A stretch of 64,000 nucleotides of DNA from assembly GCF_000769075.1 (NCBI RefSeq), contig NZ_JRFC01000020.1, forward strand, positions 62,001 to 126,000. The letters run 5' to 3'. This DNA is from Porphyromonas sp. COT-290 OH3588. Lineage in GTDB: Bacteria > Bacteroidota > Bacteroidia > Bacteroidales > Porphyromonadaceae. Below the pieces are notes generated by a model. That model worked only from the letters and a program-made list of their open reading frames with translations. It had not been told where the DNA came from and ran no database searches. The position numbers and the translations under genes are program-made. Shown here one piece after another: positions 1 through 64,000 of the stretch (the stretch's first letter is position 1; each line of letters begins with the position of its first letter).

Positions 1-217
1 CTAGCAGGAGCGTCATAAAGCCTACCAAAGGCTTATGATCTATGCTGTACCGAATAATTCGATTTAGCATAATAATGATTGTTTGATAGTGAAAACCGAT
101 TGATATGCCGAACCTATTATATATAGGGAGCACATCAATAAAGATGGTGTAGGCGCAGAGGGCCTACAAGCACAAATCAATGGGGCATACGCTACCCTAT
201 GTAAGTGCTTCGATACA
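1..217. other. Non-coding left edge with a small stem-loop
   Basis: I see no convincing reading frame here. A hairpin at 14-37 (arms AAGCCT and AGGCTT around ACCAA, extended by CAT/ATG with one bulged A) lies downstream of the minus-strand DUF6660 gene and could be a weak terminator. It has no clear U-tract. The neighbour to the left lies outside the window. Confidence 0.3.
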
Positions 218-538
218 CTATGCCAATCGTGGAGGATGCCAGATACTGACGAGGAAAGAAGGTATTAGATTGTTTTCGTAGTCTGCAAATTTGATTTGCT
301 TGGCGGTCGGATATCTGGGAACCGCCACCGTCACAGCAAATCTAATAGTGGGCTCTATAATTAAACCACAACAAGCACAAGCACACAGCGGGCTGCAACC
401 CTCTGAGTGCCCTGCTCCCATATCGGCACAGACCTGAGCCTCGGCATGGTGATGATGCTCACCCTCATGGGCATCAAGGCAAGGAATAGCCGATAAGAAC
501 AGCAGATACAAGCTAAATATATAGATGACCCACTTCAT
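218..538 (-). CDS. DUF6660-like small secreted His/Cys-rich protein
   Basis: A 106-residue protein with an N-terminal hydrophobic signal segment (about residues 2-20), then a His cluster (HEGEHHHH) and a Cys-rich stretch (CSPLCACACCG), ending in SIWHPPRLA. This layout resembles the short Bacteroidota DUF6660 proteins often found beside heavy-metal efflux or TonB genes, so metal binding in the periplasm is a fair inference, unproven. I chose the ATG at 538. A GTG at 547 in the same frame overlaps a TACCTTTG promoter-like box (547-554, minus strand), which would leave a very short leader. Partner metal genes, if present, lie beyond the left edge. Confidence 0.6.
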   Translation of the reverse strand: MKWVIYIFSLYLLFLSAIPCLDAHEGEHHHHAEAQVCADMGAGHSEGCSPLCACACCGLIIEPTIRFAVTVAVPRYPTAKQIKFADYENNLIPSFLVSIWHPPRLA

Positions 539-646
539 ATCTAGCACAAAGGTAAGATTTTTAGCCGTGTGTTGTACGTAAATCGGAGGGCTACCTATGA
601 TATTAGCTTCTCACAAATTGCATGATCAGCCAAGAGATGCCAAGGA

Positions 647-1774
647 TTAAGTATTGGGAAAGTCTACGCTACTTCTCTGGGCAATTGAGAGGGCTGATAG
701 AGGCGTAATACTACACCAAAATGCAAGATCCTTGATGTCGGCTGGGTAAGTAGCCTCACCCAATAGATCTGCACCAAGGACACGTAGCATCATATAGTCC
801 ATACCTTGGTGATGCTTGTCTTGTCGGAGTGCCTCCTCTCCCCAGATCTGCCAGCAGGGGTGGAGATACTGCTCTATGTAGGGCTCATCAGCCTCCCATG
901 TTTGCCTTGGACTGATACCCTCCAGATAGATGCGGCGACCATCGCCCTGCCAAATCCCTTTGGTTCCCTGCACCTCATAGTCCAAGCTCTTGGGGCGTGG
1001 TAGAGTTGTGTCGTGAGTTAGGCTAATGAGCACTCCAGACGCAGTAGTGATCTGAGTAGAAATGATATCTCCAGTAGCTACAGGCTCTATATCCCCTCGA
1101 TTAGTTTGTTGAGCATAGAGTTCTAGCCCTCTCGCCCTAGATGCTACTGCCGTGAGGTGTAGAGGTCGATCATGTCTACCAATACCAACTATGAAGCAGA
1201 GCGGAGCTAGTCCATGAGTGGGATATAGGTCGCCATTGACTCTATGGTAGTAGCCTGTGCGCCAATGTTCATCTGCCCCCTCGGGCATCAAGAGAGTCCT
1301 AAGGTCGTGTCGGTATCCTCCTCTAAGATGAATAATCTCGCCCAATATACCCGCCAATACCATCTGCTGGAGTGCCATGATCTCACGCATAAATAGTGTA
1401 TTCTCCAGAGGATAGACTCTAAGCCCCTTGGCTCTGCTCAGACGAATAACCTCATCATACTCCCCTTGATGCAACCCTCCTTTGATCTCCAGAGCCAAGT
1501 GTACGCCTGCATGCAGGCAATCCTCTGCCTGCTGCATCTGGATCTTCCACGGCGAAGCGATGAAGACAAGATCTATCTCTTGCTCCTCTAGCATACGTCT
1601 ATAGTCCTCTCCCGACTGGTTGTAAACTTTTGCGCTAGGGCAAAGAGCAATCGAGGCAGAGGGGTCGGCAACGGCAACGACCTCGTACAATCCTATCGTC
1701 TGTAGCAGCTGTAGCAAATAGGAGCCACGATACCCAAGGCCTATGATTGCAGTACGAATGGTGTGCGAGGGCAT
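647..1774 (-). CDS. Gfo/Idh/MocA-family protein, GH109-like (alpha-N-acetylgalactosaminidase type)
   Basis: About 375 residues with an N-terminal Rossmann motif (IIGLGYRGSYL, near residue 10) followed by an acidic turn (VVAVADPS). The middle carries YPTHGLAPLCF, and the C-terminus carries HQGMDYMMLR and QRSSVDFPNT. These match the pattern of GH109 enzymes, which use a tightly held NAD+ to hydrolyse alpha-GalNAc. Unlike many GH109 enzymes there is no signal peptide, so it would act in the cytoplasm, and it is shorter than the usual 430-470 residues. The start is ATG 1774; the in-frame codon at 1780 is TTG. It follows galE after 95 bp and a stem-loop. A simple sugar dehydrogenase is the alternative. 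Confidence 0.7.
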   Translation of the reverse strand: MPSHTIRTAIIGLGYRGSYLLQLLQTIGLYEVVAVADPSASIALCPSAKVYNQSGEDYRRMLEEQEIDLVFIASPWKIQMQQAEDCLHAGVHLALEIKGGLHQGEYDEVIRLSRAKGLRVYPLENTLFMREIMALQQMVLAGILGEIIHLRGGYRHDLRTLLMPEGADEHWRTGYYHRVNGDLYPTHGLAPLCFIVGIGRHDRPLHLTAVASRARGLELYAQQTNRGDIEPVATGDIISTQITTASGVLISLTHDTTLPRPKSLDYEVQGTKGIWQGDGRRIYLEGISPRQTWEADEPYIEQYLHPCWQIWGEEALRQDKHHQGMDYMMLRVLGADLLGEATYPADIKDLAFWCSITPLSALSIAQRSSVDFPNT

Positions 1775-1798
1775 ATCCAAGTATATCTATCTAGCAAA

Positions 1799-1843
1799 GC
1801 CATAGGGCTAGACCTAGTCGTAGACCGTGGGTAGCCCTATGGG
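1799..1843 (-). terminator. Stem-loop after galE
   Basis: Arms CATAGGGCTA (1801-1810) and TAGCCCTATG (1832-1841) form a 10-bp perfect stem in the gap between galE and the GH109-like gene. On the minus strand it is followed only by a weak GCTTTGC tract, so it may be a partial terminator or an mRNA-stabilising hairpin rather than a full stop. Confidence 0.45.
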
Positions 1844-1869
1844 TAATACAATATCTAGTGTCGTAGCCT

Positions 1870-2901
1870 CTACGCCTTCTTGGTGATGCGCTCCTGCCAA
1901 GCCCAAGCAGACTTGAGCGTATCGGCGAGTGTTTCTTTAGCCTCCCAACCAAGCACCTCGTTGGCATGCTTAGGATTGGCCCATACCTGCTCGATGTCGC
2001 CCTCTCTACGGCCGACGATCTTATGTGGCACCTTGACACCCGTCACCTGCTCAAACGTATTGATTAGCTCAAGCACACTAACGCCACGACCGGTACCGAT
2101 GTTGAAAGTTTCGAGCGGCTCACTCTGCTTATCCTCATCTAAGATACGCTCGATGGCGATGACGTGAGCCTTGGCCAAATCAACTACGTTAATATAGTCA
2201 CGAATACATGATCCATCTGGCGTATTGTAATCATCGCCGAAGACACTTAGCTCTTGACGAATACCAGCAGCCGTCTGCGTCAAATAGGGGATTAGGTTCT
2301 GTGGTACGCCTAGAGGTAGCTCACCGATTAGCGCAGAGGAGTGCGCTCCAATGGGATTGAAGTAGCGCAGACGAATGGCCTTATATGGAGCCCCTGCATA
2401 GATTGCATCTCGCAAGATCTCTTCATTGATCTGCTTGGTATTGCCATAGGGCGATAGAGCCTCTTGCACAGGAGCATTCTCCGTCACTGGTAGTACCTCT
2501 GGCTGACCATAGACAGTACAAGAGGAGGAGAAAACAATCCCTTTGGTACCGTGGCGCTCCATAGCCTCGAGCATCACGATGAGGGAGAGCAGATTGTTGC
2601 GATAGTACAGCAAAGGCTTCTGAACCGACTCCCCTACTGCCTTGGAAGCAGCGAAGTGAATTAGGCCGACAATGCCGGGATTCTCGGAGAAGATACGCTC
2701 TACTGCTGCCTCGTCGTTGCAGTCTGCTTCGTAAAACTTAGGGCGAATACCCGTGATAGCTTCGATACCATCAAGCACCTCAATATTTGAGTTGGAGAGG
2801 TTGTCCATGGATATGACTTCGTAGCCAGCATTGATCAGCTCGACCGTTGTGTGCGAACCGATATAGCCAGTTCCACCCGTTACAAGGATTTTTCCTTTCA
2901 T
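1870..2901 (-). CDS. galE: UDP-glucose 4-epimerase
   Basis: A 343-residue extended short-chain dehydrogenase. It starts with GGTGYIGSHT (NAD-binding, residues 8-17) and has the SSSCTVYG segment and the catalytic YxxxK as YGNTK (near residue 152). It interconverts UDP-glucose and UDP-galactose (sometimes the N-acetyl forms) for the Leloir pathway and surface glycan synthesis. Length and all motifs are normal for GalE. It lies 30 bp downstream of engB in the same minus-strand run and is probably co-transcribed with it. It starts at ATG 2901. Confidence 0.95.
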   Translation of the reverse strand: MKGKILVTGGTGYIGSHTTVELINAGYEVISMDNLSNSNIEVLDGIEAITGIRPKFYEADCNDEAAVERIFSENPGIVGLIHFAASKAVGESVQKPLLYYRNNLLSLIVMLEAMERHGTKGIVFSSSCTVYGQPEVLPVTENAPVQEALSPYGNTKQINEEILRDAIYAGAPYKAIRLRYFNPIGAHSSALIGELPLGVPQNLIPYLTQTAAGIRQELSVFGDDYNTPDGSCIRDYINVVDLAKAHVIAIERILDEDKQSEPLETFNIGTGRGVSVLELINTFEQVTGVKVPHKIVGRREGDIEQVWANPKHANEVLGWEAKETLADTLKSAWAWQERITKKA

Positions 2902-2931
2902 TGTGATATAGTTATTATCGTTTAGTTAGCC

Positions 2932-3528
2932 TTAGAGGGTTTGGTTGATTTCGTCAATATAGGCAAGGAGCTCATCACGCCCTTCCTTCTTCTCGCTACT
3001 GGTTACGAAGATAGGTGGTAGCTCCTCCCAGCTCTCTCGCAGCTTTTGCTTGTACGCCTCCACATTCGCCGAGAGCCTGCCTCGGCTGAGTTTATCTGCC
3101 TTGGTGAAGACGAGCGCAAATGGCACACCATGCTCACCTGCCCACTCGATAAACTCTAGGTCTATCTTCTGAGGCTTATGGCGGCAGTCTAGCAGGACAA
3201 ATAGGCAGGTAAGCTGCTCACGGTCAAGGATATAGCTCTCAATTATCGTCTTGAACTTCTCTCTATTGCTCTGCCCAAGGCGAGCATAGCCATAGCCGGG
3301 GAGGTCTACTAGATGCCACGATTTATTAATCAAAAAATGATTGATAAGCTGCGTCTTACCCGGTTTCTGTGAGGTCATAGCCAGCCCTTTGTGCGCTGTG
3401 ATCATATTGATCAGAGAGGATTTACCAACATTACTGCGACCAATGAATGCATACTCTGGGAGTGCACTATCAGGACATTTCTTGACGTCCGTATTGCTGA
3501 TGACGAATTCCGCCGTTTTGATGATCAT
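2932..3528 (-). CDS. engB: Ribosome-biogenesis GTP-binding protein EngB/YsxC
   Basis: 198 residues, the usual size. P-loop GRSNVGKSS (near residue 31), G3 motif DLPGYGYA and G4 motif TKAD identify the TRAFAC-class GTPase EngB (YihA/YsxC), which helps assemble the large ribosomal subunit in the cytoplasm. It starts at ATG 3528. It sits between the DUF4294 gene (28 bp upstream) and galE (30 bp downstream). Confidence 0.95.
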
Positions 3529-3556
3529 ACTATCTTATCCGATTCTGACAAATGAA

Positions 3557-4159
3557 TTAAAGCAGGCCCATCTCCAGTAGCCTGATGATGCGCTCCGTGA
3601 CGGCATCGTCCTCAACCTCCTTTGGGTTGTAGGGCGACTTGAGGTTAGCACCCACGACCTTGGCAAACGCATTCCACCACCAAGCCCGCCAGCCCCCCAA
3701 AAAAGCCTTAACTAACTCGTAGCTGGTTTGCCCACATTGGCGATTGATGAGCTTGATGAGCAGTTGCCCCTGACGAAGGGTGAGATCCCTCATTTTAGGT
3801 TCCATCTCGGCTTTAAGCTCCTGCTCGACACGCTTGAGATGCGCCTCACGCTCCTCGTCGCTCTCTAGAGATTCCATATACTCGTAGGTCTCTATAATCG
3901 TAGCGGCGACATACTTGGCGTATGGGAGCGTCTTCTTGACGTCCCTGATACGGCGCCAATAGGCGGCTCGCTCCTCCCCACTAAGTGGACGAGTGCGGTA
4001 GGACGAGCGGACCAGCACAGAGGGAAGATTGACCACAGCAGTGGTATCGATCTGTACTCTGCCACAAGCCTTGGCTTGGCCTACCTGCCCTGCGAGCAGG
4101 CCCACAAGGTAGAGCAGTAGCAGGGTAGCCCAAGCGGGCCATAGAGATCGACGACACAT
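3557..4159 (-). CDS. DUF4294 domain exported protein
   Basis: 200 residues with a signal peptide (WATLLLLYLVGLLAG, cleavage probably near QAKA). The mature part contains a charged helical segment (YWRRIRDVKKTLPYAKYVAATI) and a Trp-rich stretch (WRAWWWNAF), a pattern I associate with the Bacteroidota family DUF4294. Function is unknown. It is encoded 20 bp downstream of sdaA and 28 bp upstream of engB, so it is likely part of one transcript. It starts at ATG 4159. Confidence 0.75.
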   Translation of the reverse strand: MCRRSLWPAWATLLLLYLVGLLAGQVGQAKACGRVQIDTTAVVNLPSVLVRSSYRTRPLSGEERAAYWRRIRDVKKTLPYAKYVAATIIETYEYMESLESDEEREAHLKRVEQELKAEMEPKMRDLTLRQGQLLIKLINRQCGQTSYELVKAFLGGWRAWWWNAFAKVVGANLKSPYNPKEVEDDAVTERIIRLLEMGLL

Positions 4160-4179
4160 AGCTATCGTGTGAGATGATG

Positions 4180-5403
4180 TTAATAGAACTTAGCTTCGTC
4201 TGCATCGTAGGCTGTAGCCAGTCCACCAGTAGAGGTTTCTCGGTAGAGGCTAGGCAAATCCTTGCCCGTCTTACGCATCACCTCCACGACTTGGTCGAAG
4301 CTAACACGATGATGCCCATCGCTGAAGGTGCCGAATGTATTGGCGTCTAAAGCTCTCGCAGCAGCGAAGGCGTTACGCTCGATACAAGGGATCTGTACTA
4401 GACCACAAACAGGGTCGCAGGTTAGCCCCAAGTGATGCTCCAGCCCCATCTCCGCAGAGTACTCAATCTGTAGATTGGAGCCTCCGAAGAGCTGACAAGC
4501 AGCTGCGGCTCCCATAGCACACGCCACTCCAACCTCTCCTTGGCAGCCAACCTCTGCCCCAGAAATCGAGGCATTGGTACGCACGACATTGCCAAAAAGG
4601 CCTGCCGTAGCGAGGGCACGCAGAATACGCTGGTCGGGGAACTCACGAGTCTTCTTGAGGTGATACAGCACAGCCGGTATAATACCACAGCTACCACAAG
4701 TCGGAGCTGTGACGACACGTCCACCGGCAGCATTATGCTCGCTCACTGCGAGGGCATAGGCATAGACCAAGCCTCTGTTCTTGATGCTCACAGAGCCATA
4801 CCCATTGGCCTTGACGAAGTAGGTAGCAGCCTTACGCCTGAGTCCTAGCCCACCGGGTAGTATTCCCTCGGCTTCCAAACCGTCCTCTACTGCCTGCTGC
4901 ATGACTCGCCACACCTCGGCCAAAAAGTCCCAGATATCCTCATCTTCGTACTTGGCGACATACTCCCAATAGCTCATACCGGTGCGATTAAGCTCGTACA
5001 TGATCTCACGCATCGTATTCTGAGGATAGACATCTTTGATTTTCTGCTCATTGAAGTCTTCGTTGGCGAGTGTACCACCACCTATACTATAAACCGTGAA
5101 AGTATCTATGATATTGCCATCACGGTCATAGCCGTCGAACTTCATGCCGTTGGGGTGAAACGGCAACTCGATATCGGGGAACCACTCGATGGTTGTGGGC
5201 GCCTTGGCCTCCAAGATGCGTAGCAGAGCCACATCGGTCATGTGTCCCTTGCCCGTGGCTGCAAGGCTACCATAGAGGGAAACCTGATAGCACACAGCAT
5301 GGGGGCAGCGCTCGAGAAACATCTCTGCGGCTCGCACCGGCCCCATCGTGTGGCTGCTGCTCGGGCCATACCCAATCCGAAATATCTGTTTTATAGACTC
5401 CAT
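4180..5403 (-). CDS. sdaA: L-serine ammonia-lyase (serine dehydratase), iron-sulfur type
   Basis: 407 residues from ATG 5403 (MESIKQIFRIGYGPSSSHTMGP). An in-frame TTG at 5505 would add 34 residues that do not resemble the family and would begin upstream of the promoter box. The N-terminal beta domain has GPSSSHTMGP. The C-terminal alpha domain has TCGSCGIIPA, GCQGEVGVAC and PVCGLVQIPC, which supply the cysteines of the 4Fe-4S cluster. It converts serine to pyruvate and ammonia, a major energy route in asaccharolytic or peptide-fermenting Bacteroidota. It is the first gene of a six-gene minus-strand series. Confidence 0.95.
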   Translation of the reverse strand: MESIKQIFRIGYGPSSSHTMGPVRAAEMFLERCPHAVCYQVSLYGSLAATGKGHMTDVALLRILEAKAPTTIEWFPDIELPFHPNGMKFDGYDRDGNIIDTFTVYSIGGGTLANEDFNEQKIKDVYPQNTMREIMYELNRTGMSYWEYVAKYEDEDIWDFLAEVWRVMQQAVEDGLEAEGILPGGLGLRRKAATYFVKANGYGSVSIKNRGLVYAYALAVSEHNAAGGRVVTAPTCGSCGIIPAVLYHLKKTREFPDQRILRALATAGLFGNVVRTNASISGAEVGCQGEVGVACAMGAAAACQLFGGSNLQIEYSAEMGLEHHLGLTCDPVCGLVQIPCIERNAFAAARALDANTFGTFSDGHHRVSFDQVVEVMRKTGKDLPSLYRETSTGGLATAYDADEAKFY

Positions 5404-5431
5404 GAGCTCGCTCAATAAATTATTGTGAAGC

Positions 5432-5439
5432 CAAAGGTA
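5432..5439 (-). promoter_or_regulatory. Bacteroidota -7 box upstream of sdaA
   Basis: TACCTTTG on the minus strand matches TAnnTTTG. It lies 29 bp upstream of the sdaA ATG and downstream of the DUF349 terminator, so it would start the sdaA-DUF4294-engB-galE series. I see no TTG -33 element at the usual distance. Confidence 0.45.
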
Positions 5440-5617
5440 GTCAATAAATGGCAATTTATCTCTCCTGCGCAGCCTACTAAATACCGCTCGCTCAAGCGCA
5501 ATCAAGCCAGCGTACTATCCATTGACAGGGACATAAGAGAGCAGAGAAAGCGCCCACATTTGCTCTACCATACCGCAAGCTAAGGGGCATATACCAGACA
5601 GCCTGCCGATGGCACCT

Positions 5618-5657
5618 AAAAAAGGGGCTGCGCCAAACGTATTTCGACGCAACCCCC
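5618..5657 (-). terminator. Rho-independent terminator after the DUF349 gene
   Basis: On the minus strand a 9-bp stem (GGGGTTGCG / CGCAGCCCC, one G-U pair; arms 5648-5656 and 5624-5632) is followed at once by six T residues (5618-5623). It lies 50 bp beyond the stop codon of the DUF349 gene and isolates that gene from the sdaA series. Confidence 0.85.
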
Positions 5658-5706
5658 TCTGTAATTCATCTATCCGAGAGCGCATAGGCGGCTCTCGAGC
5701 ACTGTA

Positions 5707-7494
5707 CTACTCGGCTTCTTTCTGTATAAGCAGTTTAATCTTTTCCTCTAATAGCTCAATATCGGTCATGAGCTTCTCACGCTTGCGCTCCAGATCTTTG
5801 AGCAGGCTAGATCCACCCTTGCTGCTGATGTTGAGGAACTGCAAATTGTTTTCGTAAGTCTGTAGCTCGCTACGCATACGATCCAAAATGCGAGTCATGC
5901 GCTGCCTCTCGTGGCTAAGCCCTCCCTGCTGATCGGAGATGTTCTTGAGACTCTCGGTGTAACCATTGAGGCGACGCTGAGTGCGCTGCTGGCGCACACG
6001 ACCGTAGAGCTCATCGAGCAGCTCCTTGTGCTTGCGGTTTACCTCGTCCTTATCCTTGTGGGGGACATGTCCGATGCTCTGCCACTTCTTACCCGACTCC
6101 TCGAGCTGCAGACGGAGCTGATTGATATCCTCCTCTGTACGCAATGCCTCCAACTCGGCTAAGATCTGTTGCTTGGCCTGCAGATTGGCTTGTAGATTGC
6201 CCTGCATTGCTCCTCGCTCATTTTTGCGACGCTCGAAGAAGTAGTCGAAGCAAGCTCTAAACTCATTCCAAATGCGCTGGCTGTACTTGTTGGGGACTGC
6301 CCCAATCTTTGTCCACTCGGCTTGTAGAGCCTTGAGCGCCTCTGCCGTCTTGTTCCAGTCTGTACTATCCTTGAGCGCCTTGGCCTGCTCGAGTAGTGCT
6401 CGTTTCTTGGTCAGGTTCTCCGACAGCTCGGCTCGGAAGCTATCGAAGAAAGCAGACTTCCTCTGGAAAAAAGTATCTAGCGAGGCTCTATATCTCTGAT
6501 AGATCGATTCGTTGTCCTTGCGACCCGTGAAGCCGATAGTCTTCCACTTCTCCTGCAGATCATGAATGCGAGCGGTCAGCTCGTCCCAGCCCTTGCGGCG
6601 GTGAGGCATAGCCTCTTGGAGCAACTCCTCCAGCTCTAGGCAAATAGCCGTCTTTGCCTCAAGGTTAGCCGCCTCCTGCTGGTGCTTTTGGTCGTGGTGG
6701 TCTTGGTGCCGCTTATAGATAGCGGTGGTAAATTCCTTAAACTTACCGTGTATCTCAGCCCTCAGCTCACGAGCCACGGGGCCAAGGTTGTGCCAACAAT
6801 CGACCAGAGGATTGAGTGCCTTGATCGCCTGCACCGGATTATCTAGCCCGACGAGAGGTTCAATCTCGGCCAATAGCTGAGTCTTGGCCTCGAGGTTCTT
6901 GCGGAAGTCATACTCTCTGAGCTCCTCGTTAATTGATTTGAGCTCATAGAAACGATCACGTAGTGCGCCGAAGCTACTCCTTAGCGCCTTCTCGTCTTGT
7001 GGACTTAGCGGGCGTGCAGCCTCCCATTGCTCTCTGATCTGATGAAACTCACTATAGACCTTACCAAAGTCCTCACCTGCCTCCAAGAGAGCCTCTAGTT
7101 TGGAGAGCAAATCATCGCAAACAGCTTTATTCTCCTTATAGATACGTTCTTGCTCTTCTATACGCTTGCGATCTAGCTCCTTGAAGTTTTGTAGCAGATC
7201 ATTCATGCGCTCCTCTTGGATCTCTGCTTGGGCTAGAGCATCGGCATTCTCTTCGCTCTGTAGCTGCTCTTTCTTTTTGTAGAACATCGAGCGAATAAGC
7301 TCGACTTGCTTACGCTCTGGCAACTCTGCTCCTTGCAGGATAACGGCCAAGTGGTCAATAAGCTGGCTTGGATTTAGCGTAGAGTAATTAACGCTGTTGG
7401 GACTTAACTCACTCTGCTCTGTCTGTGGTGCGGCAGAAGAGATCACCTCGTCTTGATTGGCGAGGGGTTGTGGACATTGCTGTGCTTCCATCAT
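5707..7494 (-). CDS. DUF349 repeat coiled-coil protein
   Basis: 595 residues, very rich in Glu, Lys, Leu and Gln. It contains several tandem DUF349-like units, each with a W-x-x-hydrophobic core (for example EQWEAARPLS, DCWHNLGPV, EKWKTIGFTGRKDN, AEWTKIGAVPNKYS, KKWQSIGHVPHKDKDEV) followed by a helix. It has no signal peptide, so it should be cytoplasmic. The C-terminus is a coiled coil (ELLEEKIKLLIQ). The role of DUF349 proteins in Bacteroidota is not known. It is a single-gene unit: repeat element A and a TATGTTTG box (7628-7635, minus) lie upstream, and a strong terminator follows. Confidence 0.85.
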   Translation of the reverse strand: MMEAQQCPQPLANQDEVISSAAPQTEQSELSPNSVNYSTLNPSQLIDHLAVILQGAELPERKQVELIRSMFYKKKEQLQSEENADALAQAEIQEERMNDLLQNFKELDRKRIEEQERIYKENKAVCDDLLSKLEALLEAGEDFGKVYSEFHQIREQWEAARPLSPQDEKALRSSFGALRDRFYELKSINEELREYDFRKNLEAKTQLLAEIEPLVGLDNPVQAIKALNPLVDCWHNLGPVARELRAEIHGKFKEFTTAIYKRHQDHHDQKHQQEAANLEAKTAICLELEELLQEAMPHRRKGWDELTARIHDLQEKWKTIGFTGRKDNESIYQRYRASLDTFFQRKSAFFDSFRAELSENLTKKRALLEQAKALKDSTDWNKTAEALKALQAEWTKIGAVPNKYSQRIWNEFRACFDYFFERRKNERGAMQGNLQANLQAKQQILAELEALRTEEDINQLRLQLEESGKKWQSIGHVPHKDKDEVNRKHKELLDELYGRVRQQRTQRRLNGYTESLKNISDQQGGLSHERQRMTRILDRMRSELQTYENNLQFLNISSKGGSSLLKDLERKREKLMTDIELLEEKIKLLIQKEAE

Positions 7495-7627
7495 TACACA
7501 ATCTTTCTTTGTACTACGTGTTGCTTCTCACGGGAATACCTATCTACATCTAGAGAGATAAGAATCAACCCGCTCTGAGAAGTTGAATTTACTCATCTAC
7601 AAAATAAGTTTTTTTTCTGCAAAGAAA

Positions 7628-7635
7628 CAAACATA
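7628..7635 (-). promoter_or_regulatory. Possible -7 box for the DUF349 gene
   Basis: TATGTTTG on the minus strand matches TAnnTTTG, 134 bp upstream of the start codon and between repeat element A and the gene. No -33 TTG is visible, so this rests on the -7 match alone. Confidence 0.3.
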
Positions 7636-7779
7636 TTTATTGGAACTTCCTTACCAGTACGATTGAGGGCTATCGACATCTGCTTGCGTGATACGCTATC
7701 CAAATGATTAGTTCAGAAAACTAACACGCCCCGAAGAACCACTAGGATTCTAGGCCGAAAATCAAGCATCGCAGGAGGG

Positions 7780-8115
7780 GGCAGGATTTATATTTTCGCT
7801 CATTTTTCAGATTGTTGATGGGAAAGCATATGAGCGCTTGGGCAAAAATGTGTAGACCTCGTATTTGCCCCTTAGCAAGCTCGACACGGCGCTGGACTTC
7901 GTTCGAGCACTTCTCCTCAGCCCAACAAAGATCCCCACCCAAAACAGACCAAATGCAAAACGCTAGAAAACAAACACATAAATAAATACGCCAAGCTTTT
8001 TCGTCAGCACATGGCATGAGTTTTGTTTTTTCTTCCCATCAATCTTTTGAGGTCAGTGGACACATCGCAGAGGATTAGCCCACCAATCCTCCCAGATTAG
8101 TCCTTCAATTTTTCG
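7780..8115 (-). repeat. Intergenic repeat family, copy A
   Basis: This is one of five homologous non-coding copies (A-E). On the minus strand the order is: degenerate TTGAAGGA box (8108), hairpin region, TTGATGGGAAG (starts 8042), a variable segment, GGGGCAAATAC (starts 7871), and CCCATCAA (starts 7822), ending in GAAAATATAAAT. Landmark spacings are 66, 171 and 49 nt. It points toward the DUF349 gene, which starts about 290 bp further on. A 91-codon open frame inside it is not shared by the other copies. The rest of the 863-bp gap (7495-7779 and 8116-8357) shows only the promoter-like box listed separately. Confidence 0.85.
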
Positions 8116-8357
8116 GCAAAATCGTATCAACCTTCAAGAACCTCCAGCCTATGCTCGCAAGAATGAGCACTAATCCATTTACATACCTTAACAAAAGTGT
8201 AGACAAACGAATACGAGCGCACCTTGGTCTTCAGTACAATGAACTCACCTATCTAGGCTAAGCGATCATGAAAATCCCCTCGACTCAACTTCTGGAGCCT
8301 TGGCTCTGATTTTATTCCTAACTTTATATCGTTAATTGACAAGACAAACTCAAGACG

Positions 8358-9308
8358 ATGGAGCATAATCAAGACAAAAAAGGAACCATTCTCATCACTG
8401 GAGGGCGAAGCCTGATCGGGATAAGACTTACACGACATCTGAGAGAGCAAGGCTATAGGGTTCTGTGGCTCACACGCCATGTAGAGGAGAGCATGGAGGA
8501 GTGCGACGAGGCTTTCTACTGGGATATGGAGGAACGACTGATCGCAGAGCACCCACTACAGCAAGCCGACGTCATCATTCATCTAGCAGGTGTGAGCCTC
8601 TTCGGCGAGCGATGGACCAGAGCTCGCAAGCGAGATATCCTGCGTAGCCGTGTCCTATCGGCACGCCTACTAGTGAATCGCCTCTCACAGATCGAGCACC
8701 ACGTCAAGACAATCATTTGGGGATCATCACTCTTCTTCTACCCCAGTAAGAGCGGGCGCATCTATGCCCACGAAGAAGAAGGGGCAGGGCGCAGCTTCCT
8801 AGCTCAGGCCTACGAGATGCTAGAGGCAGAAGCCTCTAGAGCAAAGGAGCTACTTGGCGTGCGTAGCGTGGTGCTACGACAAGGCTTCGTCCTAGACCCA
8901 CATCGCGGAGGGCTGCCCAATATGCTCCTGCCCGTACGCTTTGGCCTAAACACGCCTTTGGGCAAGGGTAACCAATATGTAAACTGGATACATATCGCCG
9001 ACCTCTGTCGCATCTACACGCACGCCATCGAGCAGGAGCAAATGAGTGGCGTCTACAATGCTTGCGCCGAGGCTCCTCTGACCAACAACCAATTTATGTA
9101 CGGTCTATCGTGCATATCGGGGCACGACCACCTACGTATCCCAGTCCCCAGTAAGCTAATACAAATAGCCCTAGGGGAGATGAGCCGTGATCTACTCAGA
9201 GGAAGACCAGCCAGCTGCGACAAACTCATCGCAGAGGGCTTCGCATTTCAATACCATAGCCTCAACCAAGCCCTAAGGGCTATCTTACGAGAGCGACCTA
9301 TGAGCTGA
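8358..9308 (+). CDS. TIGR01777-type NAD-dependent epimerase (YfcH/SulA-like)
   Basis: 316 residues with an N-terminal Rossmann fold. The glycine motif reads GGRSLIG instead of the usual GGTGFIG, an altered but still plausible loop. DVIIHLAGVSLFGERWT and GVYNACAEAPLTNNQF are typical of the TIGR01777 branch of extended SDR proteins, whose substrate is unknown. A C-terminal DUF1731-like helix region follows (LGEMSRDLLRGRPA). It starts at ATG 8358 and ends 20 bp before the beta-mannosidase gene, so the two are probably co-transcribed. Confidence 0.85.
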   Translation: MEHNQDKKGTILITGGRSLIGIRLTRHLREQGYRVLWLTRHVEESMEECDEAFYWDMEERLIAEHPLQQADVIIHLAGVSLFGERWTRARKRDILRSRVLSARLLVNRLSQIEHHVKTIIWGSSLFFYPSKSGRIYAHEEEGAGRSFLAQAYEMLEAEASRAKELLGVRSVVLRQGFVLDPHRGGLPNMLLPVRFGLNTPLGKGNQYVNWIHIADLCRIYTHAIEQEQMSGVYNACAEAPLTNNQFMYGLSCISGHDHLRIPVPSKLIQIALGEMSRDLLRGRPASCDKLIAEGFAFQYHSLNQALRAILRERPMS

Positions 9309-9328
9309 CCCTTTTTTGTACAATCATT

Positions 9329-11950
9329 ATGAATCGGCTGTATCTATTACTAATCCTACTATTAGCCCATACCACCCTATGGGCTAATTTACATTTGATG
9401 AAACCCCGACAAACCAACACTCAAGCCAAGGTTCGGCAAACCTCTACCCCACTTACCCAATGGCAGTATCAGATGCTAGGCGATAGTCTATGGACAGCTT
9501 GCACTGTGCCGAGCCTCGTCCAAGATGAACTCATCAAAGCAGGCAAGCTACCCGACCCACACTACCGAGCCAATGAGCCCCTAGTGCAGTGGCCTAGCGA
9601 AGAAGACTGGATCTATCGCACGCGCTTTGTGCTCTCGACAGATGCGCTCTCGGCAAATAAAAAGCACTTCCTAGAGCTAGACGGTGTAGACACCTATGCC
9701 GATATATATATCAATGGTAGTCATCTTGGCAGCACGAGCAATATGTTTCTGGCCTATCGCTACGACATCACACCACATATAGCCTCGGGGGAGAACACCG
9801 TAACGGTACACATATATAGCCCTCTCAAAAGGGTTCATGCGCAGTATCTCTCCAATGGCTTCAACTACCCTGCCGACAACGATCACGCCCCTATTCGATA
9901 TAGCCCATTTACGCGCAAAGCTCCCTACCACTACGGCTGGGACTGGGGAATGCGCCTCGTCGCTATGGGACTATGGCGTCCCGTACGCCTAAGCAGCTAC
10001 GAGGAGGCCAGACTAGACGATGTATCGCTATCCACAAGCATCGTCTGGAGCAAAGAGCACCAGCCCACAGAGGCTCGCATCGAGGTTATGCCCGAGCTAA
10101 CTCTATTAACCCCAACCACGGGCCTCTGCTATGAGGTAGCTCTCGAGGACGAGCAAGGGCAAATCTGCGCCAAGAGCCGTAGCACAGACCTCCAGAAGCC
10201 TATAATGCTCACAGTGCAGCGACCTCATCTATGGTGGCCCAATGGCTGGGGAGATCCTTACCTCTATCGGCTATCGGTATCGCTACGCAATGCGCTGGGA
10301 GAGGAACTGGATCACTGGAGCAAACATATCGGCATTAGGGAGATTAAGTTCGTCAATCAGCCTGACCAATGGGGGACTTCTTTCTACTGGGAGGTCAATA
10401 AACGCCCCATATTCATTCGTGGAGCGAACTACATTCCCGGGGAACTACTACTGACCAAGCGACATGGCAAGGATTTTGAGCGCCTATTCGACGACATCAT
10501 CTTCGCCAATATGAATATGATCCGTGTCTGGGGAGGTGGTATCTACGAGGACGAGAGATTCTACGACGAGGCCGACAGACGTGGCATACTCATCTGGCAG
10601 GACTTTATGTTTGCCTGCACTGCTTACCCGAGCGATCGAGAGTTTCTATCCCTAGTACGCCAAGAAGCCGAGTATCAAGTTCGTCGCCTACGCCACCACG
10701 CCTCTCTAGCCCTGTGGTGTGGCAACAACGAAGTCGAGGAGGCTCTCAAATACTGGGGCTGGGCAAGCAGGTACTCCGCAGATCACTATCAACAGATGAG
10801 GCAGGGATACGACCCACTCTTCCGCCAGACACTACCAGAGGTGGTAGCCAACCTAGACGGCCAAAGATGCTATATACACGGCTCTCCCATGCAAGCGAAC
10901 TGGGGTAGACCAGAGAGTTTCGGACATGGCGACAGCCACTATTGGGGACTTTGGTATGGTCAGCAGCCTTTCGAGATTTTTCGCTCCGCTAGGGGTATGC
11001 GCTTCGTCAGCGAGTTTGGCTTCCAGTCCCTACCGACTCATGCCCTAATCTCTAGCTTTACACTGCCAGAGGATCATGATCTGGGCTCCGAGGTGATGAG
11101 GGTGCATCAGAAAGCCTCCACTGGCAACCAACGCATACTGGAGTATATGGAGCAGTACTACCAAGTACCGCAGTCTTTCGATAGACTCGTCTATGTATCT
11201 CAGGTATTACAAGGCAGAGGCATGGCCAAGGCAATACGTACTCTACGTAGCCAACGACCGGTGTGTATGGGTATGCTCTACTGGCAGCTCAATGATGTCT
11301 GGCCTGCTCTCTCATGGAGCAGCATCGACTACGGGCAAAACTACAAGGCTATGCACTACACCACGAGAGAGGCCTACGCCCCTATTGCTCTACTAGCCGA
11401 GCCACTTGGATCGGATTCGATCGCCATCTATGTAGCCAATGACCAGCTACAAGCTCTACAAGAAGGCAAACTAAGCCTAGGGCTCTACGCACTTGGAGGC
11501 AAAGAGATCCGTCAGGCAAGCATCAGTATACCAAACTGCCCACCCAATCAGCTCACACACCTATCGACGATCTCGACACAGGAGTGGGAGTTGGACCCCA
11601 GCTCTAGAGATCGAGTACTATCCATAAGTCTAGAGTTTGCTCATCATGACCCTATTCAACTAGAGTATTACCCTTGCCCGACCAAAGACCTGAAGCTAGA
11701 GCAGGAGCATGTCAAGGTCGAGATACTAGAGCAGAAGCAAGGCGAAGCAACGCTCCGCCTAAGCTCACCAGTACTCATCAAAGACATTTGGCTCACACTT
11801 GCCCAGCAACAGGCTCGCTTCAGTCGCAACTGCTTCGACCTGCTACCAAGGCAGGAGGTTATCGTACAGATCAGACACGAGCAGATCGAGGCCAAGGCTC
11901 CTCTTGACCTACGCCTAATGAGTATGAACCCGACGGCGAATACAATGTAA
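9329..11950 (+). CDS. Beta-mannosidase, GH2 family, exported
   Basis: 873 residues with a signal peptide (YLLLILLLAHTTLWA). It has the GH2 architecture: jelly-roll sugar-binding domain, Ig-like domain, TIM barrel, and C-terminal beta domains. The acid/base Glu lies in WCGNNEVEEA (E468) and the nucleophile in FVSEFGFQS (E562), similar to the positions in the Bacteroides thetaiotaomicron enzyme. It removes terminal beta-mannose, probably from the N-glycan core or mannans, in the periplasm. Length is normal. It fits with the GH92 alpha-mannosidase at 34565, although the two are far apart. Confidence 0.93.
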   Translation: MNRLYLLLILLLAHTTLWANLHLMKPRQTNTQAKVRQTSTPLTQWQYQMLGDSLWTACTVPSLVQDELIKAGKLPDPHYRANEPLVQWPSEEDWIYRTRFVLSTDALSANKKHFLELDGVDTYADIYINGSHLGSTSNMFLAYRYDITPHIASGENTVTVHIYSPLKRVHAQYLSNGFNYPADNDHAPIRYSPFTRKAPYHYGWDWGMRLVAMGLWRPVRLSSYEEARLDDVSLSTSIVWSKEHQPTEARIEVMPELTLLTPTTGLCYEVALEDEQGQICAKSRSTDLQKPIMLTVQRPHLWWPNGWGDPYLYRLSVSLRNALGEELDHWSKHIGIREIKFVNQPDQWGTSFYWEVNKRPIFIRGANYIPGELLLTKRHGKDFERLFDDIIFANMNMIRVWGGGIYEDERFYDEADRRGILIWQDFMFACTAYPSDREFLSLVRQEAEYQVRRLRHHASLALWCGNNEVEEALKYWGWASRYSADHYQQMRQGYDPLFRQTLPEVVANLDGQRCYIHGSPMQANWGRPESFGHGDSHYWGLWYGQQPFEIFRSARGMRFVSEFGFQSLPTHALISSFTLPEDHDLGSEVMRVHQKASTGNQRILEYMEQYYQVPQSFDRLVYVSQVLQGRGMAKAIRTLRSQRPVCMGMLYWQLNDVWPALSWSSIDYGQNYKAMHYTTREAYAPIALLAEPLGSDSIAIYVANDQLQALQEGKLSLGLYALGGKEIRQASISIPNCPPNQLTHLSTISTQEWELDPSSRDRVLSISLEFAHHDPIQLEYYPCPTKDLKLEQEHVKVEILEQKQGEATLRLSSPVLIKDIWLTLAQQQARFSRNCFDLLPRQEVIVQIRHEQIEAKAPLDLRLMSMNPTANTM

Positions 11951-11975
11951 TAAGTGAATAAATAGGGGGAGTAGA

Positions 11976-12003
11976 TTGAGGCAATAAGGGCCAAATAAAT
12001 TTG
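11976..12003 (+). promoter_or_regulatory. Promoter for the nucleoside phosphorylase gene
   Basis: TTG (11976-11978), 17 nt, then TAAATTTG (11996-12003) fits the Bacteroidota pattern TTG-N-TAnnTTTG, with a spacer slightly shorter than usual. The last TTG of the box is in frame with the gene and can be mistaken for its start codon. Confidence 0.5.
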
Positions 12004-12075
12004 GAAAATTGGCTTAATCATCGGAACTTTGGAGCAACGTATATATATTATAAATATCAAAATTCGATTATAGTT

Positions 12076-12954
12076 ATGAGTAACAAGCGAGTTATCCCAC
12101 CGTCCGAACTGATCATCAACGCCGATGGCTCTATATTTCATCTACATATCAAGCCCGAACAATTAGCAGATCGTGTATTCCTCGTTGGCGATCCTGCTCG
12201 TGTAGATCTAGTGGCCAAGCGCTTCGATAGCATCGAGTGTGACATCACGAGCCGAGAGTTCCACACCATTACTGGCATGTATCGAGGCAAGCGCATCAGC
12301 GTAGTGAGCCATGGTATCGGTACCGATAATATAGACATTGTGCTTAACGAGCTTGACGCCCTAGCCAACATCGACTTCGAAACGAGGCAAGTCAAAGACG
12401 AATTTCGACAGCTTACCCTCGTGCGTGTCGGCACCTCTGGTGGCCTGCAAGACGTTAGCCCAATCGGGACTTACGTAGCCGCCTCTCACAGCATCGGCTT
12501 CGATGGCGTAATCTACTTCTACGGCGGTACAGACAAAATCCGCAATAAGACATTCGAAGCCGAGCTATGCAAGCAACTCGACTGGCAGATCGAGGGGCTC
12601 AAGCCCTACGTCGTACCAGCAGATGCATCTCTACTAGAGCAAATCTGCCAAGATGACATTCTGCGTGGCAACACGATTGCAGCCAATGGCTTCTACGGCC
12701 CGCAAGGACGGAGCCTACGCCTCTCGCTACAAGACCCCGAGCTCAACAAGAAGATTCAGGCCTTCGACCTAGACGGGCAGGTCATCACCAATTACGAAAT
12801 GGAGAGCTCCTCTCTAGCAGGTCTAGCAGCTCTAATGGGACATCGAGCCCTCACGGTCTGCTGCATCATCGCAGGACGAAAGGCAGAGAAGATGAATACC
12901 GACTACAAAGGCAGCATAGAGGGATTAATAGATATGGTACTCGAGCGCATCTAA
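12076..12954 (+). CDS. Nucleoside phosphorylase, uridine phosphorylase-like
   Basis: 292 residues from ATG 12076 (MSNKRVIPPSEL). A TTG at 12001 is the tail of the promoter -7 box and cannot be the start. Family motifs are FLVGDPARVDLVAKRF (phosphate site), VRVGTSGGLQ and NYEMESSSLAG (ribose/base site with the Glu-Met-Glu core). It cleaves a nucleoside with phosphate to give the base and pentose 1-phosphate for salvage. The sequence does not settle between uridine and other nucleosides, though the length and motif set favour the uridine phosphorylase-like group. It ends 13 bp before meaB. Confidence 0.85.
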   Translation: MSNKRVIPPSELIINADGSIFHLHIKPEQLADRVFLVGDPARVDLVAKRFDSIECDITSREFHTITGMYRGKRISVVSHGIGTDNIDIVLNELDALANIDFETRQVKDEFRQLTLVRVGTSGGLQDVSPIGTYVAASHSIGFDGVIYFYGGTDKIRNKTFEAELCKQLDWQIEGLKPYVVPADASLLEQICQDDILRGNTIAANGFYGPQGRSLRLSLQDPELNKKIQAFDLDGQVITNYEMESSSLAGLAALMGHRALTVCCIIAGRKAEKMNTDYKGSIEGLIDMVLERI

Positions 12955-12967
12955 CCACAGCAACAAC

Positions 12968-14080
12968 ATGGACATTAACGAAGAACTCCTGCATCACCCC
13001 GAGAACGACCCTGCCTACATGGGGCTCAAAGTAAATCAGGGTGTGAGTGTACAGCCTATGCTCAACCCCAATTTTAGGCGTGTGCCACGGCGTCAGTACA
13101 CAGTCGATGAGTTTGTCGAGGGGATACTCCGATCGGATATTACGATCCTCAGCCAAGCCGTAACGCTCGTTGAGAGCAATCACCCAGATCATCAGGTCAT
13201 CGCCCAGCAGATTATCGAGCGTTGCCTCCCCTACACAGGCAAATCAATCCGCATTGGTCTGACGGGTGTGCCGGGTGCAGGTAAGAGTACCTCGATAGAT
13301 ACCTTCGGAATACACCTGTGTAAGCAGGGGCGCAAGCTGGCCGTCCTTGCAATCGACCCAAGTAGCGAACGCTCTGGAGGAAGTATTCTGGGTGACAAAA
13401 CTCGTATGGAGCAGCTCTCTCACCACCCTAACGCCTTCATTCGCCCTAGCCCTACGGCAGGCTCTCTAGGAGGTGTGGCACGTAAGACCCGAGAAACGAT
13501 CATGCTCTGCGAGGCGGCAGGCTACGACACGATTATTGTCGAAACGGTAGGGGTCGGCCAGAGCGAAACGGCAGTGCACTCCATGGTAGACTTCTTCCTG
13601 CTGATCCAGCTATCGGGAACGGGAGATGAGCTGCAAGGGATCAAACGTGGGATCATGGAGATGGCCGATGCCATCATCATCAACAAAGCAGACGGAGATA
13701 ATATCCCCAAAGCCAATCTAGCAGCCTCGCACTTCCGCAATGCCCTACACCTATTCCCGCCTACAGAGTCGGGCTGGAAACCCAAAGTACTGACCTACTC
13801 AGGCTTCTACGGCCTCGGGATCAAGGAAATCTGGGATATGGTCGATGAGTACCGTCACTTTGCTATGGACTCTGGCTACTTCTACGAGAAGCGCCAAAGA
13901 CAGGCCAAATGGTGGATGTATGAAACAGTAAACGAGGCATTGCATCGCTCGTTCTATGGTAGTGATGTGGTCAAATCCCTGCGTCCGGGCATCGAGCAAC
14001 AGGTGCTAGACGATATGGTGTCCTCCTTCGTTGGTGCGCAGAAGCTCCTCGATGCCTACTACGACTCTCTGAAGGAATAG
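12968..14080 (+). CDS. meaB: Methylmalonyl-CoA mutase-associated GTPase MeaB/ArgK
   Basis: 370 residues. Walker A is GLTGVPGAGKSTSIDTFG (near residue 97), followed by VLAIDPSSERSGGSILGDKTRM, the switch region IIVETVGVGQSE, and NKADGDN for the base. MeaB chaperones adenosylcobalamin-dependent methylmalonyl-CoA mutase, protecting and reloading its cofactor. This fits propionate formation from succinate, common in Bacteroidales. The mutase genes are not in the window. The C-terminal dimer helices are present and the length is normal. Confidence 0.93.
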   Translation: MDINEELLHHPENDPAYMGLKVNQGVSVQPMLNPNFRRVPRRQYTVDEFVEGILRSDITILSQAVTLVESNHPDHQVIAQQIIERCLPYTGKSIRIGLTGVPGAGKSTSIDTFGIHLCKQGRKLAVLAIDPSSERSGGSILGDKTRMEQLSHHPNAFIRPSPTAGSLGGVARKTRETIMLCEAAGYDTIIVETVGVGQSETAVHSMVDFFLLIQLSGTGDELQGIKRGIMEMADAIIINKADGDNIPKANLAASHFRNALHLFPPTESGWKPKVLTYSGFYGLGIKEIWDMVDEYRHFAMDSGYFYEKRQRQAKWWMYETVNEALHRSFYGSDVVKSLRPGIEQQVLDDMVSSFVGAQKLLDAYYDSLKE

Positions 14081-14140
14081 CAGAAGAGAGAGCCAAAGCC
14101 CATAAAACGAGGGCATAGCTTTACCCAAAACACTCTTATC

Positions 14141-14184
14141 CAGAGGCGAGATCTAGTAACTCACTAGGCCTCGCCTCCTTTTTT
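14141..14184 (+). terminator. Rho-independent terminator after meaB
   Basis: Arms GAGGCGAG (14143-14150) and CTCGCCTC (14170-14177) form an 8-bp stem with an inner CTAG/CTAG pairing. A run of six T residues follows at 14179-14184, about 60 bp past the meaB stop. Confidence 0.85.
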
Positions 14185-14273
14185 GTGACACATCGCTCCC
14201 CGAGCAAGGCATGAACCGAAGACTCTTCTTGAGGAAAGTATCGGCAAAAATAATCGTACATGCATATTCTATG

Positions 14274-14281
14274 TATATTTG
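14274..14281 (+). promoter_or_regulatory. -7 box for the glutamate synthase small-subunit gene
   Basis: TATATTTG fits TAnnTTTG and lies 39 bp upstream of the ATG at 14321. Its final TTG is in frame with the gene, which explains an apparent longer reading frame from 14279. No -33 TTG is visible. Confidence 0.45.
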
Positions 14282-14320
14282 TTTCGGTTTATTTCGAATG
14301 AACAAAACGGTATTGGATGT

Positions 14321-15799
14321 ATGACATCACAAGAACTCATTAAGCAAAGACGGACAGAGGAGTGGCGCAATCAGCTCCGTCGCTCCATTCCAAACAAAGA
14401 GCGTATGGCGCTCGAGCGCACAGAGCAGTCTAAGCGTACCCAAGATCTAAACTTAGCCTCATTATATGTAGAGGACATCATCAACTATAGCCATGAAGAA
14501 GCCCTACAAGAAGCTAGGCGATGCCTAGACTGCCCCAACCCGGGCTGTATGGCTGCATGCCCAGCAGGTATCCATATCCCCAGTTTCATAAAAGAGCTAG
14601 AGCGCGGCAATCTGCCTGCCAGCTGGCGCATACTCCGAGAGAGCAGCACGCTATCTGCCATCTGCTCTAGGGTTTGCCCACACGAAAAGCAGTGCGAGGG
14701 CGGCTGTATCTACCCCGTGAGCCTCAAGAAGCGTGCTGTGTCGATCGGTGCTCTAGAGCGCTATGTAGCCACGGAGGAACAGAAGAACAGAGAGCAGTGG
14801 CATACGCTACAGCCCACTGCCCCAGCCAATGGCCATAAAGTCGCCTTAGTGGGTGCTGGGCCTGCGAGCTTTGCGACTGCTCACGATCTCGCTCTACTGG
14901 GCTATGAAGTTACAATGTTTGATGCGGCAGATGAGCCGGGAGGTGTGATGCGCAGCGGTATCCCTCGCTTCCGTCTACCTGCTGAGGTAATTGATGACGA
15001 GGTGACACGCCTCAAAAGCTATGGAGTACGCCTAGAGCTAGGTGTGACGGTGGGGCGTGATGTGAGCCTCGAGGCACTCAAAGCTCAGGGCTACGAAGCC
15101 TTTTTTCTCGGCACAGGCGCTTGTATCTCCAATGTGATGGGTGTCCCCGGCGAAGACCTCCCCGGAGTATGGCTAGCGGGCGACTATCTATCTCGTGCCA
15201 ATCTGCTAGATGATCCTCAAAAAGCGGAAGAAGCTCTCGCCGACCTCAAGGGGAAACGAGTAGCAGTAATAGGCGGAGGGAACACTGCAATGGACGCCGT
15301 ACGCACCGCCGTACGGCTAGGTGCTGAGCGTGCTATGGTCATCTATCGCAGAAGCCGTGACGAGATGCCTGCTACCAACGAAGAAATAGAACACGCTCTA
15401 GCCGAGGGTGTAGAACTGGTACCGCTACATCAGGTCAAGGCCTACCACGCAGGAGCTGACGGACGAGTAGCACGTATGGAGCTACACTGCATGGAGCTAA
15501 CCGAGCCAGACGAAAGTGGAAGACGTAGACCTGTGGCTACGGGCAAAACTATAGAGATGGAGGTAGACCTAGTGGTCGTGTGCGTAGGCGTTTCGCAAGA
15601 CCCCTTACTGCCTCAAGTACTCCAAGGACTCGAGACCAAGTGGGACGTACAGATCGTCGTGAACGACGACTACCAGACCTCTCTGCAAGGTATCTATGCT
15701 GGGGGGGACGTGATCAGAGGAGGAGCGACCGTAGTACAAGCCATGCGAGATGGTCGTAGAGCGGCCTCGGCCATACACCAAGCACTAAGCCATCACTAA
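14321..15799 (+). CDS. gltD: NADPH-dependent glutamate synthase small subunit-type oxidoreductase
   Basis: 492 residues from ATG 14321. The N-terminal Fer4_20-type domain has cysteine groups CLDCPNPGCMAACPAG and CSRVCPHEKQCEGGC. An FAD-binding motif (VGAGPASFATAHDLA), an NADPH motif (VIGGGNTAMDAVRTA) and the closing FAD motif (YAGGDVIRGGATVVQAM) follow. It passes electrons from NADPH to the large subunit of glutamate synthase or a related partner. No large subunit is visible here, so it may be a stand-alone GltA/SudA-type enzyme. The stop codon lies inside a short 11-bp tandem repeat shared with the priA leader. Confidence 0.85.
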   Translation: MTSQELIKQRRTEEWRNQLRRSIPNKERMALERTEQSKRTQDLNLASLYVEDIINYSHEEALQEARRCLDCPNPGCMAACPAGIHIPSFIKELERGNLPASWRILRESSTLSAICSRVCPHEKQCEGGCIYPVSLKKRAVSIGALERYVATEEQKNREQWHTLQPTAPANGHKVALVGAGPASFATAHDLALLGYEVTMFDAADEPGGVMRSGIPRFRLPAEVIDDEVTRLKSYGVRLELGVTVGRDVSLEALKAQGYEAFFLGTGACISNVMGVPGEDLPGVWLAGDYLSRANLLDDPQKAEEALADLKGKRVAVIGGGNTAMDAVRTAVRLGAERAMVIYRRSRDEMPATNEEIEHALAEGVELVPLHQVKAYHAGADGRVARMELHCMELTEPDESGRRRPVATGKTIEMEVDLVVVCVGVSQDPLLPQVLQGLETKWDVQIVVNDDYQTSLQGIYAGGDVIRGGATVVQAMRDGRRAASAIHQALSHH

Positions 15800-15814
15800 G
15801 CCATCACTAAGCCT
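15784..15814 (+). repeat. 11-bp tandem repeat at the gltD-priA junction
   Basis: The unit ACTAAGCCATC is present twice (15784-15794 and 15795-15805) with a partial third copy. It contains the gltD stop codon and ends 4 bp before the priA ATG. Because 11 is not a multiple of 3, a gain or loss of one unit would move sequence between frames at the end of gltD. Confidence 0.8.
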
Positions 15815-15818
15815 CAAG

Positions 15819-18332
15819 ATGTATGCCGAGCTGATACTCCCTCTCGCCCTCTCTGGTCAGTACCATTATCGAGTACCAGAGCAAGGCATATTCGCCGAGC
15901 AGCAACTGCTCTCGGGTATGAGAGTGGTAGTATCATTCGGGGCGAAGCGCTTCTACACCGGCATCGTGCGGCGTCTATCTCCTACTCCTCCCGAGGGAGT
16001 AGATGAGCGCCACATCAAACCTATCGAGAGCATTCTCGACCAGAAGCCTCTGGTCACAGAGGCAGAGTTCGCCCTATGGGAATGGGTGGCACACTACTAC
16101 CACGCCTCCCTTGGGCAGGTTATGCGCCTTGCATTGCCTACTGGGCTACTCCCCGAGAGCCAAACACTCGTAACGCTCTGCCCCGAATACCAATCCGACC
16201 GCCCACTCGAGCCCAAAGCGCTTGAGCTACTTGATGCCCTAGCACAAACCAAAGGACAAACTCTGACCATGGAGCAGCTAAGGCATCGCTTGGGCTACGA
16301 TTGCTCTCGGGTATTCGATCTGCTGTACAACCTAGGTGCCGTACAGACAGAGGAGAGGCTAAAAACTCGCTACAAGCCAAGAGTAAAGGTCTACGTAGCC
16401 CTATCTACAGACTATCGTAGCACAGACGCCCTCTCTCGTGCCGAGGAGCTACTCTCTCGTGCGCCCAAACAGCTAGAAATGCTGGGACGATGGCTAATTC
16501 TTGCCGAGGAGAGAGGTATAGGGTTAGAGGGCTGTATAGCACGAGAGGAGCTAGCCCAGCACAGCCCCAGAGATCTCATACTCATTAGAGCATTGGTAGG
16601 TAGGGGCATATTCGTCCTACAACATCTTGCCGAGAGCCGCATAGCTCCACACGAAGATCCGCCTCCTATAACCGAGATAGGCAAAGCCGAGGAGCTTACC
16701 CATCCTGTGAGCCTAGTCTATACACGCTATAGCCGAGAGCGGGAGGAGCAGATCATCGGCCAAGTAGCTCAAAAAATCCGAGAGGGATATCAAGTGCTAC
16801 TGCTGAGCCCATCGGCTGCATCATTCCCTGCACAAGCTCAGTTCATATCTGAGCTCACTAGAGCTGCACTCGGCAAAATCTATCATTACCACCCCCTGAT
16901 CAACGAAGCGAAACGAACAGAGCTGTATCTACATCTCACGAGCAGTGAGGAGGCGTGTCTAGTAATGGGGACAAGGCAAGCCATCTTCTTGCCGATGCGT
17001 CGCTTGGGCCTAATCATTGTAGATCAAGAGCAAGAATATCTGTACAAACAGCAGCACTCCGCCCCACTCTTCCACGCTCGTGATGTAGCGCTCTGGCTCG
17101 GCCACAAACACAGCATACCTATTTTGCTCTCTAGCGAAACGCCTTCGGCTGAGGCCATCTTCAACGTGCTGCGTGGCAAGTATGCTCTTCTAGCCAAGAG
17201 TCAGCCCGAGGCCACTGAGCAGCCACACGCACTCGCTTTTGACCTCAAGACGATTGATCTCGTGGAGCAACGAGAGCAGGGACGTATGCCCTATGGGGCT
17301 AGTATCTCTCCTGCACTACGAGAAGCGATGGAGGGGGCCTTGAGGGCAGGCAAACGCATCTTGCTACTACAAAATAGGCGAGGCTATGCCCCGTATGCAC
17401 TCTGTGATGCCTGCGGAGGGCGAATTGGGTGCCCACACTGCAATGTTAGCCTAGCCTACCACAGCTCCCAGCGCTGTATGCAGTGCCACTACTGTGGCTA
17501 CGAGCAACCTCTTCCTGTGGCGTGCCCAAGCTGTGGTACACGCTCGGTAGTCTATCGCCGAACCGAGAGGCCTGCCCTACGCTTAGTTGGTTATGGCGTA
17601 GAGCGAGTAGAGGAAGAGATTAAGGAGCTATTTGACCAAGCCGAGGTCCTACGAATAGATAGCGAGAGTCTACAGAGCAATAAGCGCATTCAGGAGTTAC
17701 ACCAGAGGATAGAGGCTGGCAATGTCGATATCATCGTCGGTACTCAGCTCATCAAGGGGCAGCCTATCTGGGACAATATCGGTCTAATAGCTGTGGTACA
17801 GCTGGACACCATACTCGCCTACCCCGACTTCCGCTCGGAGGAAAGAGCCTACCAACTTCTGATGCAACTACTGCTACACACGAGCGAAGCCTCGGGCGGA
17901 GAGAGTTCCTGCCAACTACTCCTACAAACCGCCCGCCCTGAACACCCCTTCATCGAGATGCTCAAGCGAAGGGATTACAAGAGCTTCATCAAACAACAGC
18001 TATCCCTGCGCCAGATGCTGCGCTTTGCTCCATTCTGGCGTATGACCTACATTCGCCTAAAAGGGACAGACGAATCGGTTGTCGAGAGCATCGCTCAGGC
18101 TTTTGCCGAGCTTCTGATACAGCGCTTGGGAGCAGACCGAGTAAGTGATGCACAGGAACCCTATGTCGCACGTATTGACAACCAGCATATCAGAGAGATT
18201 GTCTGCCGAAGACCCTTCTCCGAGAGTTTCCACCACGAGCGAGAGGCCTTCGCCGCTGCAGAGCAGGAGCTAACGAGCCTCTACCCACTTGCCAAACGTG
18301 TCCGCATCATCTTCGATATCGACCCCCTCTAG
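15819..18332 (+). CDS. priA: Primosomal protein N' (PriA) with degenerate ATPase motifs
   Basis: 837 residues, full PriA length. Present: an N-terminal 3'-DNA-binding domain (residues 1-100), winged helix, helicase lobes, and a zinc module with eight cysteines (C529, C532, C538, C541, C556, C559, C569, C572). GYGVERVEEEIKELF and AYPDFRSEERAYQLL are recognisable PriA segments. Unusual: where GxTGSGKT should be (about 297-308) the sequence is VSLVYTRYSRER. Walker B DEEH is DQEQ (402-405), motif V is GTQLIKGQPIW, and motif VI QVAGRAGR is replaced by QLLLHTSEASGG (683-694). The frame is intact, so this is not a decaying pseudogene. It probably retains primosome assembly and fork binding without helicase activity. 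Confidence 0.85.
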   Translation: MYAELILPLALSGQYHYRVPEQGIFAEQQLLSGMRVVVSFGAKRFYTGIVRRLSPTPPEGVDERHIKPIESILDQKPLVTEAEFALWEWVAHYYHASLGQVMRLALPTGLLPESQTLVTLCPEYQSDRPLEPKALELLDALAQTKGQTLTMEQLRHRLGYDCSRVFDLLYNLGAVQTEERLKTRYKPRVKVYVALSTDYRSTDALSRAEELLSRAPKQLEMLGRWLILAEERGIGLEGCIAREELAQHSPRDLILIRALVGRGIFVLQHLAESRIAPHEDPPPITEIGKAEELTHPVSLVYTRYSREREEQIIGQVAQKIREGYQVLLLSPSAASFPAQAQFISELTRAALGKIYHYHPLINEAKRTELYLHLTSSEEACLVMGTRQAIFLPMRRLGLIIVDQEQEYLYKQQHSAPLFHARDVALWLGHKHSIPILLSSETPSAEAIFNVLRGKYALLAKSQPEATEQPHALAFDLKTIDLVEQREQGRMPYGASISPALREAMEGALRAGKRILLLQNRRGYAPYALCDACGGRIGCPHCNVSLAYHSSQRCMQCHYCGYEQPLPVACPSCGTRSVVYRRTERPALRLVGYGVERVEEEIKELFDQAEVLRIDSESLQSNKRIQELHQRIEAGNVDIIVGTQLIKGQPIWDNIGLIAVVQLDTILAYPDFRSEERAYQLLMQLLLHTSEASGGESSCQLLLQTARPEHPFIEMLKRRDYKSFIKQQLSLRQMLRFAPFWRMTYIRLKGTDESVVESIAQAFAELLIQRLGADRVSDAQEPYVARIDNQHIREIVCRRPFSESFHHEREAFAAAEQELTSLYPLAKRVRIIFDIDPL

Positions 18333-18385
18333 CGCCATCTCCCCCCTAAAAACAGCTCACCCGATAGGACAAAACCCACCATATC

Positions 18386-18413
18386 CCATTGCTTCGCCTA
18401 GCGAAAACAATGG
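18386..18413 (+). terminator. Stem-loop downstream of priA
   Basis: CCATTG (18386-18391) and TTCGC (18393-18397) pair with GCGAA (18401-18405) and CAATGG (18408-18413) around a CTA loop. It lies 53 bp past the priA stop. No T-tract follows, so termination is uncertain. It sits directly at the left end of the block shared by repeat copies B and D. Confidence 0.4.
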
Positions 18414-18417
18414 TAAA

Positions 18418-18875
18418 GGTTATTTCTCCACACCCAATCAACTTGATTTTAGGCCTTCATCCCTCGACTTTTTAGTTAAGGAATGTAAAGGAATTATGCT
18501 TAGATTTTAGAAAGTATAGGGGCTGTTTATAAAGGTTCGCAAGGCAATTCGGGGAGATTGATGGGAAGTTCTTTTCGGATTGGTGGGCTAATCCTCCAAG
18601 ATATGTCCACAAATCCAAATAGATCGATGGGAAGAAACCCTATATTTTTCGCCTCAAGGAGATAAAACCTCAGAAAACATACATCTAAACACCTGACTAT
18701 AAACAAACTGCAAGACGAGCGTTTTGAGAGCGTTTTTGCGTTGAGCTGGGGCGTAGGTGCCCAAACGAGTCTGGACGCAACCTAGAGGCCGCTAGAGGGC
18801 AAATACAAAGCCAGAGGCCTCTCACCTAGGAACCCTCAATCTTGGTCTAAACCGAAAGAAAATCGTTATAAAATG
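18418..18875 (+). repeat. Intergenic repeat family, copy B (long form)
   Basis: Landmarks: TTGATGGG (18558), TCGATGGGAAG (18624), CTAGAGGCCGCTAG, then AGGGCAAATAC (18796). Spacings are 66 and 172 nt. The terminal CCCATCAA module is worn (CCCTCAAT near 18833). An extra upstream block, 18418-18557, is almost the same as 41158-41298 of copy D, so B and D form a subfamily. It is co-oriented with yitT, which starts about 200 bp downstream. The rest of the 742-bp gap (18876-19030) has no other gene that I can see. Confidence 0.85.
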
Positions 18876-19030
18876 TAAATCAACTCTACCACAATTCTCC
18901 CCTAAAAAGAGGTAGTTTAATACGCCAAAAACAACTAATTGAGTGTGCATGGAGGAGCGTCTTGACGAGGGTTGTGGAGAAAATAAATTTTGACATCGCT
19001 CCACATCACTTTTACTCAACAAAAAGTATT

Positions 19031-19038
19031 TATATTTG
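19031..19038 (+). promoter_or_regulatory. -7 box for yitT
   Basis: TATATTTG fits TAnnTTTG, 37 bp upstream of the ATG at 19075. The TTG at 19036 is part of this box, so it is not the start codon. Confidence 0.45.
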
Positions 19039-19074
19039 CTTAGTCACGCTCGTCGTAATGTAACTCTAATTCGT

Positions 19075-19947
19075 ATGAAACAGAATGTTTCACAACACCT
19101 TAAAGACCTAGGACTTATCGTCGTAGGCTCTTTTATCATGGCCATAGCCTATGCCCTTTTCATCGCTCCGTCCTCGATCGTCCCGGGAGGTGTATATGGG
19201 CTGAGTATCATCATCAATCACTTGAGCAAAGGTATCTGGGAGAGTGCTCCCAACGGTCTGCTGATCGGGGCTGTGGCACTCTGCTTCAATATCCCCCTCT
19301 TCTTCCTTGCGGCTCGTCAGCTAGGGCGTTTCTCTGCCTACAAGACGGCTATTACCTTTGTGCTGATTGCCTTCTTTACCGATCTAATTACCCAGTTTAG
19401 TGGAGGCAAACCACTCGTTGAGGACGAACCTCTACTCTCGAGTTTCTACGGCGGAGCGATACTAGGCTTCAGCGTCTATCTCATCTTTTTGGCTCAAAGT
19501 ACCTGCGCAGGTACCGACACGTTGGCTCGTGTGCTGGCACGCAAGATGAATGTCAAGCTCAGTAGTCTGATTATCATCATCGACTCGATCATAGTACTAC
19601 TGGGGCTGATCACTTTTGGAGATTGGCGTGTACCACTATACTCATGGATTACTATCTTTGTCTACGGCAAGGTCGTCGATATCCTACAACCTACGAACCC
19701 GCACAAGTCGGTCTTCATCATCTCCGATCGTCCTACGGAGCTTAGGGATATGTTGGTCAAGAAGGGTATTCGTGGCACTCTGCTACACGGCAGAGGTATG
19801 TATCAGGGGCTAGAGCGTGAGGTCATCTTCATCATTACCGAGCGCAAGCACCTACCTGCCCTCAAGCGAGATGTGCTAGGGCTAGACCCAAGAGCCTTCA
19901 TCACTACGGCAGACGCGAGCAACGACACCACGCCAGAGCTTATATAA
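19075..19947 (+). CDS. YitT family membrane protein (DUF161/DUF2179)
   Basis: 290 residues from ATG 19075 (MKQNVSQHL). Five or six hydrophobic segments (for example LGLIVVGSFIMAIAYALFI, SVYLIFLAQSTCAGTDTLA) are followed by a soluble C-terminal DUF2179 domain (KSVFIISDRPTELRDMLV to VFIITERKHLPALKRDV). It resides in the inner membrane; the substrate of the family is not established. It leads a tight plus-strand series with the cyclophilin (21 bp gap) and the MATE gene. Confidence 0.9.
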   Translation: MKQNVSQHLKDLGLIVVGSFIMAIAYALFIAPSSIVPGGVYGLSIIINHLSKGIWESAPNGLLIGAVALCFNIPLFFLAARQLGRFSAYKTAITFVLIAFFTDLITQFSGGKPLVEDEPLLSSFYGGAILGFSVYLIFLAQSTCAGTDTLARVLARKMNVKLSSLIIIIDSIIVLLGLITFGDWRVPLYSWITIFVYGKVVDILQPTNPHKSVFIISDRPTELRDMLVKKGIRGTLLHGRGMYQGLEREVIFIITERKHLPALKRDVLGLDPRAFITTADASNDTTPELI

Positions 19948-19968
19948 ACTCAAGACTAAGATTGATCT

Positions 19969-20652
19969 ATGAAGCGTATGCTACTCCTTCTGCTCCTCTG
20001 TATGCTCGTCCACAACCAAGGACTATGGGCACAAGAGGAGCGTACCCAAGTGCTTGTAGAGACAAGCAAAGGCAAGCTCGTACTCGAGCTCTACAACGAG
20101 ACCCCTAAGCATAGGGACAACTTCTTGCGCATGGTAGAGAGCAAGGCCTACGATGGCGTTGTCTTTCATCGTGTGATCCGAGAGTTCGTCGTGCAGGGAG
20201 GCAACCTAAATTCCAAAGGCCTAGGTCGAGAACAGGAACTCCCAGACGACTCCATCTCTGGAGTAATACCAGCGGAGATCATGACAGATCTATTTGTACA
20301 TGAGAGGGGGGCGCTAGCTGCGGCTCGTCAGTCCGATGAAGTCAATCCGGGTCGTGTGTCCTCGGCATCTCAATTCTACATCGTTACGGGCAAGTACCAC
20401 ACAGCTTTTGACCTAGAGGAAATCATGAGCCAAAACGGCATCAAATACACCGAGGCTCAGAAGGAGGGCTATATGATGCGTGGTGGCACACCATCTCTCG
20501 ATGGGGCTTACACTGTTTTCGGTAGGCTGATTGAGGGCTGGAAGGTAATCGACAAGATACAACGAGTAGAGACGGACGAGGTAGATAGACCGATCAAGGA
20601 CATCGTCATCAAGAGTATGAGTATCTATATCCCCAAGAAAAAGAAAAAATAA
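19969..20652 (+). CDS. Exported cyclophilin-type peptidylprolyl isomerase
   Basis: 227 residues with a signal peptide (LLLLLLCMLVHNQGLWA). The cyclophilin core shows FHRVIREFVVQGG, the site that binds proline substrates, and the ending FGRLIEGWKVIDKIQ. Insertions around NSKGLGREQELPDD and VHERGALAAARQSDEVNPG are common in Bacteroidota periplasmic homologues. It likely assists folding of exported proteins. A lysine run (KKKKK) ends the protein. Only six bases separate its stop from the next start codon. Confidence 0.92.
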   Translation: MKRMLLLLLLCMLVHNQGLWAQEERTQVLVETSKGKLVLELYNETPKHRDNFLRMVESKAYDGVVFHRVIREFVVQGGNLNSKGLGREQELPDDSISGVIPAEIMTDLFVHERGALAAARQSDEVNPGRVSSASQFYIVTGKYHTAFDLEEIMSQNGIKYTEAQKEGYMMRGGTPSLDGAYTVFGRLIEGWKVIDKIQRVETDEVDRPIKDIVIKSMSIYIPKKKKK

Positions 20653-20658
20653 GTCCGT

Positions 20659-22044
20659 TTGAAGCTCTTTAGCTCATCGCCCAAACCCTATCGGGAGCTC
20701 CTACACATCGGCTTACCTATCATTCTCGGGCAGGTCGGTGCGATTTTTGTGAGCTTTGCCGACAACATCATGGTGGGGCACTACGACACCGATGCTTTTG
20801 CATCGGCCTCCTTTGTCAATAATCTCTTTGCCCTAATCTTCGTCCTAGGTATGGGCTTCTCCTATGGGCTAACCCCACTAGTTACCACAGCCTACACTCT
20901 ACGCAAGTATCACAAAGCAGGTGCTCTGCTCATGCATAGCCTCCTATTGAACCTAGTATTAGCTTTGGTGCTCTCAGGGGTTATGCTCGCCATTTACTTC
21001 AATCTAGAGGCATTCGACTTACCAGAACATCTACACCCGATCGTCAGGCCCTACTTCCTACTACAGATAGGGTCGTTTGTATTGTATATGTTCCTCAGCG
21101 CCTTCAAGCAGTTTTTCGATGGCGCAGGCTACACATCTGTGGGTATGTGGATCATCCTTATCTCCAATGCCCTCAATGTTTTGGGCAATTGGCTACTCAT
21201 ATACGGCGAACTAGGGCTACCAGAGCTGGGGCTACTAGGGGCAGGTATCGCCACGCTAGCCTCTCGGGTCTTCGTTCTCGTAGCTTTCGTCCTCTACTTC
21301 TACCGTAGGCAAGCATTTCGCTCCAGCTGGCAAGGCTTCCTCTCGGGGCACTACTGCCCACGCAATCTCTCTAGGCTAGCTCGTCTAGGTAGCTCTGTGG
21401 GCATGTACTCGGGGGTAGAGGCTACGTCGTTTACGATAGCTCTGCTCTTCGTTACCCGACTAGGCGTTATTCCTCTAGCAGTACATCAGATACTCTGCGT
21501 GGTAACGACAATTGGGTTCCTCATCTATTATGGCCTCGGAGCTGCTACGACTATTTTAGTCAGTCGCTTCAGGACTATCGGAGACTTTGTCGGGGTGCGT
21601 ATGGCTACTAGAGTTGGCCTAGAGCTCTCCCTCGTCGTAGCGGTGTTTGCTATGGCTGTGATGCTACTCGGGCGCCACTATATCGGCTATATCTTTACCA
21701 AAGACGAGGAGATGATCGCTATGGTATCGGTAGCCTTGATCCCTGTAATCCTCTATCAAGTCGGCGACGCCATGCAGGTGATCTACGCCAACGCCCTCAG
21801 AGGTATGGAAGATGTAGGCTACTTAGCCTTCTTTGCCACGCTCATTCACCTTGGTCTAGAGCCTATCTTGAGCTATATATTTGGCTTTCGACTCCCTCTG
21901 CAGAGTACTACGCTCCAGCTCGTAGGAGTATGGTCTGCCTTCCCCATCGGTCTGCTCGCCCTAGGGCTTCTACTACGCTATCGCTTCGGCCGTATCGTGG
22001 CTATTGAGCAAGCTGCGCAGGCTAAGCAGGTTTTGGACAAATGA
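20659..22044 (+). CDS. MATE family multidrug/Na+ antiporter
   Basis: 461 residues, about 12 membrane segments in two six-helix halves. The first half starts HIGLPIILGQVGAIFVSFADNIMVGHYDT, typical of MATE pumps (NorM/DinF type). The start is probably TTG 20659, because the next ATG would remove most of helix 1 and the upstream gene's stop lies only 6 bases before it in the same frame. Substrate is unknown; drugs or metabolic by-products are typical. Confidence 0.88.
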   Translation: MKLFSSSPKPYRELLHIGLPIILGQVGAIFVSFADNIMVGHYDTDAFASASFVNNLFALIFVLGMGFSYGLTPLVTTAYTLRKYHKAGALLMHSLLLNLVLALVLSGVMLAIYFNLEAFDLPEHLHPIVRPYFLLQIGSFVLYMFLSAFKQFFDGAGYTSVGMWIILISNALNVLGNWLLIYGELGLPELGLLGAGIATLASRVFVLVAFVLYFYRRQAFRSSWQGFLSGHYCPRNLSRLARLGSSVGMYSGVEATSFTIALLFVTRLGVIPLAVHQILCVVTTIGFLIYYGLGAATTILVSRFRTIGDFVGVRMATRVGLELSLVVAVFAMAVMLLGRHYIGYIFTKDEEMIAMVSVALIPVILYQVGDAMQVIYANALRGMEDVGYLAFFATLIHLGLEPILSYIFGFRLPLQSTTLQLVGVWSAFPIGLLALGLLLRYRFGRIVAIEQAAQAKQVLDK

Positions 22045-22089
22045 GCCTAAATGACGAACTTTGGCGGAAACATATTATAACATAGTATT

Positions 22090-23478
22090 ATGAAAGAATT
22101 AATCAGGAATGCGTATCAGCAAGACACAAGCCACCAGATAGATTTGGAGGTAGAGGACAGTCGCACGATCCGCTTTCCTCAAAATATCAGACCCAAGGTA
22201 ATGGACAATATACTCATACAGAATGCCTATCACGAGGGCAAACAAGTTGACCTACTCATCGAAGGTAACCGAATAGCTCGCATAGCCCCTGCCAAAACGA
22301 TCGAAGGTAAGGCCGATACCTATTTCATCGATGCCACAGGCAAGGCCGTGATACCCGGATTGATCAACACCCATACCCATGCGGCTATGACACTACATAG
22401 AGGCTATGGCGATGACCTCCCCTTGATGACATGGCTCGAGGACTACATCTGGCCCGTAGAGGCTCAAATGACCGAGCATGACGTCTACATAGGTGCCAAG
22501 CTAGCGTGCCTAGAGATGATTAAGACTGGGACCACCTGCTTTCTAGATATGTATATGCACCCCAAGCAAACAGCTCGAGCAGCCGAGGAGATGGGTCTAA
22601 GGGCTATGATCTCCTACACCCTATTTGACCAAGGCAATACCGAGCGAGCAGCACTAGACCGTAAGCGCAGTAGCGAATATCTAGAGTACTTCTCCACGCT
22701 GAGCGACCGCATCACATTCAACCTAGGGCCTCACGCCATCTATACAGTCAGTGGCGAGCAGCTCCAGTTCTGCCACGAATTTGCACAGAAGCACAACGTC
22801 AAGATACATCTACACCTATCAGAAACCAAGGGAGAAGTGGACGAATGCGTTAAGCTACATGGTACTACGCCAGTGCGCTATCTAGAGCGCCTAGGTATTC
22901 TTAGCCCCAATCTAATCTTGGCTCATGTGGTCTGGGTCGATGACGAAGAGATGGATCTGCTCGCCAAGTATGGCGTAAGTGTGGTACACAACCCTGCGTC
23001 TAATATGAAACTCGCCTCTGGCTATGGCTTCAAATATGAGGAGATGAAGCGCCGAGGCATCAAGCTCGGCTTAGGGACAGACGGCTGTAGCTCGTCCAAT
23101 AACCTAGATATGTTCCACGCTATGCGCCTAGCCTCTCTCCTTGGCAAGGTTTGGCGATTTGATAGTACAGCCGTTAGCGCACAAGACATATTCCTATCCT
23201 CTACCTCTATTGGTGCCGATATCCTCGGACTAGATGCAGGGCGTATCGAGGAGGGGCGCCTAGCAGACCTCTGCCTCGTAGACCTCAACCGCCCAGAGAT
23301 GACGCCACTCAACAATCTAGTATCGAACCTCGTCTACTCTGCCTCGGGTAGTACGGTCGATACCGTGATCGTAGACGGACGAGTACTCATGGAAGGTGGC
23401 AAGGTCGAGGGTGAAGACACTATCATGGCAGAAGCGAGAGCTGTAGCCGAGCGTATCATTCCAAAGGACAAGGGGTAA
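22090..23478 (+). CDS. Amidohydrolase, SAH/5'-methylthioadenosine deaminase type
   Basis: 462 residues. The metal-dependent hydrolase core begins at INTHTHAAMTLHRG (His-x-His metal ligands) and continues with IHLHLSETKGE, LILAHVVWVD and LGTDGCSSSNNLDMF (catalytic Asp). The length and GTTCFLDMYMH segment match the MtaD/SsnA branch that deaminates S-adenosylhomocysteine, methylthioadenosine or related purines. About 37 residues precede the usual beginning (MDNILIQNAYHEG), so ATG 22201 is a credible alternative start. Confidence 0.85.
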   Translation: MKELIRNAYQQDTSHQIDLEVEDSRTIRFPQNIRPKVMDNILIQNAYHEGKQVDLLIEGNRIARIAPAKTIEGKADTYFIDATGKAVIPGLINTHTHAAMTLHRGYGDDLPLMTWLEDYIWPVEAQMTEHDVYIGAKLACLEMIKTGTTCFLDMYMHPKQTARAAEEMGLRAMISYTLFDQGNTERAALDRKRSSEYLEYFSTLSDRITFNLGPHAIYTVSGEQLQFCHEFAQKHNVKIHLHLSETKGEVDECVKLHGTTPVRYLERLGILSPNLILAHVVWVDDEEMDLLAKYGVSVVHNPASNMKLASGYGFKYEEMKRRGIKLGLGTDGCSSSNNLDMFHAMRLASLLGKVWRFDSTAVSAQDIFLSSTSIGADILGLDAGRIEEGRLADLCLVDLNRPEMTPLNNLVSNLVYSASGSTVDTVIVDGRVLMEGGKVEGEDTIMAEARAVAERIIPKDKG

Positions 23479-23493
23479 GGAAACTCCGATACT

Positions 23494-23937
23494 ATGGCAA
23501 GAATTTTAGCTATTGATTACGGGCGCAAGCGTTGTGGCTTAGCTGTGACTGATGTACTACAGATTACCCCCGGCGGTCTAGCTACAGTTAGGACGCACGA
23601 GCTTGTTGCGTACCTACAAAGCTATCTGTCTCGTGAAGCTGTGGAGCGTATTCTAGTGGGGCATCCTCGACAAATGAACCATCAGGAGTCCGAGTCGATG
23701 ACCTATATTCGTCTATTCGTCGCACAGCTAGAGAAACTCTTCCCCTCTGTAGCGATAGAGCTAGTAGACGAGCGGTTTACCTCTACCCTCGCCCAGCGGA
23801 CAATCAGAGAGGCAGGCATTGGCAAGATACGCAGACAGGCAGACAAAGGACTAGTGGACGAGATAAGTGCTGTGATCATACTGCAGAGCTATTTGGCATC
23901 ACGAGACGGCCTTGGTACTATCCACCTGCCAGACTAA
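23494..23937 (+). CDS. ruvX: Putative pre-16S rRNA nuclease / RuvX (YqgF)
   Basis: 147 residues, the usual size. ILAIDYGRKRCGLAVTD is the first RNase H-fold strand pair with the catalytic Asp, and ELVDERFTSTLAQR carries the second acidic site. A third Asp lies in GLVDEISAVIIL. YqgF proteins mature the 5' end of 16S rRNA. It starts 15 bp after the amidohydrolase gene. Confidence 0.93.
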   Translation: MARILAIDYGRKRCGLAVTDVLQITPGGLATVRTHELVAYLQSYLSREAVERILVGHPRQMNHQESESMTYIRLFVAQLEKLFPSVAIELVDERFTSTLAQRTIREAGIGKIRRQADKGLVDEISAVIILQSYLASRDGLGTIHLPD

Positions 23938-23976
23938 TGCGTCCCTATAACTTAAACAAACTAACTACTCAGAAAT

Positions 23977-24543
23977 ATGAAACTACCAGTTTACCTATAC
24001 GGGCACCCCGTCTTGCGAGAGATGGGGGCTGATATTACCCCAGACTACCCCAAGCTACGCGAGCTGATTGAGAATATGTGGGAAACCATGTACCACTCTG
24101 AGGGGATTGGCCTAGCCGCTCCTCAGATTGGTCTAGCTATTCGCCTCTTCGTGATCGATGCCGATCCTATGGCTGATAGCTTCCCCGAGTGCAAAGGCTT
24201 CAAGCGTGTTTTTATCAATGCGCACATCGTGGAATCTTCGCCAGAGAAGCTCACAGAAACAGAGGGCTGTCTGAGTATCCCCGGTATCCATGAGGACGTC
24301 GTACGACCCGAGAGCATTACCATAGAGTATGTCAATGAACAATTTGAGCCACAGCGAGAGGTATTCACAGGCTTTGCAGCTCGTGTTATCCAACATGAGT
24401 ACGACCATATAGATGGTGTCTTATTTATCGACCATATCTCCGCCATTCGCAAACAACTCATCAGAGCTAAGCTCATGAACATCGCCAAGGGCAAGGTCAA
24501 TCCCGGCTACCGTGTCGTAGCAGCCCCCCAGAAAAGGAAATAA
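23977..24543 (+). CDS. def: Peptide deformylase
   Basis: 188 residues. All three family motifs are present: [18 protein letters not shown] (metal Cys) and QHEYDHIDG (HExxH-type metal site, here HEYDH). It removes the formyl group from nascent N-termini. ruvX lies 39 bp upstream and folD 49 bp downstream. Confidence 0.96.
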
Positions 24544-24592
24544 CCTCTCTAGAAGGAATGCGATTAATCACATATACAACTCATCAATAATA

Positions 24593-25477
24593 ATGGATAA
24601 TAAAACGTACAAGCTACTTGATGGCAAAGCAACGAGCGCTGCCATCAAGCAAGAGATCGCAGCAGAGGTAGGCAAGATTGTCGCCTCGGGCAAACCTGCA
24701 CCACATCTGGTGGCTATCCTCGTCGGCCACGACGGTGGTAGCGAAACCTACGTTGCCTCTAAGATGAAGACCTGCGAGGAAGTTGGCTTTCGATCATCGC
24801 TCATTCGCTACGAAGAAGATGTAACAGAGCAAACACTATTGGCCGAGATCAATCGCCTCAACCAAGACCAAGATGTCACGGGGTTCATCGTACAGCTACC
24901 TCTACCCAAGCATATTGATGAACAAAAAATCATCGAGGCTGTAGATCCTCGCAAGGATGTCGATGGATTTCACCCTATCAATGTCGGCCGTATGAGCATC
25001 GGTCTACCTTGCTTCGTGTCGGCCACTCCCAAAGGTATTCTAGAGCTCCTACGCCGAAACGAGATAGAAACTAGAGGTAAGCACTGTGTAGTCCTTGGAC
25101 GTAGCAATATCGTTGGCAAGCCCATGGCACAGCTATTGCTCCACAAGGCCAATCCGGGGGACTGTACCGTGACAGTCTGCCACAGCCGCACACCCAACAT
25201 CAAGGAACTCTGCCTGCAAGCCGACATCATCGTAGCAGCCCTTGGGGTACCGGAGTTTGTCAAAGCAGACATGGTTAAGCCCGGCGCTGTGATTGTAGAC
25301 GTAGGGACAACACGTGTGCCAGACCCTTCTCGCAAGAGTGGCTTCCGTCTTACAGGCGATGTGTGCTTCGACGAGGTCGCTCCACTAGCCTCTGCTATCA
25401 CACCTGTACCGGGAGGTGTGGGACCTATGACCATTGTATCTCTAATGCTTAATACTCTACAAGCGGCCAAACAATAA
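24593..25477 (+). CDS. folD: Bifunctional methylene-THF dehydrogenase / methenyl-THF cyclohydrolase
   Basis: 294 residues. [14 protein letters not shown] contains the catalytic Lys. [42 protein letters not shown] (NADP site) and [11 protein letters not shown] are all standard FolD signatures. It links one-carbon units at the methylene and formyl levels of tetrahydrofolate. Its stop codon overlaps the ATG of the next gene by one base (TAATG), showing translational coupling. Confidence 0.96.
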
Positions 25478-26751
25478 TGAAGCAGACAAATAATACCGTT
25501 CAGAAGGCTAACCCAATCAAGTGGGTGCCTTCTGTGTATTTCGGGATGGGGCTACCTTTTGTAGCCCTATCAATCGTTTCGGTGCTGATGTTTAAGGATC
25601 TTGGCATCGGCAATGAGGATATTACATACTGGACTTCTCTCTTAATTTTACCTTGGTCACTCAAGCCCATTTTTAGCTTAGTGATGGAGATATTTGGAAC
25701 CAAGCGTCAGTATCTCATCATCACAGAGATGGTGTCCGCTCTGATGTTTGGGCTTATTTGCTTTGCTCTACCTCTGCCTAGTTTCTTCGCCATAAGCCTA
25801 GCCTTGATGGGAGTGCTTGCCGTCAGTGGCTCCACGCACGACATCGCAGGGGACGGCATCTATATGCAAGAGCTTAGTGCCAAGCAGCAAGGAGAGTATG
25901 TCGGTTGGCAGGGAGCCTTCTACAACCTAGCCAAGATCCTTACCAATGGAGGTCTGGTCTATCTAGCTGGTATGCTCTCCAAAACCATGGGGCTACAGAC
26001 GGCTTGGATGATCATCATGGCTATCTGTGCCGCTATTATGTTTGCCCTAGCGGTATATCACTTCTTTGTACTCCCCAAGGAAGCAGCCTCAACCAAAGGA
26101 AAGAGCTTCTCCGAGGGCATGAAGGATCTGCTAGAGGTCATTACCTCGTTCTTTACGAAGAAGTATATCTGGCTCTACCTTGTCTTCATCTTCCTATATC
26201 GCCTAGCTGAGGGACTAGCCATGAAGGTCGCCCCTCTCTTCCTAAAAGACGGTGTCGAGGTCGGGGGGATAGGACTGAGCAACGAAACATATGGTCTTAT
26301 ATATGGTACAGCGGGAACCATTGCATTCATTCTTGGCTCTATCCTATCGGGATATTACATCTCGCATTTTGGGCTCAAGCGTGTACTTTCTTCTCTTGTG
26401 CTCATCTTTAATGTGCCTTTTGTGGTCTACCTTATCCTAGCCATTTATCAGCCAAGCAATCTCTGGTGGGTAGGCACGGGCATCGTGTTTGAGTACTTCA
26501 GCTACGGGTTCGGTTTCGTGGGCATCACATTGTTTATGATGCAACAAATCGCCCCCGGGAAGTATCAGATGGCTCACTACGCTTTCGCCAATAGCTTAAT
26601 GAATTTAAGTGTTATGGTACCGGGCATGCTTAGTGGTAAACTCAGCACTATGCTAGGATACGAAGGCTTCTTCGGAGTGGTCATGGTAGCCACGATTCCA
26701 GTTATTCTACTGTCATTCTTCTTGCCATTTGCCCACAAAGAGGACAAATAG
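25477..26751 (+). CDS. MFS transporter, PAT/AmpG-like
   Basis: 424 residues with about 12 predicted helices. The opening (WVPSVYFGMGLPFVALSIV, then TSLLILPWSLKPIFS) is typical of the PAT subfamily of the major facilitator superfamily, whose members include AmpG muropeptide permeases and acetyl-CoA transporters. Helix 4 reads STHDIAGDGIYMQELSAKQQGEYVG. The substrate cannot be told from the sequence; cell-wall recycling is a guess. It ends the operon that begins with yitT. Confidence 0.85.
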   Translation: MKQTNNTVQKANPIKWVPSVYFGMGLPFVALSIVSVLMFKDLGIGNEDITYWTSLLILPWSLKPIFSLVMEIFGTKRQYLIITEMVSALMFGLICFALPLPSFFAISLALMGVLAVSGSTHDIAGDGIYMQELSAKQQGEYVGWQGAFYNLAKILTNGGLVYLAGMLSKTMGLQTAWMIIMAICAAIMFALAVYHFFVLPKEAASTKGKSFSEGMKDLLEVITSFFTKKYIWLYLVFIFLYRLAEGLAMKVAPLFLKDGVEVGGIGLSNETYGLIYGTAGTIAFILGSILSGYYISHFGLKRVLSSLVLIFNVPFVVYLILAIYQPSNLWWVGTGIVFEYFSYGFGFVGITLFMMQQIAPGKYQMAHYAFANSLMNLSVMVPGMLSGKLSTMLGYEGFFGVVMVATIPVILLSFFLPFAHKEDK

Positions 26752-26865
26752 CGAGATGAATACTAACTAGATTAATCACCAATATATTAAGTCTTTTCCC
26801 ATATAGAGTTTTTTGTTCGTTGTACTGTTGATATGATGTAGTTAGCTTATTTTTCGTGCAGACTG

Positions 26866-26896
26866 TTGCGTATACAAAGATTGTTCTATATCTTTG
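26866..26896 (+). promoter_or_regulatory. Strong Bacteroidota-type promoter for the coiled-coil lipoprotein gene
   Basis: TTG (26866-26868), 20 nt, then TATCTTTG (26889-26896) is a full match to TTG-N19-21-TAnnTTTG. The start site would fall near 26903, giving a roughly 200-nt leader before ATG 27104. That leader shows no obvious stable hairpin. The 352-bp gap 26752-27103 holds nothing else that I can see. Confidence 0.75.
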
Positions 26897-27103
26897 CTCC
26901 GTGTATCAAGAGATGCATCGTCACATTGTGAGCAAAAGAGATTTGCTGGGCTCCTTGGGTTGCTAGACGTTGAGTAGAAGACCTTTCTTCTCTCTCGGCC
27001 TTGCAGTTTATTTTGGACTCAGCCTAAACAAAAAAGAGATAGACAACTTTGAAAAAAGAGATTAACAGCATGTTAAATATTCACTACTAATTTATCAACT
27101 ACA

Positions 27104-30100
27104 ATGAACAAAAGATTTCTAAAAGCTTTGGTTCTAGGGACAATGACCTTCGGTGCGGTAGCATCGTTCGTAGGCTGTAAGGACTACGATAAGGACATCC
27201 AAGACATCAATGTACGTATTGATGGCCTATCTAAGGACTCAAAGCAAGAGCTCGATAAGCTAAAGAGCTCTCTTGATGCCGCAGTGAAGAGCGCGCAAGC
27301 CAAGGCAGACAAAGCTGAAGCTGATGCCAAGGCTGCCCATGAAGCTGCACAAAAAGGTACGGCCGAAGCAAAAACTGAGGCCATCAACAAGATCAACGAA
27401 GCTAAGGCTGAGATTCAGGATCTTATTTCCAAGTGTGCTACCAAGGAAGACCTCAAGGGAGTTATCGAAAAACTTGAGAAGCTGGCCACTAAAGAAGAAA
27501 TCAAAAACTTCGCCTCAAAGGAAGATCTAGGCAAGCTACAAGACAACCTTAAGAAAGTAGAGGCCGCACTTGACAAGCTCAGCAAGAACACTCCCAAAAA
27601 GGAAGACTTCGATGCCCTCAAGTCTGGACACCAAGGACTAAAGAAAGAGTTCGAAGATTTCAAAGAGAAGTACGAGAAGTTCAAAAACGAGGACTACGAA
27701 GAGTTCAAACTCTTAATGAACCTCAACATTGATCTACTAGTAAAACAGATAGCGAGTATCCAAAAGGAGCTGAAGGTCGTAGCCGAACTTAAGAGCAAAG
27801 TAGCAGAACTTGAACAATCACTTACCCTCCTCACTGGCAAAGTAAATGGTATCGATACCAAACTGACCGAGTCAGTTACGAAGCTCGAACAGCTCGTTGA
27901 AACGACCAAAACGGAACTCATTACAGCGCTTGAAGAAAAGGCTAAAACTCTCAAGGATGAGATTGATGCTCTGGCTAGTCGTATAGATGCTTTAGAAACA
28001 AAGGCTGAACAGAACAGACTTGATATTGAAGCCAACAAGGGCAATATTGAGGAGAACAAAAAAGCTATTGGGGAGAACAAAAAAGCTATTGAGCAAAACG
28101 CGAAGGATATCGATTGGCTCAAAAAACGTATCACTGCTTTCATAGGCAAGCACAATCTGACCTCAGCAGTGATAGTTCCTGAAGCTTCTTACAAGGGATG
28201 GCCTGCTATCGCATGGGAAAAGTATCCCAATACATTCCGCGAAGTGAAGCCTAATCAGAACAATGGTGATGTTTATCATAGTGAAGCCTTCCGCTATGTT
28301 ATAGACGAGCCAGAAACTGTTACCGTTAAGATCCGTCTTAATCCTGCGACATTTGATATCAATCAGCTTGGCGATATCAGCATTGTAGATGCTAAGATCA
28401 AGGAGCTTAGGAATATATCTATCTGGAAGGACGGAGAAGCAGCCTTGCCCACCGTCAAGTCTGTAGAGGCAGGCAACGACAACGGAAGCCCTTATGTCAA
28501 GGTTACGCTAAGCGACTACCGTGTAGGTAGCGATGTTGATGCAGCTGCTGGGGACAAGATTCATCTCATTCAATTTGCGATCAAGACGAAGGGCAACAAT
28601 GAGCTTGAGATCCCAGCATCTGAGATTCGTACGAATTGGGTGGCTCTACACTCTACTGTAAACAATGAGGCTCAGCCTTACATCTACTTCGACCCTGCTG
28701 GCAAGGGTGTTCAAGAGACATACGAGCCTACTGATCAGCTTCTACCACGCCAGCGCTCAGTAGTAGAGGAAACGGCAGACCTACCTGCTCACACGCTAGA
28801 AGTACCTTATGACAAGACTACTGACTTGATGAGTTATGTGCAAGCTTATCTGACCAAGAATGCAAGTGCCTCTCGTATCCTCAAAAAGCAGCCTAACGAA
28901 CTTACCTATGAGTTTGAGATGCCCACAGAGGCTTACAATCGTGATGGTGGCGTTGCAGGCACTGTTATCAATCAGCAGCGCTATGGTAAGATCACCGAGT
29001 CTGGAGTGTTCACACCAAGCTACGATGGCAGGGATTTCACTGCCGTAACTCAAGGCAAGACTCCTCTTGTACGTATCAAGCTCAGAATGGCTGGTCATCT
29101 TGTTGCACTTGCGTACATCAAGCTGAAGATCGTTGAGGACGCTAAGCCTCAGGTGGCTGATATGTTCTTCAAGTATTGGGAAAGTGTAACACCTCCTCAA
29201 GATGGTACATACAAGACTGTATTCGAAACAATCTACATCAAGGGAGCAAAGGATCCTAAGGCGAAGTTTGTTTCTCTACCAGATTGGAATAACCGTAATA
29301 TCCTAGCCAAGATCGACGAAAATGACAAAGGCATGGGTATCAACAATTTCAACACAATCTATGAGTTTGCTGGAGGTGTAACAATCGCAGAGGACAATCT
29401 AGATGTTATCGCAGGTCATTCTGGAATGCCAGTTTCCAAGCTACTTACTGGCGACGAGATCAAGGTTTCTTGGACAATCAATGGCGGAACACTAGTTGGT
29501 GTGAATGCCAATACGTTTGTACTCTCTCACGAAGCTGAGTGCTTGGCTCCTGGCGAATATCGTACAGCCGTTAAGTTTGTTCAGCGTCCAGATCGTCTAA
29601 CAAAGAGACTTCCTAAGAAGGTTTACGTAATCTTCAAGGTTAAGGTGATTGACGAAACTACTCCATCTATCGAGGCTCTTGCTAAGGAGTTTGATAGCTA
29701 CAAACTGTCAGCTCTCTGGTTGCCTAACAATACCGTTCAGGTGAAGGGTGTTCAAGTGAACAACAACATGGGTTATGTACCTATCATCGACACGAGAAAT
29801 ATCTTCAAGCCCGATGGACTGGCTAACTTCTTCCAGAATATCGCCAACAAGGCGAAGCACTACCAAGAAGTATATGGTACAGGTGCTGTAGATATTAGCT
29901 TCGTAAATCCTCAGGATGCCGAACACTTCGAGATTGCAATACTCTCTGACGGCTACAATGTACAGGTAACTCGTAATCCCGGTGCAGATCATCGTCTTAA
30001 GAAACTTACCGATGTTGCTATCAAGTACACGCTTCAGCCAGAGCCTAACACTTGTGACAACACTAGGGATATTGAGATCTGCCGTATCAATTTCCGCTTC

Positions 30101-30577
30101 AACCATGCGATTGATATCAAGTGGGGAGTAGGTAACCTATTCAACACAGAATTCAAGCGATTCAAGGATGGTGAACTTCAGATTCACGACAATCGTCAGC
30201 AAGTGGAGGTAGAGCTCGGCAATATCTACAAGCTAGTAGAGCTAGAAAAGCCAGACAACATCTTGTGGGAGCAGCTACACCGTAAGTCTGGTGAACAGAT
30301 CCTTGGTCGAGATCTAGAGATCAGCTATGAGATTGTAGACAATAGTGTAATCAACGATTACGTTACCAATGGTATTCTTTCACTTGATCCAGCTGGCAAG
30401 AAGCTAATCTGGAACAACAACACAACTTCAGGTGCACTCCAAGCTCCTATCAAGTTCAACGTTGCGCTGAAGATAATCTACGGTGACAAGCAAGGTAATG
30501 TAGACAAGGGACGCTACGAGTACGATCAGATGATCCCTGTACAGATTATGCCTACTTCTATCTGGAACAAGAATTAG
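27104..30577 (+). CDS. Large coiled-coil surface lipoprotein
   Basis: 1157 residues. A signal peptide ends at a lipobox-like SFVGC (Cys25), followed by the acidic stretch KDYDKD, similar to the export signals that send Bacteroidota lipoproteins to the outside of the outer membrane. Residues about 35-345 are a long coiled coil rich in Lys, Glu and Ala, with heptads such as ENKKAI. The remaining 800 residues look beta-rich and contain no family that I recognise. Codon use leans to CTT and GAA more than its neighbours, suggesting high expression. It has its own strong promoter and terminator, so it is probably an abundant surface fibre or adhesin; that role is inferred. Confidence 0.8.
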   Translation: MNKRFLKALVLGTMTFGAVASFVGCKDYDKDIQDINVRIDGLSKDSKQELDKLKSSLDAAVKSAQAKADKAEADAKAAHEAAQKGTAEAKTEAINKINEAKAEIQDLISKCATKEDLKGVIEKLEKLATKEEIKNFASKEDLGKLQDNLKKVEAALDKLSKNTPKKEDFDALKSGHQGLKKEFEDFKEKYEKFKNEDYEEFKLLMNLNIDLLVKQIASIQKELKVVAELKSKVAELEQSLTLLTGKVNGIDTKLTESVTKLEQLVETTKTELITALEEKAKTLKDEIDALASRIDALETKAEQNRLDIEANKGNIEENKKAIGENKKAIEQNAKDIDWLKKRITAFIGKHNLTSAVIVPEASYKGWPAIAWEKYPNTFREVKPNQNNGDVYHSEAFRYVIDEPETVTVKIRLNPATFDINQLGDISIVDAKIKELRNISIWKDGEAALPTVKSVEAGNDNGSPYVKVTLSDYRVGSDVDAAAGDKIHLIQFAIKTKGNNELEIPASEIRTNWVALHSTVNNEAQPYIYFDPAGKGVQETYEPTDQLLPRQRSVVEETADLPAHTLEVPYDKTTDLMSYVQAYLTKNASASRILKKQPNELTYEFEMPTEAYNRDGGVAGTVINQQRYGKITESGVFTPSYDGRDFTAVTQGKTPLVRIKLRMAGHLVALAYIKLKIVEDAKPQVADMFFKYWESVTPPQDGTYKTVFETIYIKGAKDPKAKFVSLPDWNNRNILAKIDENDKGMGINNFNTIYEFAGGVTIAEDNLDVIAGHSGMPVSKLLTGDEIKVSWTINGGTLVGVNANTFVLSHEAECLAPGEYRTAVKFVQRPDRLTKRLPKKVYVIFKVKVIDETTPSIEALAKEFDSYKLSALWLPNNTVQVKGVQVNNNMGYVPIIDTRNIFKPDGLANFFQNIANKAKHYQEVYGTGAVDISFVNPQDAEHFEIAILSDGYNVQVTRNPGADHRLKKLTDVAIKYTLQPEPNTCDNTRDIEICRINFRFNHAIDIKWGVGNLFNTEFKRFKDGELQIHDNRQQVEVELGNIYKLVELEKPDNILWEQLHRKSGEQILGRDLEISYEIVDNSVINDYVTNGILSLDPAGKKLIWNNNTTSGALQAPIKFNVALKIIYGDKQGNVDKGRYEYDQMIPVQIMPTSIWNKN
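28052..28093 (+). repeat. 21-bp tandem repeat in the coiled-coil gene
   Basis: Two nearly identical 21-bp units (28052-28072 and 28073-28093), each beginning GAGAACAAAAAAGC, encode the heptads ENKKAIG and ENKKAIE. The length is in frame, so copy-number change would lengthen the stalk by seven residues. Confidence 0.8.
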
Positions 30578-30614
30578 TCTTCCTGAGGATTAAATTCTCA
30601 GAAATATAAACTCC

Positions 30615-30658
30615 CATTGGGGCGGCTCTCACTAAAGGGTCGCCCCAATGTTGTTTTC
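30615..30658 (+). terminator. Terminator after the coiled-coil lipoprotein gene
   Basis: Arms CATTGGGGCG (30615-30624) and CGCCCCAATG (30641-30650) make a 10-bp perfect stem, followed by TTGTTTTC. It lies 38 bp past the stop codon. Confidence 0.88.
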
Positions 30659-30787
30659 TACCCTTACACCATAAGCCATGGAGCTGGGGGTTTCTACACT
30701 TTTGTAAAAAACACACAAATCAATCGCTCCGAGATCTCATTAGGAGAGTAACCTTATTGGAGAGTCTTCAGGTGACTCTATTGAAAA

Positions 30788-31115
30788 TTGATGGGAAGAC
30801 TTTTTAAGATTAGTGGACTAATCCCTTGCGATGTGTCCACTAATCCTCAAAGATTGATGGGAAGAAATACTTCAAAATCCGACACGAACAAATAAATCCA
30901 CCTAGAGATCCAATATAAAAATTTGATTATCAAGACCTTGATAAACTATCGTTTTGGACAGTTAGTTTCACTAGACTGGGGCTAAGTACTTAAACAAGTA
31001 TGAACGCAATCTAGAGCCTGCTAGGGGGCAAATACGAGGTCTTCCCTCTTTCGTCCAATCGCCTCCTCTTTTTCCCACCAATATTCTGAAATCTGATCTA
31101 AATGCTAAAAATCGG
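30788..31115 (+). repeat. Intergenic repeat family, copy C
   Basis: Landmarks: TTGATGGGAAG at 30788 and again at 30854, CTAGAGCCTGCTAG near 31010, GGGGCAAATAC at 31025, CCCACCAA at 31074. Spacings are 66, 171 and 49 nt. The first module holds the cleanest hairpin of the family: GATTAGTGGAC (30808-30818) pairs with GTCCACTAATC (30835-30845). It is co-oriented with the DPP11 gene 170 bp further on. The remainder of the 709-bp gap (30659-30787 and 31116-31197) shows nothing else clear. Confidence 0.88.
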
Positions 31116-31197
31116 CATTGAGAGTCTTTACCTTCGTAATGTCACATTTCTTAAGGTTTATGCTGAGATTTACAGCTCCCCTAAGCGATGATACATA

Positions 31198-31226
31198 TTT
31201 AGCCGACTAGGAGGCAATCGGCTAAA
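31198..31226. promoter_or_regulatory. Inverted-repeat operator candidate upstream of DPP11
   Basis: A perfect 9-bp inverted repeat, TTTAGCCGA (31198-31206) and TCGGCTAAA (31218-31226) with an 11-bp spacer. It ends 10 bp before the -7 box, so it covers the -33 zone. This is where a dimeric regulator would be expected to act. Confidence 0.5.
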
Positions 31227-31236
31227 TGGAAAAAAT

Positions 31237-31244
31237 TATCTTTG
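31237..31244 (+). promoter_or_regulatory. -7 box for the DPP11 gene
   Basis: TATCTTTG, 42 bp upstream of the ATG at 31287. There is no -33 TTG at the normal distance; instead the inverted repeat occupies that place, which would fit activator-dependent or repressible expression. Confidence 0.6.
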
Positions 31245-31286
31245 TGTCAATCGATTATTATTCACCACTAATGATACAAAGTAGTT

Positions 31287-33434
31287 ATGAAGAAAATCCT
31301 TCTTAGCCTGATCTGGGCAGCGACATTGCTTCTGGGGCAATCGGCTCATGCCGATGAGGGTATGTGGCTCATGCAGCAGCTAGGCAACCACTATCCAAAA
31401 ATGAAAGAACGAGGACTCAAGCTCCAAGAGTATGATCTCTACAACCCCAATGGCAATTCCCTCAAAGATGCAGTCGTTATCTTCGATCGTGGTTGCACTG
31501 GGGAGGTTATTTCTAGTCAAGGCTTGGTACTGACCAATCATCACTGTGGCTACGATGCTATTCAAGCCCTTAGTTCAGTAGAGCATAACTATCTAGAAGA
31601 CGGCTATTGGGCTCAGAGTTTGGAGCAAGAACTTCCGGCCAAGGGAGTTACCATTACCTTCATCGACAAAATCGAAGATGTAACCGACTACGTCAAGCGA
31701 GAACTCAAGAAAAATAAAAATCCTAATAGCATGGACTATCTCTCACCTAAGTATTTGGCTAATCTGGCAGCCAAACGGGTACGCAAGCTGCCTAAGGGTG
31801 TGGAGGTAGAGATCAAACAGTTCTACAACGGCAATCGCTATCTGATGTTCACCAAGAAGATCTATTCGGACGTTCGCTTGGTGGGTACACCACCCAGCTC
31901 TATCGGTAAGTTTGGGGCCGATACGGATAACTGGGCTTATCCTCGTCATTCGGGCGATTTCTCAATCTTCCGTATCTATGCCGATACACAAGGTAATCCT
32001 GCCGACTACTCACCTAGCAACACACCTCTGCAAGCCAAACGCTGGTTCAACATCTCGACCAAGGGTGTAGAGCAAGGCGACTTTGCGATGATTATGGGCT
32101 TTCCCGGGCGCACCTATCGTTTCTTCTTGCCCGAAGAGGTAGACGAATGGAAACGAATCGACAATGATATCCGCATCCGTATGCGTGGCATCAGACAAGA
32201 AGTGATGCTCACTCAGATGCTCGCTGACCCCAAGATTAATATCATGTACGCAGCCAAATACGCTTATTCTCAGAATGGCTACAAGCGTGCGATCGGGGCG
32301 AACTGGGGCATTGAGGTGCGTAAGCTAGGTGACGCCAAGCGTAAACAGATGGACGACCTACTGACTTGGGCAAACGAAAAGGGCGAAAGTAAATATTCGG
32401 AAGCTATCGAACAGATCCGAAGAGCCATTAAGCAAAGAGAAGAGCTGCGACGGAGACTATGGTATCTGACCGAAGGCATTGTACAGGGCATTGAGTACTC
32501 ACATGTTCCCTACGCCAAGACAGACGAAGCAAAAGCTGACTATACAGAACTGAAACAAGGCTTTGAGAAATTCTTCACCTCTGACTATAGCCCAGAGGTC
32601 GATGCGAAAATCGCAAAGGCTCTACTCGATGAGTATTGCAGGCAAATTAAACCCGAGCATCAACCCGAGGCGATCCGTTTGGGGGTAGCCAAGTATGGTT
32701 CGGCCTCTGCTTATGTCGATTATCTATTTACCAACTCGGTCTTTGCCTCAAAAGCAAAGTTCGAGCAGCTTATGAAGCAATCAAATGCTGAGATTGCGAA
32801 GACTTGGGCCTCAGATCCAATGAGTGCTTTCGCAAGCAGTGTGAGGCATGAGCTCAATAATCTACATAAAGCACTTGCGCCTTTTGACAATCCGATTAAT
32901 CTCGCCCGCCGTGTGTATGTAGCAGGCCTGCTGGAGCAGCATGGAGATCAGAATCTCTGGCCCGATGCCAACTCGACACTACGCTTTACTTTCGGCAATG
33001 TCAAAGGCTATAGCCCCAAAGATGGCGTCTTCTATGAGCATCAGACTTGGCTTAGCGGTGTGATGCAGAAGGAGGATCCTGCATCGTGGGAGTTTGCCGT
33101 TGCTCCACGGCTCAAAGAGATCTACCAAGAGAAAACATACGGTAAGGGAAATCGCTGGGCTGTAAAGCAGGCAGATGGCTCGTGGCGAATGCCCGTGAAT
33201 ATGTGTGCTACAACCCACACCACTGGCGGCAACTCTGGTAGTCCTGTCTTTGACGGAGCAGGCAACTTAATTGGGATTAACTTTGACCGTAACTGGGAGG
33301 GAGTCGGTGGCGATATCCAGTATCTACCCGACTATCAGCGTAGTATCATCTGTGACATTCGCTACATCTTAATGATCATCGAAGAGTATGGCAAGTGCCA
33401 CCGACTGCTTGACGAAATGAGTATTGTGAACTAA
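31287..33434 (+). CDS. dpp11: S46 family dipeptidyl-peptidase, DPP11 type (Asp/Glu-specific)
   Basis: 715 residues with a signal peptide (LLSLIWAATLLLGQSAHA). The serine-protease triad is visible: H85 (TNHHCGYDA), D224 (RHSGDFS) and S650 (GGNSGSPV). The S1-specificity residue in NFDRNWEGVGGD is Arg668, 48 residues from the end, as is Arg673 in the 720-residue P. gingivalis DPP11; DPP7 has Gly there. It should release dipeptides with Asp or Glu at the second position in the periplasm, feeding amino-acid fermentation. A long helical insert (about 280-560) is normal for S46. Repeat copy C and an inverted-repeat operator lie upstream. Confidence 0.93.
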   Translation: MKKILLSLIWAATLLLGQSAHADEGMWLMQQLGNHYPKMKERGLKLQEYDLYNPNGNSLKDAVVIFDRGCTGEVISSQGLVLTNHHCGYDAIQALSSVEHNYLEDGYWAQSLEQELPAKGVTITFIDKIEDVTDYVKRELKKNKNPNSMDYLSPKYLANLAAKRVRKLPKGVEVEIKQFYNGNRYLMFTKKIYSDVRLVGTPPSSIGKFGADTDNWAYPRHSGDFSIFRIYADTQGNPADYSPSNTPLQAKRWFNISTKGVEQGDFAMIMGFPGRTYRFFLPEEVDEWKRIDNDIRIRMRGIRQEVMLTQMLADPKINIMYAAKYAYSQNGYKRAIGANWGIEVRKLGDAKRKQMDDLLTWANEKGESKYSEAIEQIRRAIKQREELRRRLWYLTEGIVQGIEYSHVPYAKTDEAKADYTELKQGFEKFFTSDYSPEVDAKIAKALLDEYCRQIKPEHQPEAIRLGVAKYGSASAYVDYLFTNSVFASKAKFEQLMKQSNAEIAKTWASDPMSAFASSVRHELNNLHKALAPFDNPINLARRVYVAGLLEQHGDQNLWPDANSTLRFTFGNVKGYSPKDGVFYEHQTWLSGVMQKEDPASWEFAVAPRLKEIYQEKTYGKGNRWAVKQADGSWRMPVNMCATTHTTGGNSGSPVFDGAGNLIGINFDRNWEGVGGDIQYLPDYQRSIICDIRYILMIIEEYGKCHRLLDEMSIVN

Positions 33435-33467
33435 AGAATCAAATCTGTCTGAGACAGCTACAAAGAC

Positions 33468-33510
33468 TAAGGGGAGAAGAATCCATCGTGGTTCTCCTCC
33501 CCTTAATTAT
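33468..33510. terminator. Bidirectional terminator between DPP11 and purine nucleoside phosphorylase
   Basis: Arms TAAGGGGAGAAGAA (33468-33481) and TTCTCCTCCCCTTA (33492-33505) pair with a single mismatch. It lies between the convergent stops of the two genes, with an AT-rich tail on the plus side (ATTATTG). Confidence 0.7.
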
Positions 33511-33532
33511 TGTGTGATACCTCTACCTATCG

Positions 33533-34351
33533 CTAGAGCTGACGAACGAGCTCAGCGAAGATGCGTCCCATCTTCTCGCTAGCGGCATTGGCGGCATCAA
33601 TGACATCTTGAGCATCATTGACAAAGTCATCGGCAAAGTGATACCCCTCGTTAGTAATCACACTCATACCAAAGACACGCATACCAGCATGGCGAGCCAC
33701 GATAACCTCTGGAACGGTACTCATGCCGATAGCATCACCGCCCACTTTACCCCAAAAAGCATATTCAGCAGGGGTTTCATACGAGGGGCCAGTGAGCCCA
33801 ACGTAGACACCTTCCTTGACGGGAATGCCTAGCTCCTGAGTGATAGCCTTAGCTTTGGTAATAAACTCTCGGTCATAAGCACGAGTCATATCTGGAAATC
33901 GAGGCCCAAACATCTCCATATTAGGGCCAACTAGTGGGTTGGGCATATTGTTGATGTGATCACGAATGATCATTAGGTCACCTACCTTAAAAGTATTGTT
34001 GATCCCACCAGCAGCATTGGAAACAAGCAAGTTCTCAATGCCGAGTAGCTTCATCACACGTACAGGGAAGGTCACCTGCTCCATAGGGTAGCCCTCGTAG
34101 TAGTGGAAACGTCCCTGCATAGCTAGCACTGGTACTCCGTTGAGCATGCCTACGATCAGATTCCCCTTGTGGCCTACGGCTGTAGAGTGTGCGAAGTGAG
34201 GGATCTGGGAGTAAGGAATGACGGTTGCTTCCTTCAGGTTGCCAGCAAGCTCGCCTAGACCGCTACCTAGAATAATAGCCGTCTTAGTTTCCTTGGGCAG
34301 ACGAGAGGCCAAGAATGAGGCCGCCTCGTGGTAATGTTGTTCTTGCATCAT
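33533..34351 (-). CDS. punA: Purine nucleoside phosphorylase
   Basis: 272 residues. Phosphate site [10 protein letters not shown], then [17 protein letters not shown], the [12 protein letters not shown] motif, NAAGGIN, and [20 protein letters not shown] are all hallmarks of trimeric PNP (PunA/DeoD-II type). It splits inosine and guanosine to base and ribose 1-phosphate. Two adjacent ATG codons (34351 and 34348) could start it. A TACATTTG box at 34417-34424 (minus) may be its promoter. Confidence 0.95.
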
Positions 34352-34416
34352 AATTCAATGACTAATTATCTTGTAGAGCTTAGGGCTCCATTGTACTATT
34401 AAATACGAACTTACCA

Positions 34417-34424
34417 CAAATGTA
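34417..34424 (-). promoter_or_regulatory. Possible -7 box for punA
   Basis: TACATTTG on the minus strand fits TAnnTTTG, 66 bp upstream of the gene. No -33 element is evident. Confidence 0.35.
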
Positions 34425-34564
34425 CGACAAAAACCTAGACTTAGAAATACATCAGTCCACTACTAGAACCGAGGATTTTCTTGCACAGAATACATCTCTA
34501 TTATGGCAAAATTGACTTACTTTGATAACTCATTGGATAGATAAATCATAATACAAACCTCAGT

Positions 34565-36856
34565 ATGAGATCGAAGCAATACATACTTGCCTTATTTATG
34601 ATCTTGACAGTGTATCAAGGTCAAGAGCTACAAGCTCAGCCACTTGCTAGAGTAGCCCATTCCTCGCCAGTGGATTTGGTTAATCCTCTTGTCGGCACAC
34701 TCAGTAGCTTCGAGCTTAGCTCGGGCAACACCTACCCCGTAATCTCCAGACCTTGGGGCATAAATAGCTGGACGCCCCAGACGGGCAAGATGGGAGATGG
34801 CTGGCAATATACCTACACGGCGACGAAAATTAGAGGCCTCAAGCAGACACACCAACCAAGCCCATGGATTAACGATTACGGACAGTTTGCACTACTCCCA
34901 CAAGTGGGCGAGCGGCCGTTTTTTGACGAAGAGCAGAGGGCTTCGTGGTTCAGCCACAAGGCAGAGCTTGCTCGTCCTTATTGCTACGAGGTGTATTTGG
35001 CAGACTATGACACACGGGTTCGCCTAGCCCCTAGCGAGCGGGCTGTAGTCTTCGAGGTTGACTATCCTCAGACTTCGCTACCGCATCAGCGTTGGGTACT
35101 ACTAGATGCTTTCGACTCGGGCAGTGAAATCAAACAACTAGACTCTTGTACACTTGTTGGTTTCAGCCGGAAAAATAGCGGTGGTGTCCCCGAAAACTTC
35201 CGCAATTACTTCATTGTTCGCTTCGAGGAGGCAATTGACAAAGCATATCTACATTCATCGGAGGGGAAATCTGGCACTCATGCTCAGATAGCTGTCAGCC
35301 TTAAAGCTACTGAGGCTCGATCTATAACCTTCCGTGTAGCCTCATCTTTCATCAGTCAGGCTCAGGCTCTACAAAATCTAGAAGAGGTCTTAGGAAAATC
35401 GTATCAAGACGTCCGTGACGAGGGACGCAACGAATGGAATAGGCTGATGCACCGTATCGAGGTGGAGGACGAGGAGGAGAAGAGCCGAACATTCTACTCC
35501 AACCTTTATCGCTCGATGCTTTTCCCTAGACGCTTCTACGAAATAACTCATCAGGGTGATACCCTACACTATAGCCCTTACAATGGACAAGTTCTACCCG
35601 GATATATGTACACCGATACAGGCTTCTGGGATACGTTCCGCTCGCTCTTCCCTCTGGTCAATCTGGTCTTCCCCGAGGAGGGAGCCAAGATGCAAGAGGG
35701 GCTAATGAACGCATATCGAGAGAGTGGCTTCTTCCCTGAGTGGGCAAGTCCGGGACATAGAGACTGTATGGTGGGCAATAACTCTGCCTCTGTAGCGGCT
35801 GATGCCTATCTCAAAGGGCTAGGGCGTGTTAATACCAATGAACTAATTGCAGCGCTAGAGCATGGAGCCAATCATGCGCACCCAAGCATCAAGTCTACTG
35901 GACGACTAGGCTATGAACACTACAATAGACTCGGCTATGTACCCTGCGATGTAGGCATCAATGAGAGTGCAGCACGCTCACTGGAGTATGCCTACAACGA
36001 TTGGTGCATCTACCAAGTGCTTAAGCGAGCAGGCGCCAAGCCTGCTCTGCAAGGGCTGTACAAGAAGCGTGCGATGAACTACAGAAATCTATTCGATACC
36101 GAAACGGGCTGGATGAGAGGACGTACACAAAAAGGACAATTCCAGACACCATTCTCGCCATTTAAGTGGGGTGATGCCTTCACCGAAGGCAATGCACTGC
36201 ACTATACTTGGTCTGTCTTTCATGATGTACAGGGGCTGATCGACCTAATGGGAGGCGACGAGGCTTTTATCTCTAGGCTTGATAGTATCTTTGCCCTACC
36301 ACCTATCTTCGACGACAGCTACTACGGCTTCGTTATCCATGAGATACGTGAAATGCAAATTATGGATATGGGGAACTATGCCCATGGCAATCAGCCTATC
36401 CAACACATGATCTACCTGTACAACTATGCGGGCCAGCCTCATAAGGCTCAGCATTGGATTCGTCAAGTCATGCAGCGACTCTATAGCCATGCCCCCGATG
36501 GCTACTGCGGGGACGAAGACAACGGACAGACCTCAGCTTGGTATGTCTTCTCCGCCTTGGGCTTCTATCCGGTGACACCAGCCCTAGATCAATACGTGAT
36601 CGGTGTACCGTACTTCCGCTCCATTCGGCTCAATCTACCCAATGGAAGGACAACAGTCATAGAAGCCAAAGGGGCAGAGTATCCATATATCCAGAGTGTT
36701 GAGCGCAACGGCATACCATATAACAAGACGTACGTACAGTACCAAGATCTACTAGAGGGGGGGCGGTATATCTTCACTCTTGGGGCAAAGCCCTCATCTT
36801 GGGGTACTAACCCAGAAGCTCGCCCCTACTCGTTCTCCCGAGAGGTGGCGAAATAG
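34565..36856 (+). CDS. GH92 alpha-1,2-mannosidase, exported
   Basis: 763 residues with a signal peptide (YILALFMILTVYQGQELQAQ). The GH92 pair of domains is present: an N-terminal beta-sandwich (GDGWQYTYTA, HQPSPWINDYGQF) and a C-terminal (alpha/alpha)6 barrel (GFWDTFRSLFPL, FPEWASPGHRDCMVGNNSA). The catalytic acid is probably E541 in EGNALHYTW; D650 and D652 in GDEDNGQTSAW are the expected base region. The family uses Ca2+ and removes alpha-mannose, usually from N-glycans. A single-gene unit between punA and a strong terminator, it complements the GH2 beta-mannosidase. Confidence 0.94.
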   Translation: MRSKQYILALFMILTVYQGQELQAQPLARVAHSSPVDLVNPLVGTLSSFELSSGNTYPVISRPWGINSWTPQTGKMGDGWQYTYTATKIRGLKQTHQPSPWINDYGQFALLPQVGERPFFDEEQRASWFSHKAELARPYCYEVYLADYDTRVRLAPSERAVVFEVDYPQTSLPHQRWVLLDAFDSGSEIKQLDSCTLVGFSRKNSGGVPENFRNYFIVRFEEAIDKAYLHSSEGKSGTHAQIAVSLKATEARSITFRVASSFISQAQALQNLEEVLGKSYQDVRDEGRNEWNRLMHRIEVEDEEEKSRTFYSNLYRSMLFPRRFYEITHQGDTLHYSPYNGQVLPGYMYTDTGFWDTFRSLFPLVNLVFPEEGAKMQEGLMNAYRESGFFPEWASPGHRDCMVGNNSASVAADAYLKGLGRVNTNELIAALEHGANHAHPSIKSTGRLGYEHYNRLGYVPCDVGINESAARSLEYAYNDWCIYQVLKRAGAKPALQGLYKKRAMNYRNLFDTETGWMRGRTQKGQFQTPFSPFKWGDAFTEGNALHYTWSVFHDVQGLIDLMGGDEAFISRLDSIFALPPIFDDSYYGFVIHEIREMQIMDMGNYAHGNQPIQHMIYLYNYAGQPHKAQHWIRQVMQRLYSHAPDGYCGDEDNGQTSAWYVFSALGFYPVTPALDQYVIGVPYFRSIRLNLPNGRTTVIEAKGAEYPYIQSVERNGIPYNKTYVQYQDLLEGGRYIFTLGAKPSSWGTNPEARPYSFSREVAK

Positions 36857-36873
36857 GTTGTAGCCGATAGTAC

Positions 36874-36934
36874 AAAAAGAGCGTATCCTAAGTCGCTTGG
36901 TACTGTACCAACTGACTTAGGATACGCTCTTTTT
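36874..36934. terminator. Bidirectional terminator between GH92 and trxA
   Basis: Arms at 36874-36894 and 36914-36934 form a perfect 21-bp stem that begins with AAAAAGAGCG and ends with CGCTCTTTTT. A second inner stem (TTGGTAC/GTACCAA) closes the loop. The A and T runs at the ends make it work in both directions for these convergent genes. Confidence 0.92.
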
Positions 36935-36953
36935 ATGCTCGGGACTAGCTCTA

Positions 36954-37268
36954 TTAGAGCAGTCCGTCGATCTTCTGCTTGTAAGCGTCCTTACTCTGTG
37001 CGCCTACGAGCTTGTCTACGAGTTCGCCATTCTTGAAGAATAGAACTGTAGGAATGTTGCGAACGCCGAAACGACCGGGTAGATCGCTATTAGCGTCTAC
37101 ATCGCACTTGCCGATATTGGCTTTGCCTGCGTACTCAGACGATAACTCGTCGATGATTGGCCCAACCATTTGGCAAGGACCGCACCATGTAGCCCAGAAG
37201 TCTACAACTAGTGGCTTACCCTCGGCTACTAGAGCCTCGAAGTTCTGATCTGTGATTTGTAGTGCCAT
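36954..37268 (-). CDS. trxA: Thioredoxin
   Basis: 104 residues. FWATWCGPCQM contains the redox WCGPC site, and RNIPTVLFFKNG holds the cis-proline. It has no signal peptide, so it is the cytoplasmic disulfide reductant. It is 46 bp downstream of dnaE. A dnaE-trx neighbourhood also occurs, as I recall, in P. gingivalis. Confidence 0.96.
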   Translation of the reverse strand: MALQITDQNFEALVAEGKPLVVDFWATWCGPCQMVGPIIDELSSEYAGKANIGKCDVDANSDLPGRFGVRNIPTVLFFKNGELVDKLVGAQSKDAYKQKIDGLL

Positions 37269-37314
37269 AATCTTAATTAAATATGTTTGATTAGTAAATG
37301 ATCTTGCTCGGTGC

Positions 37315-40300
37315 CTAGCGAACAGAGAATCCTAGCTCATGCTGTAGGCAGAAGTCGAGCAATTCGTTCGTTGCCCCTACCATCTGTCTGTCGTAGGCAA
37401 AGTTGATTTCCATACCTTGTGTAGGGTCTGCAACCTTTATTGATAACATCGCCTTTCCTGTATTGTTCGCTAGGAGCTGGGATAGCTCCTCTATGAGCGT
37501 TTCGTCGAGTTTATTTACTGGGATCGTTACCTCTACCTGCTCGACGATGCGGTCATACACCTCGTTGAGCAGCTCGATTTTCTGCACCTGCATCTCCAGC
37601 TCGCTAGGGTTATATGGGCGAGCCTGTACGGTGGCGTGAATGAGTACGAATAGGCCCTCTTGGAAGAAATTAGCTTGGTTAATGTAGCTCTGCCCGAAAA
37701 GTGCAAACTCAGTCGTACCCATCGTATCTTCGATAGTCAGCCTGCCATAATTGGCCCCTTTCTTAGTTACCCCTTTATATACCCGTGACACCACACCGCC
37801 GAAAAGCAGTCTGCGTCCCTCGCCAAGCAAATCTATGTCCGCCAGATCGAGAGTAGATACATTGCAGTAGTGCTCTAGGATCACACGATATGGAGCGAGT
37901 GGGTTGGACGATAGATATAGCCCCACCAAATCTCGCTCTCTACCTAATCTCTCAAGCTCACTATAGCCGTCGGAGAGTGTCGGAGGCATAGGCTTAGGGA
38001 TCTGCATACCTTCGTCATCATCGCCAAAGAGCGAATTGGCTTGTAGGTGTCGCTCCTCCTGTACGAGCCCTCCGTAGCGCACTAGGGCTGCAAGGAAGTG
38101 CTCATCTTTGGCCTCGGACTGAGGCTCTATATAGGCCTCTCGCTCGATGCCGAAGCTATCGAATGCCCCAGAGAAGATGAGGCTCTCAAGCGTTTTCTTG
38201 TTGCAAGACGAGAGGTCGATGCGCTCCATGAAGTCATAGATATCCTTGTAGGGGCCGTGCTCCTCTCTCTCTCTAATGATGTTGTCCACCGCTGACGTAC
38301 TCACACCCTTGATAGCACTTAGGCCGAAGCGAATATGTCCGTACTTATTAACGGAGAATTTCTGATCCGACTCATTGATATCTGGCACGAGTACTTTGAT
38401 GCCCATGGACTTACACTCGTCCATAAGCTTGGTAATTTCGGAGATATTGTTGAGGTTGCGGCTTAGGGCACCTGCCATATATTCGCTCGGGTAGTTGGCC
38501 TTGAGGTAAGCCGTCTGATAGGCGACCCAGCTGTAGCAGGTGGCGTGGCTCTTGTTGAAGGCATAGCTGGCAAACTTAGCCCAGTCTGCCCAAATCTTCT
38601 CGAGCTTGTCGGTGGGGTGGCCGTTGGCTTTACCTCCCTCGAGGAACTTAGTCCTTAGGGCGGCCATCTTATCCTCCAGCTTCTTACCCATCGCCTTGCG
38701 CAGGTTATCCGACTCGCCTCGAGTAAAGCCTGCGATCTCACGTGAGAGCAACATGACCTGCTCCTGATAGACCGTGATACCGTAGGTATCCTTGAGGTAA
38801 CGCTCCATACAAGGCAAGTCGTAGGTAATCGCCGAGCGCCCATGCTTACGATTGACGAAGTCGGGGATATACTCCATAGGGCCAGGGCGATAGAGCGCAT
38901 TCATCGCAATCAAGTCCTCAAAGGTCGTGGGCTGTAGGTCACGCAGATACTTCTGCATACCAGCCGACTCGAACTGAAAGGTCCCAACCGTCTTGCCGTC
39001 GCTATAGAGCTGATAGGTCTTGGCATCGTCAAGAGGAATACGATCGATGTCTATCTCTATGTCGTGCCGTTTCTTAATGTTGAGTAGTGCCTCCTTGAGG
39101 ATTGAGAGGGTTTTAAGCCCAAGGAAGTCCATCTTGATGAGCCCCGTTTCCTCAATCACAGAGCCCTCGTACTGCGTCACGAGTAGCTCCTCTCCAGTGG
39201 CCTTGTCGCTGGCAGTGCTGATGGGCACAATGTCACTGATATCCGTCTTGCCGATAATGATTCCGCAAGCATGCACGCCTGTATTGCGTACATTACCCTC
39301 AAGCATCTGGGCATATTTGAGCGTGTCGAACTCAATAGGGTTCGAGCTAAGAGAGGCCTTCTTCAGCTCGGGAACATACTCGATAGCTTCCTTTAGGGTC
39401 ACTTTCTTCACTCCCGGTATCTTGTCGGGTACGAGCTTGGCTAGTCGATCACTCTCGGAGAGCGGCAGACGCTGTACGCGTGCCACGTCTTTGATGCTAC
39501 TCTTAGTGGCCATAGTGCCGTAGGTGATGATATGTGCCACACGATCTTTGCCATACTTCTCTGTCACCCATTTGAGAATATCGCCTCGACCGTCATCGTC
39601 GAAGTCAATATCAATATCGGGCATCGAGATACGGTCGGGATTGAGAAATCGCTCGAATAGGAGGTCATACTTGATTGGATCGATATCAGTGATATTGAGG
39701 CAATAAGCCACAGCAGAACCAGCAGCAGAGCCACGCCCCGGCCCAACAAATACCCCCATAGCACGTGCCGCTGCAATGAAGTCCTGTACGATAAGGAAGT
39801 AACCGGGGAAACCCATGTTCTTAATCGTATCTAGCTCGAAGTCTATGCGTTCTCGCACTTCATTTGTCAGCCCTTCCTGACCATACTTACGCTCTGCTCC
39901 TATATAAGTTAGATGACGCAGATAGGCATTGGCATCCTCGAAGCCGTCGGGGATCGGGAAGTCAGGCATCAGAGCCTCGTGGTCGATGCTATAGAACTCT
40001 ACCTTGTCTAGAATATCCTTGGTACGTGCTAGAGTCTCTGGTACATCGGCAAAGATTTGGTTCATCTCCGCTGTCGTCTTGAGCCACTCCTGCTTGGAGT
40101 AGCGCATACGCTTGGGGTCGTTGAGGTCTTTGCCCGTGCTTAGGCAGATCAGTCTGTCGTGCGCCTCGGCGTCCTCTTCGTTGGTAAAGTGTACATCATT
40201 GGTCGCTATGACAGGAACACCAAGCCTCTCTCCCAGCTCTAGAATGACGCTATTGACCTTGACCTGCTCCTCGTAGACAGAGCTATTACCTAGAGGGTTA

Positions 40301-41004
40301 TCCGTTTTGTGCCGCTGTATCTCTAGATAGAAATCCTCTCCGAATAGCTTTTTGAACCACAGGATACTCTTCTCCGCCTCATCAATCCGCCCATTCATGA
40401 TGTGCTGAGGGATTTCACCGCCCAGACAAGCCGAGGAAACGATGATACCCTCGTGATACTTCTCGAGTAGCTCCTTGTCGATACGTGGGCGGTAGTAGTA
40501 GCCTTCCGTCCACGAGTGCGAAACCATCTTGATGAGGTTCTTGTAGCCCGTCAGATTCTTGGCCAGTAGTACCAAGTGCCAGCCACTACTATCGACCGAG
40601 CGACTTGGCTTGTAGGGGTCTTGAGCATTGGCGTCTTTGTCGAAGCGGCGACGACGAGCGCAGTAGGCCTCGCACCCGAGGATTGGCTTGAATAGCTTCT
40701 GCTCAGTCGCCGCAAGGGAAACCTCTAGCTCCTCAATGCGCTTGATATCGTCTGGTGTAGGGGTCTCTAGAGCCTTCATAGCCGAGAGCTCCTGCTTGAT
40801 TTTTTTGATGGATTTCTGCGTGTCGGAGTTTTTCTTCTGAACGTAGTTGTAGAACTCCTTAATCCCAAACATAGCACCATGGTCAGTCAATGCTATGCCC
40901 GGCATTCCATCTTTCATAGCCTTGTCTACAAGGCCTGCTATCGAGGCTTGTCCGTCTAGTAACGAGTATTGAGAATGTACGTGTAAGTGTACGAAGGGAG
41001 TCAT
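37315..41004 (-). CDS. dnaE: DNA polymerase III alpha subunit
   Basis: 1229 residues. The N-terminal PHP domain starts FVHLHVHSQYSLLDG. The polymerase core includes the catalytic aspartates in MPDIDIDFDDDGR, GPGRGSAAGSAVAYCL and YQEQVMLLSREIAGF. The C-terminus has a helix-hairpin region and an OB fold (VSRVYKGVTKKGANYGRLTIED). It is the replicative polymerase. It starts at ATG 41004. The promoter box TATCTTTG (41031-41038, minus) lies in the left arm of a long inverted repeat shared with the TonB receptor promoter. Confidence 0.96.
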   Translation of the reverse strand: MTPFVHLHVHSQYSLLDGQASIAGLVDKAMKDGMPGIALTDHGAMFGIKEFYNYVQKKNSDTQKSIKKIKQELSAMKALETPTPDDIKRIEELEVSLAATEQKLFKPILGCEAYCARRRRFDKDANAQDPYKPSRSVDSSGWHLVLLAKNLTGYKNLIKMVSHSWTEGYYYRPRIDKELLEKYHEGIIVSSACLGGEIPQHIMNGRIDEAEKSILWFKKLFGEDFYLEIQRHKTDNPLGNSSVYEEQVKVNSVILELGERLGVPVIATNDVHFTNEEDAEAHDRLICLSTGKDLNDPKRMRYSKQEWLKTTAEMNQIFADVPETLARTKDILDKVEFYSIDHEALMPDFPIPDGFEDANAYLRHLTYIGAERKYGQEGLTNEVRERIDFELDTIKNMGFPGYFLIVQDFIAAARAMGVFVGPGRGSAAGSAVAYCLNITDIDPIKYDLLFERFLNPDRISMPDIDIDFDDDGRGDILKWVTEKYGKDRVAHIITYGTMATKSSIKDVARVQRLPLSESDRLAKLVPDKIPGVKKVTLKEAIEYVPELKKASLSSNPIEFDTLKYAQMLEGNVRNTGVHACGIIIGKTDISDIVPISTASDKATGEELLVTQYEGSVIEETGLIKMDFLGLKTLSILKEALLNIKKRHDIEIDIDRIPLDDAKTYQLYSDGKTVGTFQFESAGMQKYLRDLQPTTFEDLIAMNALYRPGPMEYIPDFVNRKHGRSAITYDLPCMERYLKDTYGITVYQEQVMLLSREIAGFTRGESDNLRKAMGKKLEDKMAALRTKFLEGGKANGHPTDKLEKIWADWAKFASYAFNKSHATCYSWVAYQTAYLKANYPSEYMAGALSRNLNNISEITKLMDECKSMGIKVLVPDINESDQKFSVNKYGHIRFGLSAIKGVSTSAVDNIIREREEHGPYKDIYDFMERIDLSSCNKKTLESLIFSGAFDSFGIEREAYIEPQSEAKDEHFLAALVRYGGLVQEERHLQANSLFGDDDEGMQIPKPMPPTLSDGYSELERLGRERDLVGLYLSSNPLAPYRVILEHYCNVSTLDLADIDLLGEGRRLLFGGVVSRVYKGVTKKGANYGRLTIEDTMGTTEFALFGQSYINQANFFQEGLFVLIHATVQARPYNPSELEMQVQKIELLNEVYDRIVEQVEVTIPVNKLDETLIEELSQLLANNTGKAMLSIKVADPTQGMEINFAYDRQMVGATNELLDFCLQHELGFSVR

Positions 41005-41029
41005 TGTCTAATATCCTTTTTATAGCCTA

Positions 41030-41099
41030 GCAAAGATAGCTCATTTTAATATGTTTCTATAATGGCAACAATACTGACCATTAAAGCCCAAGAAGAGCC
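41030..41099 (-). repeat. Left arm of a ~70-bp inverted repeat, carrying the dnaE promoter
   Basis: Read on the minus strand this 70-nt arm runs from GGCTCTTCTTGGGC to GCTATCTTTGC and matches 41642-41712 on the plus strand with about eight differences. It contains the -7 box TATCTTTG (41038 down to 41031), 26 bp upstream of the dnaE ATG. Confidence 0.85.
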
Positions 41100-41157
41100 A
41101 TCAACTGAACGAATCTAAGATTTAACATGAAGTCAATACGAGCTTATAACCGCCAGA

Positions 41158-41620
41158 GGTTATTTCTCCACACCCAATCAACTTGATTTTAGGCCTCCAC
41201 TCCTCTACCTTTTTAGTTAAGGAATGTAAAGGAATTACGCTTAGATTTTAGAAAGTATGGGAGCTATTTATAAAGGTTCGCAAGGCGATTCGGGAAGATT
41301 AATGGGAAGTTCTTTTCGGATTGGTGGGCTAATCCTCCAAGGTATGTCCACCAATCCGAATAGATTGATGGGAAGAAATTCTGAAATTTGCTCTTCGCCT
41401 AGATAAAATCGTCCTAAATGTGATTTTATCTATTTGATTATTAGATATCTAAAAAGATACGTTTTAAGCGGCTGTTTTCATTCGGCTGGGGCTAAGTGCC
41501 CAAACGAGGTCGAACTCAATCTAGAGCCTTCTAGGGGGCAAATACTAGGCGTATCCTCCTTTAGCCCTCCCTACCCTAAGTTTCTCATTAACATTCTGAA
41601 ATTTGAGCGAAAATATAAAT
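41158..41620 (+). repeat. Intergenic repeat family, copy D (long form)
   Basis: Landmarks: TTAATGGGAAG (41299), TTGATGGGAAG (41365), CTAGAGCCTTCTAG near 41521, GGGGCAAATAC (41535), CTCATTAA (41584), ending GAAAATATAAAT. Spacings are 66, 170 and 49 nt. The hairpin GGATTGGTGGGC (41318-41329) pairs with GTCCACCAATCC (41346-41357) over 12 bp with one G-U. The block 41158-41298 is shared with copy B. It is flanked by the arms of the long inverted repeat. Confidence 0.9.
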
Positions 41621-41641
41621 TATAGACTAGGTTTGGCTGAG

Positions 41642-41712
41642 GGCTCTTCTTGGGCCTTAATGGTCAGTATTGTTACCATTGTAGAAACATAATTTAAATA
41701 AGCTATCTTTGC
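41642..41712 (+). repeat. Right arm of the inverted repeat, carrying the TonB receptor promoter
   Basis: This 71-nt arm mirrors 41030-41099. It contains TTG (41679-41681), a 22-nt spacer and TATCTTTG (41704-41711), 27 bp upstream of the receptor's ATG. The receptor and dnaE thus have nearly the same promoter sequence in opposite orientation. Confidence 0.85.
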
Positions 41713-41737
41713 AGTGTTCAATTAAAATTTTAACTTT

Positions 41738-44011
41738 ATGAAAAAACAATTCCTCTTTTTTTTCGGGTGCTTGGCTCTTCCTCTAGTGGGATATGCCCAA
41801 GGCTCTAGTACCCATTTGGATAGTATTCAGCATCTAGATGAGGTTTTGGTACAAGCTCAGAGAAATATACCTCTAGCAAGTACTAGCAAGATCCCTGCTC
41901 TACAACGTGAAATCCCTGTTTCTATGACGGCTATTACAAGAGGTCAGCTACAGGAGTTCAACCTCAACAACCTTGTTCAAGCCACTAAGCATGTCCCTAA
42001 TATGCGTTCAATGCACACCTATGGTGCGTTCCAACGCTTCTATATGCGAGGCTTCTCCAATGTCGTTGTGCTCAACGATGGCATGAGAGATGACCGTCAT
42101 GCTTGGTACAGCTCGGCTCCCTCTACCTCTCTAGCCTCAGTAGAGCGTATTGAGGTGATCCGTGGTGCTTCGTCAATGACAGTGGGTCACAATGCCCTTG
42201 GCGGTGTCATCAATGTCATTCGGAGGAAACCCACAGAGGCGACTCGTGTCAATGCGCGTGCATCGTATGGTAGCTGGGGAACCTACCAGCTAGAGGCAGG
42301 TGCGGGGGGACGTATCACCGAGGGCCTAACCTTCCGCACCGACTTCGGCACGGGTTACAGCGAGGGGTGGCGCCACACGCAAGATCGCTTCGTCAATGGG
42401 CATCTGTCGCTCAACTACAAAGTAAACCCACGCAATGAGCTAAGCCTGATGCTGCTGGCTAACGAAGATATGTACAAGGGAGATCCCGGGCGACCACATA
42501 TGCCTGCCGATATCTACGATGCCCAAACCAACAAGCTGCTCTACAAGCGTGGCGATGCGCCTCTTGGAGGAGATAGACGCACCCACTATGGCGACCCCAT
42601 CGACCATCTAGGGCACAAAAACCTGACGACTTCGCTCAAATGGCAATCCAAGCTAGGGGGATCATGGGAGCTTACCGAGTATGCCTCTTACTTCCACGAC
42701 GATGTCCGATATTTCCAGACCGAGGATCTCATGTATCAGGAGTCTTCTACGCCTACCAAATACTACAAGATTGGTCAAAATAATGAAAAGGTGTACATGG
42801 ATCTTGATAAGGTGAAGAGAGGATATTTTGCTTTTGACTATCAGACCAAAATCCTGCAGAACCAACTTGAGCTCACGGGCAAGATCACTTCGGGACAAAC
42901 GCAACATAACCTACTCTTTGGATACGCACTTACATATACAGATATGCCACGCTTTCAAGGCCTGAAGCTAACTGGTGCAGGCAAGGACGCCTTCGTTTCT
43001 GTGGATCGCCCCATACTCAATCAGGGTAATCTCGACCCTCAGTACACGGGGCAACGTATCCAGAGTGAGCTGCTCAATGGTCTATACGTGCAAGACTATA
43101 TGCGCTGGGGGAAACTGGCTGCACTTGCAGGACTACGCCTTGATGTCTATAATCGCTCCTTCCAGATGGCGAAAACGGACGACAAGACCATTCTAAGCAA
43201 GGGTGATGTATTCCGAACCAACTATCTAGCCTTTACCTATCGCCTTGGCTTGCTGTATGATATTAGCAAGGAGCTCAATGTCTATGCGTCGGTGTCCAAC
43301 TTCTTCAAACCCACTCGTACGCAGCCACAAGACAACCGCATCTATCTAGATAGTCGAGGCAATGAGATCAAGCCCGGTAATAGCGACATCTTTGCTCCAG
43401 AGAGCGCTATCCAGTACGAGGCTGGAGCACGCCTACAACTGGGACGTATGCTAGAGGCCAATCTTGCAGGCTTCTATATCATCAAGGAGAATATGGTTGC
43501 CAATCTTGGGAAGAAAGACAACAAGAATGTGTCGGGACAGATCGGTCGTGCTAGCTCTATGGGGGCAGAGCTAGACCTTACCTTCAAGCCTACCAAGAGC
43601 CTAGAGTTTATGGGTGCGTATGGGCTGACTATAGCCAAGAGCGAGAAATATGCGTTTGAGAATAGTGACTATGCCAATAAGCTGGCTGGTAAGTTCCTCG
43701 ATCGTATCCCGATGCATACAGCTAACCTTTGGTCTTTTTACTCACGTCCTTTGGGAGCAGAGAGCAAGTTCCGTCTAGGACTCGGAGTAGAGTATTCGGA
43801 CAAGGTGTATGCCGATGCTTCCAATCAATTTGTCTTCCCCGCCTATACGCTACTCAATGCCCTAGTGAGCTACCAGTACAGCCACTGGAAGATTCAGCTC
43901 AATGCCAACAATCTCACCGATCAGGAGTACTACGTTACCTCGGTAAATACGACGGGCTATATCCCCTCTCCCGGCAGAGGCTTTACTTGCTCGGTTAGCT
44001 ACGAGTTCTAA
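41738..44011 (+). CDS. TonB-dependent outer-membrane receptor, siderophore type
   Basis: 757 residues with a signal peptide (FLFFFGCLALPLVGYA). A TonB box-like HLDEVLVQA follows, then the plug domain (PVSMTAITRGQLQEF, FYMRGFSNVVVLNDGM, SVERIEVIRGASSMTVG, GGVINVIRRKP) and a 22-strand barrel ending in aromatic SYEF. It lacks the N-terminal carboxypeptidase-like domain of SusC proteins, so it belongs with FhuA/FepA-like iron-chelate or cofactor receptors. Ligand unknown. It stands alone, with a promoter in the inverted-repeat arm and a terminator after it. Confidence 0.92.
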   Translation: MKKQFLFFFGCLALPLVGYAQGSSTHLDSIQHLDEVLVQAQRNIPLASTSKIPALQREIPVSMTAITRGQLQEFNLNNLVQATKHVPNMRSMHTYGAFQRFYMRGFSNVVVLNDGMRDDRHAWYSSAPSTSLASVERIEVIRGASSMTVGHNALGGVINVIRRKPTEATRVNARASYGSWGTYQLEAGAGGRITEGLTFRTDFGTGYSEGWRHTQDRFVNGHLSLNYKVNPRNELSLMLLANEDMYKGDPGRPHMPADIYDAQTNKLLYKRGDAPLGGDRRTHYGDPIDHLGHKNLTTSLKWQSKLGGSWELTEYASYFHDDVRYFQTEDLMYQESSTPTKYYKIGQNNEKVYMDLDKVKRGYFAFDYQTKILQNQLELTGKITSGQTQHNLLFGYALTYTDMPRFQGLKLTGAGKDAFVSVDRPILNQGNLDPQYTGQRIQSELLNGLYVQDYMRWGKLAALAGLRLDVYNRSFQMAKTDDKTILSKGDVFRTNYLAFTYRLGLLYDISKELNVYASVSNFFKPTRTQPQDNRIYLDSRGNEIKPGNSDIFAPESAIQYEAGARLQLGRMLEANLAGFYIIKENMVANLGKKDNKNVSGQIGRASSMGAELDLTFKPTKSLEFMGAYGLTIAKSEKYAFENSDYANKLAGKFLDRIPMHTANLWSFYSRPLGAESKFRLGLGVEYSDKVYADASNQFVFPAYTLLNALVSYQYSHWKIQLNANNLTDQEYYVTSVNTTGYIPSPGRGFTCSVSYEF

Positions 44012-44032
44012 TTCTACTCTGGCGTATGAAAC

Positions 44033-44080
44033 AGAGGCGGTGTATCGAGGGACAACCCTTGGTGCATCGCCTCTCTCTTT
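44033..44080 (+). terminator. Terminator after the TonB receptor gene
   Basis: AGAGGCGGTGTA (44033-44044) pairs with TGCATCGCCTCT (44063-44074), 12 bp with G-U pairs, followed by CTCTTT. Confidence 0.7.
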
Positions 44081-44209
44081 ACCTCTGAATTGGTTGGATA
44101 GGCTGGGAGGCCTTGTCTTGTAGTGCGTTGTGTTGGTCTGTGATCTAACTGATATTGTTTTTATTCGTAGAGCTTATACACCAATATTTCTGTATTGTGT
44201 TAGTATTAG

Positions 44210-44217
44210 TACCTTTG
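44210..44217 (+). promoter_or_regulatory. -7 box for the phosphohexomutase gene
   Basis: TACCTTTG, 45 bp upstream of ATG 44263. The nearest TTG is only 12 nt before it, closer than normal for a -33 element. Confidence 0.4.
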
Positions 44218-44262
44218 CAGGGTATGTGTAGACAATATCAACTATAATATCATAGATAAGAG

Positions 44263-46011
44263 ATGGAACAGAATGAATTGCTCTTGCAGGTAAGAGCCAA
44301 GGCTGAGAGCTGGCTAGCACCTAGCTACGACGAAGCAACTCGACAAACGGTAGAGGCGTTGCTCGCGAATGAAAACACTACGGACCTCATCGAGGCTTTC
44401 TATAAGGATCTAGAGTTTGGTACAGGTGGTCTGCGTGGCATCATGGGTGTAGGCTCCAACCGCATGAACCGCTACACAGTGGGCGCAGCTACTCAGGGGC
44501 TAGCCAACTACCTCAAGCAGGAGTTCTCTCACTTGCCACAGATCTCGGTGGCTATTGGGCACGACTGCCGCAACAATAGTCCGCTATTCGCACGTATCAC
44601 AGCTGAGATCTTCTCGGCCAATGGCATCAAGGTTTATCTCTTCGAGAGCCTGCGCCCCACGCCTGAGGTATCCTTCGCAATCCGAGAACTCGGCTGCCAG
44701 AGTGGTGTTATGATCACAGCCAGCCACAACCCCAAGGAATACAACGGCTACAAGGCCTATTGGAGCGATGGCGCACAGATCATCGCCCCACATGACAACA
44801 ATATCATCGCCGAAGTCAATAAAATTCGCCGCGTAGAGGATATCAAGTTTACTCCCAAGGAGAGCCTCATAGAGCTACTTGGTGAGGAGATGGACAAGAA
44901 GTTCGTAGAGCGTGTAGCAGGGCTATGCCTCGCCAAGGACTCGGTAGCACGCCACAAAGACCTCAAAATCGTCTACACGCCTATCCACGGAACAGGAGTA
45001 GAGATGATCCCACGCACGCTCCGTGCTATTGGCTTCGAGAACATCATCAATGTACCCGAGCAAGATGTGGTAAGTGGCGACTTCCCAACAGTGCACTCAC
45101 CCAACCCCGAGGAGCCAGCGGCTCTAGAGATGGCTATTCGCAAGGCCGAGGAAACGGGGGCAGATATTGTTTTGGCCTCAGACCCAGACGCAGACCGTCT
45201 AGGGGCTGCCGTGCGTGACAACGAAGGCAAGATGGTGCTGGTCAATGGCAATGATATGTGTGCTATGCTCACCTACTACGCTATCGCTCAGCGTAAGCAG
45301 GCTGGTACCCTCTCGCCCAAGGACTATGTAGTCAAGACTATCGTAACCACTGAGCTAATCAAGGCTATTGCAGACAAGAATGAAGTACCTATGTTCGACT
45401 GTTACACGGGTTTCAAGTGGATTGCAGATGTAATACGCAAGAATGAAGGCAAGATGAACTACATCGGTGGTGGCGAGGAGAGCTATGGTTACCTAAGAGA
45501 AGACTTTATTCGTGATAAGAGCTCGGTATCGGCATGCGCCATGTTCTGTGAGATGGCGGCTTGGGCCCTAGACAAGGGGCTCACGGTCTACCAACTACTA
45601 CAGCAGATCTACCTAGAGTACGGTCTATACAAGGAGCAGGGCATCAGTGTCGTGCGCAAGGGTAAGAGCGGAGCCGAGGAGATCGAGGCAATGATGAAGA
45701 ACTATCGTGAAAACCCAATGGCTACACTGGGCGGTAGCCGTGTAGTAGAAGTCCTTGACTATGCCAAACTTGAGGGTCGTTGGATCGACAAGGGCGAGGT
45801 ATTCAGCCTAGATATGCCCACGACAAGCAATGTGCTACAGTACAAGACGGAGGACGGCACCAAGGTATCTATCCGCCCCTCTGGCACAGAGCCTAAGATC
45901 AAGTTCTACATCGGTGTGCGTGGTGACGTCAATACGCTAGAGGAGCTTCCTGCTGCTCAGCAGGCTTGCCTAGACAAGATCGCACAGATACGCACCGAGC
46001 TGGGGATCTAG
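44263..46011 (+). CDS. Phosphoglucomutase/phosphomannomutase
   Basis: 582 residues, alpha-D-phosphohexomutase family. GTGGLRGIMGVGSNRMN opens the protein. The phosphoserine loop is TASHNPKEYNGYKAYW, the Mg2+ loop DPDADRLG, the sugar loop GGGEESYGYL, and the phosphate-binding loop SIRPSGTEPKIKFY. It interconverts hexose 1- and 6-phosphates for glycolysis and sugar-nucleotide synthesis. The long form (about 580 residues) is typical for the PGM2-like branch of Bacteroidota. It is a single-gene unit with its own terminator. Confidence 0.93.
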   Translation: MEQNELLLQVRAKAESWLAPSYDEATRQTVEALLANENTTDLIEAFYKDLEFGTGGLRGIMGVGSNRMNRYTVGAATQGLANYLKQEFSHLPQISVAIGHDCRNNSPLFARITAEIFSANGIKVYLFESLRPTPEVSFAIRELGCQSGVMITASHNPKEYNGYKAYWSDGAQIIAPHDNNIIAEVNKIRRVEDIKFTPKESLIELLGEEMDKKFVERVAGLCLAKDSVARHKDLKIVYTPIHGTGVEMIPRTLRAIGFENIINVPEQDVVSGDFPTVHSPNPEEPAALEMAIRKAEETGADIVLASDPDADRLGAAVRDNEGKMVLVNGNDMCAMLTYYAIAQRKQAGTLSPKDYVVKTIVTTELIKAIADKNEVPMFDCYTGFKWIADVIRKNEGKMNYIGGGEESYGYLREDFIRDKSSVSACAMFCEMAAWALDKGLTVYQLLQQIYLEYGLYKEQGISVVRKGKSGAEEIEAMMKNYRENPMATLGGSRVVEVLDYAKLEGRWIDKGEVFSLDMPTTSNVLQYKTEDGTKVSIRPSGTEPKIKFYIGVRGDVNTLEELPAAQQACLDKIAQIRTELGI

Positions 46012-46022
46012 CTAGATTGAAT

Positions 46023-46075
46023 AGCCGAGAGGACGTGCCATAATATCGGTTTATGGGCGCTCTCTCGGCTCTTCT
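46023..46075 (+). terminator. Terminator after the phosphohexomutase gene
   Basis: AGCCGAGAG (46023-46031) pairs with CTCTCGGCT (46062-46070), with a further inner CCATAA/TTATGG stem, followed by CTTCT. It begins 11 bp after the stop codon. Confidence 0.7.
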
Positions 46076-46191
46076 ATCTCATGGTGTCTACTCCACCACG
46101 AGAGCTCTATCACCCACCCTAGCCTCTCTCTATCATCAATCTCATCAATAATCCCCGAACGATTTACTAGAAGTATAGCATTCAAAGAAGT

Positions 46192-47691
46192 ATGCAAGCA
46201 GAGCAATTTCGTATGATTGCCAAGACACTCCACTCGCTGGAGGAAGTATTGGCCAAAGAAATACAAGAATTAGGCGCCACGGACATTGAAATCGGGCGAC
46301 GTATGGTTTCCTTCGTAGGGGACAAAGCAATGTTGTACAAGGCTAATCTTCGCTTGCGTACGGCTCTACGTATCCTCAAACCCGTCTACACCTTCAAAGC
46401 TAGCAACCCAGACGAGCTTTACGAGGCGCTTAGCCGATTTGACTGGACGACTATCATGACGGGGCGGCAGACCTTCTCGGTCGATACGACCGTTTACTCC
46501 GACGACTTCACGCATAGTAAATATGTAGGCTACCGGTGTAAAGATGCTATCGTAGACTTTTTCCGAGCCAAAGACGGTACACGTCCGTCTGTCCGTCTAG
46601 ACAATCCCGATATTTACCTCAACGTACACATCGCTAATAGAGAGGTAACGCTCTCTCTCGATAGCTCAGGCGAGAGTTTGCACAAGCGTGGCTACCGTGC
46701 GGTGCAGACTGATGCTCCGATCAATGAAGTCTTGGCCGCAGGTATCCTACTGATGGCTGGCTGGCAGGGAGAAACGGATCTAATCGACCCAATGTGTGGC
46801 TCGGGGACATTCCTCATAGAGGCAGCTCTTATCGCTCGCAACATAGCACCCGGTATCTATCGCTCAGGTTTCGCCTTCGAGCGCTGGCTAGACTATGATG
46901 CGGCACTCTTTGACGCCCTCTACAACGATGATAGTGACGAGCGAGAGTTTACACACCGCATCTATGGCTCGGATATTCTGCCTCATGCGATCGAGGTTGC
47001 CAAGCGAAACGTAGCACGTGCTGGCGTTGGTCGATACGTAGAGCTAGATGTAATGCTTCTTCAGGAGCGCCCTCAACCCACGGAACCAGCACTTATCGTA
47101 ATGAATCCACCCTATGGAGAGCGGCTTCGCCTGACGGATCCTGAGGCTCTATATGCTATGATTGGGGAGCGGCTCAAGCACAACTTCTCAGGCTGTACGG
47201 CTTGGATCATAGCCTATAAGACAGAACACTTCGACCACATTGGCCTAAGACAGAGCAGACGAGTGGAGCTAATGAACGGATCACTTGAGTGCGAGCTGCG
47301 TGGCTACGAACTATTCTCTGGCAAACGAGAGGACTACAAGAGCCGCCCCCGTGAGCCACGCTTCCCCAAACAGAGAGAAACGACCTCGGGCACTACTCAG
47401 CGACAGAGAGAGGACCGCTCAGAGCGTCCGCCTAGAAGCGCTAAGCCTAGAGGAGAAGAGCAGAGGAAAGGTGGGTTTAGGTCAGACAGACCAAGCCGTG
47501 GCCAATCTACCTCTGAACGCAAGCCACGCAGCAGTCAAAGCGAACGTATAGGTGAGAGTAAGCACAAGAAGGGGCAGACACTATGGCCTAGCGATCGCTT
47601 CCGTTTCAAGGACGAGGAGGGACGTGAGCGTCGTCGTCCGCCTCGTCAGCAGGCATTCCAAGTCTTCAAGTCTGAAGATAAGCAGGACTAA
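46192..47691 (+). CDS. THUMP-domain rRNA guanine-N2 methyltransferase with long basic tail
   Basis: 499 residues. The N-terminal THUMP-containing part (residues 1-155) precedes a class I methyltransferase with DPMCGSGTFLIEAAL (SAM site) and the catalytic motif NPPYGERL, as in RlmL/YcbY N-terminal domains that make m2G in 23S rRNA. After about residue 378 comes a ~120-residue low-complexity tail rich in Arg, Lys, Ser, Gln and Pro, probably disordered and RNA-binding. Homologues in other phyla lack this tail. It starts at ATG 46192. Confidence 0.9.
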   Translation: MQAEQFRMIAKTLHSLEEVLAKEIQELGATDIEIGRRMVSFVGDKAMLYKANLRLRTALRILKPVYTFKASNPDELYEALSRFDWTTIMTGRQTFSVDTTVYSDDFTHSKYVGYRCKDAIVDFFRAKDGTRPSVRLDNPDIYLNVHIANREVTLSLDSSGESLHKRGYRAVQTDAPINEVLAAGILLMAGWQGETDLIDPMCGSGTFLIEAALIARNIAPGIYRSGFAFERWLDYDAALFDALYNDDSDEREFTHRIYGSDILPHAIEVAKRNVARAGVGRYVELDVMLLQERPQPTEPALIVMNPPYGERLRLTDPEALYAMIGERLKHNFSGCTAWIIAYKTEHFDHIGLRQSRRVELMNGSLECELRGYELFSGKREDYKSRPREPRFPKQRETTSGTTQRQREDRSERPPRSAKPRGEEQRKGGFRSDRPSRGQSTSERKPRSSQSERIGESKHKKGQTLWPSDRFRFKDEEGRERRRPPRQQAFQVFKSEDKQD

Positions 47692-47710
47692 ACTGCCACT
47701 ACAAATAGAT

Positions 47711-47757
47711 AAGACCACTAGGAGAGGCTTATGAAACTCTCTTCTAGTGGTCTTTTT
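47711..47757 (+). terminator. Terminator between the methyltransferase gene and aroA
   Basis: AAGACCACTAG (47711-47721) pairs with CTAGTGGTCTT (47744-47754), with GAGAG/CTCTC inside, followed by T residues to 47757. The AAG start of the first arm gives a weaker tail for the minus strand. Confidence 0.88.
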
Positions 47758-47792
47758 GCGTTCGGCCAATTAATCCTCTAGGTGGCTATATA

Positions 47793-49091
47793 CTAGCGAA
47801 GCAACGATTGGCTGCGAACCCAGCCTAACTGACTTAGTTCGTCCCAGAAATGCGGGAAACTCTTGGCCACAACCTCTGGAGCTTCTACTTGTACAGCGCC
47901 CAATAGGTGCACGAAAGCAGGTGCAAGTGCCATCGCCATACGGTGGTCGCTGTGAGTACGCAGTACAGTCGCCGTATCATTATGTCTAGAGGTATACTTG
48001 CCGTCCCAAGCTATCCGAGATGGATAGAGCTGTAAGTCTGCTCCGACTTTGGCACATTCGGTTCTCAGTGCCTCTAATCTATCACTCTCCTTGATACGTA
48101 GATGAGCCACACCATCGAGCGAGAAGCTCCGTCCTAGTGCAACGGAGGTTGCGACGAAGGTGGGGACTAGGTCTGGACAAGACGAACAATCGAGCGTGAG
48201 CATGCTATCGGCTCTTGCATGGGTTAGACTCAGTTGGATACCAGACTCATAAGGCTCAGTCATCACACCAAAACTCTCGAAGATGTGCGGCAAATATAGG
48301 CTATCCCCTTGTAGAGAGGGTAGCTTCAGTTGAGGCAGTTGGAGGCTCTCGACCGCTCCTATCGCCACTAACTCGTAGGCGTAGGAGGCTGCAGTCCAGT
48401 CTGCTTCCTCCAGAGTAGTGGTACTAGCAATCTCTTTGGTTCTCGTGGAGTACTCGTAGACTTGCCCTGTCTGGTGCCAATAGACACCTTGCTCTCGTAG
48501 CACCTCGAGCGTCATCTGTGCGTATGGCGCAGATGACAGACCCGACCGGCTAACATCTATCTTGTAGCCTCCGCCCTCTATACACGCACCAATCAACAGC
48601 AATGCACTCAGATATTGCGAGCTAGCAGAGGCATCTAACTCTATGGCTTCTCCTCTTATCTGAGCGGGCTCTATGGATAGAGGCGGATAACCGGGTTGGC
48701 CTAAATACTCCAGCTTAGCCCCGAGCTGGCGCAGCGCCTCAACTAATGGAGCGATTGGGCGTTCATGTTGTCGTGCCGTTCCCTCCAGTCGAACCGTGTG
48801 GCTCGTCTTTGCCACCAAATAAGCAGCCATAAAACGCATAGCTGTACCAGACTCACCGACACTGATGACACTGCCTCCTTGATGCGATACCTCCAATGCC
48901 TGCACAAGCGATCTGATATCCTCCGGCAGCCTAGCTCTATCCGTACAAATAGGCCCGAGATCCACTCCTCGAAGCGAGGCCAATAGCAGACGCCTTGCCA
49001 TTAGGCTCTTGGAGATTGGTAGATACAGGATATGCCGAGTCGGCTCAGTTCTATTATGTTGCAGGAATAGTTGTAAGTAGTTTTTGCTCAT
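47793..49091 (-). CDS. aroA: 3-phosphoshikimate 1-carboxyvinyltransferase (EPSP synthase)
   Basis: 432 residues. LPISKSLMARRLLLASL is the phosphate-binding start. GESGTAMRFMAAYL replaces the more common GNAGTAMR. RIKESDRLEALRTE and HSDHRMAMALAPA complete the signature set. It joins shikimate 3-phosphate with phosphoenolpyruvate on the way to chorismate. The ATG at 49091 lies just 24 bp past the stem of the preceding gene's terminator, so its promoter must be very close, or it relies on read-through. Confidence 0.92.
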   Translation of the reverse strand: MSKNYLQLFLQHNRTEPTRHILYLPISKSLMARRLLLASLRGVDLGPICTDRARLPEDIRSLVQALEVSHQGGSVISVGESGTAMRFMAAYLVAKTSHTVRLEGTARQHERPIAPLVEALRQLGAKLEYLGQPGYPPLSIEPAQIRGEAIELDASASSQYLSALLLIGACIEGGGYKIDVSRSGLSSAPYAQMTLEVLREQGVYWHQTGQVYEYSTRTKEIASTTTLEEADWTAASYAYELVAIGAVESLQLPQLKLPSLQGDSLYLPHIFESFGVMTEPYESGIQLSLTHARADSMLTLDCSSCPDLVPTFVATSVALGRSFSLDGVAHLRIKESDRLEALRTECAKVGADLQLYPSRIAWDGKYTSRHNDTATVLRTHSDHRMAMALAPAFVHLLGAVQVEAPEVVAKSFPHFWDELSQLGWVRSQSLLR

Positions 49092-49107
49092 ACTGATTTT
49101 CTATGAC

Positions 49108-49175
49108 AAGAAAGATCCCATCTGCTTGAAGCGACTCGATGGCTCGGTAGTGCTCATAAGACAAGCAGATGGGAT
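49108..49175 (-). terminator. Terminator between the OM barrel gene and aroA
   Basis: On the minus strand ATCCCATCTGCTTG pairs with CAAGCAGATGGGAT (49162-49175 and 49115-49128), 14 bp, followed by CTTTCTTG. The loop is long (33 nt). Partial termination here could control how much aroA is made. Confidence 0.65.
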
Positions 49176-49207
49176 AGTATAGACTTGACAGACTTGTGCT
49201 CTATACC

Positions 49208-51064
49208 CTAGAATGTGTATGTACAGCCGACGTTGGCCACAAAAGGCTGTACTGGATAGCCGAGTACCCAGCTGGGCTGCTCTCCCGGAGCGAACTGGCC
49301 GTCTAGGGTAAGCGTCCACCTCTTGCCGACACGATAAGCTCCAGAGAGGCTAAATACCCCGAAGGTTGGGAGCTCGACGAACTCGGTTCTAGCTCCATTG
49401 GAGTAAGTCAGATCGGCTCTGTAGCCTAGTCCCGTCTGTACTTGATAGCCTACACTCAGATCCGTGTAGCCATTAGGGCGATAGTGTACGCTAGCCTCGA
49501 GCTCGAAGTTTGGTCGTCCCGACAGAGGGTAATGTAACTCTTCACCTGAAGGGAGAGCGACTCCATCCTTGATGCGCCACCGATGGCTACGAGCTGCAAC
49601 CTTAAACGTGTAGGCACGATAGAACGTATAAGCTAGAGCTGCACCAAACTCGTAGTGGTGCGTCGGAGCCGCATCTCGGTAGAAGCGTTTATACCCACCG
49701 ATAGAGTAAATCTCGTTGCTCATAGGCAGCGAACCAAAGTCACTGCTAAGGGCCTGCCCCTGCATTACATAGTCCTCTACGTTGCGCATTAGCTCATAGC
49801 TTGCATATAGCTCGAGAGAGAAGTTAGGGAGGATAAGCCCCGAGAGAGCAAGCCTAGAGGAGAATGGTATGCGTGTGAGCTCCGACTCGTTGAGCAGTGG
49901 CATCCGTGGCAGGCGTAGGGCATGGCTTATTAACCCGTTGCTACGGACTCCTCCGTCAATCTTGGCACTCAGCAGCCAACTCTCCGACCAGCCGATATGT
50001 GCATCAAGACGAGGCCACAGAAGCATCAAGTTCTTATCATCATCTGAGGACTGGAACGAAGCCAAGCCTAGTCCTACAAGTATGCCCCAGTCGAAGCGCT
50101 CCTCAACTCCGTCAATCTGCCACGAGGGGCTAATCTGTATATAGGAGTCGTTGAGCGACTTCTTGCGATCGGGTTCACCTACAGATAGCTCTCGGTCGAA
50201 TAGATAGAGCAGGCCCTCGGCCTTGAAGTCTAGATTGAGCCGACCATAGTCACTCAGCGTACGCCCTAGGAGCAGCTCAACCTTGGGGTTCAGTTCTTTG
50301 AGCTCGCCCTGCTTTACCCAAGCGAGGCTGGGAGCGAAGTGATAATGCCAATTACGCTTGGTAGCCTCTATGGAGCTGATACTCCCACCGATCTGCAAGT
50401 AATGTCTATGCCACATATCATCTTTGAGGGCACGCCAAGCCGAGATCTCTTGATCCGTGTGAGCGACATTCTGCTGTTTGATTAGTAGCCCATAGAAGTT
50501 CTGATGATCCTGCTGGTAGCTTGTAGATAGGTGCCATCTCATATTGCCACTCTGGCGGAAGTAGTCTGCTCCTAGCCCCCAGCTCTGCTCCTTGATAGGC
50601 TGCTCGAGGAGCTCCCCACTAGGATTGTAATGCGTCCACCGACCATTTAGTCTGAGGTCAAGGTAATCCGTCTGAGTATTAATGGGTCGTACGCCTGCCT
50701 CCAAGCGAGCATTGTAGCGTACGCCTAGAGCTCCAGAGAGATAGCCGAGTTGACCACTCTTGCCCATGAGGGTGGGCAGAGGAGCGAGTGAAGTGAGTGC
50801 GCCTACTTGCACTGGTGCATCAAGCCTAGTTAGGGCAGAGGGAGAGAAGTGTTGCCGCTCTGCTGTATAGACCTTCGGGGTCGATAGAGTGAAGCCAATA
50901 GGCGTACGCACCTCGAGCTTGTTCTCCTGCGTAGTCATCACCTTGAGGCTACGCCGTAGTGTATCCACTGGCGTATGGGCACTTTTACTCTGAGCCCAAA
51001 GTATATCGGCACTGGCTAGCCCAAAAACAAGGCTTAGCCCGATGAAGCATATCTTGTATTTCAT
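49208..51064 (-). CDS. Outer-membrane beta-barrel protein, unidentified
   Basis: 618 residues with a signal peptide (FIGLSLVFGLASADILWA). Alternating aromatic and polar strands run to a C-terminal NVGCTYTF, with the terminal Phe expected for a BAM-inserted barrel. I see no plug domain or TonB box, which speaks against a TonB receptor. The ATG overlaps the stop codon of the TPR gene before it (ATGA), so the two are translationally coupled and likely work together. Function unknown. Confidence 0.75.
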   Translation of the reverse strand: MKYKICFIGLSLVFGLASADILWAQSKSAHTPVDTLRRSLKVMTTQENKLEVRTPIGFTLSTPKVYTAERQHFSPSALTRLDAPVQVGALTSLAPLPTLMGKSGQLGYLSGALGVRYNARLEAGVRPINTQTDYLDLRLNGRWTHYNPSGELLEQPIKEQSWGLGADYFRQSGNMRWHLSTSYQQDHQNFYGLLIKQQNVAHTDQEISAWRALKDDMWHRHYLQIGGSISSIEATKRNWHYHFAPSLAWVKQGELKELNPKVELLLGRTLSDYGRLNLDFKAEGLLYLFDRELSVGEPDRKKSLNDSYIQISPSWQIDGVEERFDWGILVGLGLASFQSSDDDKNLMLLWPRLDAHIGWSESWLLSAKIDGGVRSNGLISHALRLPRMPLLNESELTRIPFSSRLALSGLILPNFSLELYASYELMRNVEDYVMQGQALSSDFGSLPMSNEIYSIGGYKRFYRDAAPTHHYEFGAALAYTFYRAYTFKVAARSHRWRIKDGVALPSGEELHYPLSGRPNFELEASVHYRPNGYTDLSVGYQVQTGLGYRADLTYSNGARTEFVELPTFGVFSLSGAYRVGKRWTLTLDGQFAPGEQPSWVLGYPVQPFVANVGCTYTF

Positions 51065-54000
51065 GATTTCTGAGAGTATTTAGTTAGGCGCTGCTCGATC
51101 ATCTCTTGGATATCGGGCTCTGGGTCTTGGTAGTTGTCCTTGAGGCTCTGTATATACTGCTGAGCCAAATAGAGATCTCCCACCGCCTCGCAACTGTCGG
51201 CCAGCAAGACGAAAGCTCTTGCTAGCCAGTACTGCTGAGGGGTACCAGTAGCGACGAACTGCTCCAGCATCTCTTGTGTCTGCTTGGCTTGTCCCAAACG
51301 AAGCATCAGTGTAGCCCTACGTACCATAGCCTCTGCTCCCGCTGGAGTATCAGGGTAGGCCGATAGACTTGCGTATGTCGCTATTGCAGTTTTCACGGCT
51401 TTATTCCCCTCCTGAGCTCTACCTAGCAGAAGCGTCAGCTCCTGCATAGGCTCCGCTGGGAGCTGCTTGCGTCGAAGAAGTTCTTGGGCCACCTCGGCAG
51501 CTAGAGTAAATTGCCCTGCGTCTAGGGCTGTTTGAGCGAGCTTCTGACCAAGCTCTAGGCTAGTTTCCGCCGACCCATGAGCTAGCTGATAGGCCTTACG
51601 GTACGCCTCTACGGCTTCTGCACCACGTCCCAGAGCGAGTAATGTCGCTCCCATCTCGGTCTGCACACGTAGGGACTGCTCTGGCGAGAGGGTAAGCACA
51701 GAGAGCTGACGCAGGCGCTCCAGAGCCTCTCCTCTGCGCTCGGTTTGTATGTAGCGGTCAATGAGTAGCCACTCAGCTCTATAACGGTCGGGACTATCGG
51801 GATAGTCGCCAACGAAGGCCAGTAGCTCCTGCTCTACTCCAGCCTCGGCACGGCGCAAACGGCTCTCAAGGGCTAGATACTTCAAGTGAATAGCGTCTTG
51901 CTCTCTTGGCACAAGTTTACCTCCTAGGCCAGATACAAATGCTGCGTACTCATCGAGGCGATGATTCTCGGCATAGAGGCTTTTTAGATCGCTTAAGGCT
52001 ATCTGGGCTTCACTACTCTCCGGATAGGTAAGCACCACGTGCTTGTAAGCCTCTATCGCCCGCTGCTCATCTCCTTTGTTGGACTGTATCAAAGCTCTTT
52101 CTAGAGCAGCCAGTGGAGCGGAGGGGCTAGAGGGGAATCGCTGCTCTAGTGAAGCAAAGATCTCATCTGCTGCACCCGATTGCTTGCGCCCTATCAGTAG
52201 CGCTCGTCCCTTGTCATAGAGTACATCTGCGACGTAGGCGGACTGTGGGTGCTTATCTAGTAGCTTGTCGATGACCTCTATCTGCCTGTCATACTCGCCT
52301 CTCTGTCTATGTATGGTGGAGGTGCGATAGAGAGCCTCGTCGCTCCCCTCTGGGTGAAGTCTGTCTGCACGCAAATAGCAGGCCATTGCCTCTTGTGGCT
52401 GCCCTCCCTGCCCGAGTAGGCAGTCACCCATACGGCAGAGCGCATCTGCTCTCATCTGTGCTTGTGCGTCGGACGAGGCATATCGGTCTAGGGACTTATA
52501 GGCCTCTGCATACCTCTTCTGGTTGTAGAGGGCATAGCCGTGCAGATAGCTAGCTATACCATGCTCATAGGCGGAAGCCCCTTGCTGCAAACGCATCGCA
52601 GCTGCCGCATCTTGCTCTGCCTCTCGGTACTTGCCCTCTCGCAGATAATAAGTAGCACGCATCACTCGTGCTATGGCATAGGCTTCTCCCTTGCCCGAGA
52701 GGGCGATGGCTTCGTTGAGGGTCTTGAGGTAAGTCGCTGGGTCTGACTCCTGTGTAGAGGCTAGGCGTACTAGGACGTCTTGCTTAGCATCCGTCAGTTT
52801 CTCTCCTTGACTCTCTAGACGTTTGATGAAGTCCAGTTTGCTTTGGTAGTCCTTGCCAACCGAGAAGTAGCCACGTAGCAACTCGATCACTCGTTGGCGG
52901 TGTGGGCTATGGGGATAATCGGCTAGAAATCGCTCGGTCTGTCTGATCTGGCTACCGAAGGCATCATAGCCACGAGAGAAGCCAATCTCAATAAGCTGAT
53001 ACAAGGCTTCTTCCTTGGTCTTGCTGGAGCTCTTGGGGTGCTCCATGACAGCCGAGAGAGCGAGTTGAGCTTGTCCGTCCTGTCCGTCCGCTCTGTACGC
53101 ATTGGCTAGGGCAAACTGAGCGATGGCTCCACGCTCACCTTGAGCAAGTGTAGCACGCTGTAGGGCAGGTATCGACAGCCCCATCTGGCCATTAGCTTGG
53201 CTCTGGGCACGATGATAGTAGGCTGCCCCCAAGGCGAATGCCTCCTCTGCGGTTAGGTTAGGCAGCTCCAAAGGAGCCAAGATGCGAATAGCATTGGTAT
53301 AGTCCCCAAGGGCATAATAGGCTTGCCCCATAGCCCCTTGTAGGCGTATGCGCTCGACAAGCTTGGGGAACCGATGCTGTAACTCTTGCGTACGAGCAAT
53401 GGCCTTGGAGGGCGCCTCTCTCTCGTATGCCATTAGAGCTTGTAGATAGGCAGCCTCTGGGGCAAGCTCTGGGCTCCATGGGTGATCTGCCAGTAGTGTA
53501 GCAGCTCGGCTAGCCTGCCCCTCGCTCCAGTCGAGGTTGCAAAGGTAGAGTATGGCCCACTCTGCCCATATAGATCGGCCCGTAGAGGCCTGCTCTAGCA
53601 GAGCTCTAGCCGCTGGTATGCTAGCAGAGGTATTCTGCTCTGTGAGCATGAGGTAGGCACGTAGTGTCAGGCACTGGGAGTATTCTTCGTCATTGAGTCC
53701 ATCGGCCTGCACTAGGGATAGGTGGTGAGCAGCATTGATGCGGTCACCGCTCTCCATATACACCAGTGCGAGCATAAGCCTAGCCCGGTTGCGATCCATT
53801 GAACTAGGGTACTGCTCTACGAAGTCGAAGAGGACCCGTGCACTAGAGCTCTCTAGGCTCATGAGCTTGGAGAGCGCTTGCATATAGGGCCTCTGATCGG
53901 CATTGGCAAAAGTAATAGGCAGGTGCAGTCGGCTCTGCGAGATACCGATATGGTTTTGTCCCACGGCATATTGCCTCATCTGGCTCTCTAGACTCAACCT

Positions 54001-54081
54001 AGCAGAGGGCAGAGATTGCTGTGCTCCTAGATGAGAGAGGAATAATGTAGACAGACTGAGGCAGAGGACTAAATGTTTCAT
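51061..54081 (-). CDS. Large periplasmic TPR protein
   Basis: 1006 residues with a signal peptide (LVLCLSLSTLFLSHLGAQ). The rest is nearly all tetratricopeptide-like helical pairs (for example GQAYYALGDYTNAIRIL, SYLHGYALYNQKRYAEAYKSL, ALYRTSTIHRQRGEYDRQIEVI, YEHVVLTYPES-like units). It was probably formed from repeated 34-36-residue units and serves as a protein-binding scaffold. Its stop overlaps the start of the barrel gene, suggesting a periplasm-outer membrane pair. No homologue with a known role is recognised. Confidence 0.85.
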   Translation of the reverse strand: MKHLVLCLSLSTLFLSHLGAQQSLPSARLSLESQMRQYAVGQNHIGISQSRLHLPITFANADQRPYMQALSKLMSLESSSARVLFDFVEQYPSSMDRNRARLMLALVYMESGDRINAAHHLSLVQADGLNDEEYSQCLTLRAYLMLTEQNTSASIPAARALLEQASTGRSIWAEWAILYLCNLDWSEGQASRAATLLADHPWSPELAPEAAYLQALMAYEREAPSKAIARTQELQHRFPKLVERIRLQGAMGQAYYALGDYTNAIRILAPLELPNLTAEEAFALGAAYYHRAQSQANGQMGLSIPALQRATLAQGERGAIAQFALANAYRADGQDGQAQLALSAVMEHPKSSSKTKEEALYQLIEIGFSRGYDAFGSQIRQTERFLADYPHSPHRQRVIELLRGYFSVGKDYQSKLDFIKRLESQGEKLTDAKQDVLVRLASTQESDPATYLKTLNEAIALSGKGEAYAIARVMRATYYLREGKYREAEQDAAAAMRLQQGASAYEHGIASYLHGYALYNQKRYAEAYKSLDRYASSDAQAQMRADALCRMGDCLLGQGGQPQEAMACYLRADRLHPEGSDEALYRTSTIHRQRGEYDRQIEVIDKLLDKHPQSAYVADVLYDKGRALLIGRKQSGAADEIFASLEQRFPSSPSAPLAALERALIQSNKGDEQRAIEAYKHVVLTYPESSEAQIALSDLKSLYAENHRLDEYAAFVSGLGGKLVPREQDAIHLKYLALESRLRRAEAGVEQELLAFVGDYPDSPDRYRAEWLLIDRYIQTERRGEALERLRQLSVLTLSPEQSLRVQTEMGATLLALGRGAEAVEAYRKAYQLAHGSAETSLELGQKLAQTALDAGQFTLAAEVAQELLRRKQLPAEPMQELTLLLGRAQEGNKAVKTAIATYASLSAYPDTPAGAEAMVRRATLMLRLGQAKQTQEMLEQFVATGTPQQYWLARAFVLLADSCEAVGDLYLAQQYIQSLKDNYQDPEPDIQEMIEQRLTKYSQKS

Positions 54082-54211
54082 ACCTAAAGTAATTCAAAAA
54101 CTTGATACATATTTTGACAAAGATAACAAACACAGCTCAAATGCTCCTCTGCTCATGTACTCGGCTTGCCAATACATAAATAAGGACACCATCTGAGCTG
54201 CCTCTATAGCT

Positions 54212-54268
54212 CTAGCGAGAGAGCCAAAGACTGCCCGTCTTGCGTACTGCCCTCTAGTGGCTCGCTAG
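54212..54268 (-). terminator. Stem-loop at the end of the NlpC/P60 gene
   Basis: CTAGCGAG (54212-54219) and CTCGCTAG (54261-54268) form an 8-bp stem that includes the gene's stop codon. The loop is long and no T-tract follows, so termination is doubtful. Confidence 0.3.
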
Positions 54269-54978
54269 TCTAACTGGCAAGAGGGTGGCGGAGTAAGTGC
54301 CGACCACAAACTAGGCGTCGGCTCTAGCCATGGTAGAGGCGGCTGAGCGACTGTGGGGCGAATGGGTGTATTGCGTGTCTGTGGCGTGTCGATACCAGAC
54401 TTCTTGAGCATCTCGGACATCCACGGCAGACGCCCCACGTATAGGAAGCGCTTGTTGAAGTAGCCGCTTGACTTGAGCTTGTGCTTAATGATACCACGGC
54501 TATTAGTACTGTGCATAATAGTCAGATCTCCGTCCTTATTGTCCACCACGAGGGCCACATGGCCTACTCGAGAGCTAGAAGCATTGCGCCCCTTGAAGAA
54601 AACCAAATCTCCGGGTCTAGCCTCTGCGACTTTCTTGACGAAAGTGCTTAGTGCTGCCGATGAGCGGGGAATCTGTACACCTAGCATCTTATATAAATAA
54701 GATACGTAACCAGAGCAATCCAACGGCCAAGGAGCTATGCCTCGTGAGCGGTAGGGTTTGCCGAGTAGTCGCTCACCGCTGCGTATGAGCTGCGAGAGCG
54801 CTTCCTCCAGCAGAGGCTCGTCCGTGCTAGCAGCCCGTGACACTTGCGCTGTCTGTATGCTGTGACTTGTGGCAGGCTTGCTTTTGCTCTTCTTATTGCG
54901 TGCGGCGCAGCTAACCAGAGGTAGCGAGAGCAGTACTAGCAGATAGAGCCGAGAGGCTAGAGTATATTTGGGGTTCAT
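54265..54978 (-). CDS. NlpC/P60 (C40) cell-wall peptidase lipoprotein
   Basis: 237 residues from ATG 54978 (MNPKYTLASRLYL; the in-frame TTG at 54984 is unlikely). Lipobox LPLVSC near residue 24. The C40 domain has the catalytic Cys in PLDCSGYVSYLY and the His in RVGHVALVV, with HSTNSRG as the third site. It would cut peptide cross-links of peptidoglycan in the periplasm. The last 50 residues are Pro-rich and disordered. It is the only gene between the TPR gene and repeat copy E. Confidence 0.92.
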   Translation of the reverse strand: MNPKYTLASRLYLLVLLSLPLVSCAARNKKSKSKPATSHSIQTAQVSRAASTDEPLLEEALSQLIRSGERLLGKPYRSRGIAPWPLDCSGYVSYLYKMLGVQIPRSSAALSTFVKKVAEARPGDLVFFKGRNASSSRVGHVALVVDNKDGDLTIMHSTNSRGIIKHKLKSSGYFNKRFLYVGRLPWMSEMLKKSGIDTPQTRNTPIRPTVAQPPLPWLEPTPSLWSALTPPPSCQLD

Positions 54979-55239
54979 CAGCAATCTTTATCTATTGATT
55001 TTGTCGTATTTTACCAGATATGTAAGCATTATAGCTATGAGTTTGTTGTAGCAAGGAGATAGAGTGGCGCACATAAATCTCCTCACACCGGCGTGATAGC
55101 TATCAGTACTTACACAATATGGCAACGAACGAAAATAAACATTTATTATGAAATAGGGCATAACCTCCATGGACGAAGATCTAAACTGACTGTTAAAAGA
55201 TGTTATCAATCTATGGATCAATTGTCGAAAATTAGTTGG

Positions 55240-55577
55240 GATTTGCTGAAAAATTGAAGGACTGATTTGGGAGGATTCTAGGACTCATTTCTCTAGATGT
55301 GTCCTACAATTCGCATAGATTGATGGGAAGAAATACGCAACAGTAAAGCTCCAATCTACTGAATATGCCAACAAAACATTTTATACAACTGATTATCAAT
55401 AGGATAACAAAAATCTATTTTAGGCAATTATTTTTGCTGAGCGGAGCGGAAGTGCCCCAATAAGAGAAAATGCAATCTAGAGCCTCCTAGGGGGCAAATA
55501 CGAGATCTACACATTTTCCCCAAAGCGCTCATGTGCTTTCCCATCAACATTCTGAACTCTGACCTGAAATATAAATC
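55240..55577 (+). repeat. Intergenic repeat family, copy E
   Basis: Landmarks: TTGAAGGA (55254), TTGATGGGAAG (55320), CTAGAGCCTCCTAG near 55477, GGGGCAAATAC (55491), CCCATCAA (55540), ending GAAATATAAAT. Spacings are 66, 171 and 49 nt. Its start resembles copy A (GCTGAAAAATTGAAGGACT). The hairpin GGATTCTAGGAC (55273-55284) and GTCCTACAATTC (55301-55312) keeps pairing through changes on both sides. Unlike the other copies it is not co-oriented with a downstream gene. The gap 54979-55239 shows no gene. Confidence 0.88.
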
Positions 55578-55832
55578 GAGCCTTGGCCAAAGACTCTACT
55601 CTCTCGACAAGCAAGGCAACACACTTGTAGTACACCAAGCAAGCCCTCTTTGCTGCATTAGGAGACACGTCAAGTTATATTCGGCAAGGCATCGCAATCA
55701 TAATAGACAAGACACAGCCCTCTCAAATTGCCAGCTCCTAACCTGACATGGGTTCTGCAGAAGAGTTTGTGTATCGTGAAAGGCTCAGTTAGCACATCGG
55801 TGTGTTTCTCTTTTCCCGCTGAGTATGAAAAG
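55578..55832. other. Spacer between repeat copy E and the tRNA terminator
   Basis: 255 bp with no recognised gene, promoter box or repeat. Short open frames here overlap the repeat or run antisense to the tRNA and have no support. Confidence 0.4.
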
Positions 55833-55868
55833 ACAGAGGTCCGAGTCGGTTTCGACTCGGACCTCTGT
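55833..55868 (-). terminator. Terminator after tRNA-Ser
   Basis: Arms 55833-55848 and 55853-55868 form a perfect 16-bp stem (ACAGAGGTCCGAGTCG and its complement) around a 4-nt loop. On the minus strand it is followed by CTTTTC, directly downstream of the tRNA. Confidence 0.9.
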
Positions 55869-55873
55869 TCCTG

Positions 55874-55961
55874 CGGAGAGAGCGGGATTCGAACCCGCGA
55901 GACGCTTGTGACGCCTACACGCGTTCCAGGCGTGCCTCTTCAACCACTCGAGCACCTCTCC
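55874..55961 (-). tRNA. tRNA-Ser (GGA anticodon)
   Basis: The acceptor stem GGAGAGG pairs with TCTCTCC. The D-arm begins TGCTCGAGTGG. The anticodon stem-loop CACGC-CTGGAAC-GCGTG gives anticodon GGA, reading UCC and UCU. A long variable arm (TAGGCGTCACAAGCGTCT), typical for serine, precedes the T-arm GCGGG-TTCGAAT-CCCGC. The discriminator base is G and a full CCA is not encoded. A TATCTTTG box at 55980-55987 (minus) may be its promoter. Confidence 0.95.
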
Positions 55962-55979
55962 TTTATCCTAAAAGCAGTA

Positions 55980-55987
55980 CAAAGATA
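55980..55987 (-). promoter_or_regulatory. Possible -7 box for tRNA-Ser
   Basis: TATCTTTG on the minus strand, 19 bp upstream of the tRNA 5' end and within the gap after the MBOAT gene. It matches TAnnTTTG at a suitable distance for a short leader. Confidence 0.5.
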
Positions 55988-56008
55988 AAACTTTTTCGCA
56001 AACGAGTA

Positions 56009-57544
56009 CTAAAACTGGAAATAAATGAAGGGCTGGATCTCAGCAGACCTCATCTGTATAACGGCAGTCAGCAGAGCCAATACAATAGCTGCCTGCCAAA
56101 CGAACTCGGCACGAGCAAAGAATAGCCTAAAACGACGCTCCAGTCGGTGACTCGTAAAGTGCAGCATATAGCCTAAGATCATCAAAGCAAACACCAATCT
56201 ATACCCCTGCACAAACTGAAGGAAGACCTCTGGGTGAAAGTTCGTAGCAATCTGCGTAAGTACTTCGCCTGCCGTCTGCATCGACTCTGCCCTGAAGAAT
56301 ATCCAAGCAAAACATACTAAATGAAAGGTTAGTATGCGTCCCAACCAGCGGCGCCAGAGAGGAAGCTGATCGGCACCACGAGCCGAGCTTGGCACTAGGC
56401 TACACCACATCTTATGCACCGCCAAAGCAACCCCATGTACTGCCCCCCAAAGAACAAACCTCAAGGCGGCACCATGCCACAGACCACCGAGGAGCATCGT
56501 AAGCATCAAATTAATATAGGTGCGTACAGAACCTTTGCGATTCCCCCCAAGTGGAATGTATAAGTAATCCCTGAGCCACGAAGAAAGTGAAATATGCCAT
56601 CGCCTCCAAAACTCAGTGATGCTGGCAGACTGATATGGAGAATCAAAGTTGATATTGAAGCGAAAGCCCAATAGCAACGCAATCCCGATAGCCATATCGG
56701 AGTACCCAGAGAAGTCGCAGTATATCTGCAAAGCATAGCCATAGACACCCAACAAATTCTCAAGCCCAGTGTAGAGAGCAGGCGCATCGAAGATACGATC
56801 GACAAAGTTGAGGCTGATATAGTCCGATATGATAGCCTTCTTAAACAGACCACTTACGATCAGAGCCAGCGCCTCCCCATACTCTGCTCTTGGCAATGTA
56901 GGCTTACGATAAATTTGGGGAATAAAATCCTTGGCCCGAACAATAGGCCCTGCCACAAGCTGGGGGAAAAACGACACATAGAAGACGTAGTCTATCCAAC
57001 GTTTCAGCGGTTGTATCTCTCCTCTATACAGGTCGATGATATAGCTCATGGTCTGGAAAGTATAGAACGATATCCCTGCTGGTAGAATAATGTCCCACGC
57101 TTGCCATTCACCGAGCACCCACTCGGGCTTACCAAGAGCCAAGCCAAGCATATTCATCAAGCCGAAAAACAAGCTAACAAGGAAATTGAAATACTTAAAG
57201 TAAGCCAAAACCCCGAGATTGATGAGCATACTCAAAGCAACGTAACCCTTTCGTTTACCTCTGTTTGATGTGCGGGACATCAATCTACCGATGAAGAAGT
57301 CACTCGTTGCAGCCAACACTAGAAGAATTACATAGAGACCACTGCTTTTGTAATAGAAGAATAGGGAGAAAAGTGCTACGTATACGATACGCAGAGTAGT
57401 GTATCTCCTAAGTGCGCCATAGATAGGCAGGAAGAGTAGGAAGACGAAAAAAAACAATCCACTAGAGAAAATCATCGGCGCTGTGGCATCATAGCGCAGA
57501 AGCTGTGGAATGAGAGAGAAATCCAAAGAGCTTAAAAAATCCAT
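56009..57544 (-). CDS. MBOAT-family O-acyltransferase (AlgI/DltB-like)
   Basis: About 511 residues with roughly 11 membrane segments. SITEFWRRWHISLSSWLRDYLYIPLGGNRKG is the family core, and GLWHGAALRFVLWG carries the catalytic His. These enzymes move an acyl group, usually acetyl, across the inner membrane to a polysaccharide or peptidoglycan. The two genes before it encode SGNH hydrolase-like proteins, so together they form a typical O-acetylation cassette. Starts at ATG 57544 or GTG 57547. Confidence 0.93.
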   Translation of the reverse strand: MDFLSSLDFSLIPQLLRYDATAPMIFSSGLFFFVFLLFLPIYGALRRYTTLRIVYVALFSLFFYYKSSGLYVILLVLAATSDFFIGRLMSRTSNRGKRKGYVALSMLINLGVLAYFKYFNFLVSLFFGLMNMLGLALGKPEWVLGEWQAWDIILPAGISFYTFQTMSYIIDLYRGEIQPLKRWIDYVFYVSFFPQLVAGPIVRAKDFIPQIYRKPTLPRAEYGEALALIVSGLFKKAIISDYISLNFVDRIFDAPALYTGLENLLGVYGYALQIYCDFSGYSDMAIGIALLLGFRFNINFDSPYQSASITEFWRRWHISLSSWLRDYLYIPLGGNRKGSVRTYINLMLTMLLGGLWHGAALRFVLWGAVHGVALAVHKMWCSLVPSSARGADQLPLWRRWLGRILTFHLVCFAWIFFRAESMQTAGEVLTQIATNFHPEVFLQFVQGYRLVFALMILGYMLHFTSHRLERRFRLFFARAEFVWQAAIVLALLTAVIQMRSAEIQPFIYFQF

Positions 57545-57552
57545 CACGCCCT

Positions 57553-58398
57553 TTATTTATGCCCCACAAGAGGCTTACTCTGCTCTATGATCTCAACCAA
57601 TGCAGCAGCAATATACTCGCCATGCTTAGTATAGCCAGCTACGGTGTAGTGTGTGCGGTCTGTGTGCATCCAACCTTTGGCTAACCAATGATTAGCCTCT
57701 CGCTCTGTCCCGATACTACCATACAGATTAATCAATGTGTAGCCACGCTGACGAGCCAAATAGTCCATAGTGCGTGCAGCCGTACCCGTATTCTTGTTGT
57801 AGCTATAATTGACCACGGTACGAGGAACGGACTTTCTCTTGCCTCGAGCTCGACCACGAGCATACGCCACTCGGCTAGCGGTCTTGAGGAAGCTAGGCGG
57901 CGGTGTCGTCATCACAATCGGCAGATTGGGCAGGCTCTTCTCTAAGAGTGTAAAGAATGTAGCCATATTAGCCCGAAACTCTTCCGCTGAGAACCTAAAA
58001 GTGTAGGAGTCATTCGTCCCGAGTGACACGATCAACAGGTCTGGCTTGGCCTTAACTATACGGTCGATCTCAGCTTGTATGCTATAAGTAACATACGTAG
58101 CACCATTGATTCCCCAATGCTGCACCTGAATGCTATCTCCATACTGGCCGCACAGACGCTCTCTGATGGGAACTGTCGTGAAGCCACTAGTAATATGGCT
58201 ATCTCCCAAGTGTACGATGCGTAGTGGTGCCCGATCCGTACGACTAGACTTGAACGACTGCCAAAGTGCTTGATATATTGGACTTGATGGTGCATACCAA
58301 CGATAGACCTTGGGCTTGTTGGCTGCAAAAAGTGACTCTATGCCCAGAAGTAATATGAGGCATAGGCTCAAAATATATGTACTATTGCGCTGCTTCAT
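57553..58398 (-). CDS. Exported SGNH/GDSL hydrolase
   Basis: 281 residues with a signal peptide (YILSLCLILLLGIESLFA). Block I HLGDSHITSG (nucleophilic Ser), block III SLGTNDSY (Asn) and the C-terminal DRTHYT (Asp-x-x-His) give a full SGNH catalytic set. It likely transfers or removes O-acetyl groups in the periplasm, in concert with the MBOAT protein. It overlaps the gene before it by 17 bp, and the MBOAT start follows within 10 bp. Confidence 0.9.
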   Translation of the reverse strand: MKQRNSTYILSLCLILLLGIESLFAANKPKVYRWYAPSSPIYQALWQSFKSSRTDRAPLRIVHLGDSHITSGFTTVPIRERLCGQYGDSIQVQHWGINGATYVTYSIQAEIDRIVKAKPDLLIVSLGTNDSYTFRFSAEEFRANMATFFTLLEKSLPNLPIVMTTPPPSFLKTASRVAYARGRARGKRKSVPRTVVNYSYNKNTGTAARTMDYLARQRGYTLINLYGSIGTEREANHWLAKGWMHTDRTHYTVAGYTKHGEYIAAALVEIIEQSKPLVGHK

Positions 58399-59821
58399 AA
58401 TATCGTTTTTCTATTTCTAGAGCTTCCACGAATTTGCTCGCTAGCTCTCGCCCACCCTTATGATTAAGATGAGTATAATCTTTGGCGGCCTTACCCTGAG
58501 CTGCCATCTGTGTAATGCCGCCTATTGAGCGCATAGCCTTGAGCAAGCTCCAAAAGGGCAACCCTAGGTCTGCCGCCAGCATCTCTTGCTGCTTGTGCAG
58601 CTCTATGATAGCCGGCATAGTGGTCATTGAGCCAGACGAACGCTGGGCCCTATCCGACACACCTAGTAGCATGACGTCGGCCTCGGGATAGAGCTGTCGT
58701 AGATGTTGTATGGCTCGCTTCATTTGCTTGGCATACCCACGATAATCTCGCTGTTTGGCATTGGCTACATTGAGGCCGTACTGTAGAATAATCAGATCGT
58801 ACGGGCGTAAACGCCCAAACGTTTGGTTCAGATCAAGGTCTAGGGAGGACAACAATAGCCCTGAGTTCCCTCGTAGCGACATATTGTCTACCGTAACGCC
58901 ACGGCTCTGCTCTAGGGCTATACCATAGCTCGTCATGGAGCCAGCTCCGCTGGTGAGTGCCATCTTGATGCTCGTAGTCGGAGGTGTAGCATAGGTATAG
59001 GTGGACATAGCTACGCCTTGCTCTGTGGCTGGGAGGTGAAGCTCTTCCTCGCCACTATCAGTCGTGATCTTAACGGAAAGAGGCTCCGTGGCTTGATAGT
59101 ACATAGTGGCACGATCGAATGCACCCATTCCCTTAGGCAGGCTATAACGAGACCATGCACTACCCTCTGGACGAAAGATATGCCCAGAGATAATATGACG
59201 CTCTCGCTTGCTGTGTAACATTGAATGATCCTTCCAACCTCGGAAGTCATGCCGTACCGACATACGAAATCCAGCAGTAGTACTGCTCATCGGCATCCAC
59301 CCCACGCCCGAACCTCCATATAGGGTCTGGAGCTTAGAGCGCAAAGCATCGGTAAAGATATCTCCCTCAACAAACGAATCTCCCAGCACAGCAATACGAA
59401 CCGATGCATCTAGAGATTGGCACTTAGCAAGACTAGAGAAAAAGCGTCGAAGACCCGTACGGGTTTGGCTATAGTCTACAATCTCAGTGCTGATACTATC
59501 CTCTTCTGACCAGCTCTCTGTATGTATCCGTTCATATACTTGGGCTCGTCTTACCTGCTCTTGCTCTATCGCCTGTGCGTCACTGTGTGATGCATCTTCC
59601 CCTTCCAGCTCTATAGTTGGAGTTTCGTACATATATACATCTAGATCGATAGTATCAATCACCTCTGTGGATCTCTCGACACGAAGATCTGCCAGCATAT
59701 CAATAGGCTTAGACTCCCAGCCTCCAATATTCCTAGGCAAGTAATATAATAGTAATAACCCCAGCATCACAACTAGTAACAGGGCATACATACGATAGAA
59801 GTAATCTTTCGTTTTTTTCAT
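58382..59821 (-). CDS. Membrane-anchored SGNH hydrolase-like protein
   Basis: 479 residues. A single N-terminal membrane helix (MYALLLVVMLGLLLLYYL) is followed by an acidic linker and an SGNH domain: AVLGDSFVEGD, ILQYGLNVAN (the usual GxN) and DYTHLNHKGG (Asp-x-x-His). A beta-rich insert of about 130 residues separates blocks I and III, as in AlgJ/AlgX-like acetyltransferases. It overlaps the following SGNH gene by 17 bp and forms the first gene of the O-acetylation cassette. Confidence 0.88.
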   Translation of the reverse strand: MKKTKDYFYRMYALLLVVMLGLLLLYYLPRNIGGWESKPIDMLADLRVERSTEVIDTIDLDVYMYETPTIELEGEDASHSDAQAIEQEQVRRAQVYERIHTESWSEEDSISTEIVDYSQTRTGLRRFFSSLAKCQSLDASVRIAVLGDSFVEGDIFTDALRSKLQTLYGGSGVGWMPMSSTTAGFRMSVRHDFRGWKDHSMLHSKRERHIISGHIFRPEGSAWSRYSLPKGMGAFDRATMYYQATEPLSVKITTDSGEEELHLPATEQGVAMSTYTYATPPTTSIKMALTSGAGSMTSYGIALEQSRGVTVDNMSLRGNSGLLLSSLDLDLNQTFGRLRPYDLIILQYGLNVANAKQRDYRGYAKQMKRAIQHLRQLYPEADVMLLGVSDRAQRSSGSMTTMPAIIELHKQQEMLAADLGLPFWSLLKAMRSIGGITQMAAQGKAAKDYTHLNHKGGRELASKFVEALEIEKRYYEAAQ

Positions 59822-59842
59822 CCAGCGTCAATCAATATCTGC

Positions 59843-62800
59843 TTATTTGCTTCTCCTCACTCGAGTCTTACTCTTCTCTCGATCTCGCTTAAGGCGTTTT
59901 CGCTGCTTAGCTTCCTGCTTAGTTCGCTTCTCTCGCTGCTCAGCCTTCTCTTGCATCTCATCGTAGCTAATAGCAGGTCTAGCTAACGCAGACTCACGAG
60001 GCACTTGTAGGGGATCTGAGGCAATGGCAGTTGTATCAACCGCAGCTGGCACTGCTGTGCCGAATCCGAAATCCAGCTTCTCTCCCGCAGCAGACCTAGT
60101 CTGTGCCTCTCTATTAGTTCGCTTGCTTTGCTCCGAGACCCAATAGTCTGCAATCTCTCTCGCCACTTGCACATCTACAGAGAGTAAACTGTCTCCCCCA
60201 TGTAGCAGAAAATCCAAATAGTTCCACAGCATATCGGCTCTATTGAGCCGAGCAATATTAGTCTGCGAGATGGGAAGTATTGCCAAACGACCCAAAGTGC
60301 CGTAGCTATCATCGGAGGTAAGCTGATTGAGGTATAACTCCAGAGCATACGTTGTAGTAAATTTACCTACCGCTACAGCCGGCATATCAAGCTCATTCAA
60401 TGCCCTAAGTGGGACTAGCGATTGCGTCTGTTTCGTGAAGTTGTACACTGCCAAGCGATAAATCAACTCAGGAGTGGAGAGCGAATCCATACCGATCAAG
60501 AGCAGTGCATAGCGATCACTTGCTCCACTAGGAGAGAACACCTCTGCTTGATCTATCTGAGTAGAGTCTACTCCTCCAGTGGCAACAGACCAATTGATTG
60601 GCTTAGGGTGACCGGCATAGATAGGGCGCCCCTCTCTCAACCCTTCAAGCATGGCCTCTACCAAAGTCTTGATCTCTTCTGGTGGGGTTATGGTCTGCAG
60701 TTCTCGAAGCTTCTCGCCGAAGGCCACAGCATTACCCGCACTAGCTTCTGCCATAGCAGAGAGAAAGAGCAGACGAGGCAGGTGCTCACTAGTCGGATAA
60801 GTTCGTTTGATCTCGCTGTAAATACTAAGAACGCTATCGGGCTGCCCATGATGATAGGCCTCGAAGGCTCGTACATACCGCCGAGCGACAGTCTGATCTC
60901 GATCTCGCAGACGCTCTAGATAATTGGGCGTAGACAGCTCTTGAGCGAGCTGAGTATTGGGGAAAGTAACCAAATATCTGCGACGGACTTGATCTGCTTG
61001 TCCTTCATCTCCCTGCCTCAGATAGAGTAAATAGAGGCGATAGAGTATTTGCTCCGCATATTTCGTTTTTGGGAAGCGCTCTAGTACTTGATGATAAATC
61101 TTGGTAGCATCTCCTAGACGTTCTAGTTTATCCGTTAGTAAACGCCCCATCTCTACGAGATTCTGCTCGATCTGGGCTTCGCTCTCTTGCTGTGCCTGTG
61201 GCGTCATGGGCAACCTAGAGAGGTAATACGCAGGGTTGTGCGGATCTTCGGTAGGTTGGATCTCTTCTTTGACCTCACTTTGATCCGACATATTGACCTG
61301 CCCATCACCTGAACGAGCAGTAGTACTATCGGCTCCTCCCGGGAGCTGTGATTGAATACGATCTAGGACAAAGCCATCACGCTTACGCAGGCGCCAAAGA
61401 TCCTCTAGCTTACGACGGCCCCATGTTCGCTCGAAATCTTTGCGCCCCTCGCTGAGCAGGGCATAGTTGTAGAAATAGAACTCTCCGCTCTCCCCTATCA
61501 CTTTGGGAATAGATGGAGCACTAGGGGTAGTCGCCCCCGGCATACGTGCAGCGATATCCTGATTGCGCTGAGCGATAGAATCTCTAGCCCTCTGAGCAGC
61601 CTCCTCTGCTTCCTTGGCTTTGAGCACCCTGATCACACTATCAATCACTAGGGCTCTAGCCTTCTCGTCCATGCGAGCCAAAGCGAGCACACTATCCTCT
61701 CGGTGCACAACCTCTGCGGGCTGAGCCAAAGAGTCCAGACCTTGTGCTAGATAATTGTATGCCTTGTAGCTCGGCTCAAGCTGGGACAGAGCGGGTATGG
61801 CTTGGGTGTATGCGGCTCGGGCTGGGAGATATTGCATGCGTTGCAGATAAATCTGTCCTAGAGCGATATTGGCCAGAGCATAGTCTTGCCCTTTATTTTG
61901 GCTCGTATCTATGGCAAAGCGAAAAGCACCAATAGCCCCGAGGGTATCCCCCGAAGAGAGATAGGTGCTACCTATGGCGTAGTAGATTTGATCGAGTTGA
62001 GTTCGATACTTACCTCGGCGAGCCATCGCCTTGAGTGACCTAAGAACATCTGTATGCCCTCTAGGCGATAGCTCTGCTCGTCTGATGCGGGCAGCAAAGT
62101 CTAGAGCAGGTCTAGGAGAGAGAGAGAGCACCTTACCGTATGAACGGTAGGCTGCTAAGGCATCGCCCGAGCTCTGCTGTAGCTGCCCGAGCAAATAATA
62201 CAACCTAGCCTTCTGAGCGGCTAAGGGTTCTACCTGTGCTGCCAAGGAGAGCCAAGGTAGAGCTAAAGCCTGCTCCCCCTGAGCCAGATGGTGCTCTGCC
62301 ATAGTAAAGCTATACAGAGGTTTAAGATCGTTATAGAGACTTCTATTAGTCGTATCAATAAGGGCTACTAACTGCTTACCCTCACTCGCTCGGTCCGCAA
62401 GACTGAGGCAACGGACCTGCCAGAGCAAAGCTACATCTCGAACCTCTGGCGAAGCCTCATAGAGGCGAGCAATGTAAGCGAACGTAGCCATAGCCTCATC
62501 GACATCAGCATTATAGAGCTGAGCCTTGCCTAGCAACAGCCAACTTTGATGCAAAAATGGATTATACTCGCCTCTGAGCTGCTCTGCTACGGCCTTGGGA
62601 TCCTTCCGCCAACTGGGTTTGCGTGCGGGTTTAATGCGAATGCTATGTTCTTTAATGGCCTTCTGTGCCTTCTCTACTGAACGATCGAATGAGCCTCCAG
62701 ACTTCTTATCCGTACCTCGTACCTGTGCTATCTTATAAGCAATGAGGTCTGGGGCGATAGGGCGTGTGTAGCTCTCGTTTTCACCCTCTAGTAGTGAGCG

Positions 62801-62983
62801 GTAAGCCTCGTCGAAGGCGGTCTGTCCGTTGTAGTGTACGTTGTACCTTGTCGTCAGGTTATGGTATAGACGGGTAGCACTATTGTTTTTCTTAACCGTA
62901 CAGCCCCAACCTAGCCCGAGTGCTATAAAACATAGGACTAGCCACAATGGATCGAAAATAGAGGAGCGAAAAACAGCTTTCAT
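59843..62983 (-). CDS. porW: TPR lipoprotein, SprE/PorW-like (type IX secretion)
   Basis: 1046 residues. The lipobox is LGWGC (Cys28), followed by the SprE-like opening SATRLYHNLTTRYNVHYNGQTAFDEA. Several TPR-like units follow (for example LYYLLGQLQQSSGDALAAYRSYGKVL, YAIGSTYLSSGDTLGAIGAF). The middle (about 445-600) is charged and probably disordered, and the C-terminus is Lys/Arg-rich. SprE/PorW is needed for the gliding/T9SS machinery. The protein is longer than the homologues I recall, so the assignment is from the N-terminal pattern, not from length. Confidence 0.75.
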   Translation of the reverse strand: MKAVFRSSIFDPLWLVLCFIALGLGWGCTVKKNNSATRLYHNLTTRYNVHYNGQTAFDEAYRSLLEGENESYTRPIAPDLIAYKIAQVRGTDKKSGGSFDRSVEKAQKAIKEHSIRIKPARKPSWRKDPKAVAEQLRGEYNPFLHQSWLLLGKAQLYNADVDEAMATFAYIARLYEASPEVRDVALLWQVRCLSLADRASEGKQLVALIDTTNRSLYNDLKPLYSFTMAEHHLAQGEQALALPWLSLAAQVEPLAAQKARLYYLLGQLQQSSGDALAAYRSYGKVLSLSPRPALDFAARIRRAELSPRGHTDVLRSLKAMARRGKYRTQLDQIYYAIGSTYLSSGDTLGAIGAFRFAIDTSQNKGQDYALANIALGQIYLQRMQYLPARAAYTQAIPALSQLEPSYKAYNYLAQGLDSLAQPAEVVHREDSVLALARMDEKARALVIDSVIRVLKAKEAEEAAQRARDSIAQRNQDIAARMPGATTPSAPSIPKVIGESGEFYFYNYALLSEGRKDFERTWGRRKLEDLWRLRKRDGFVLDRIQSQLPGGADSTTARSGDGQVNMSDQSEVKEEIQPTEDPHNPAYYLSRLPMTPQAQQESEAQIEQNLVEMGRLLTDKLERLGDATKIYHQVLERFPKTKYAEQILYRLYLLYLRQGDEGQADQVRRRYLVTFPNTQLAQELSTPNYLERLRDRDQTVARRYVRAFEAYHHGQPDSVLSIYSEIKRTYPTSEHLPRLLFLSAMAEASAGNAVAFGEKLRELQTITPPEEIKTLVEAMLEGLREGRPIYAGHPKPINWSVATGGVDSTQIDQAEVFSPSGASDRYALLLIGMDSLSTPELIYRLAVYNFTKQTQSLVPLRALNELDMPAVAVGKFTTTYALELYLNQLTSDDSYGTLGRLAILPISQTNIARLNRADMLWNYLDFLLHGGDSLLSVDVQVAREIADYWVSEQSKRTNREAQTRSAAGEKLDFGFGTAVPAAVDTTAIASDPLQVPRESALARPAISYDEMQEKAEQREKRTKQEAKQRKRLKRDREKSKTRVRRSK

Positions 62984-63004
62984 ACGGTCATCATATACGG
63001 TTAT

Positions 63005-63820
63005 CTATACGCTACGCAACTGTAGTCGACGCAAAAGTTTCGCACAGCCCAACATTAAGAATAGGACCAGTATGATCAGTACTCCCGAGGGGACAGCTAG
63101 CAAATAGTAACTAAGCAGAAGACCCGAGATATTCGCAAACAAACATACCAAGACAGAGCCAAGCATTAGCCGCTTGAAGTCGGCGACAAAGAGCCCTACT
63201 ATACTCTGTGGCAGAGTGAGCAAAGACATCAAAAGCATAATCCCCACTAGCCTGATGCACAATACCAAGCCTACTGATACGATCACAAGCATAAACATAT
63301 TCCAGCGGTCCGCTCTCACACCTCGTGTCCGAGAGAAGTCGGGATCGAAAATGGAATATAAAATGGGACGATAGAATAGAACCAAGCAAAGCAATAGCAA
63401 GGAACCAAAGCCCGCAAGCCACAATAAATCGGTCGAGCTAACCAGCAAGATATTGCCAAAAAGGTAAGACGAAAGACCCGTTGTATAGCCGGGTGTAAGA
63501 GTTAGAAACAGAACACCCAATGCCATACCAAGAGCCCAAACACCAGCAATAGCAGAGTCTTCTCTGATCTCTCCACCTCGGCTCAGAGAGCTAATACCAA
63601 GAGCGGCCAGTACGGCAGCTACTCCAGCAGATAATATGGGGCTAATACCTAAATAGACCCCCAGTCCCAGCCCTCCGAATGAAGCATGCGTAATCCCTCC
63701 ACTAACAAAGACTATGCGGCGTACCACAATATAAGATCCTATCAGCCCACAAACTAGAGCTGATAGGACAGACGCCCAAAGTGCGTTTTGGAAGAATTGA
63801 AACTCGAAAATGCTTGCCAC
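63005..63820 (-). CDS. Metal ABC transporter permease (ZnuB/TroC family)
   Basis: 271 residues with eight or nine hydrophobic segments. GSYIVVRRIVFVSGGITHASFGGLGLGVYLG is the typical opening of the ABC-3 permease family for Zn2+ or Mn2+. The likely start is GTG 63820, since no ATG lies close upstream. It sits 20 bp after the stop of a gene with a His-rich tail, in line with metal transport. No ATPase or binding protein is in the window. Confidence 0.9.
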   Translation of the reverse strand: MASIFEFQFFQNALWASVLSALVCGLIGSYIVVRRIVFVSGGITHASFGGLGLGVYLGISPILSAGVAAVLAALGISSLSRGGEIREDSAIAGVWALGMALGVLFLTLTPGYTTGLSSYLFGNILLVSSTDLLWLAGFGSLLLLCLVLFYRPILYSIFDPDFSRTRGVRADRWNMFMLVIVSVGLVLCIRLVGIMLLMSLLTLPQSIVGLFVADFKRLMLGSVLVCLFANISGLLLSYYLLAVPSGVLIILVLFLMLGCAKLLRRLQLRSV

Positions 63821-63840
63821 GCCCAGAGCCTACTACTTAA

Positions 63841-64000
63841 TTAATGATGATGTGCGTCTGGCCCGTGCTCCATGTGGTAGGCTCGGCACTCGCCTACGAT
63901 GAGGAAAACCTCTGGTTTAAGATCCTCGGGAAGCTCTATCTGACGTAGTTGCAAGCTACGCACCCATCCTGCCACATCATCTTGGTTTAATGTGATGAGG
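63841..64000 (-). CDS. Unidentified protein, C-terminal end with His tail (partial)
   Basis: The last 52 residues of a minus-strand gene that continues beyond the right edge. Readable: a segment around DDVAGWVRSLQLRQIELPED, then EVFLIVGECRAYHM and the end HGPDAHHH. The His-rich end suggests metal binding or a metal-transport partner of the permease 20 bp downstream. I do not recognise the family. Confidence 0.6.
   Translation of the reverse strand, partial: LITLNQDDVAGWVRSLQLRQIELPEDLKPEVFLIVGECRAYHMEHGPDAHHH

What the first reader, a model, noticed from the sequence alone, without database searches (positions are those of the whole stretch)
7780..55577. Five-copy intergenic repeat family with fixed internal geometry
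Copies A (8115-7780, minus), B (18418-18875), C (30788-31115), D (41158-41620) and E (55240-55577) share three blocks: a TTGATGGG-flanked hairpin module, a CTAGAGCC-CTAG-GGGGCAAATAC block, and a terminal CCCATCAA-TTCTGAAA block ending in ATAAAT. First-box to second-box distance is 66 nt in all five. Second box to GGGGCAAATAC is 171, 172, 171, 170 and 171 nt. That block to CCCATCAA is 49 nt in A, C, D and E. The ~100-nt segment between the first two blocks has diverged heavily, yet keeps its length. TTGATGGG at the front and CCCATCAA at the back are inverted, as in a MITE or a folded RNA. No transposase and no shared reading frame are present. It may be a non-autonomous element, a family of structured RNAs, or both.
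Basis: seen in the sequence. Interest (0 to 1): 0.8.

Follow-up and report, generated by a model that had tools for sequence, protein, structure and literature searches.

The report
Genus-wide four-unit intergenic DNA arrays
The five repeats belong to a family of about 145 intergenic elements built around four 22-letter DNA units, and related bacteria carry arrays with similar spacing but unrelated letters, which points to a shared DNA-binding system whose recognition code differs from species to species.

Summary
The repeat family is real and far larger than reported: about 145 copies in the window's genome, about 75 in a sister species, none convincing in 24 other genus genomes. It fails the tested MITE marks (terminal inverted repeats, target duplication), and no RNA covariation was found. 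In 310 kb read gene by gene, elements occupy 13 of 18 divergent, 10 of 64 tandem and 0 of 15 convergent gaps, and on the contig tested they are spaced more evenly than gap type predicts. At two sites shared with the sister species the copies are hardly more alike than random pairs. In part-genome samples of five more genus members a leading intergenic repeat family shows a 21-23-nt period with private sequence (clear in three, mixed in two); three lineages share the four-unit format. One word has 446 sites in its species and at most 2 elsewhere, another 396 against at most 6. Neighbouring genes are not conserved between distant species. Most likely the arrays seat a multimeric DNA-binding protein with a lineage-private recognition sequence; binding and function are inferred. 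Closest printed case seen: the 23-nt BrickBuilt element of P. gingivalis.

The parts
7785..8211 (-). element copy A (full unit)
   Evidence: profile matches
18457..18880 (+). element copy B (full unit, degenerate 3' block)
30691..31111 (+). element copy C (absent at the orthologous place in G023)
41203..41621 (+). element copy D
55181..55577 (+). element copy E
8023..8110 (-). four 22-nt units of copy A
18556..18643 (+). four 22-nt units of copy B
30786..30873 (+). four 22-nt units of copy C
41297..41384 (+). four 22-nt units of copy D
55252..55339 (+). four 22-nt units of copy E
7860..7891 (-). TAGAGCC-CTAG-GGGCAAATAC block, copy A
18776..18807 (+). same block, copy B
31005..31036 (+). same block, copy C
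41515..41546 (+). same block, copy D
55471..55502 (+). same block, copy E
7785..7822 (-). CCCATCAACAATCTGAAA..ATAAAT block, copy A
31074..31104 (+). same 3' block, copy C (variant)
41584..41621 (+). same 3' block, copy D (variant)
55540..55577 (+). same 3' block, copy E

Best explanation
Each repeat is a DNA-level binding platform, not an RNA gene. Its core is four 22-nt units (about two helical turns each) that would seat a multimeric DNA-binding protein on one face of the helix. In this two-species lineage the array has grown into a ~430-nt element with further conserved blocks at fixed distances. Other species of the genus carry arrays with similar spacing but a private sequence, so the system's format is inherited while its recognition sequence is replaced. 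New versions appear to take over by copying into, or recombining with, existing intergenic sites. Because neighbouring genes are not conserved but spacing and promoter-side location are, I think the likeliest role is organising the chromosome between transcription units, with self-propagation a close second. Shown: the family, the 22-nt phasing, location, spacing, private sequences, turnover at some shared sites, lack of RNA covariation. Inferred: that a protein binds, that it is one homologous protein across the genus, and what it does.
For: 22-nt phasing in own copies: autocorrelation 0.56 at lag 66, 0.40 at 22, 0.38 at 44, mean 0.26; GAT at columns 125, 147, 169 in 75, 60, 90% of 106 own and 93, 78, 93% of 46 G023 copies, 1-3% at other columns. 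Same-strand 8-mer distances 66/22/44 (G011), 46/23/69 (G013), 22/44/66 (G022, few), 23/46 (G014), 21 (G020). Four-unit extent: own 13 of 15 arrays (judged by end units 66 nt apart), G011 22 of 25, G014 17 of 23. Private sequences. Gaps occupied: divergent 13 of 18, tandem 10 of 64, convergent 0 of 15; 74 divergent and 3 convergent of 129 elements in two species. Spacing on C23: CV 0.39 against 0.71 in a gap-class-matched null, 0.0006 of 5000 as low. Shared sites: two pairs at 0.57 and 0.59 identity, background 0.54. No regulon conservation: 11 of 71 against 15 of 145, p 0.19. No covariation. 200 kb of E. coli show no such arrays.
Against: No binding protein has been identified. First-unit starts carry GAT in only 17% (own) and 0% (G023); lags 70 and 67 also score 0.37 and 0.36 in own copies, and in G023 lags 64 and 68 edge out 66. 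Four-unit extent is not universal: G013 2 of 15 (range 3-13), G022 2 of 8 (4 have 5), G020 3 of 13 (2-6); G022 and G020 show more than one unit type, and in G020 the commonest tandem period is 7 (12 arrays), not 21-22 (10). Spacing is less regular in G011 and G014 (CV 0.71, 0.85) and G022 (0.74). G011 and G014 flanks show no analogue of the long element's other blocks. Some interiors may be orthologous: L013/L151, sharing the upstream flank, are 0.67 identical, rank 1 of 46. Only five other genus genomes were sampled, 180-260 kb each, and no Bacteroidales outside the genus, so a genus boundary is not shown.
Confidence: 0.5

Rival explanations
1. Selfish non-autonomous mobile elements. Each lineage was colonised by its own intergenic minisatellite-bearing element, moved by a transposase or recombinase encoded elsewhere, with survival mainly between divergent promoters.
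For: High copy number; presence/absence at copy C between sister species; sequence subfamilies, each dominating one species; over-dispersion could be target immunity (inference); P. gingivalis BrickBuilt was filed as a MITE (PMC4596501, sections read).
Against: No terminal inverted repeats, no target duplication; copies are on average 0.54 identical yet one block keeps 79-80 nt in 141 of 152 copies; independent invasions need not share a period near 22 nt and a similar density in each species sampled (mixed in G022 and G020).
Confidence: 0.3
2. Binding arrays of a global transcription regulator (a large regulon) whose site coevolves with its protein in each species.
For: Promoter-side location; palindromic units in G011 and G014.
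Against: Genes beside arrays are not shared between distant species beyond control; in tandem gaps element orientation is neutral, 27 against 25; 13 of 18 divergent gaps are occupied.
Confidence: 0.12
3. A family of structured non-coding RNAs.
For: Local inverted repeats are visible and length is fixed; the unit 2/unit 3 hairpin is 0.83 paired in own copies against 0.24-0.47 when slid.
Against: No covariation; the same hairpin is 0.58 paired in sister copies; no Rfam match at gathering score over the elements.
Confidence: 0.05

Closest known systems
BrickBuilt of Porphyromonas gingivalis (PMC4596501; abstract, sections 5, 9, 10 and part 1 of 2 of section 7 read)
   Same: Intergenic, dispersed, lineage-restricted, 23-nt tandem units between conserved leader and tail; outward promoter activity was reported there in E. 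coli.
   Different: 19 copies in the strain described, 1 to 22.8 units and 84-991 nt; IS5-like terminal inverted repeats (both in 4 of 19) and duplications at three of those four. Here about 145 copies, four units, about 430 nt, no terminal inverted repeats or duplication found, spacing more regular than chance.
Prokaryotic MITEs (review PMC10969869, passages read)
   Same: Under 500 nt, non-coding, intergenic, many copies.
   Different: No terminal inverted repeats or direct repeats found here; core is a phased four-unit array.
Plasmid iterons (recalled)
   Same: Tandem units of about 22 bp in helical phase bound by a multimeric protein.
   Different: Here hundreds of sites dispersed over a chromosome, not one origin.
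Species dialects of DNA uptake sequences (recalled)
   Same: Species-private words repeated through a genome.
   Different: Those are about 10-12 nt and much denser; here arrays occur about once per 9-25 kb.

Membership tests
MITE | terminal inverted repeats | tested here: not met
   Consensus ends CTTTTTnGTTAA... and ...TATAAATC are not inverse; TTGATGGG/CCCATCAA is internal, the latter in 52 of 106 own copies.
MITE | target-site duplication | tested here: not met
   Over 145 copies with enough flank, at most 15 share a 5-mer and 4 a 6-mer at any fixed pair of borders tried; the 5-mer looks like consensus AAATC at both ends.
MITE | presence/absence at orthologous sites | tested here: met
   Copy C is missing in G023 with both flanking genes in place, but the site is not clean; one site only.
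MITE | related autonomous transposon | not tested
Structured RNA family | covarying helices | tested here: not met
   103 own copies; main hairpin, own and G023.
Structured RNA family | match to a described family | tested here: not met
   over the whole window only a tRNA reaches gathering score; (copy D region only): weak hits at E 0.35-4.9.
Structured RNA family | transcription | not testable with these tools
   No RNA data.
BrickBuilt-type minisatellite element | 22-23-nt repeat units in an intergenic element | tested here: met
BrickBuilt-type minisatellite element | terminal repeats and variable unit number | tested here: not met
   No terminal inverted repeats; extent of four units in 13 of 15 own arrays. 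The BrickBuilt sequence itself was not compared.
Iteron array bound by a multimeric protein | units in helical phase at fixed number | tested here: met
   fixed number in three lineages only.
Iteron array bound by a multimeric protein | cognate protein | not testable with these tools
   Needs a pull-down or ChIP.

The most novel reading that the evidence does not exclude
A genus-wide chromosomal system of fixed format and private code: hundreds of 22-nt-phased units in short arrays, about one array per 9-25 kb, mark the gaps between transcription units in each of the seven species looked at, while the sequence read by the cognate DNA-binding protein is replaced wholesale in each lineage, a bacterial counterpart of rapidly evolving centromere or PRDM9-type sites.
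Probability: 0.35. Interest if true: 0.92.

Novelty: new variant of a known kind. Interest (0 to 1): 0.74.

Why it matters
If the arrays are read by one orthologous protein, closely related bacteria keep changing the address code written hundreds of times on their chromosomes while keeping its layout, which is unexpected for a DNA-binding protein with that many sites. It gives a concrete, testable handle on chromosome organisation and species barriers in oral Bacteroidota, and recasts a MITE reported in P. gingivalis as one possible case of a wider pattern.

Tried and rejected
Structured RNA: rejected on covariation. MITE: defining features not met. Phage or plasmid origin: one copy (D) gave no blastn match to 50,697 phage and 72,556 plasmid records; no viral contig holds the exact second-block pattern. 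Protein-coding: the tblastn matches between elements follow DNA similarity; coding was not tested further. Recombination breakpoints at elements: of 9 G023 elements with flank matches on both sides, 2 keep both flanks of one own element, 6 join flanks of two own elements (less firmly L056, one flank flipped, and L070, one flank 1.4 kb away), and L055 is unclear (matches under 150 nt, under 80% or over 3 kb away were dropped). In the window A, B and D lie at ends of collinear blocks, C does not, E was not tested, and one break falls in a gap without element. G023 has no element at the B and D breaks, so this is association, not mechanism, and I do not build on it. Regulon: rejected as main reading. 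A TonB-type receptor was a poor choice for orthologous sites, replaced by dnaE. The G020 flank alignment failed, only 1 array being selected. Papers: the listings show no genus-wide 22-nt array system; they cover open-licence PMC only.

Full report
Names. The tools show the genus only as 'g1'.

Observation. All five copies and their distances are confirmed, with a one-nucleotide difference in how one distance is counted. For A, C and E the unit is longer than drawn: a conserved 5' block CTTTTTnGTTAAGGnnTGTAAAnGAATT lies about 85 nt before the first box.

Copy number and range. One copy used as blastn query found 46 matches in the own genome with only 40 of 153 candidates scored. The box AGATTGATGGGAAGAAA gives 141 sites at up to 2 mismatches, control 0, and 1 site in G023. 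The second block gives 125 sites at up to 3 mismatches, control 0. A sequence-only profile of a 79-nt block, built from 76 of 152 copies, gives 145 matches in the own genome and 75 in G023 (at most 150 candidates scored per genome, so the first is a lower bound) and one marginal match (E 0.084) in the other 24 genus genomes. blastn found none in 23 other genus genomes or 16 genomes of the order. G023 uses another box, AGATTAGTGCAGAGAAA: 74 sites there, 2 in the own genome, at most 1 in each of the other 24, where the control also reaches 1. A few copies of the other species' type occur in each genome. G023 is close (dnaE 95% identical protein); the next relative is at 74%.

Constancy and divergence. 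Among 152 aligned copies (106 own, 46 G023; hits under 100 bits and duplicates dropped) mean pairwise identity is 0.54 within own and 0.68 within G023, yet the 79-nt block measures 79 or 80 nt in 141 of 152 copies.

Location. In 310 kb read gene by gene (contig C23 and the window), elements lie in 13 of 18 divergent gaps, 10 of 64 tandem gaps and 0 of 15 convergent gaps of at least 60 nt; ORFs were called by a simple longest-first rule, and 23 gaps account for 23 of about 25 elements. Over loci of both species, 129 elements with a gene on each side (5 with one gene only dropped) give 74 divergent, 27 tandem parallel, 25 tandem antiparallel and 3 convergent. Spacing on C23 has CV 0.39 against 0.71 in 5000 placements with the same gap-class make-up (fraction 0.0006); no spacing is under 4 kb (2.5 expected, fraction 0.042) or 6 kb (3.7 expected, fraction 0.005). 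A cruder test on 88 elements of five contigs against uniform placement gives CV 0.59 against 0.97 and 1 of 83 spacings under 4 kb against 18.8 expected.

Turnover. Flanks of 109 own elements were compared with the G023 element loci held. Two G023 elements keep both flanks of one own element, yet these pairs are only 0.57 (rank 1 of 46) and 0.59 (rank 20 of 46) identical against a background of 0.54 (sd 0.04). In L122/L065 and L003/L042 homology resumes only in the last third of the element or later; in L095/L156 it ends after the 5' block. Against this, L013/L151, which share the upstream flank, are 0.67 identical, rank 1 of 46. Copy C is absent from G023 inside a collinear block of about 22 kb (2 kb of it not queried), about 80 unrelated nt standing in its place. 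So sites and flanks can persist while element interiors are exchanged.

Not an RNA, not a classical MITE. A scan of 5-pair stacks in 103 own copies finds no outstanding helix (best sum 7.1, mean -0.2, sd 1.4, scattered positions). The visible hairpin between units 2 and 3 is 0.828 paired in own copies against 0.24-0.47 when slid, so the complementarity is real, but shuffles give 0.821 (30 of 300 reach the observed value) and in G023 it is 0.58. Target duplications were not found. The loop of unit 2 reads in reverse complement in 11 of 46 G023 copies and 3 of 106 own copies, natural for a dyad read as DNA.

The 22-nt phasing. Columns 100-190 show autocorrelation peaks at 66 (0.56), 22 (0.40) and 44 (0.38) in own copies, mean 0.26; lags 70 and 67 follow at 0.37 and 0.36, and G023 is less clean (64, 68, 66, then 22). 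In A-E 16 of 20 units begin with GAT at steps of 22 nt. GAT is found at columns 125, 147 and 169 in 75, 60 and 90% of own and 93, 78 and 93% of G023 copies, but at the first unit start in 17% and 0%.

The rest of the genus. In five other genus genomes the largest set of mutually similar intergenic regions was taken (gaps of at least 100 nt): G011 23 of 95, G013 15 of 43, G022 12 of 61, G014 20 of 67, G020 23 of 61; own C23 19 of 60. Commonest same-strand distances of their commonest 8-mers are 66/22/44 (G011), 46/23/69 (G013), 22/44/66 (G022, 7, 5 and 3 cases only), 23/46 (G014) and 21 (G020); own C23 gives 66 alone. With a unit profile, arrays extend over four units in 13 of 15 (own, judged by the two end units), 22 of 25 (G011), 17 of 23 (G014), 2 of 15 (G013), 2 of 8 (G022) and 3 of 13 (G020). 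In the consensus, G011 and G014 arrays are four palindromes (21 of 24 and 14 of 18 arrays aligned), with flanks near background. The words are private: CGACCTACNGTAGGTCG (<=2 mismatches) has 446 sites in G014 and at most 2 in each of 25 other genomes, where the control reaches 7; CTGAGGGATATCCCTCAG (<=3 mismatches) 396 in G011 and at most 6 in each of 25 others, control up to 4. E. coli K-12 1-200,000 through the same steps gives a largest set of 7 of 63 gaps and no tandem period of 20-24. G022 and G020 hold more than one unit type, and in G020 period 7 is commonest, so 'one family per genome' is not exact there.

Gene neighbours. Genes whose 5' side faces an array in G011, G013 or G014 have a homologue beside an own element in 11 of 71 cases, against 15 of 145 for genes facing gaps without array (p 0.19). 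The arrays do not detectably follow particular genes.

Reading. The format is shared and the sequence is not; location follows transcription layout, not gene identity; unit steps match two helical turns. The simplest account is a DNA-binding protein that assembles on phased units and whose recognition sequence has been replaced in each lineage, with arrays spreading into old sites. A selfish element system recognised by fast-evolving recombinases would explain much of the same and is the main rival. The nearest printed case seen is BrickBuilt (PMC4596501; abstract, sections 5, 9, 10 and part 1 of 2 of section 7 read), intergenic with 23-nt units but variable in number and reported with IS5-like ends. 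The MITE review PMC10969869 was read in passages. Other papers were seen in search listings only.

Noticed in passing
window 41050-41110 and 41631-41691: A 61-nt inverted repeat (89%) brackets element D on both sides; no such pair was listed around the other four copies.
   Followed up: no
window 18417-18667 and 41157-41408: Copies B and D share about 250 nt at 89-91%, including about 40 nt of 5' flank, a likely recent duplication.
   Followed up: no
G023 element loci, unit 2: The 8-nt loop of unit 2 (GTAGGACT) is reverse-complemented in 11 of 46 G023 copies and 3 of 106 own copies, as if the small palindrome flips repeatedly.
   Followed up: partly
upstream flanks of several elements, e.g. 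L009, L013: Seen by eye: a second repeat (GCGTCGCTACAA-type palindromes) recurs within about 100 nt upstream of elements, perhaps terminators.
   Followed up: no
L029 3' flank 1822-2012: Another dispersed intergenic repeat matches 8 G023 locus ids (two are one place) at 71-84%.
   Followed up: no
window 36869-36939: 35-nt inverted repeat, 89% complementary, 1-nt spacer, between convergent ORFs.
   Followed up: no
window 55873-55961: tRNA-Ser (gga) on the minus strand, about 300 nt from element E.
   Followed up: no
G013 arrays (L253-L261): Array extent in G013 ranges from 3 to 13 units with very regular array spacing (CV 0.33, minimum 6.6 kb, 15 arrays), so unit number can vary while spacing stays regular.
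   Followed up: no
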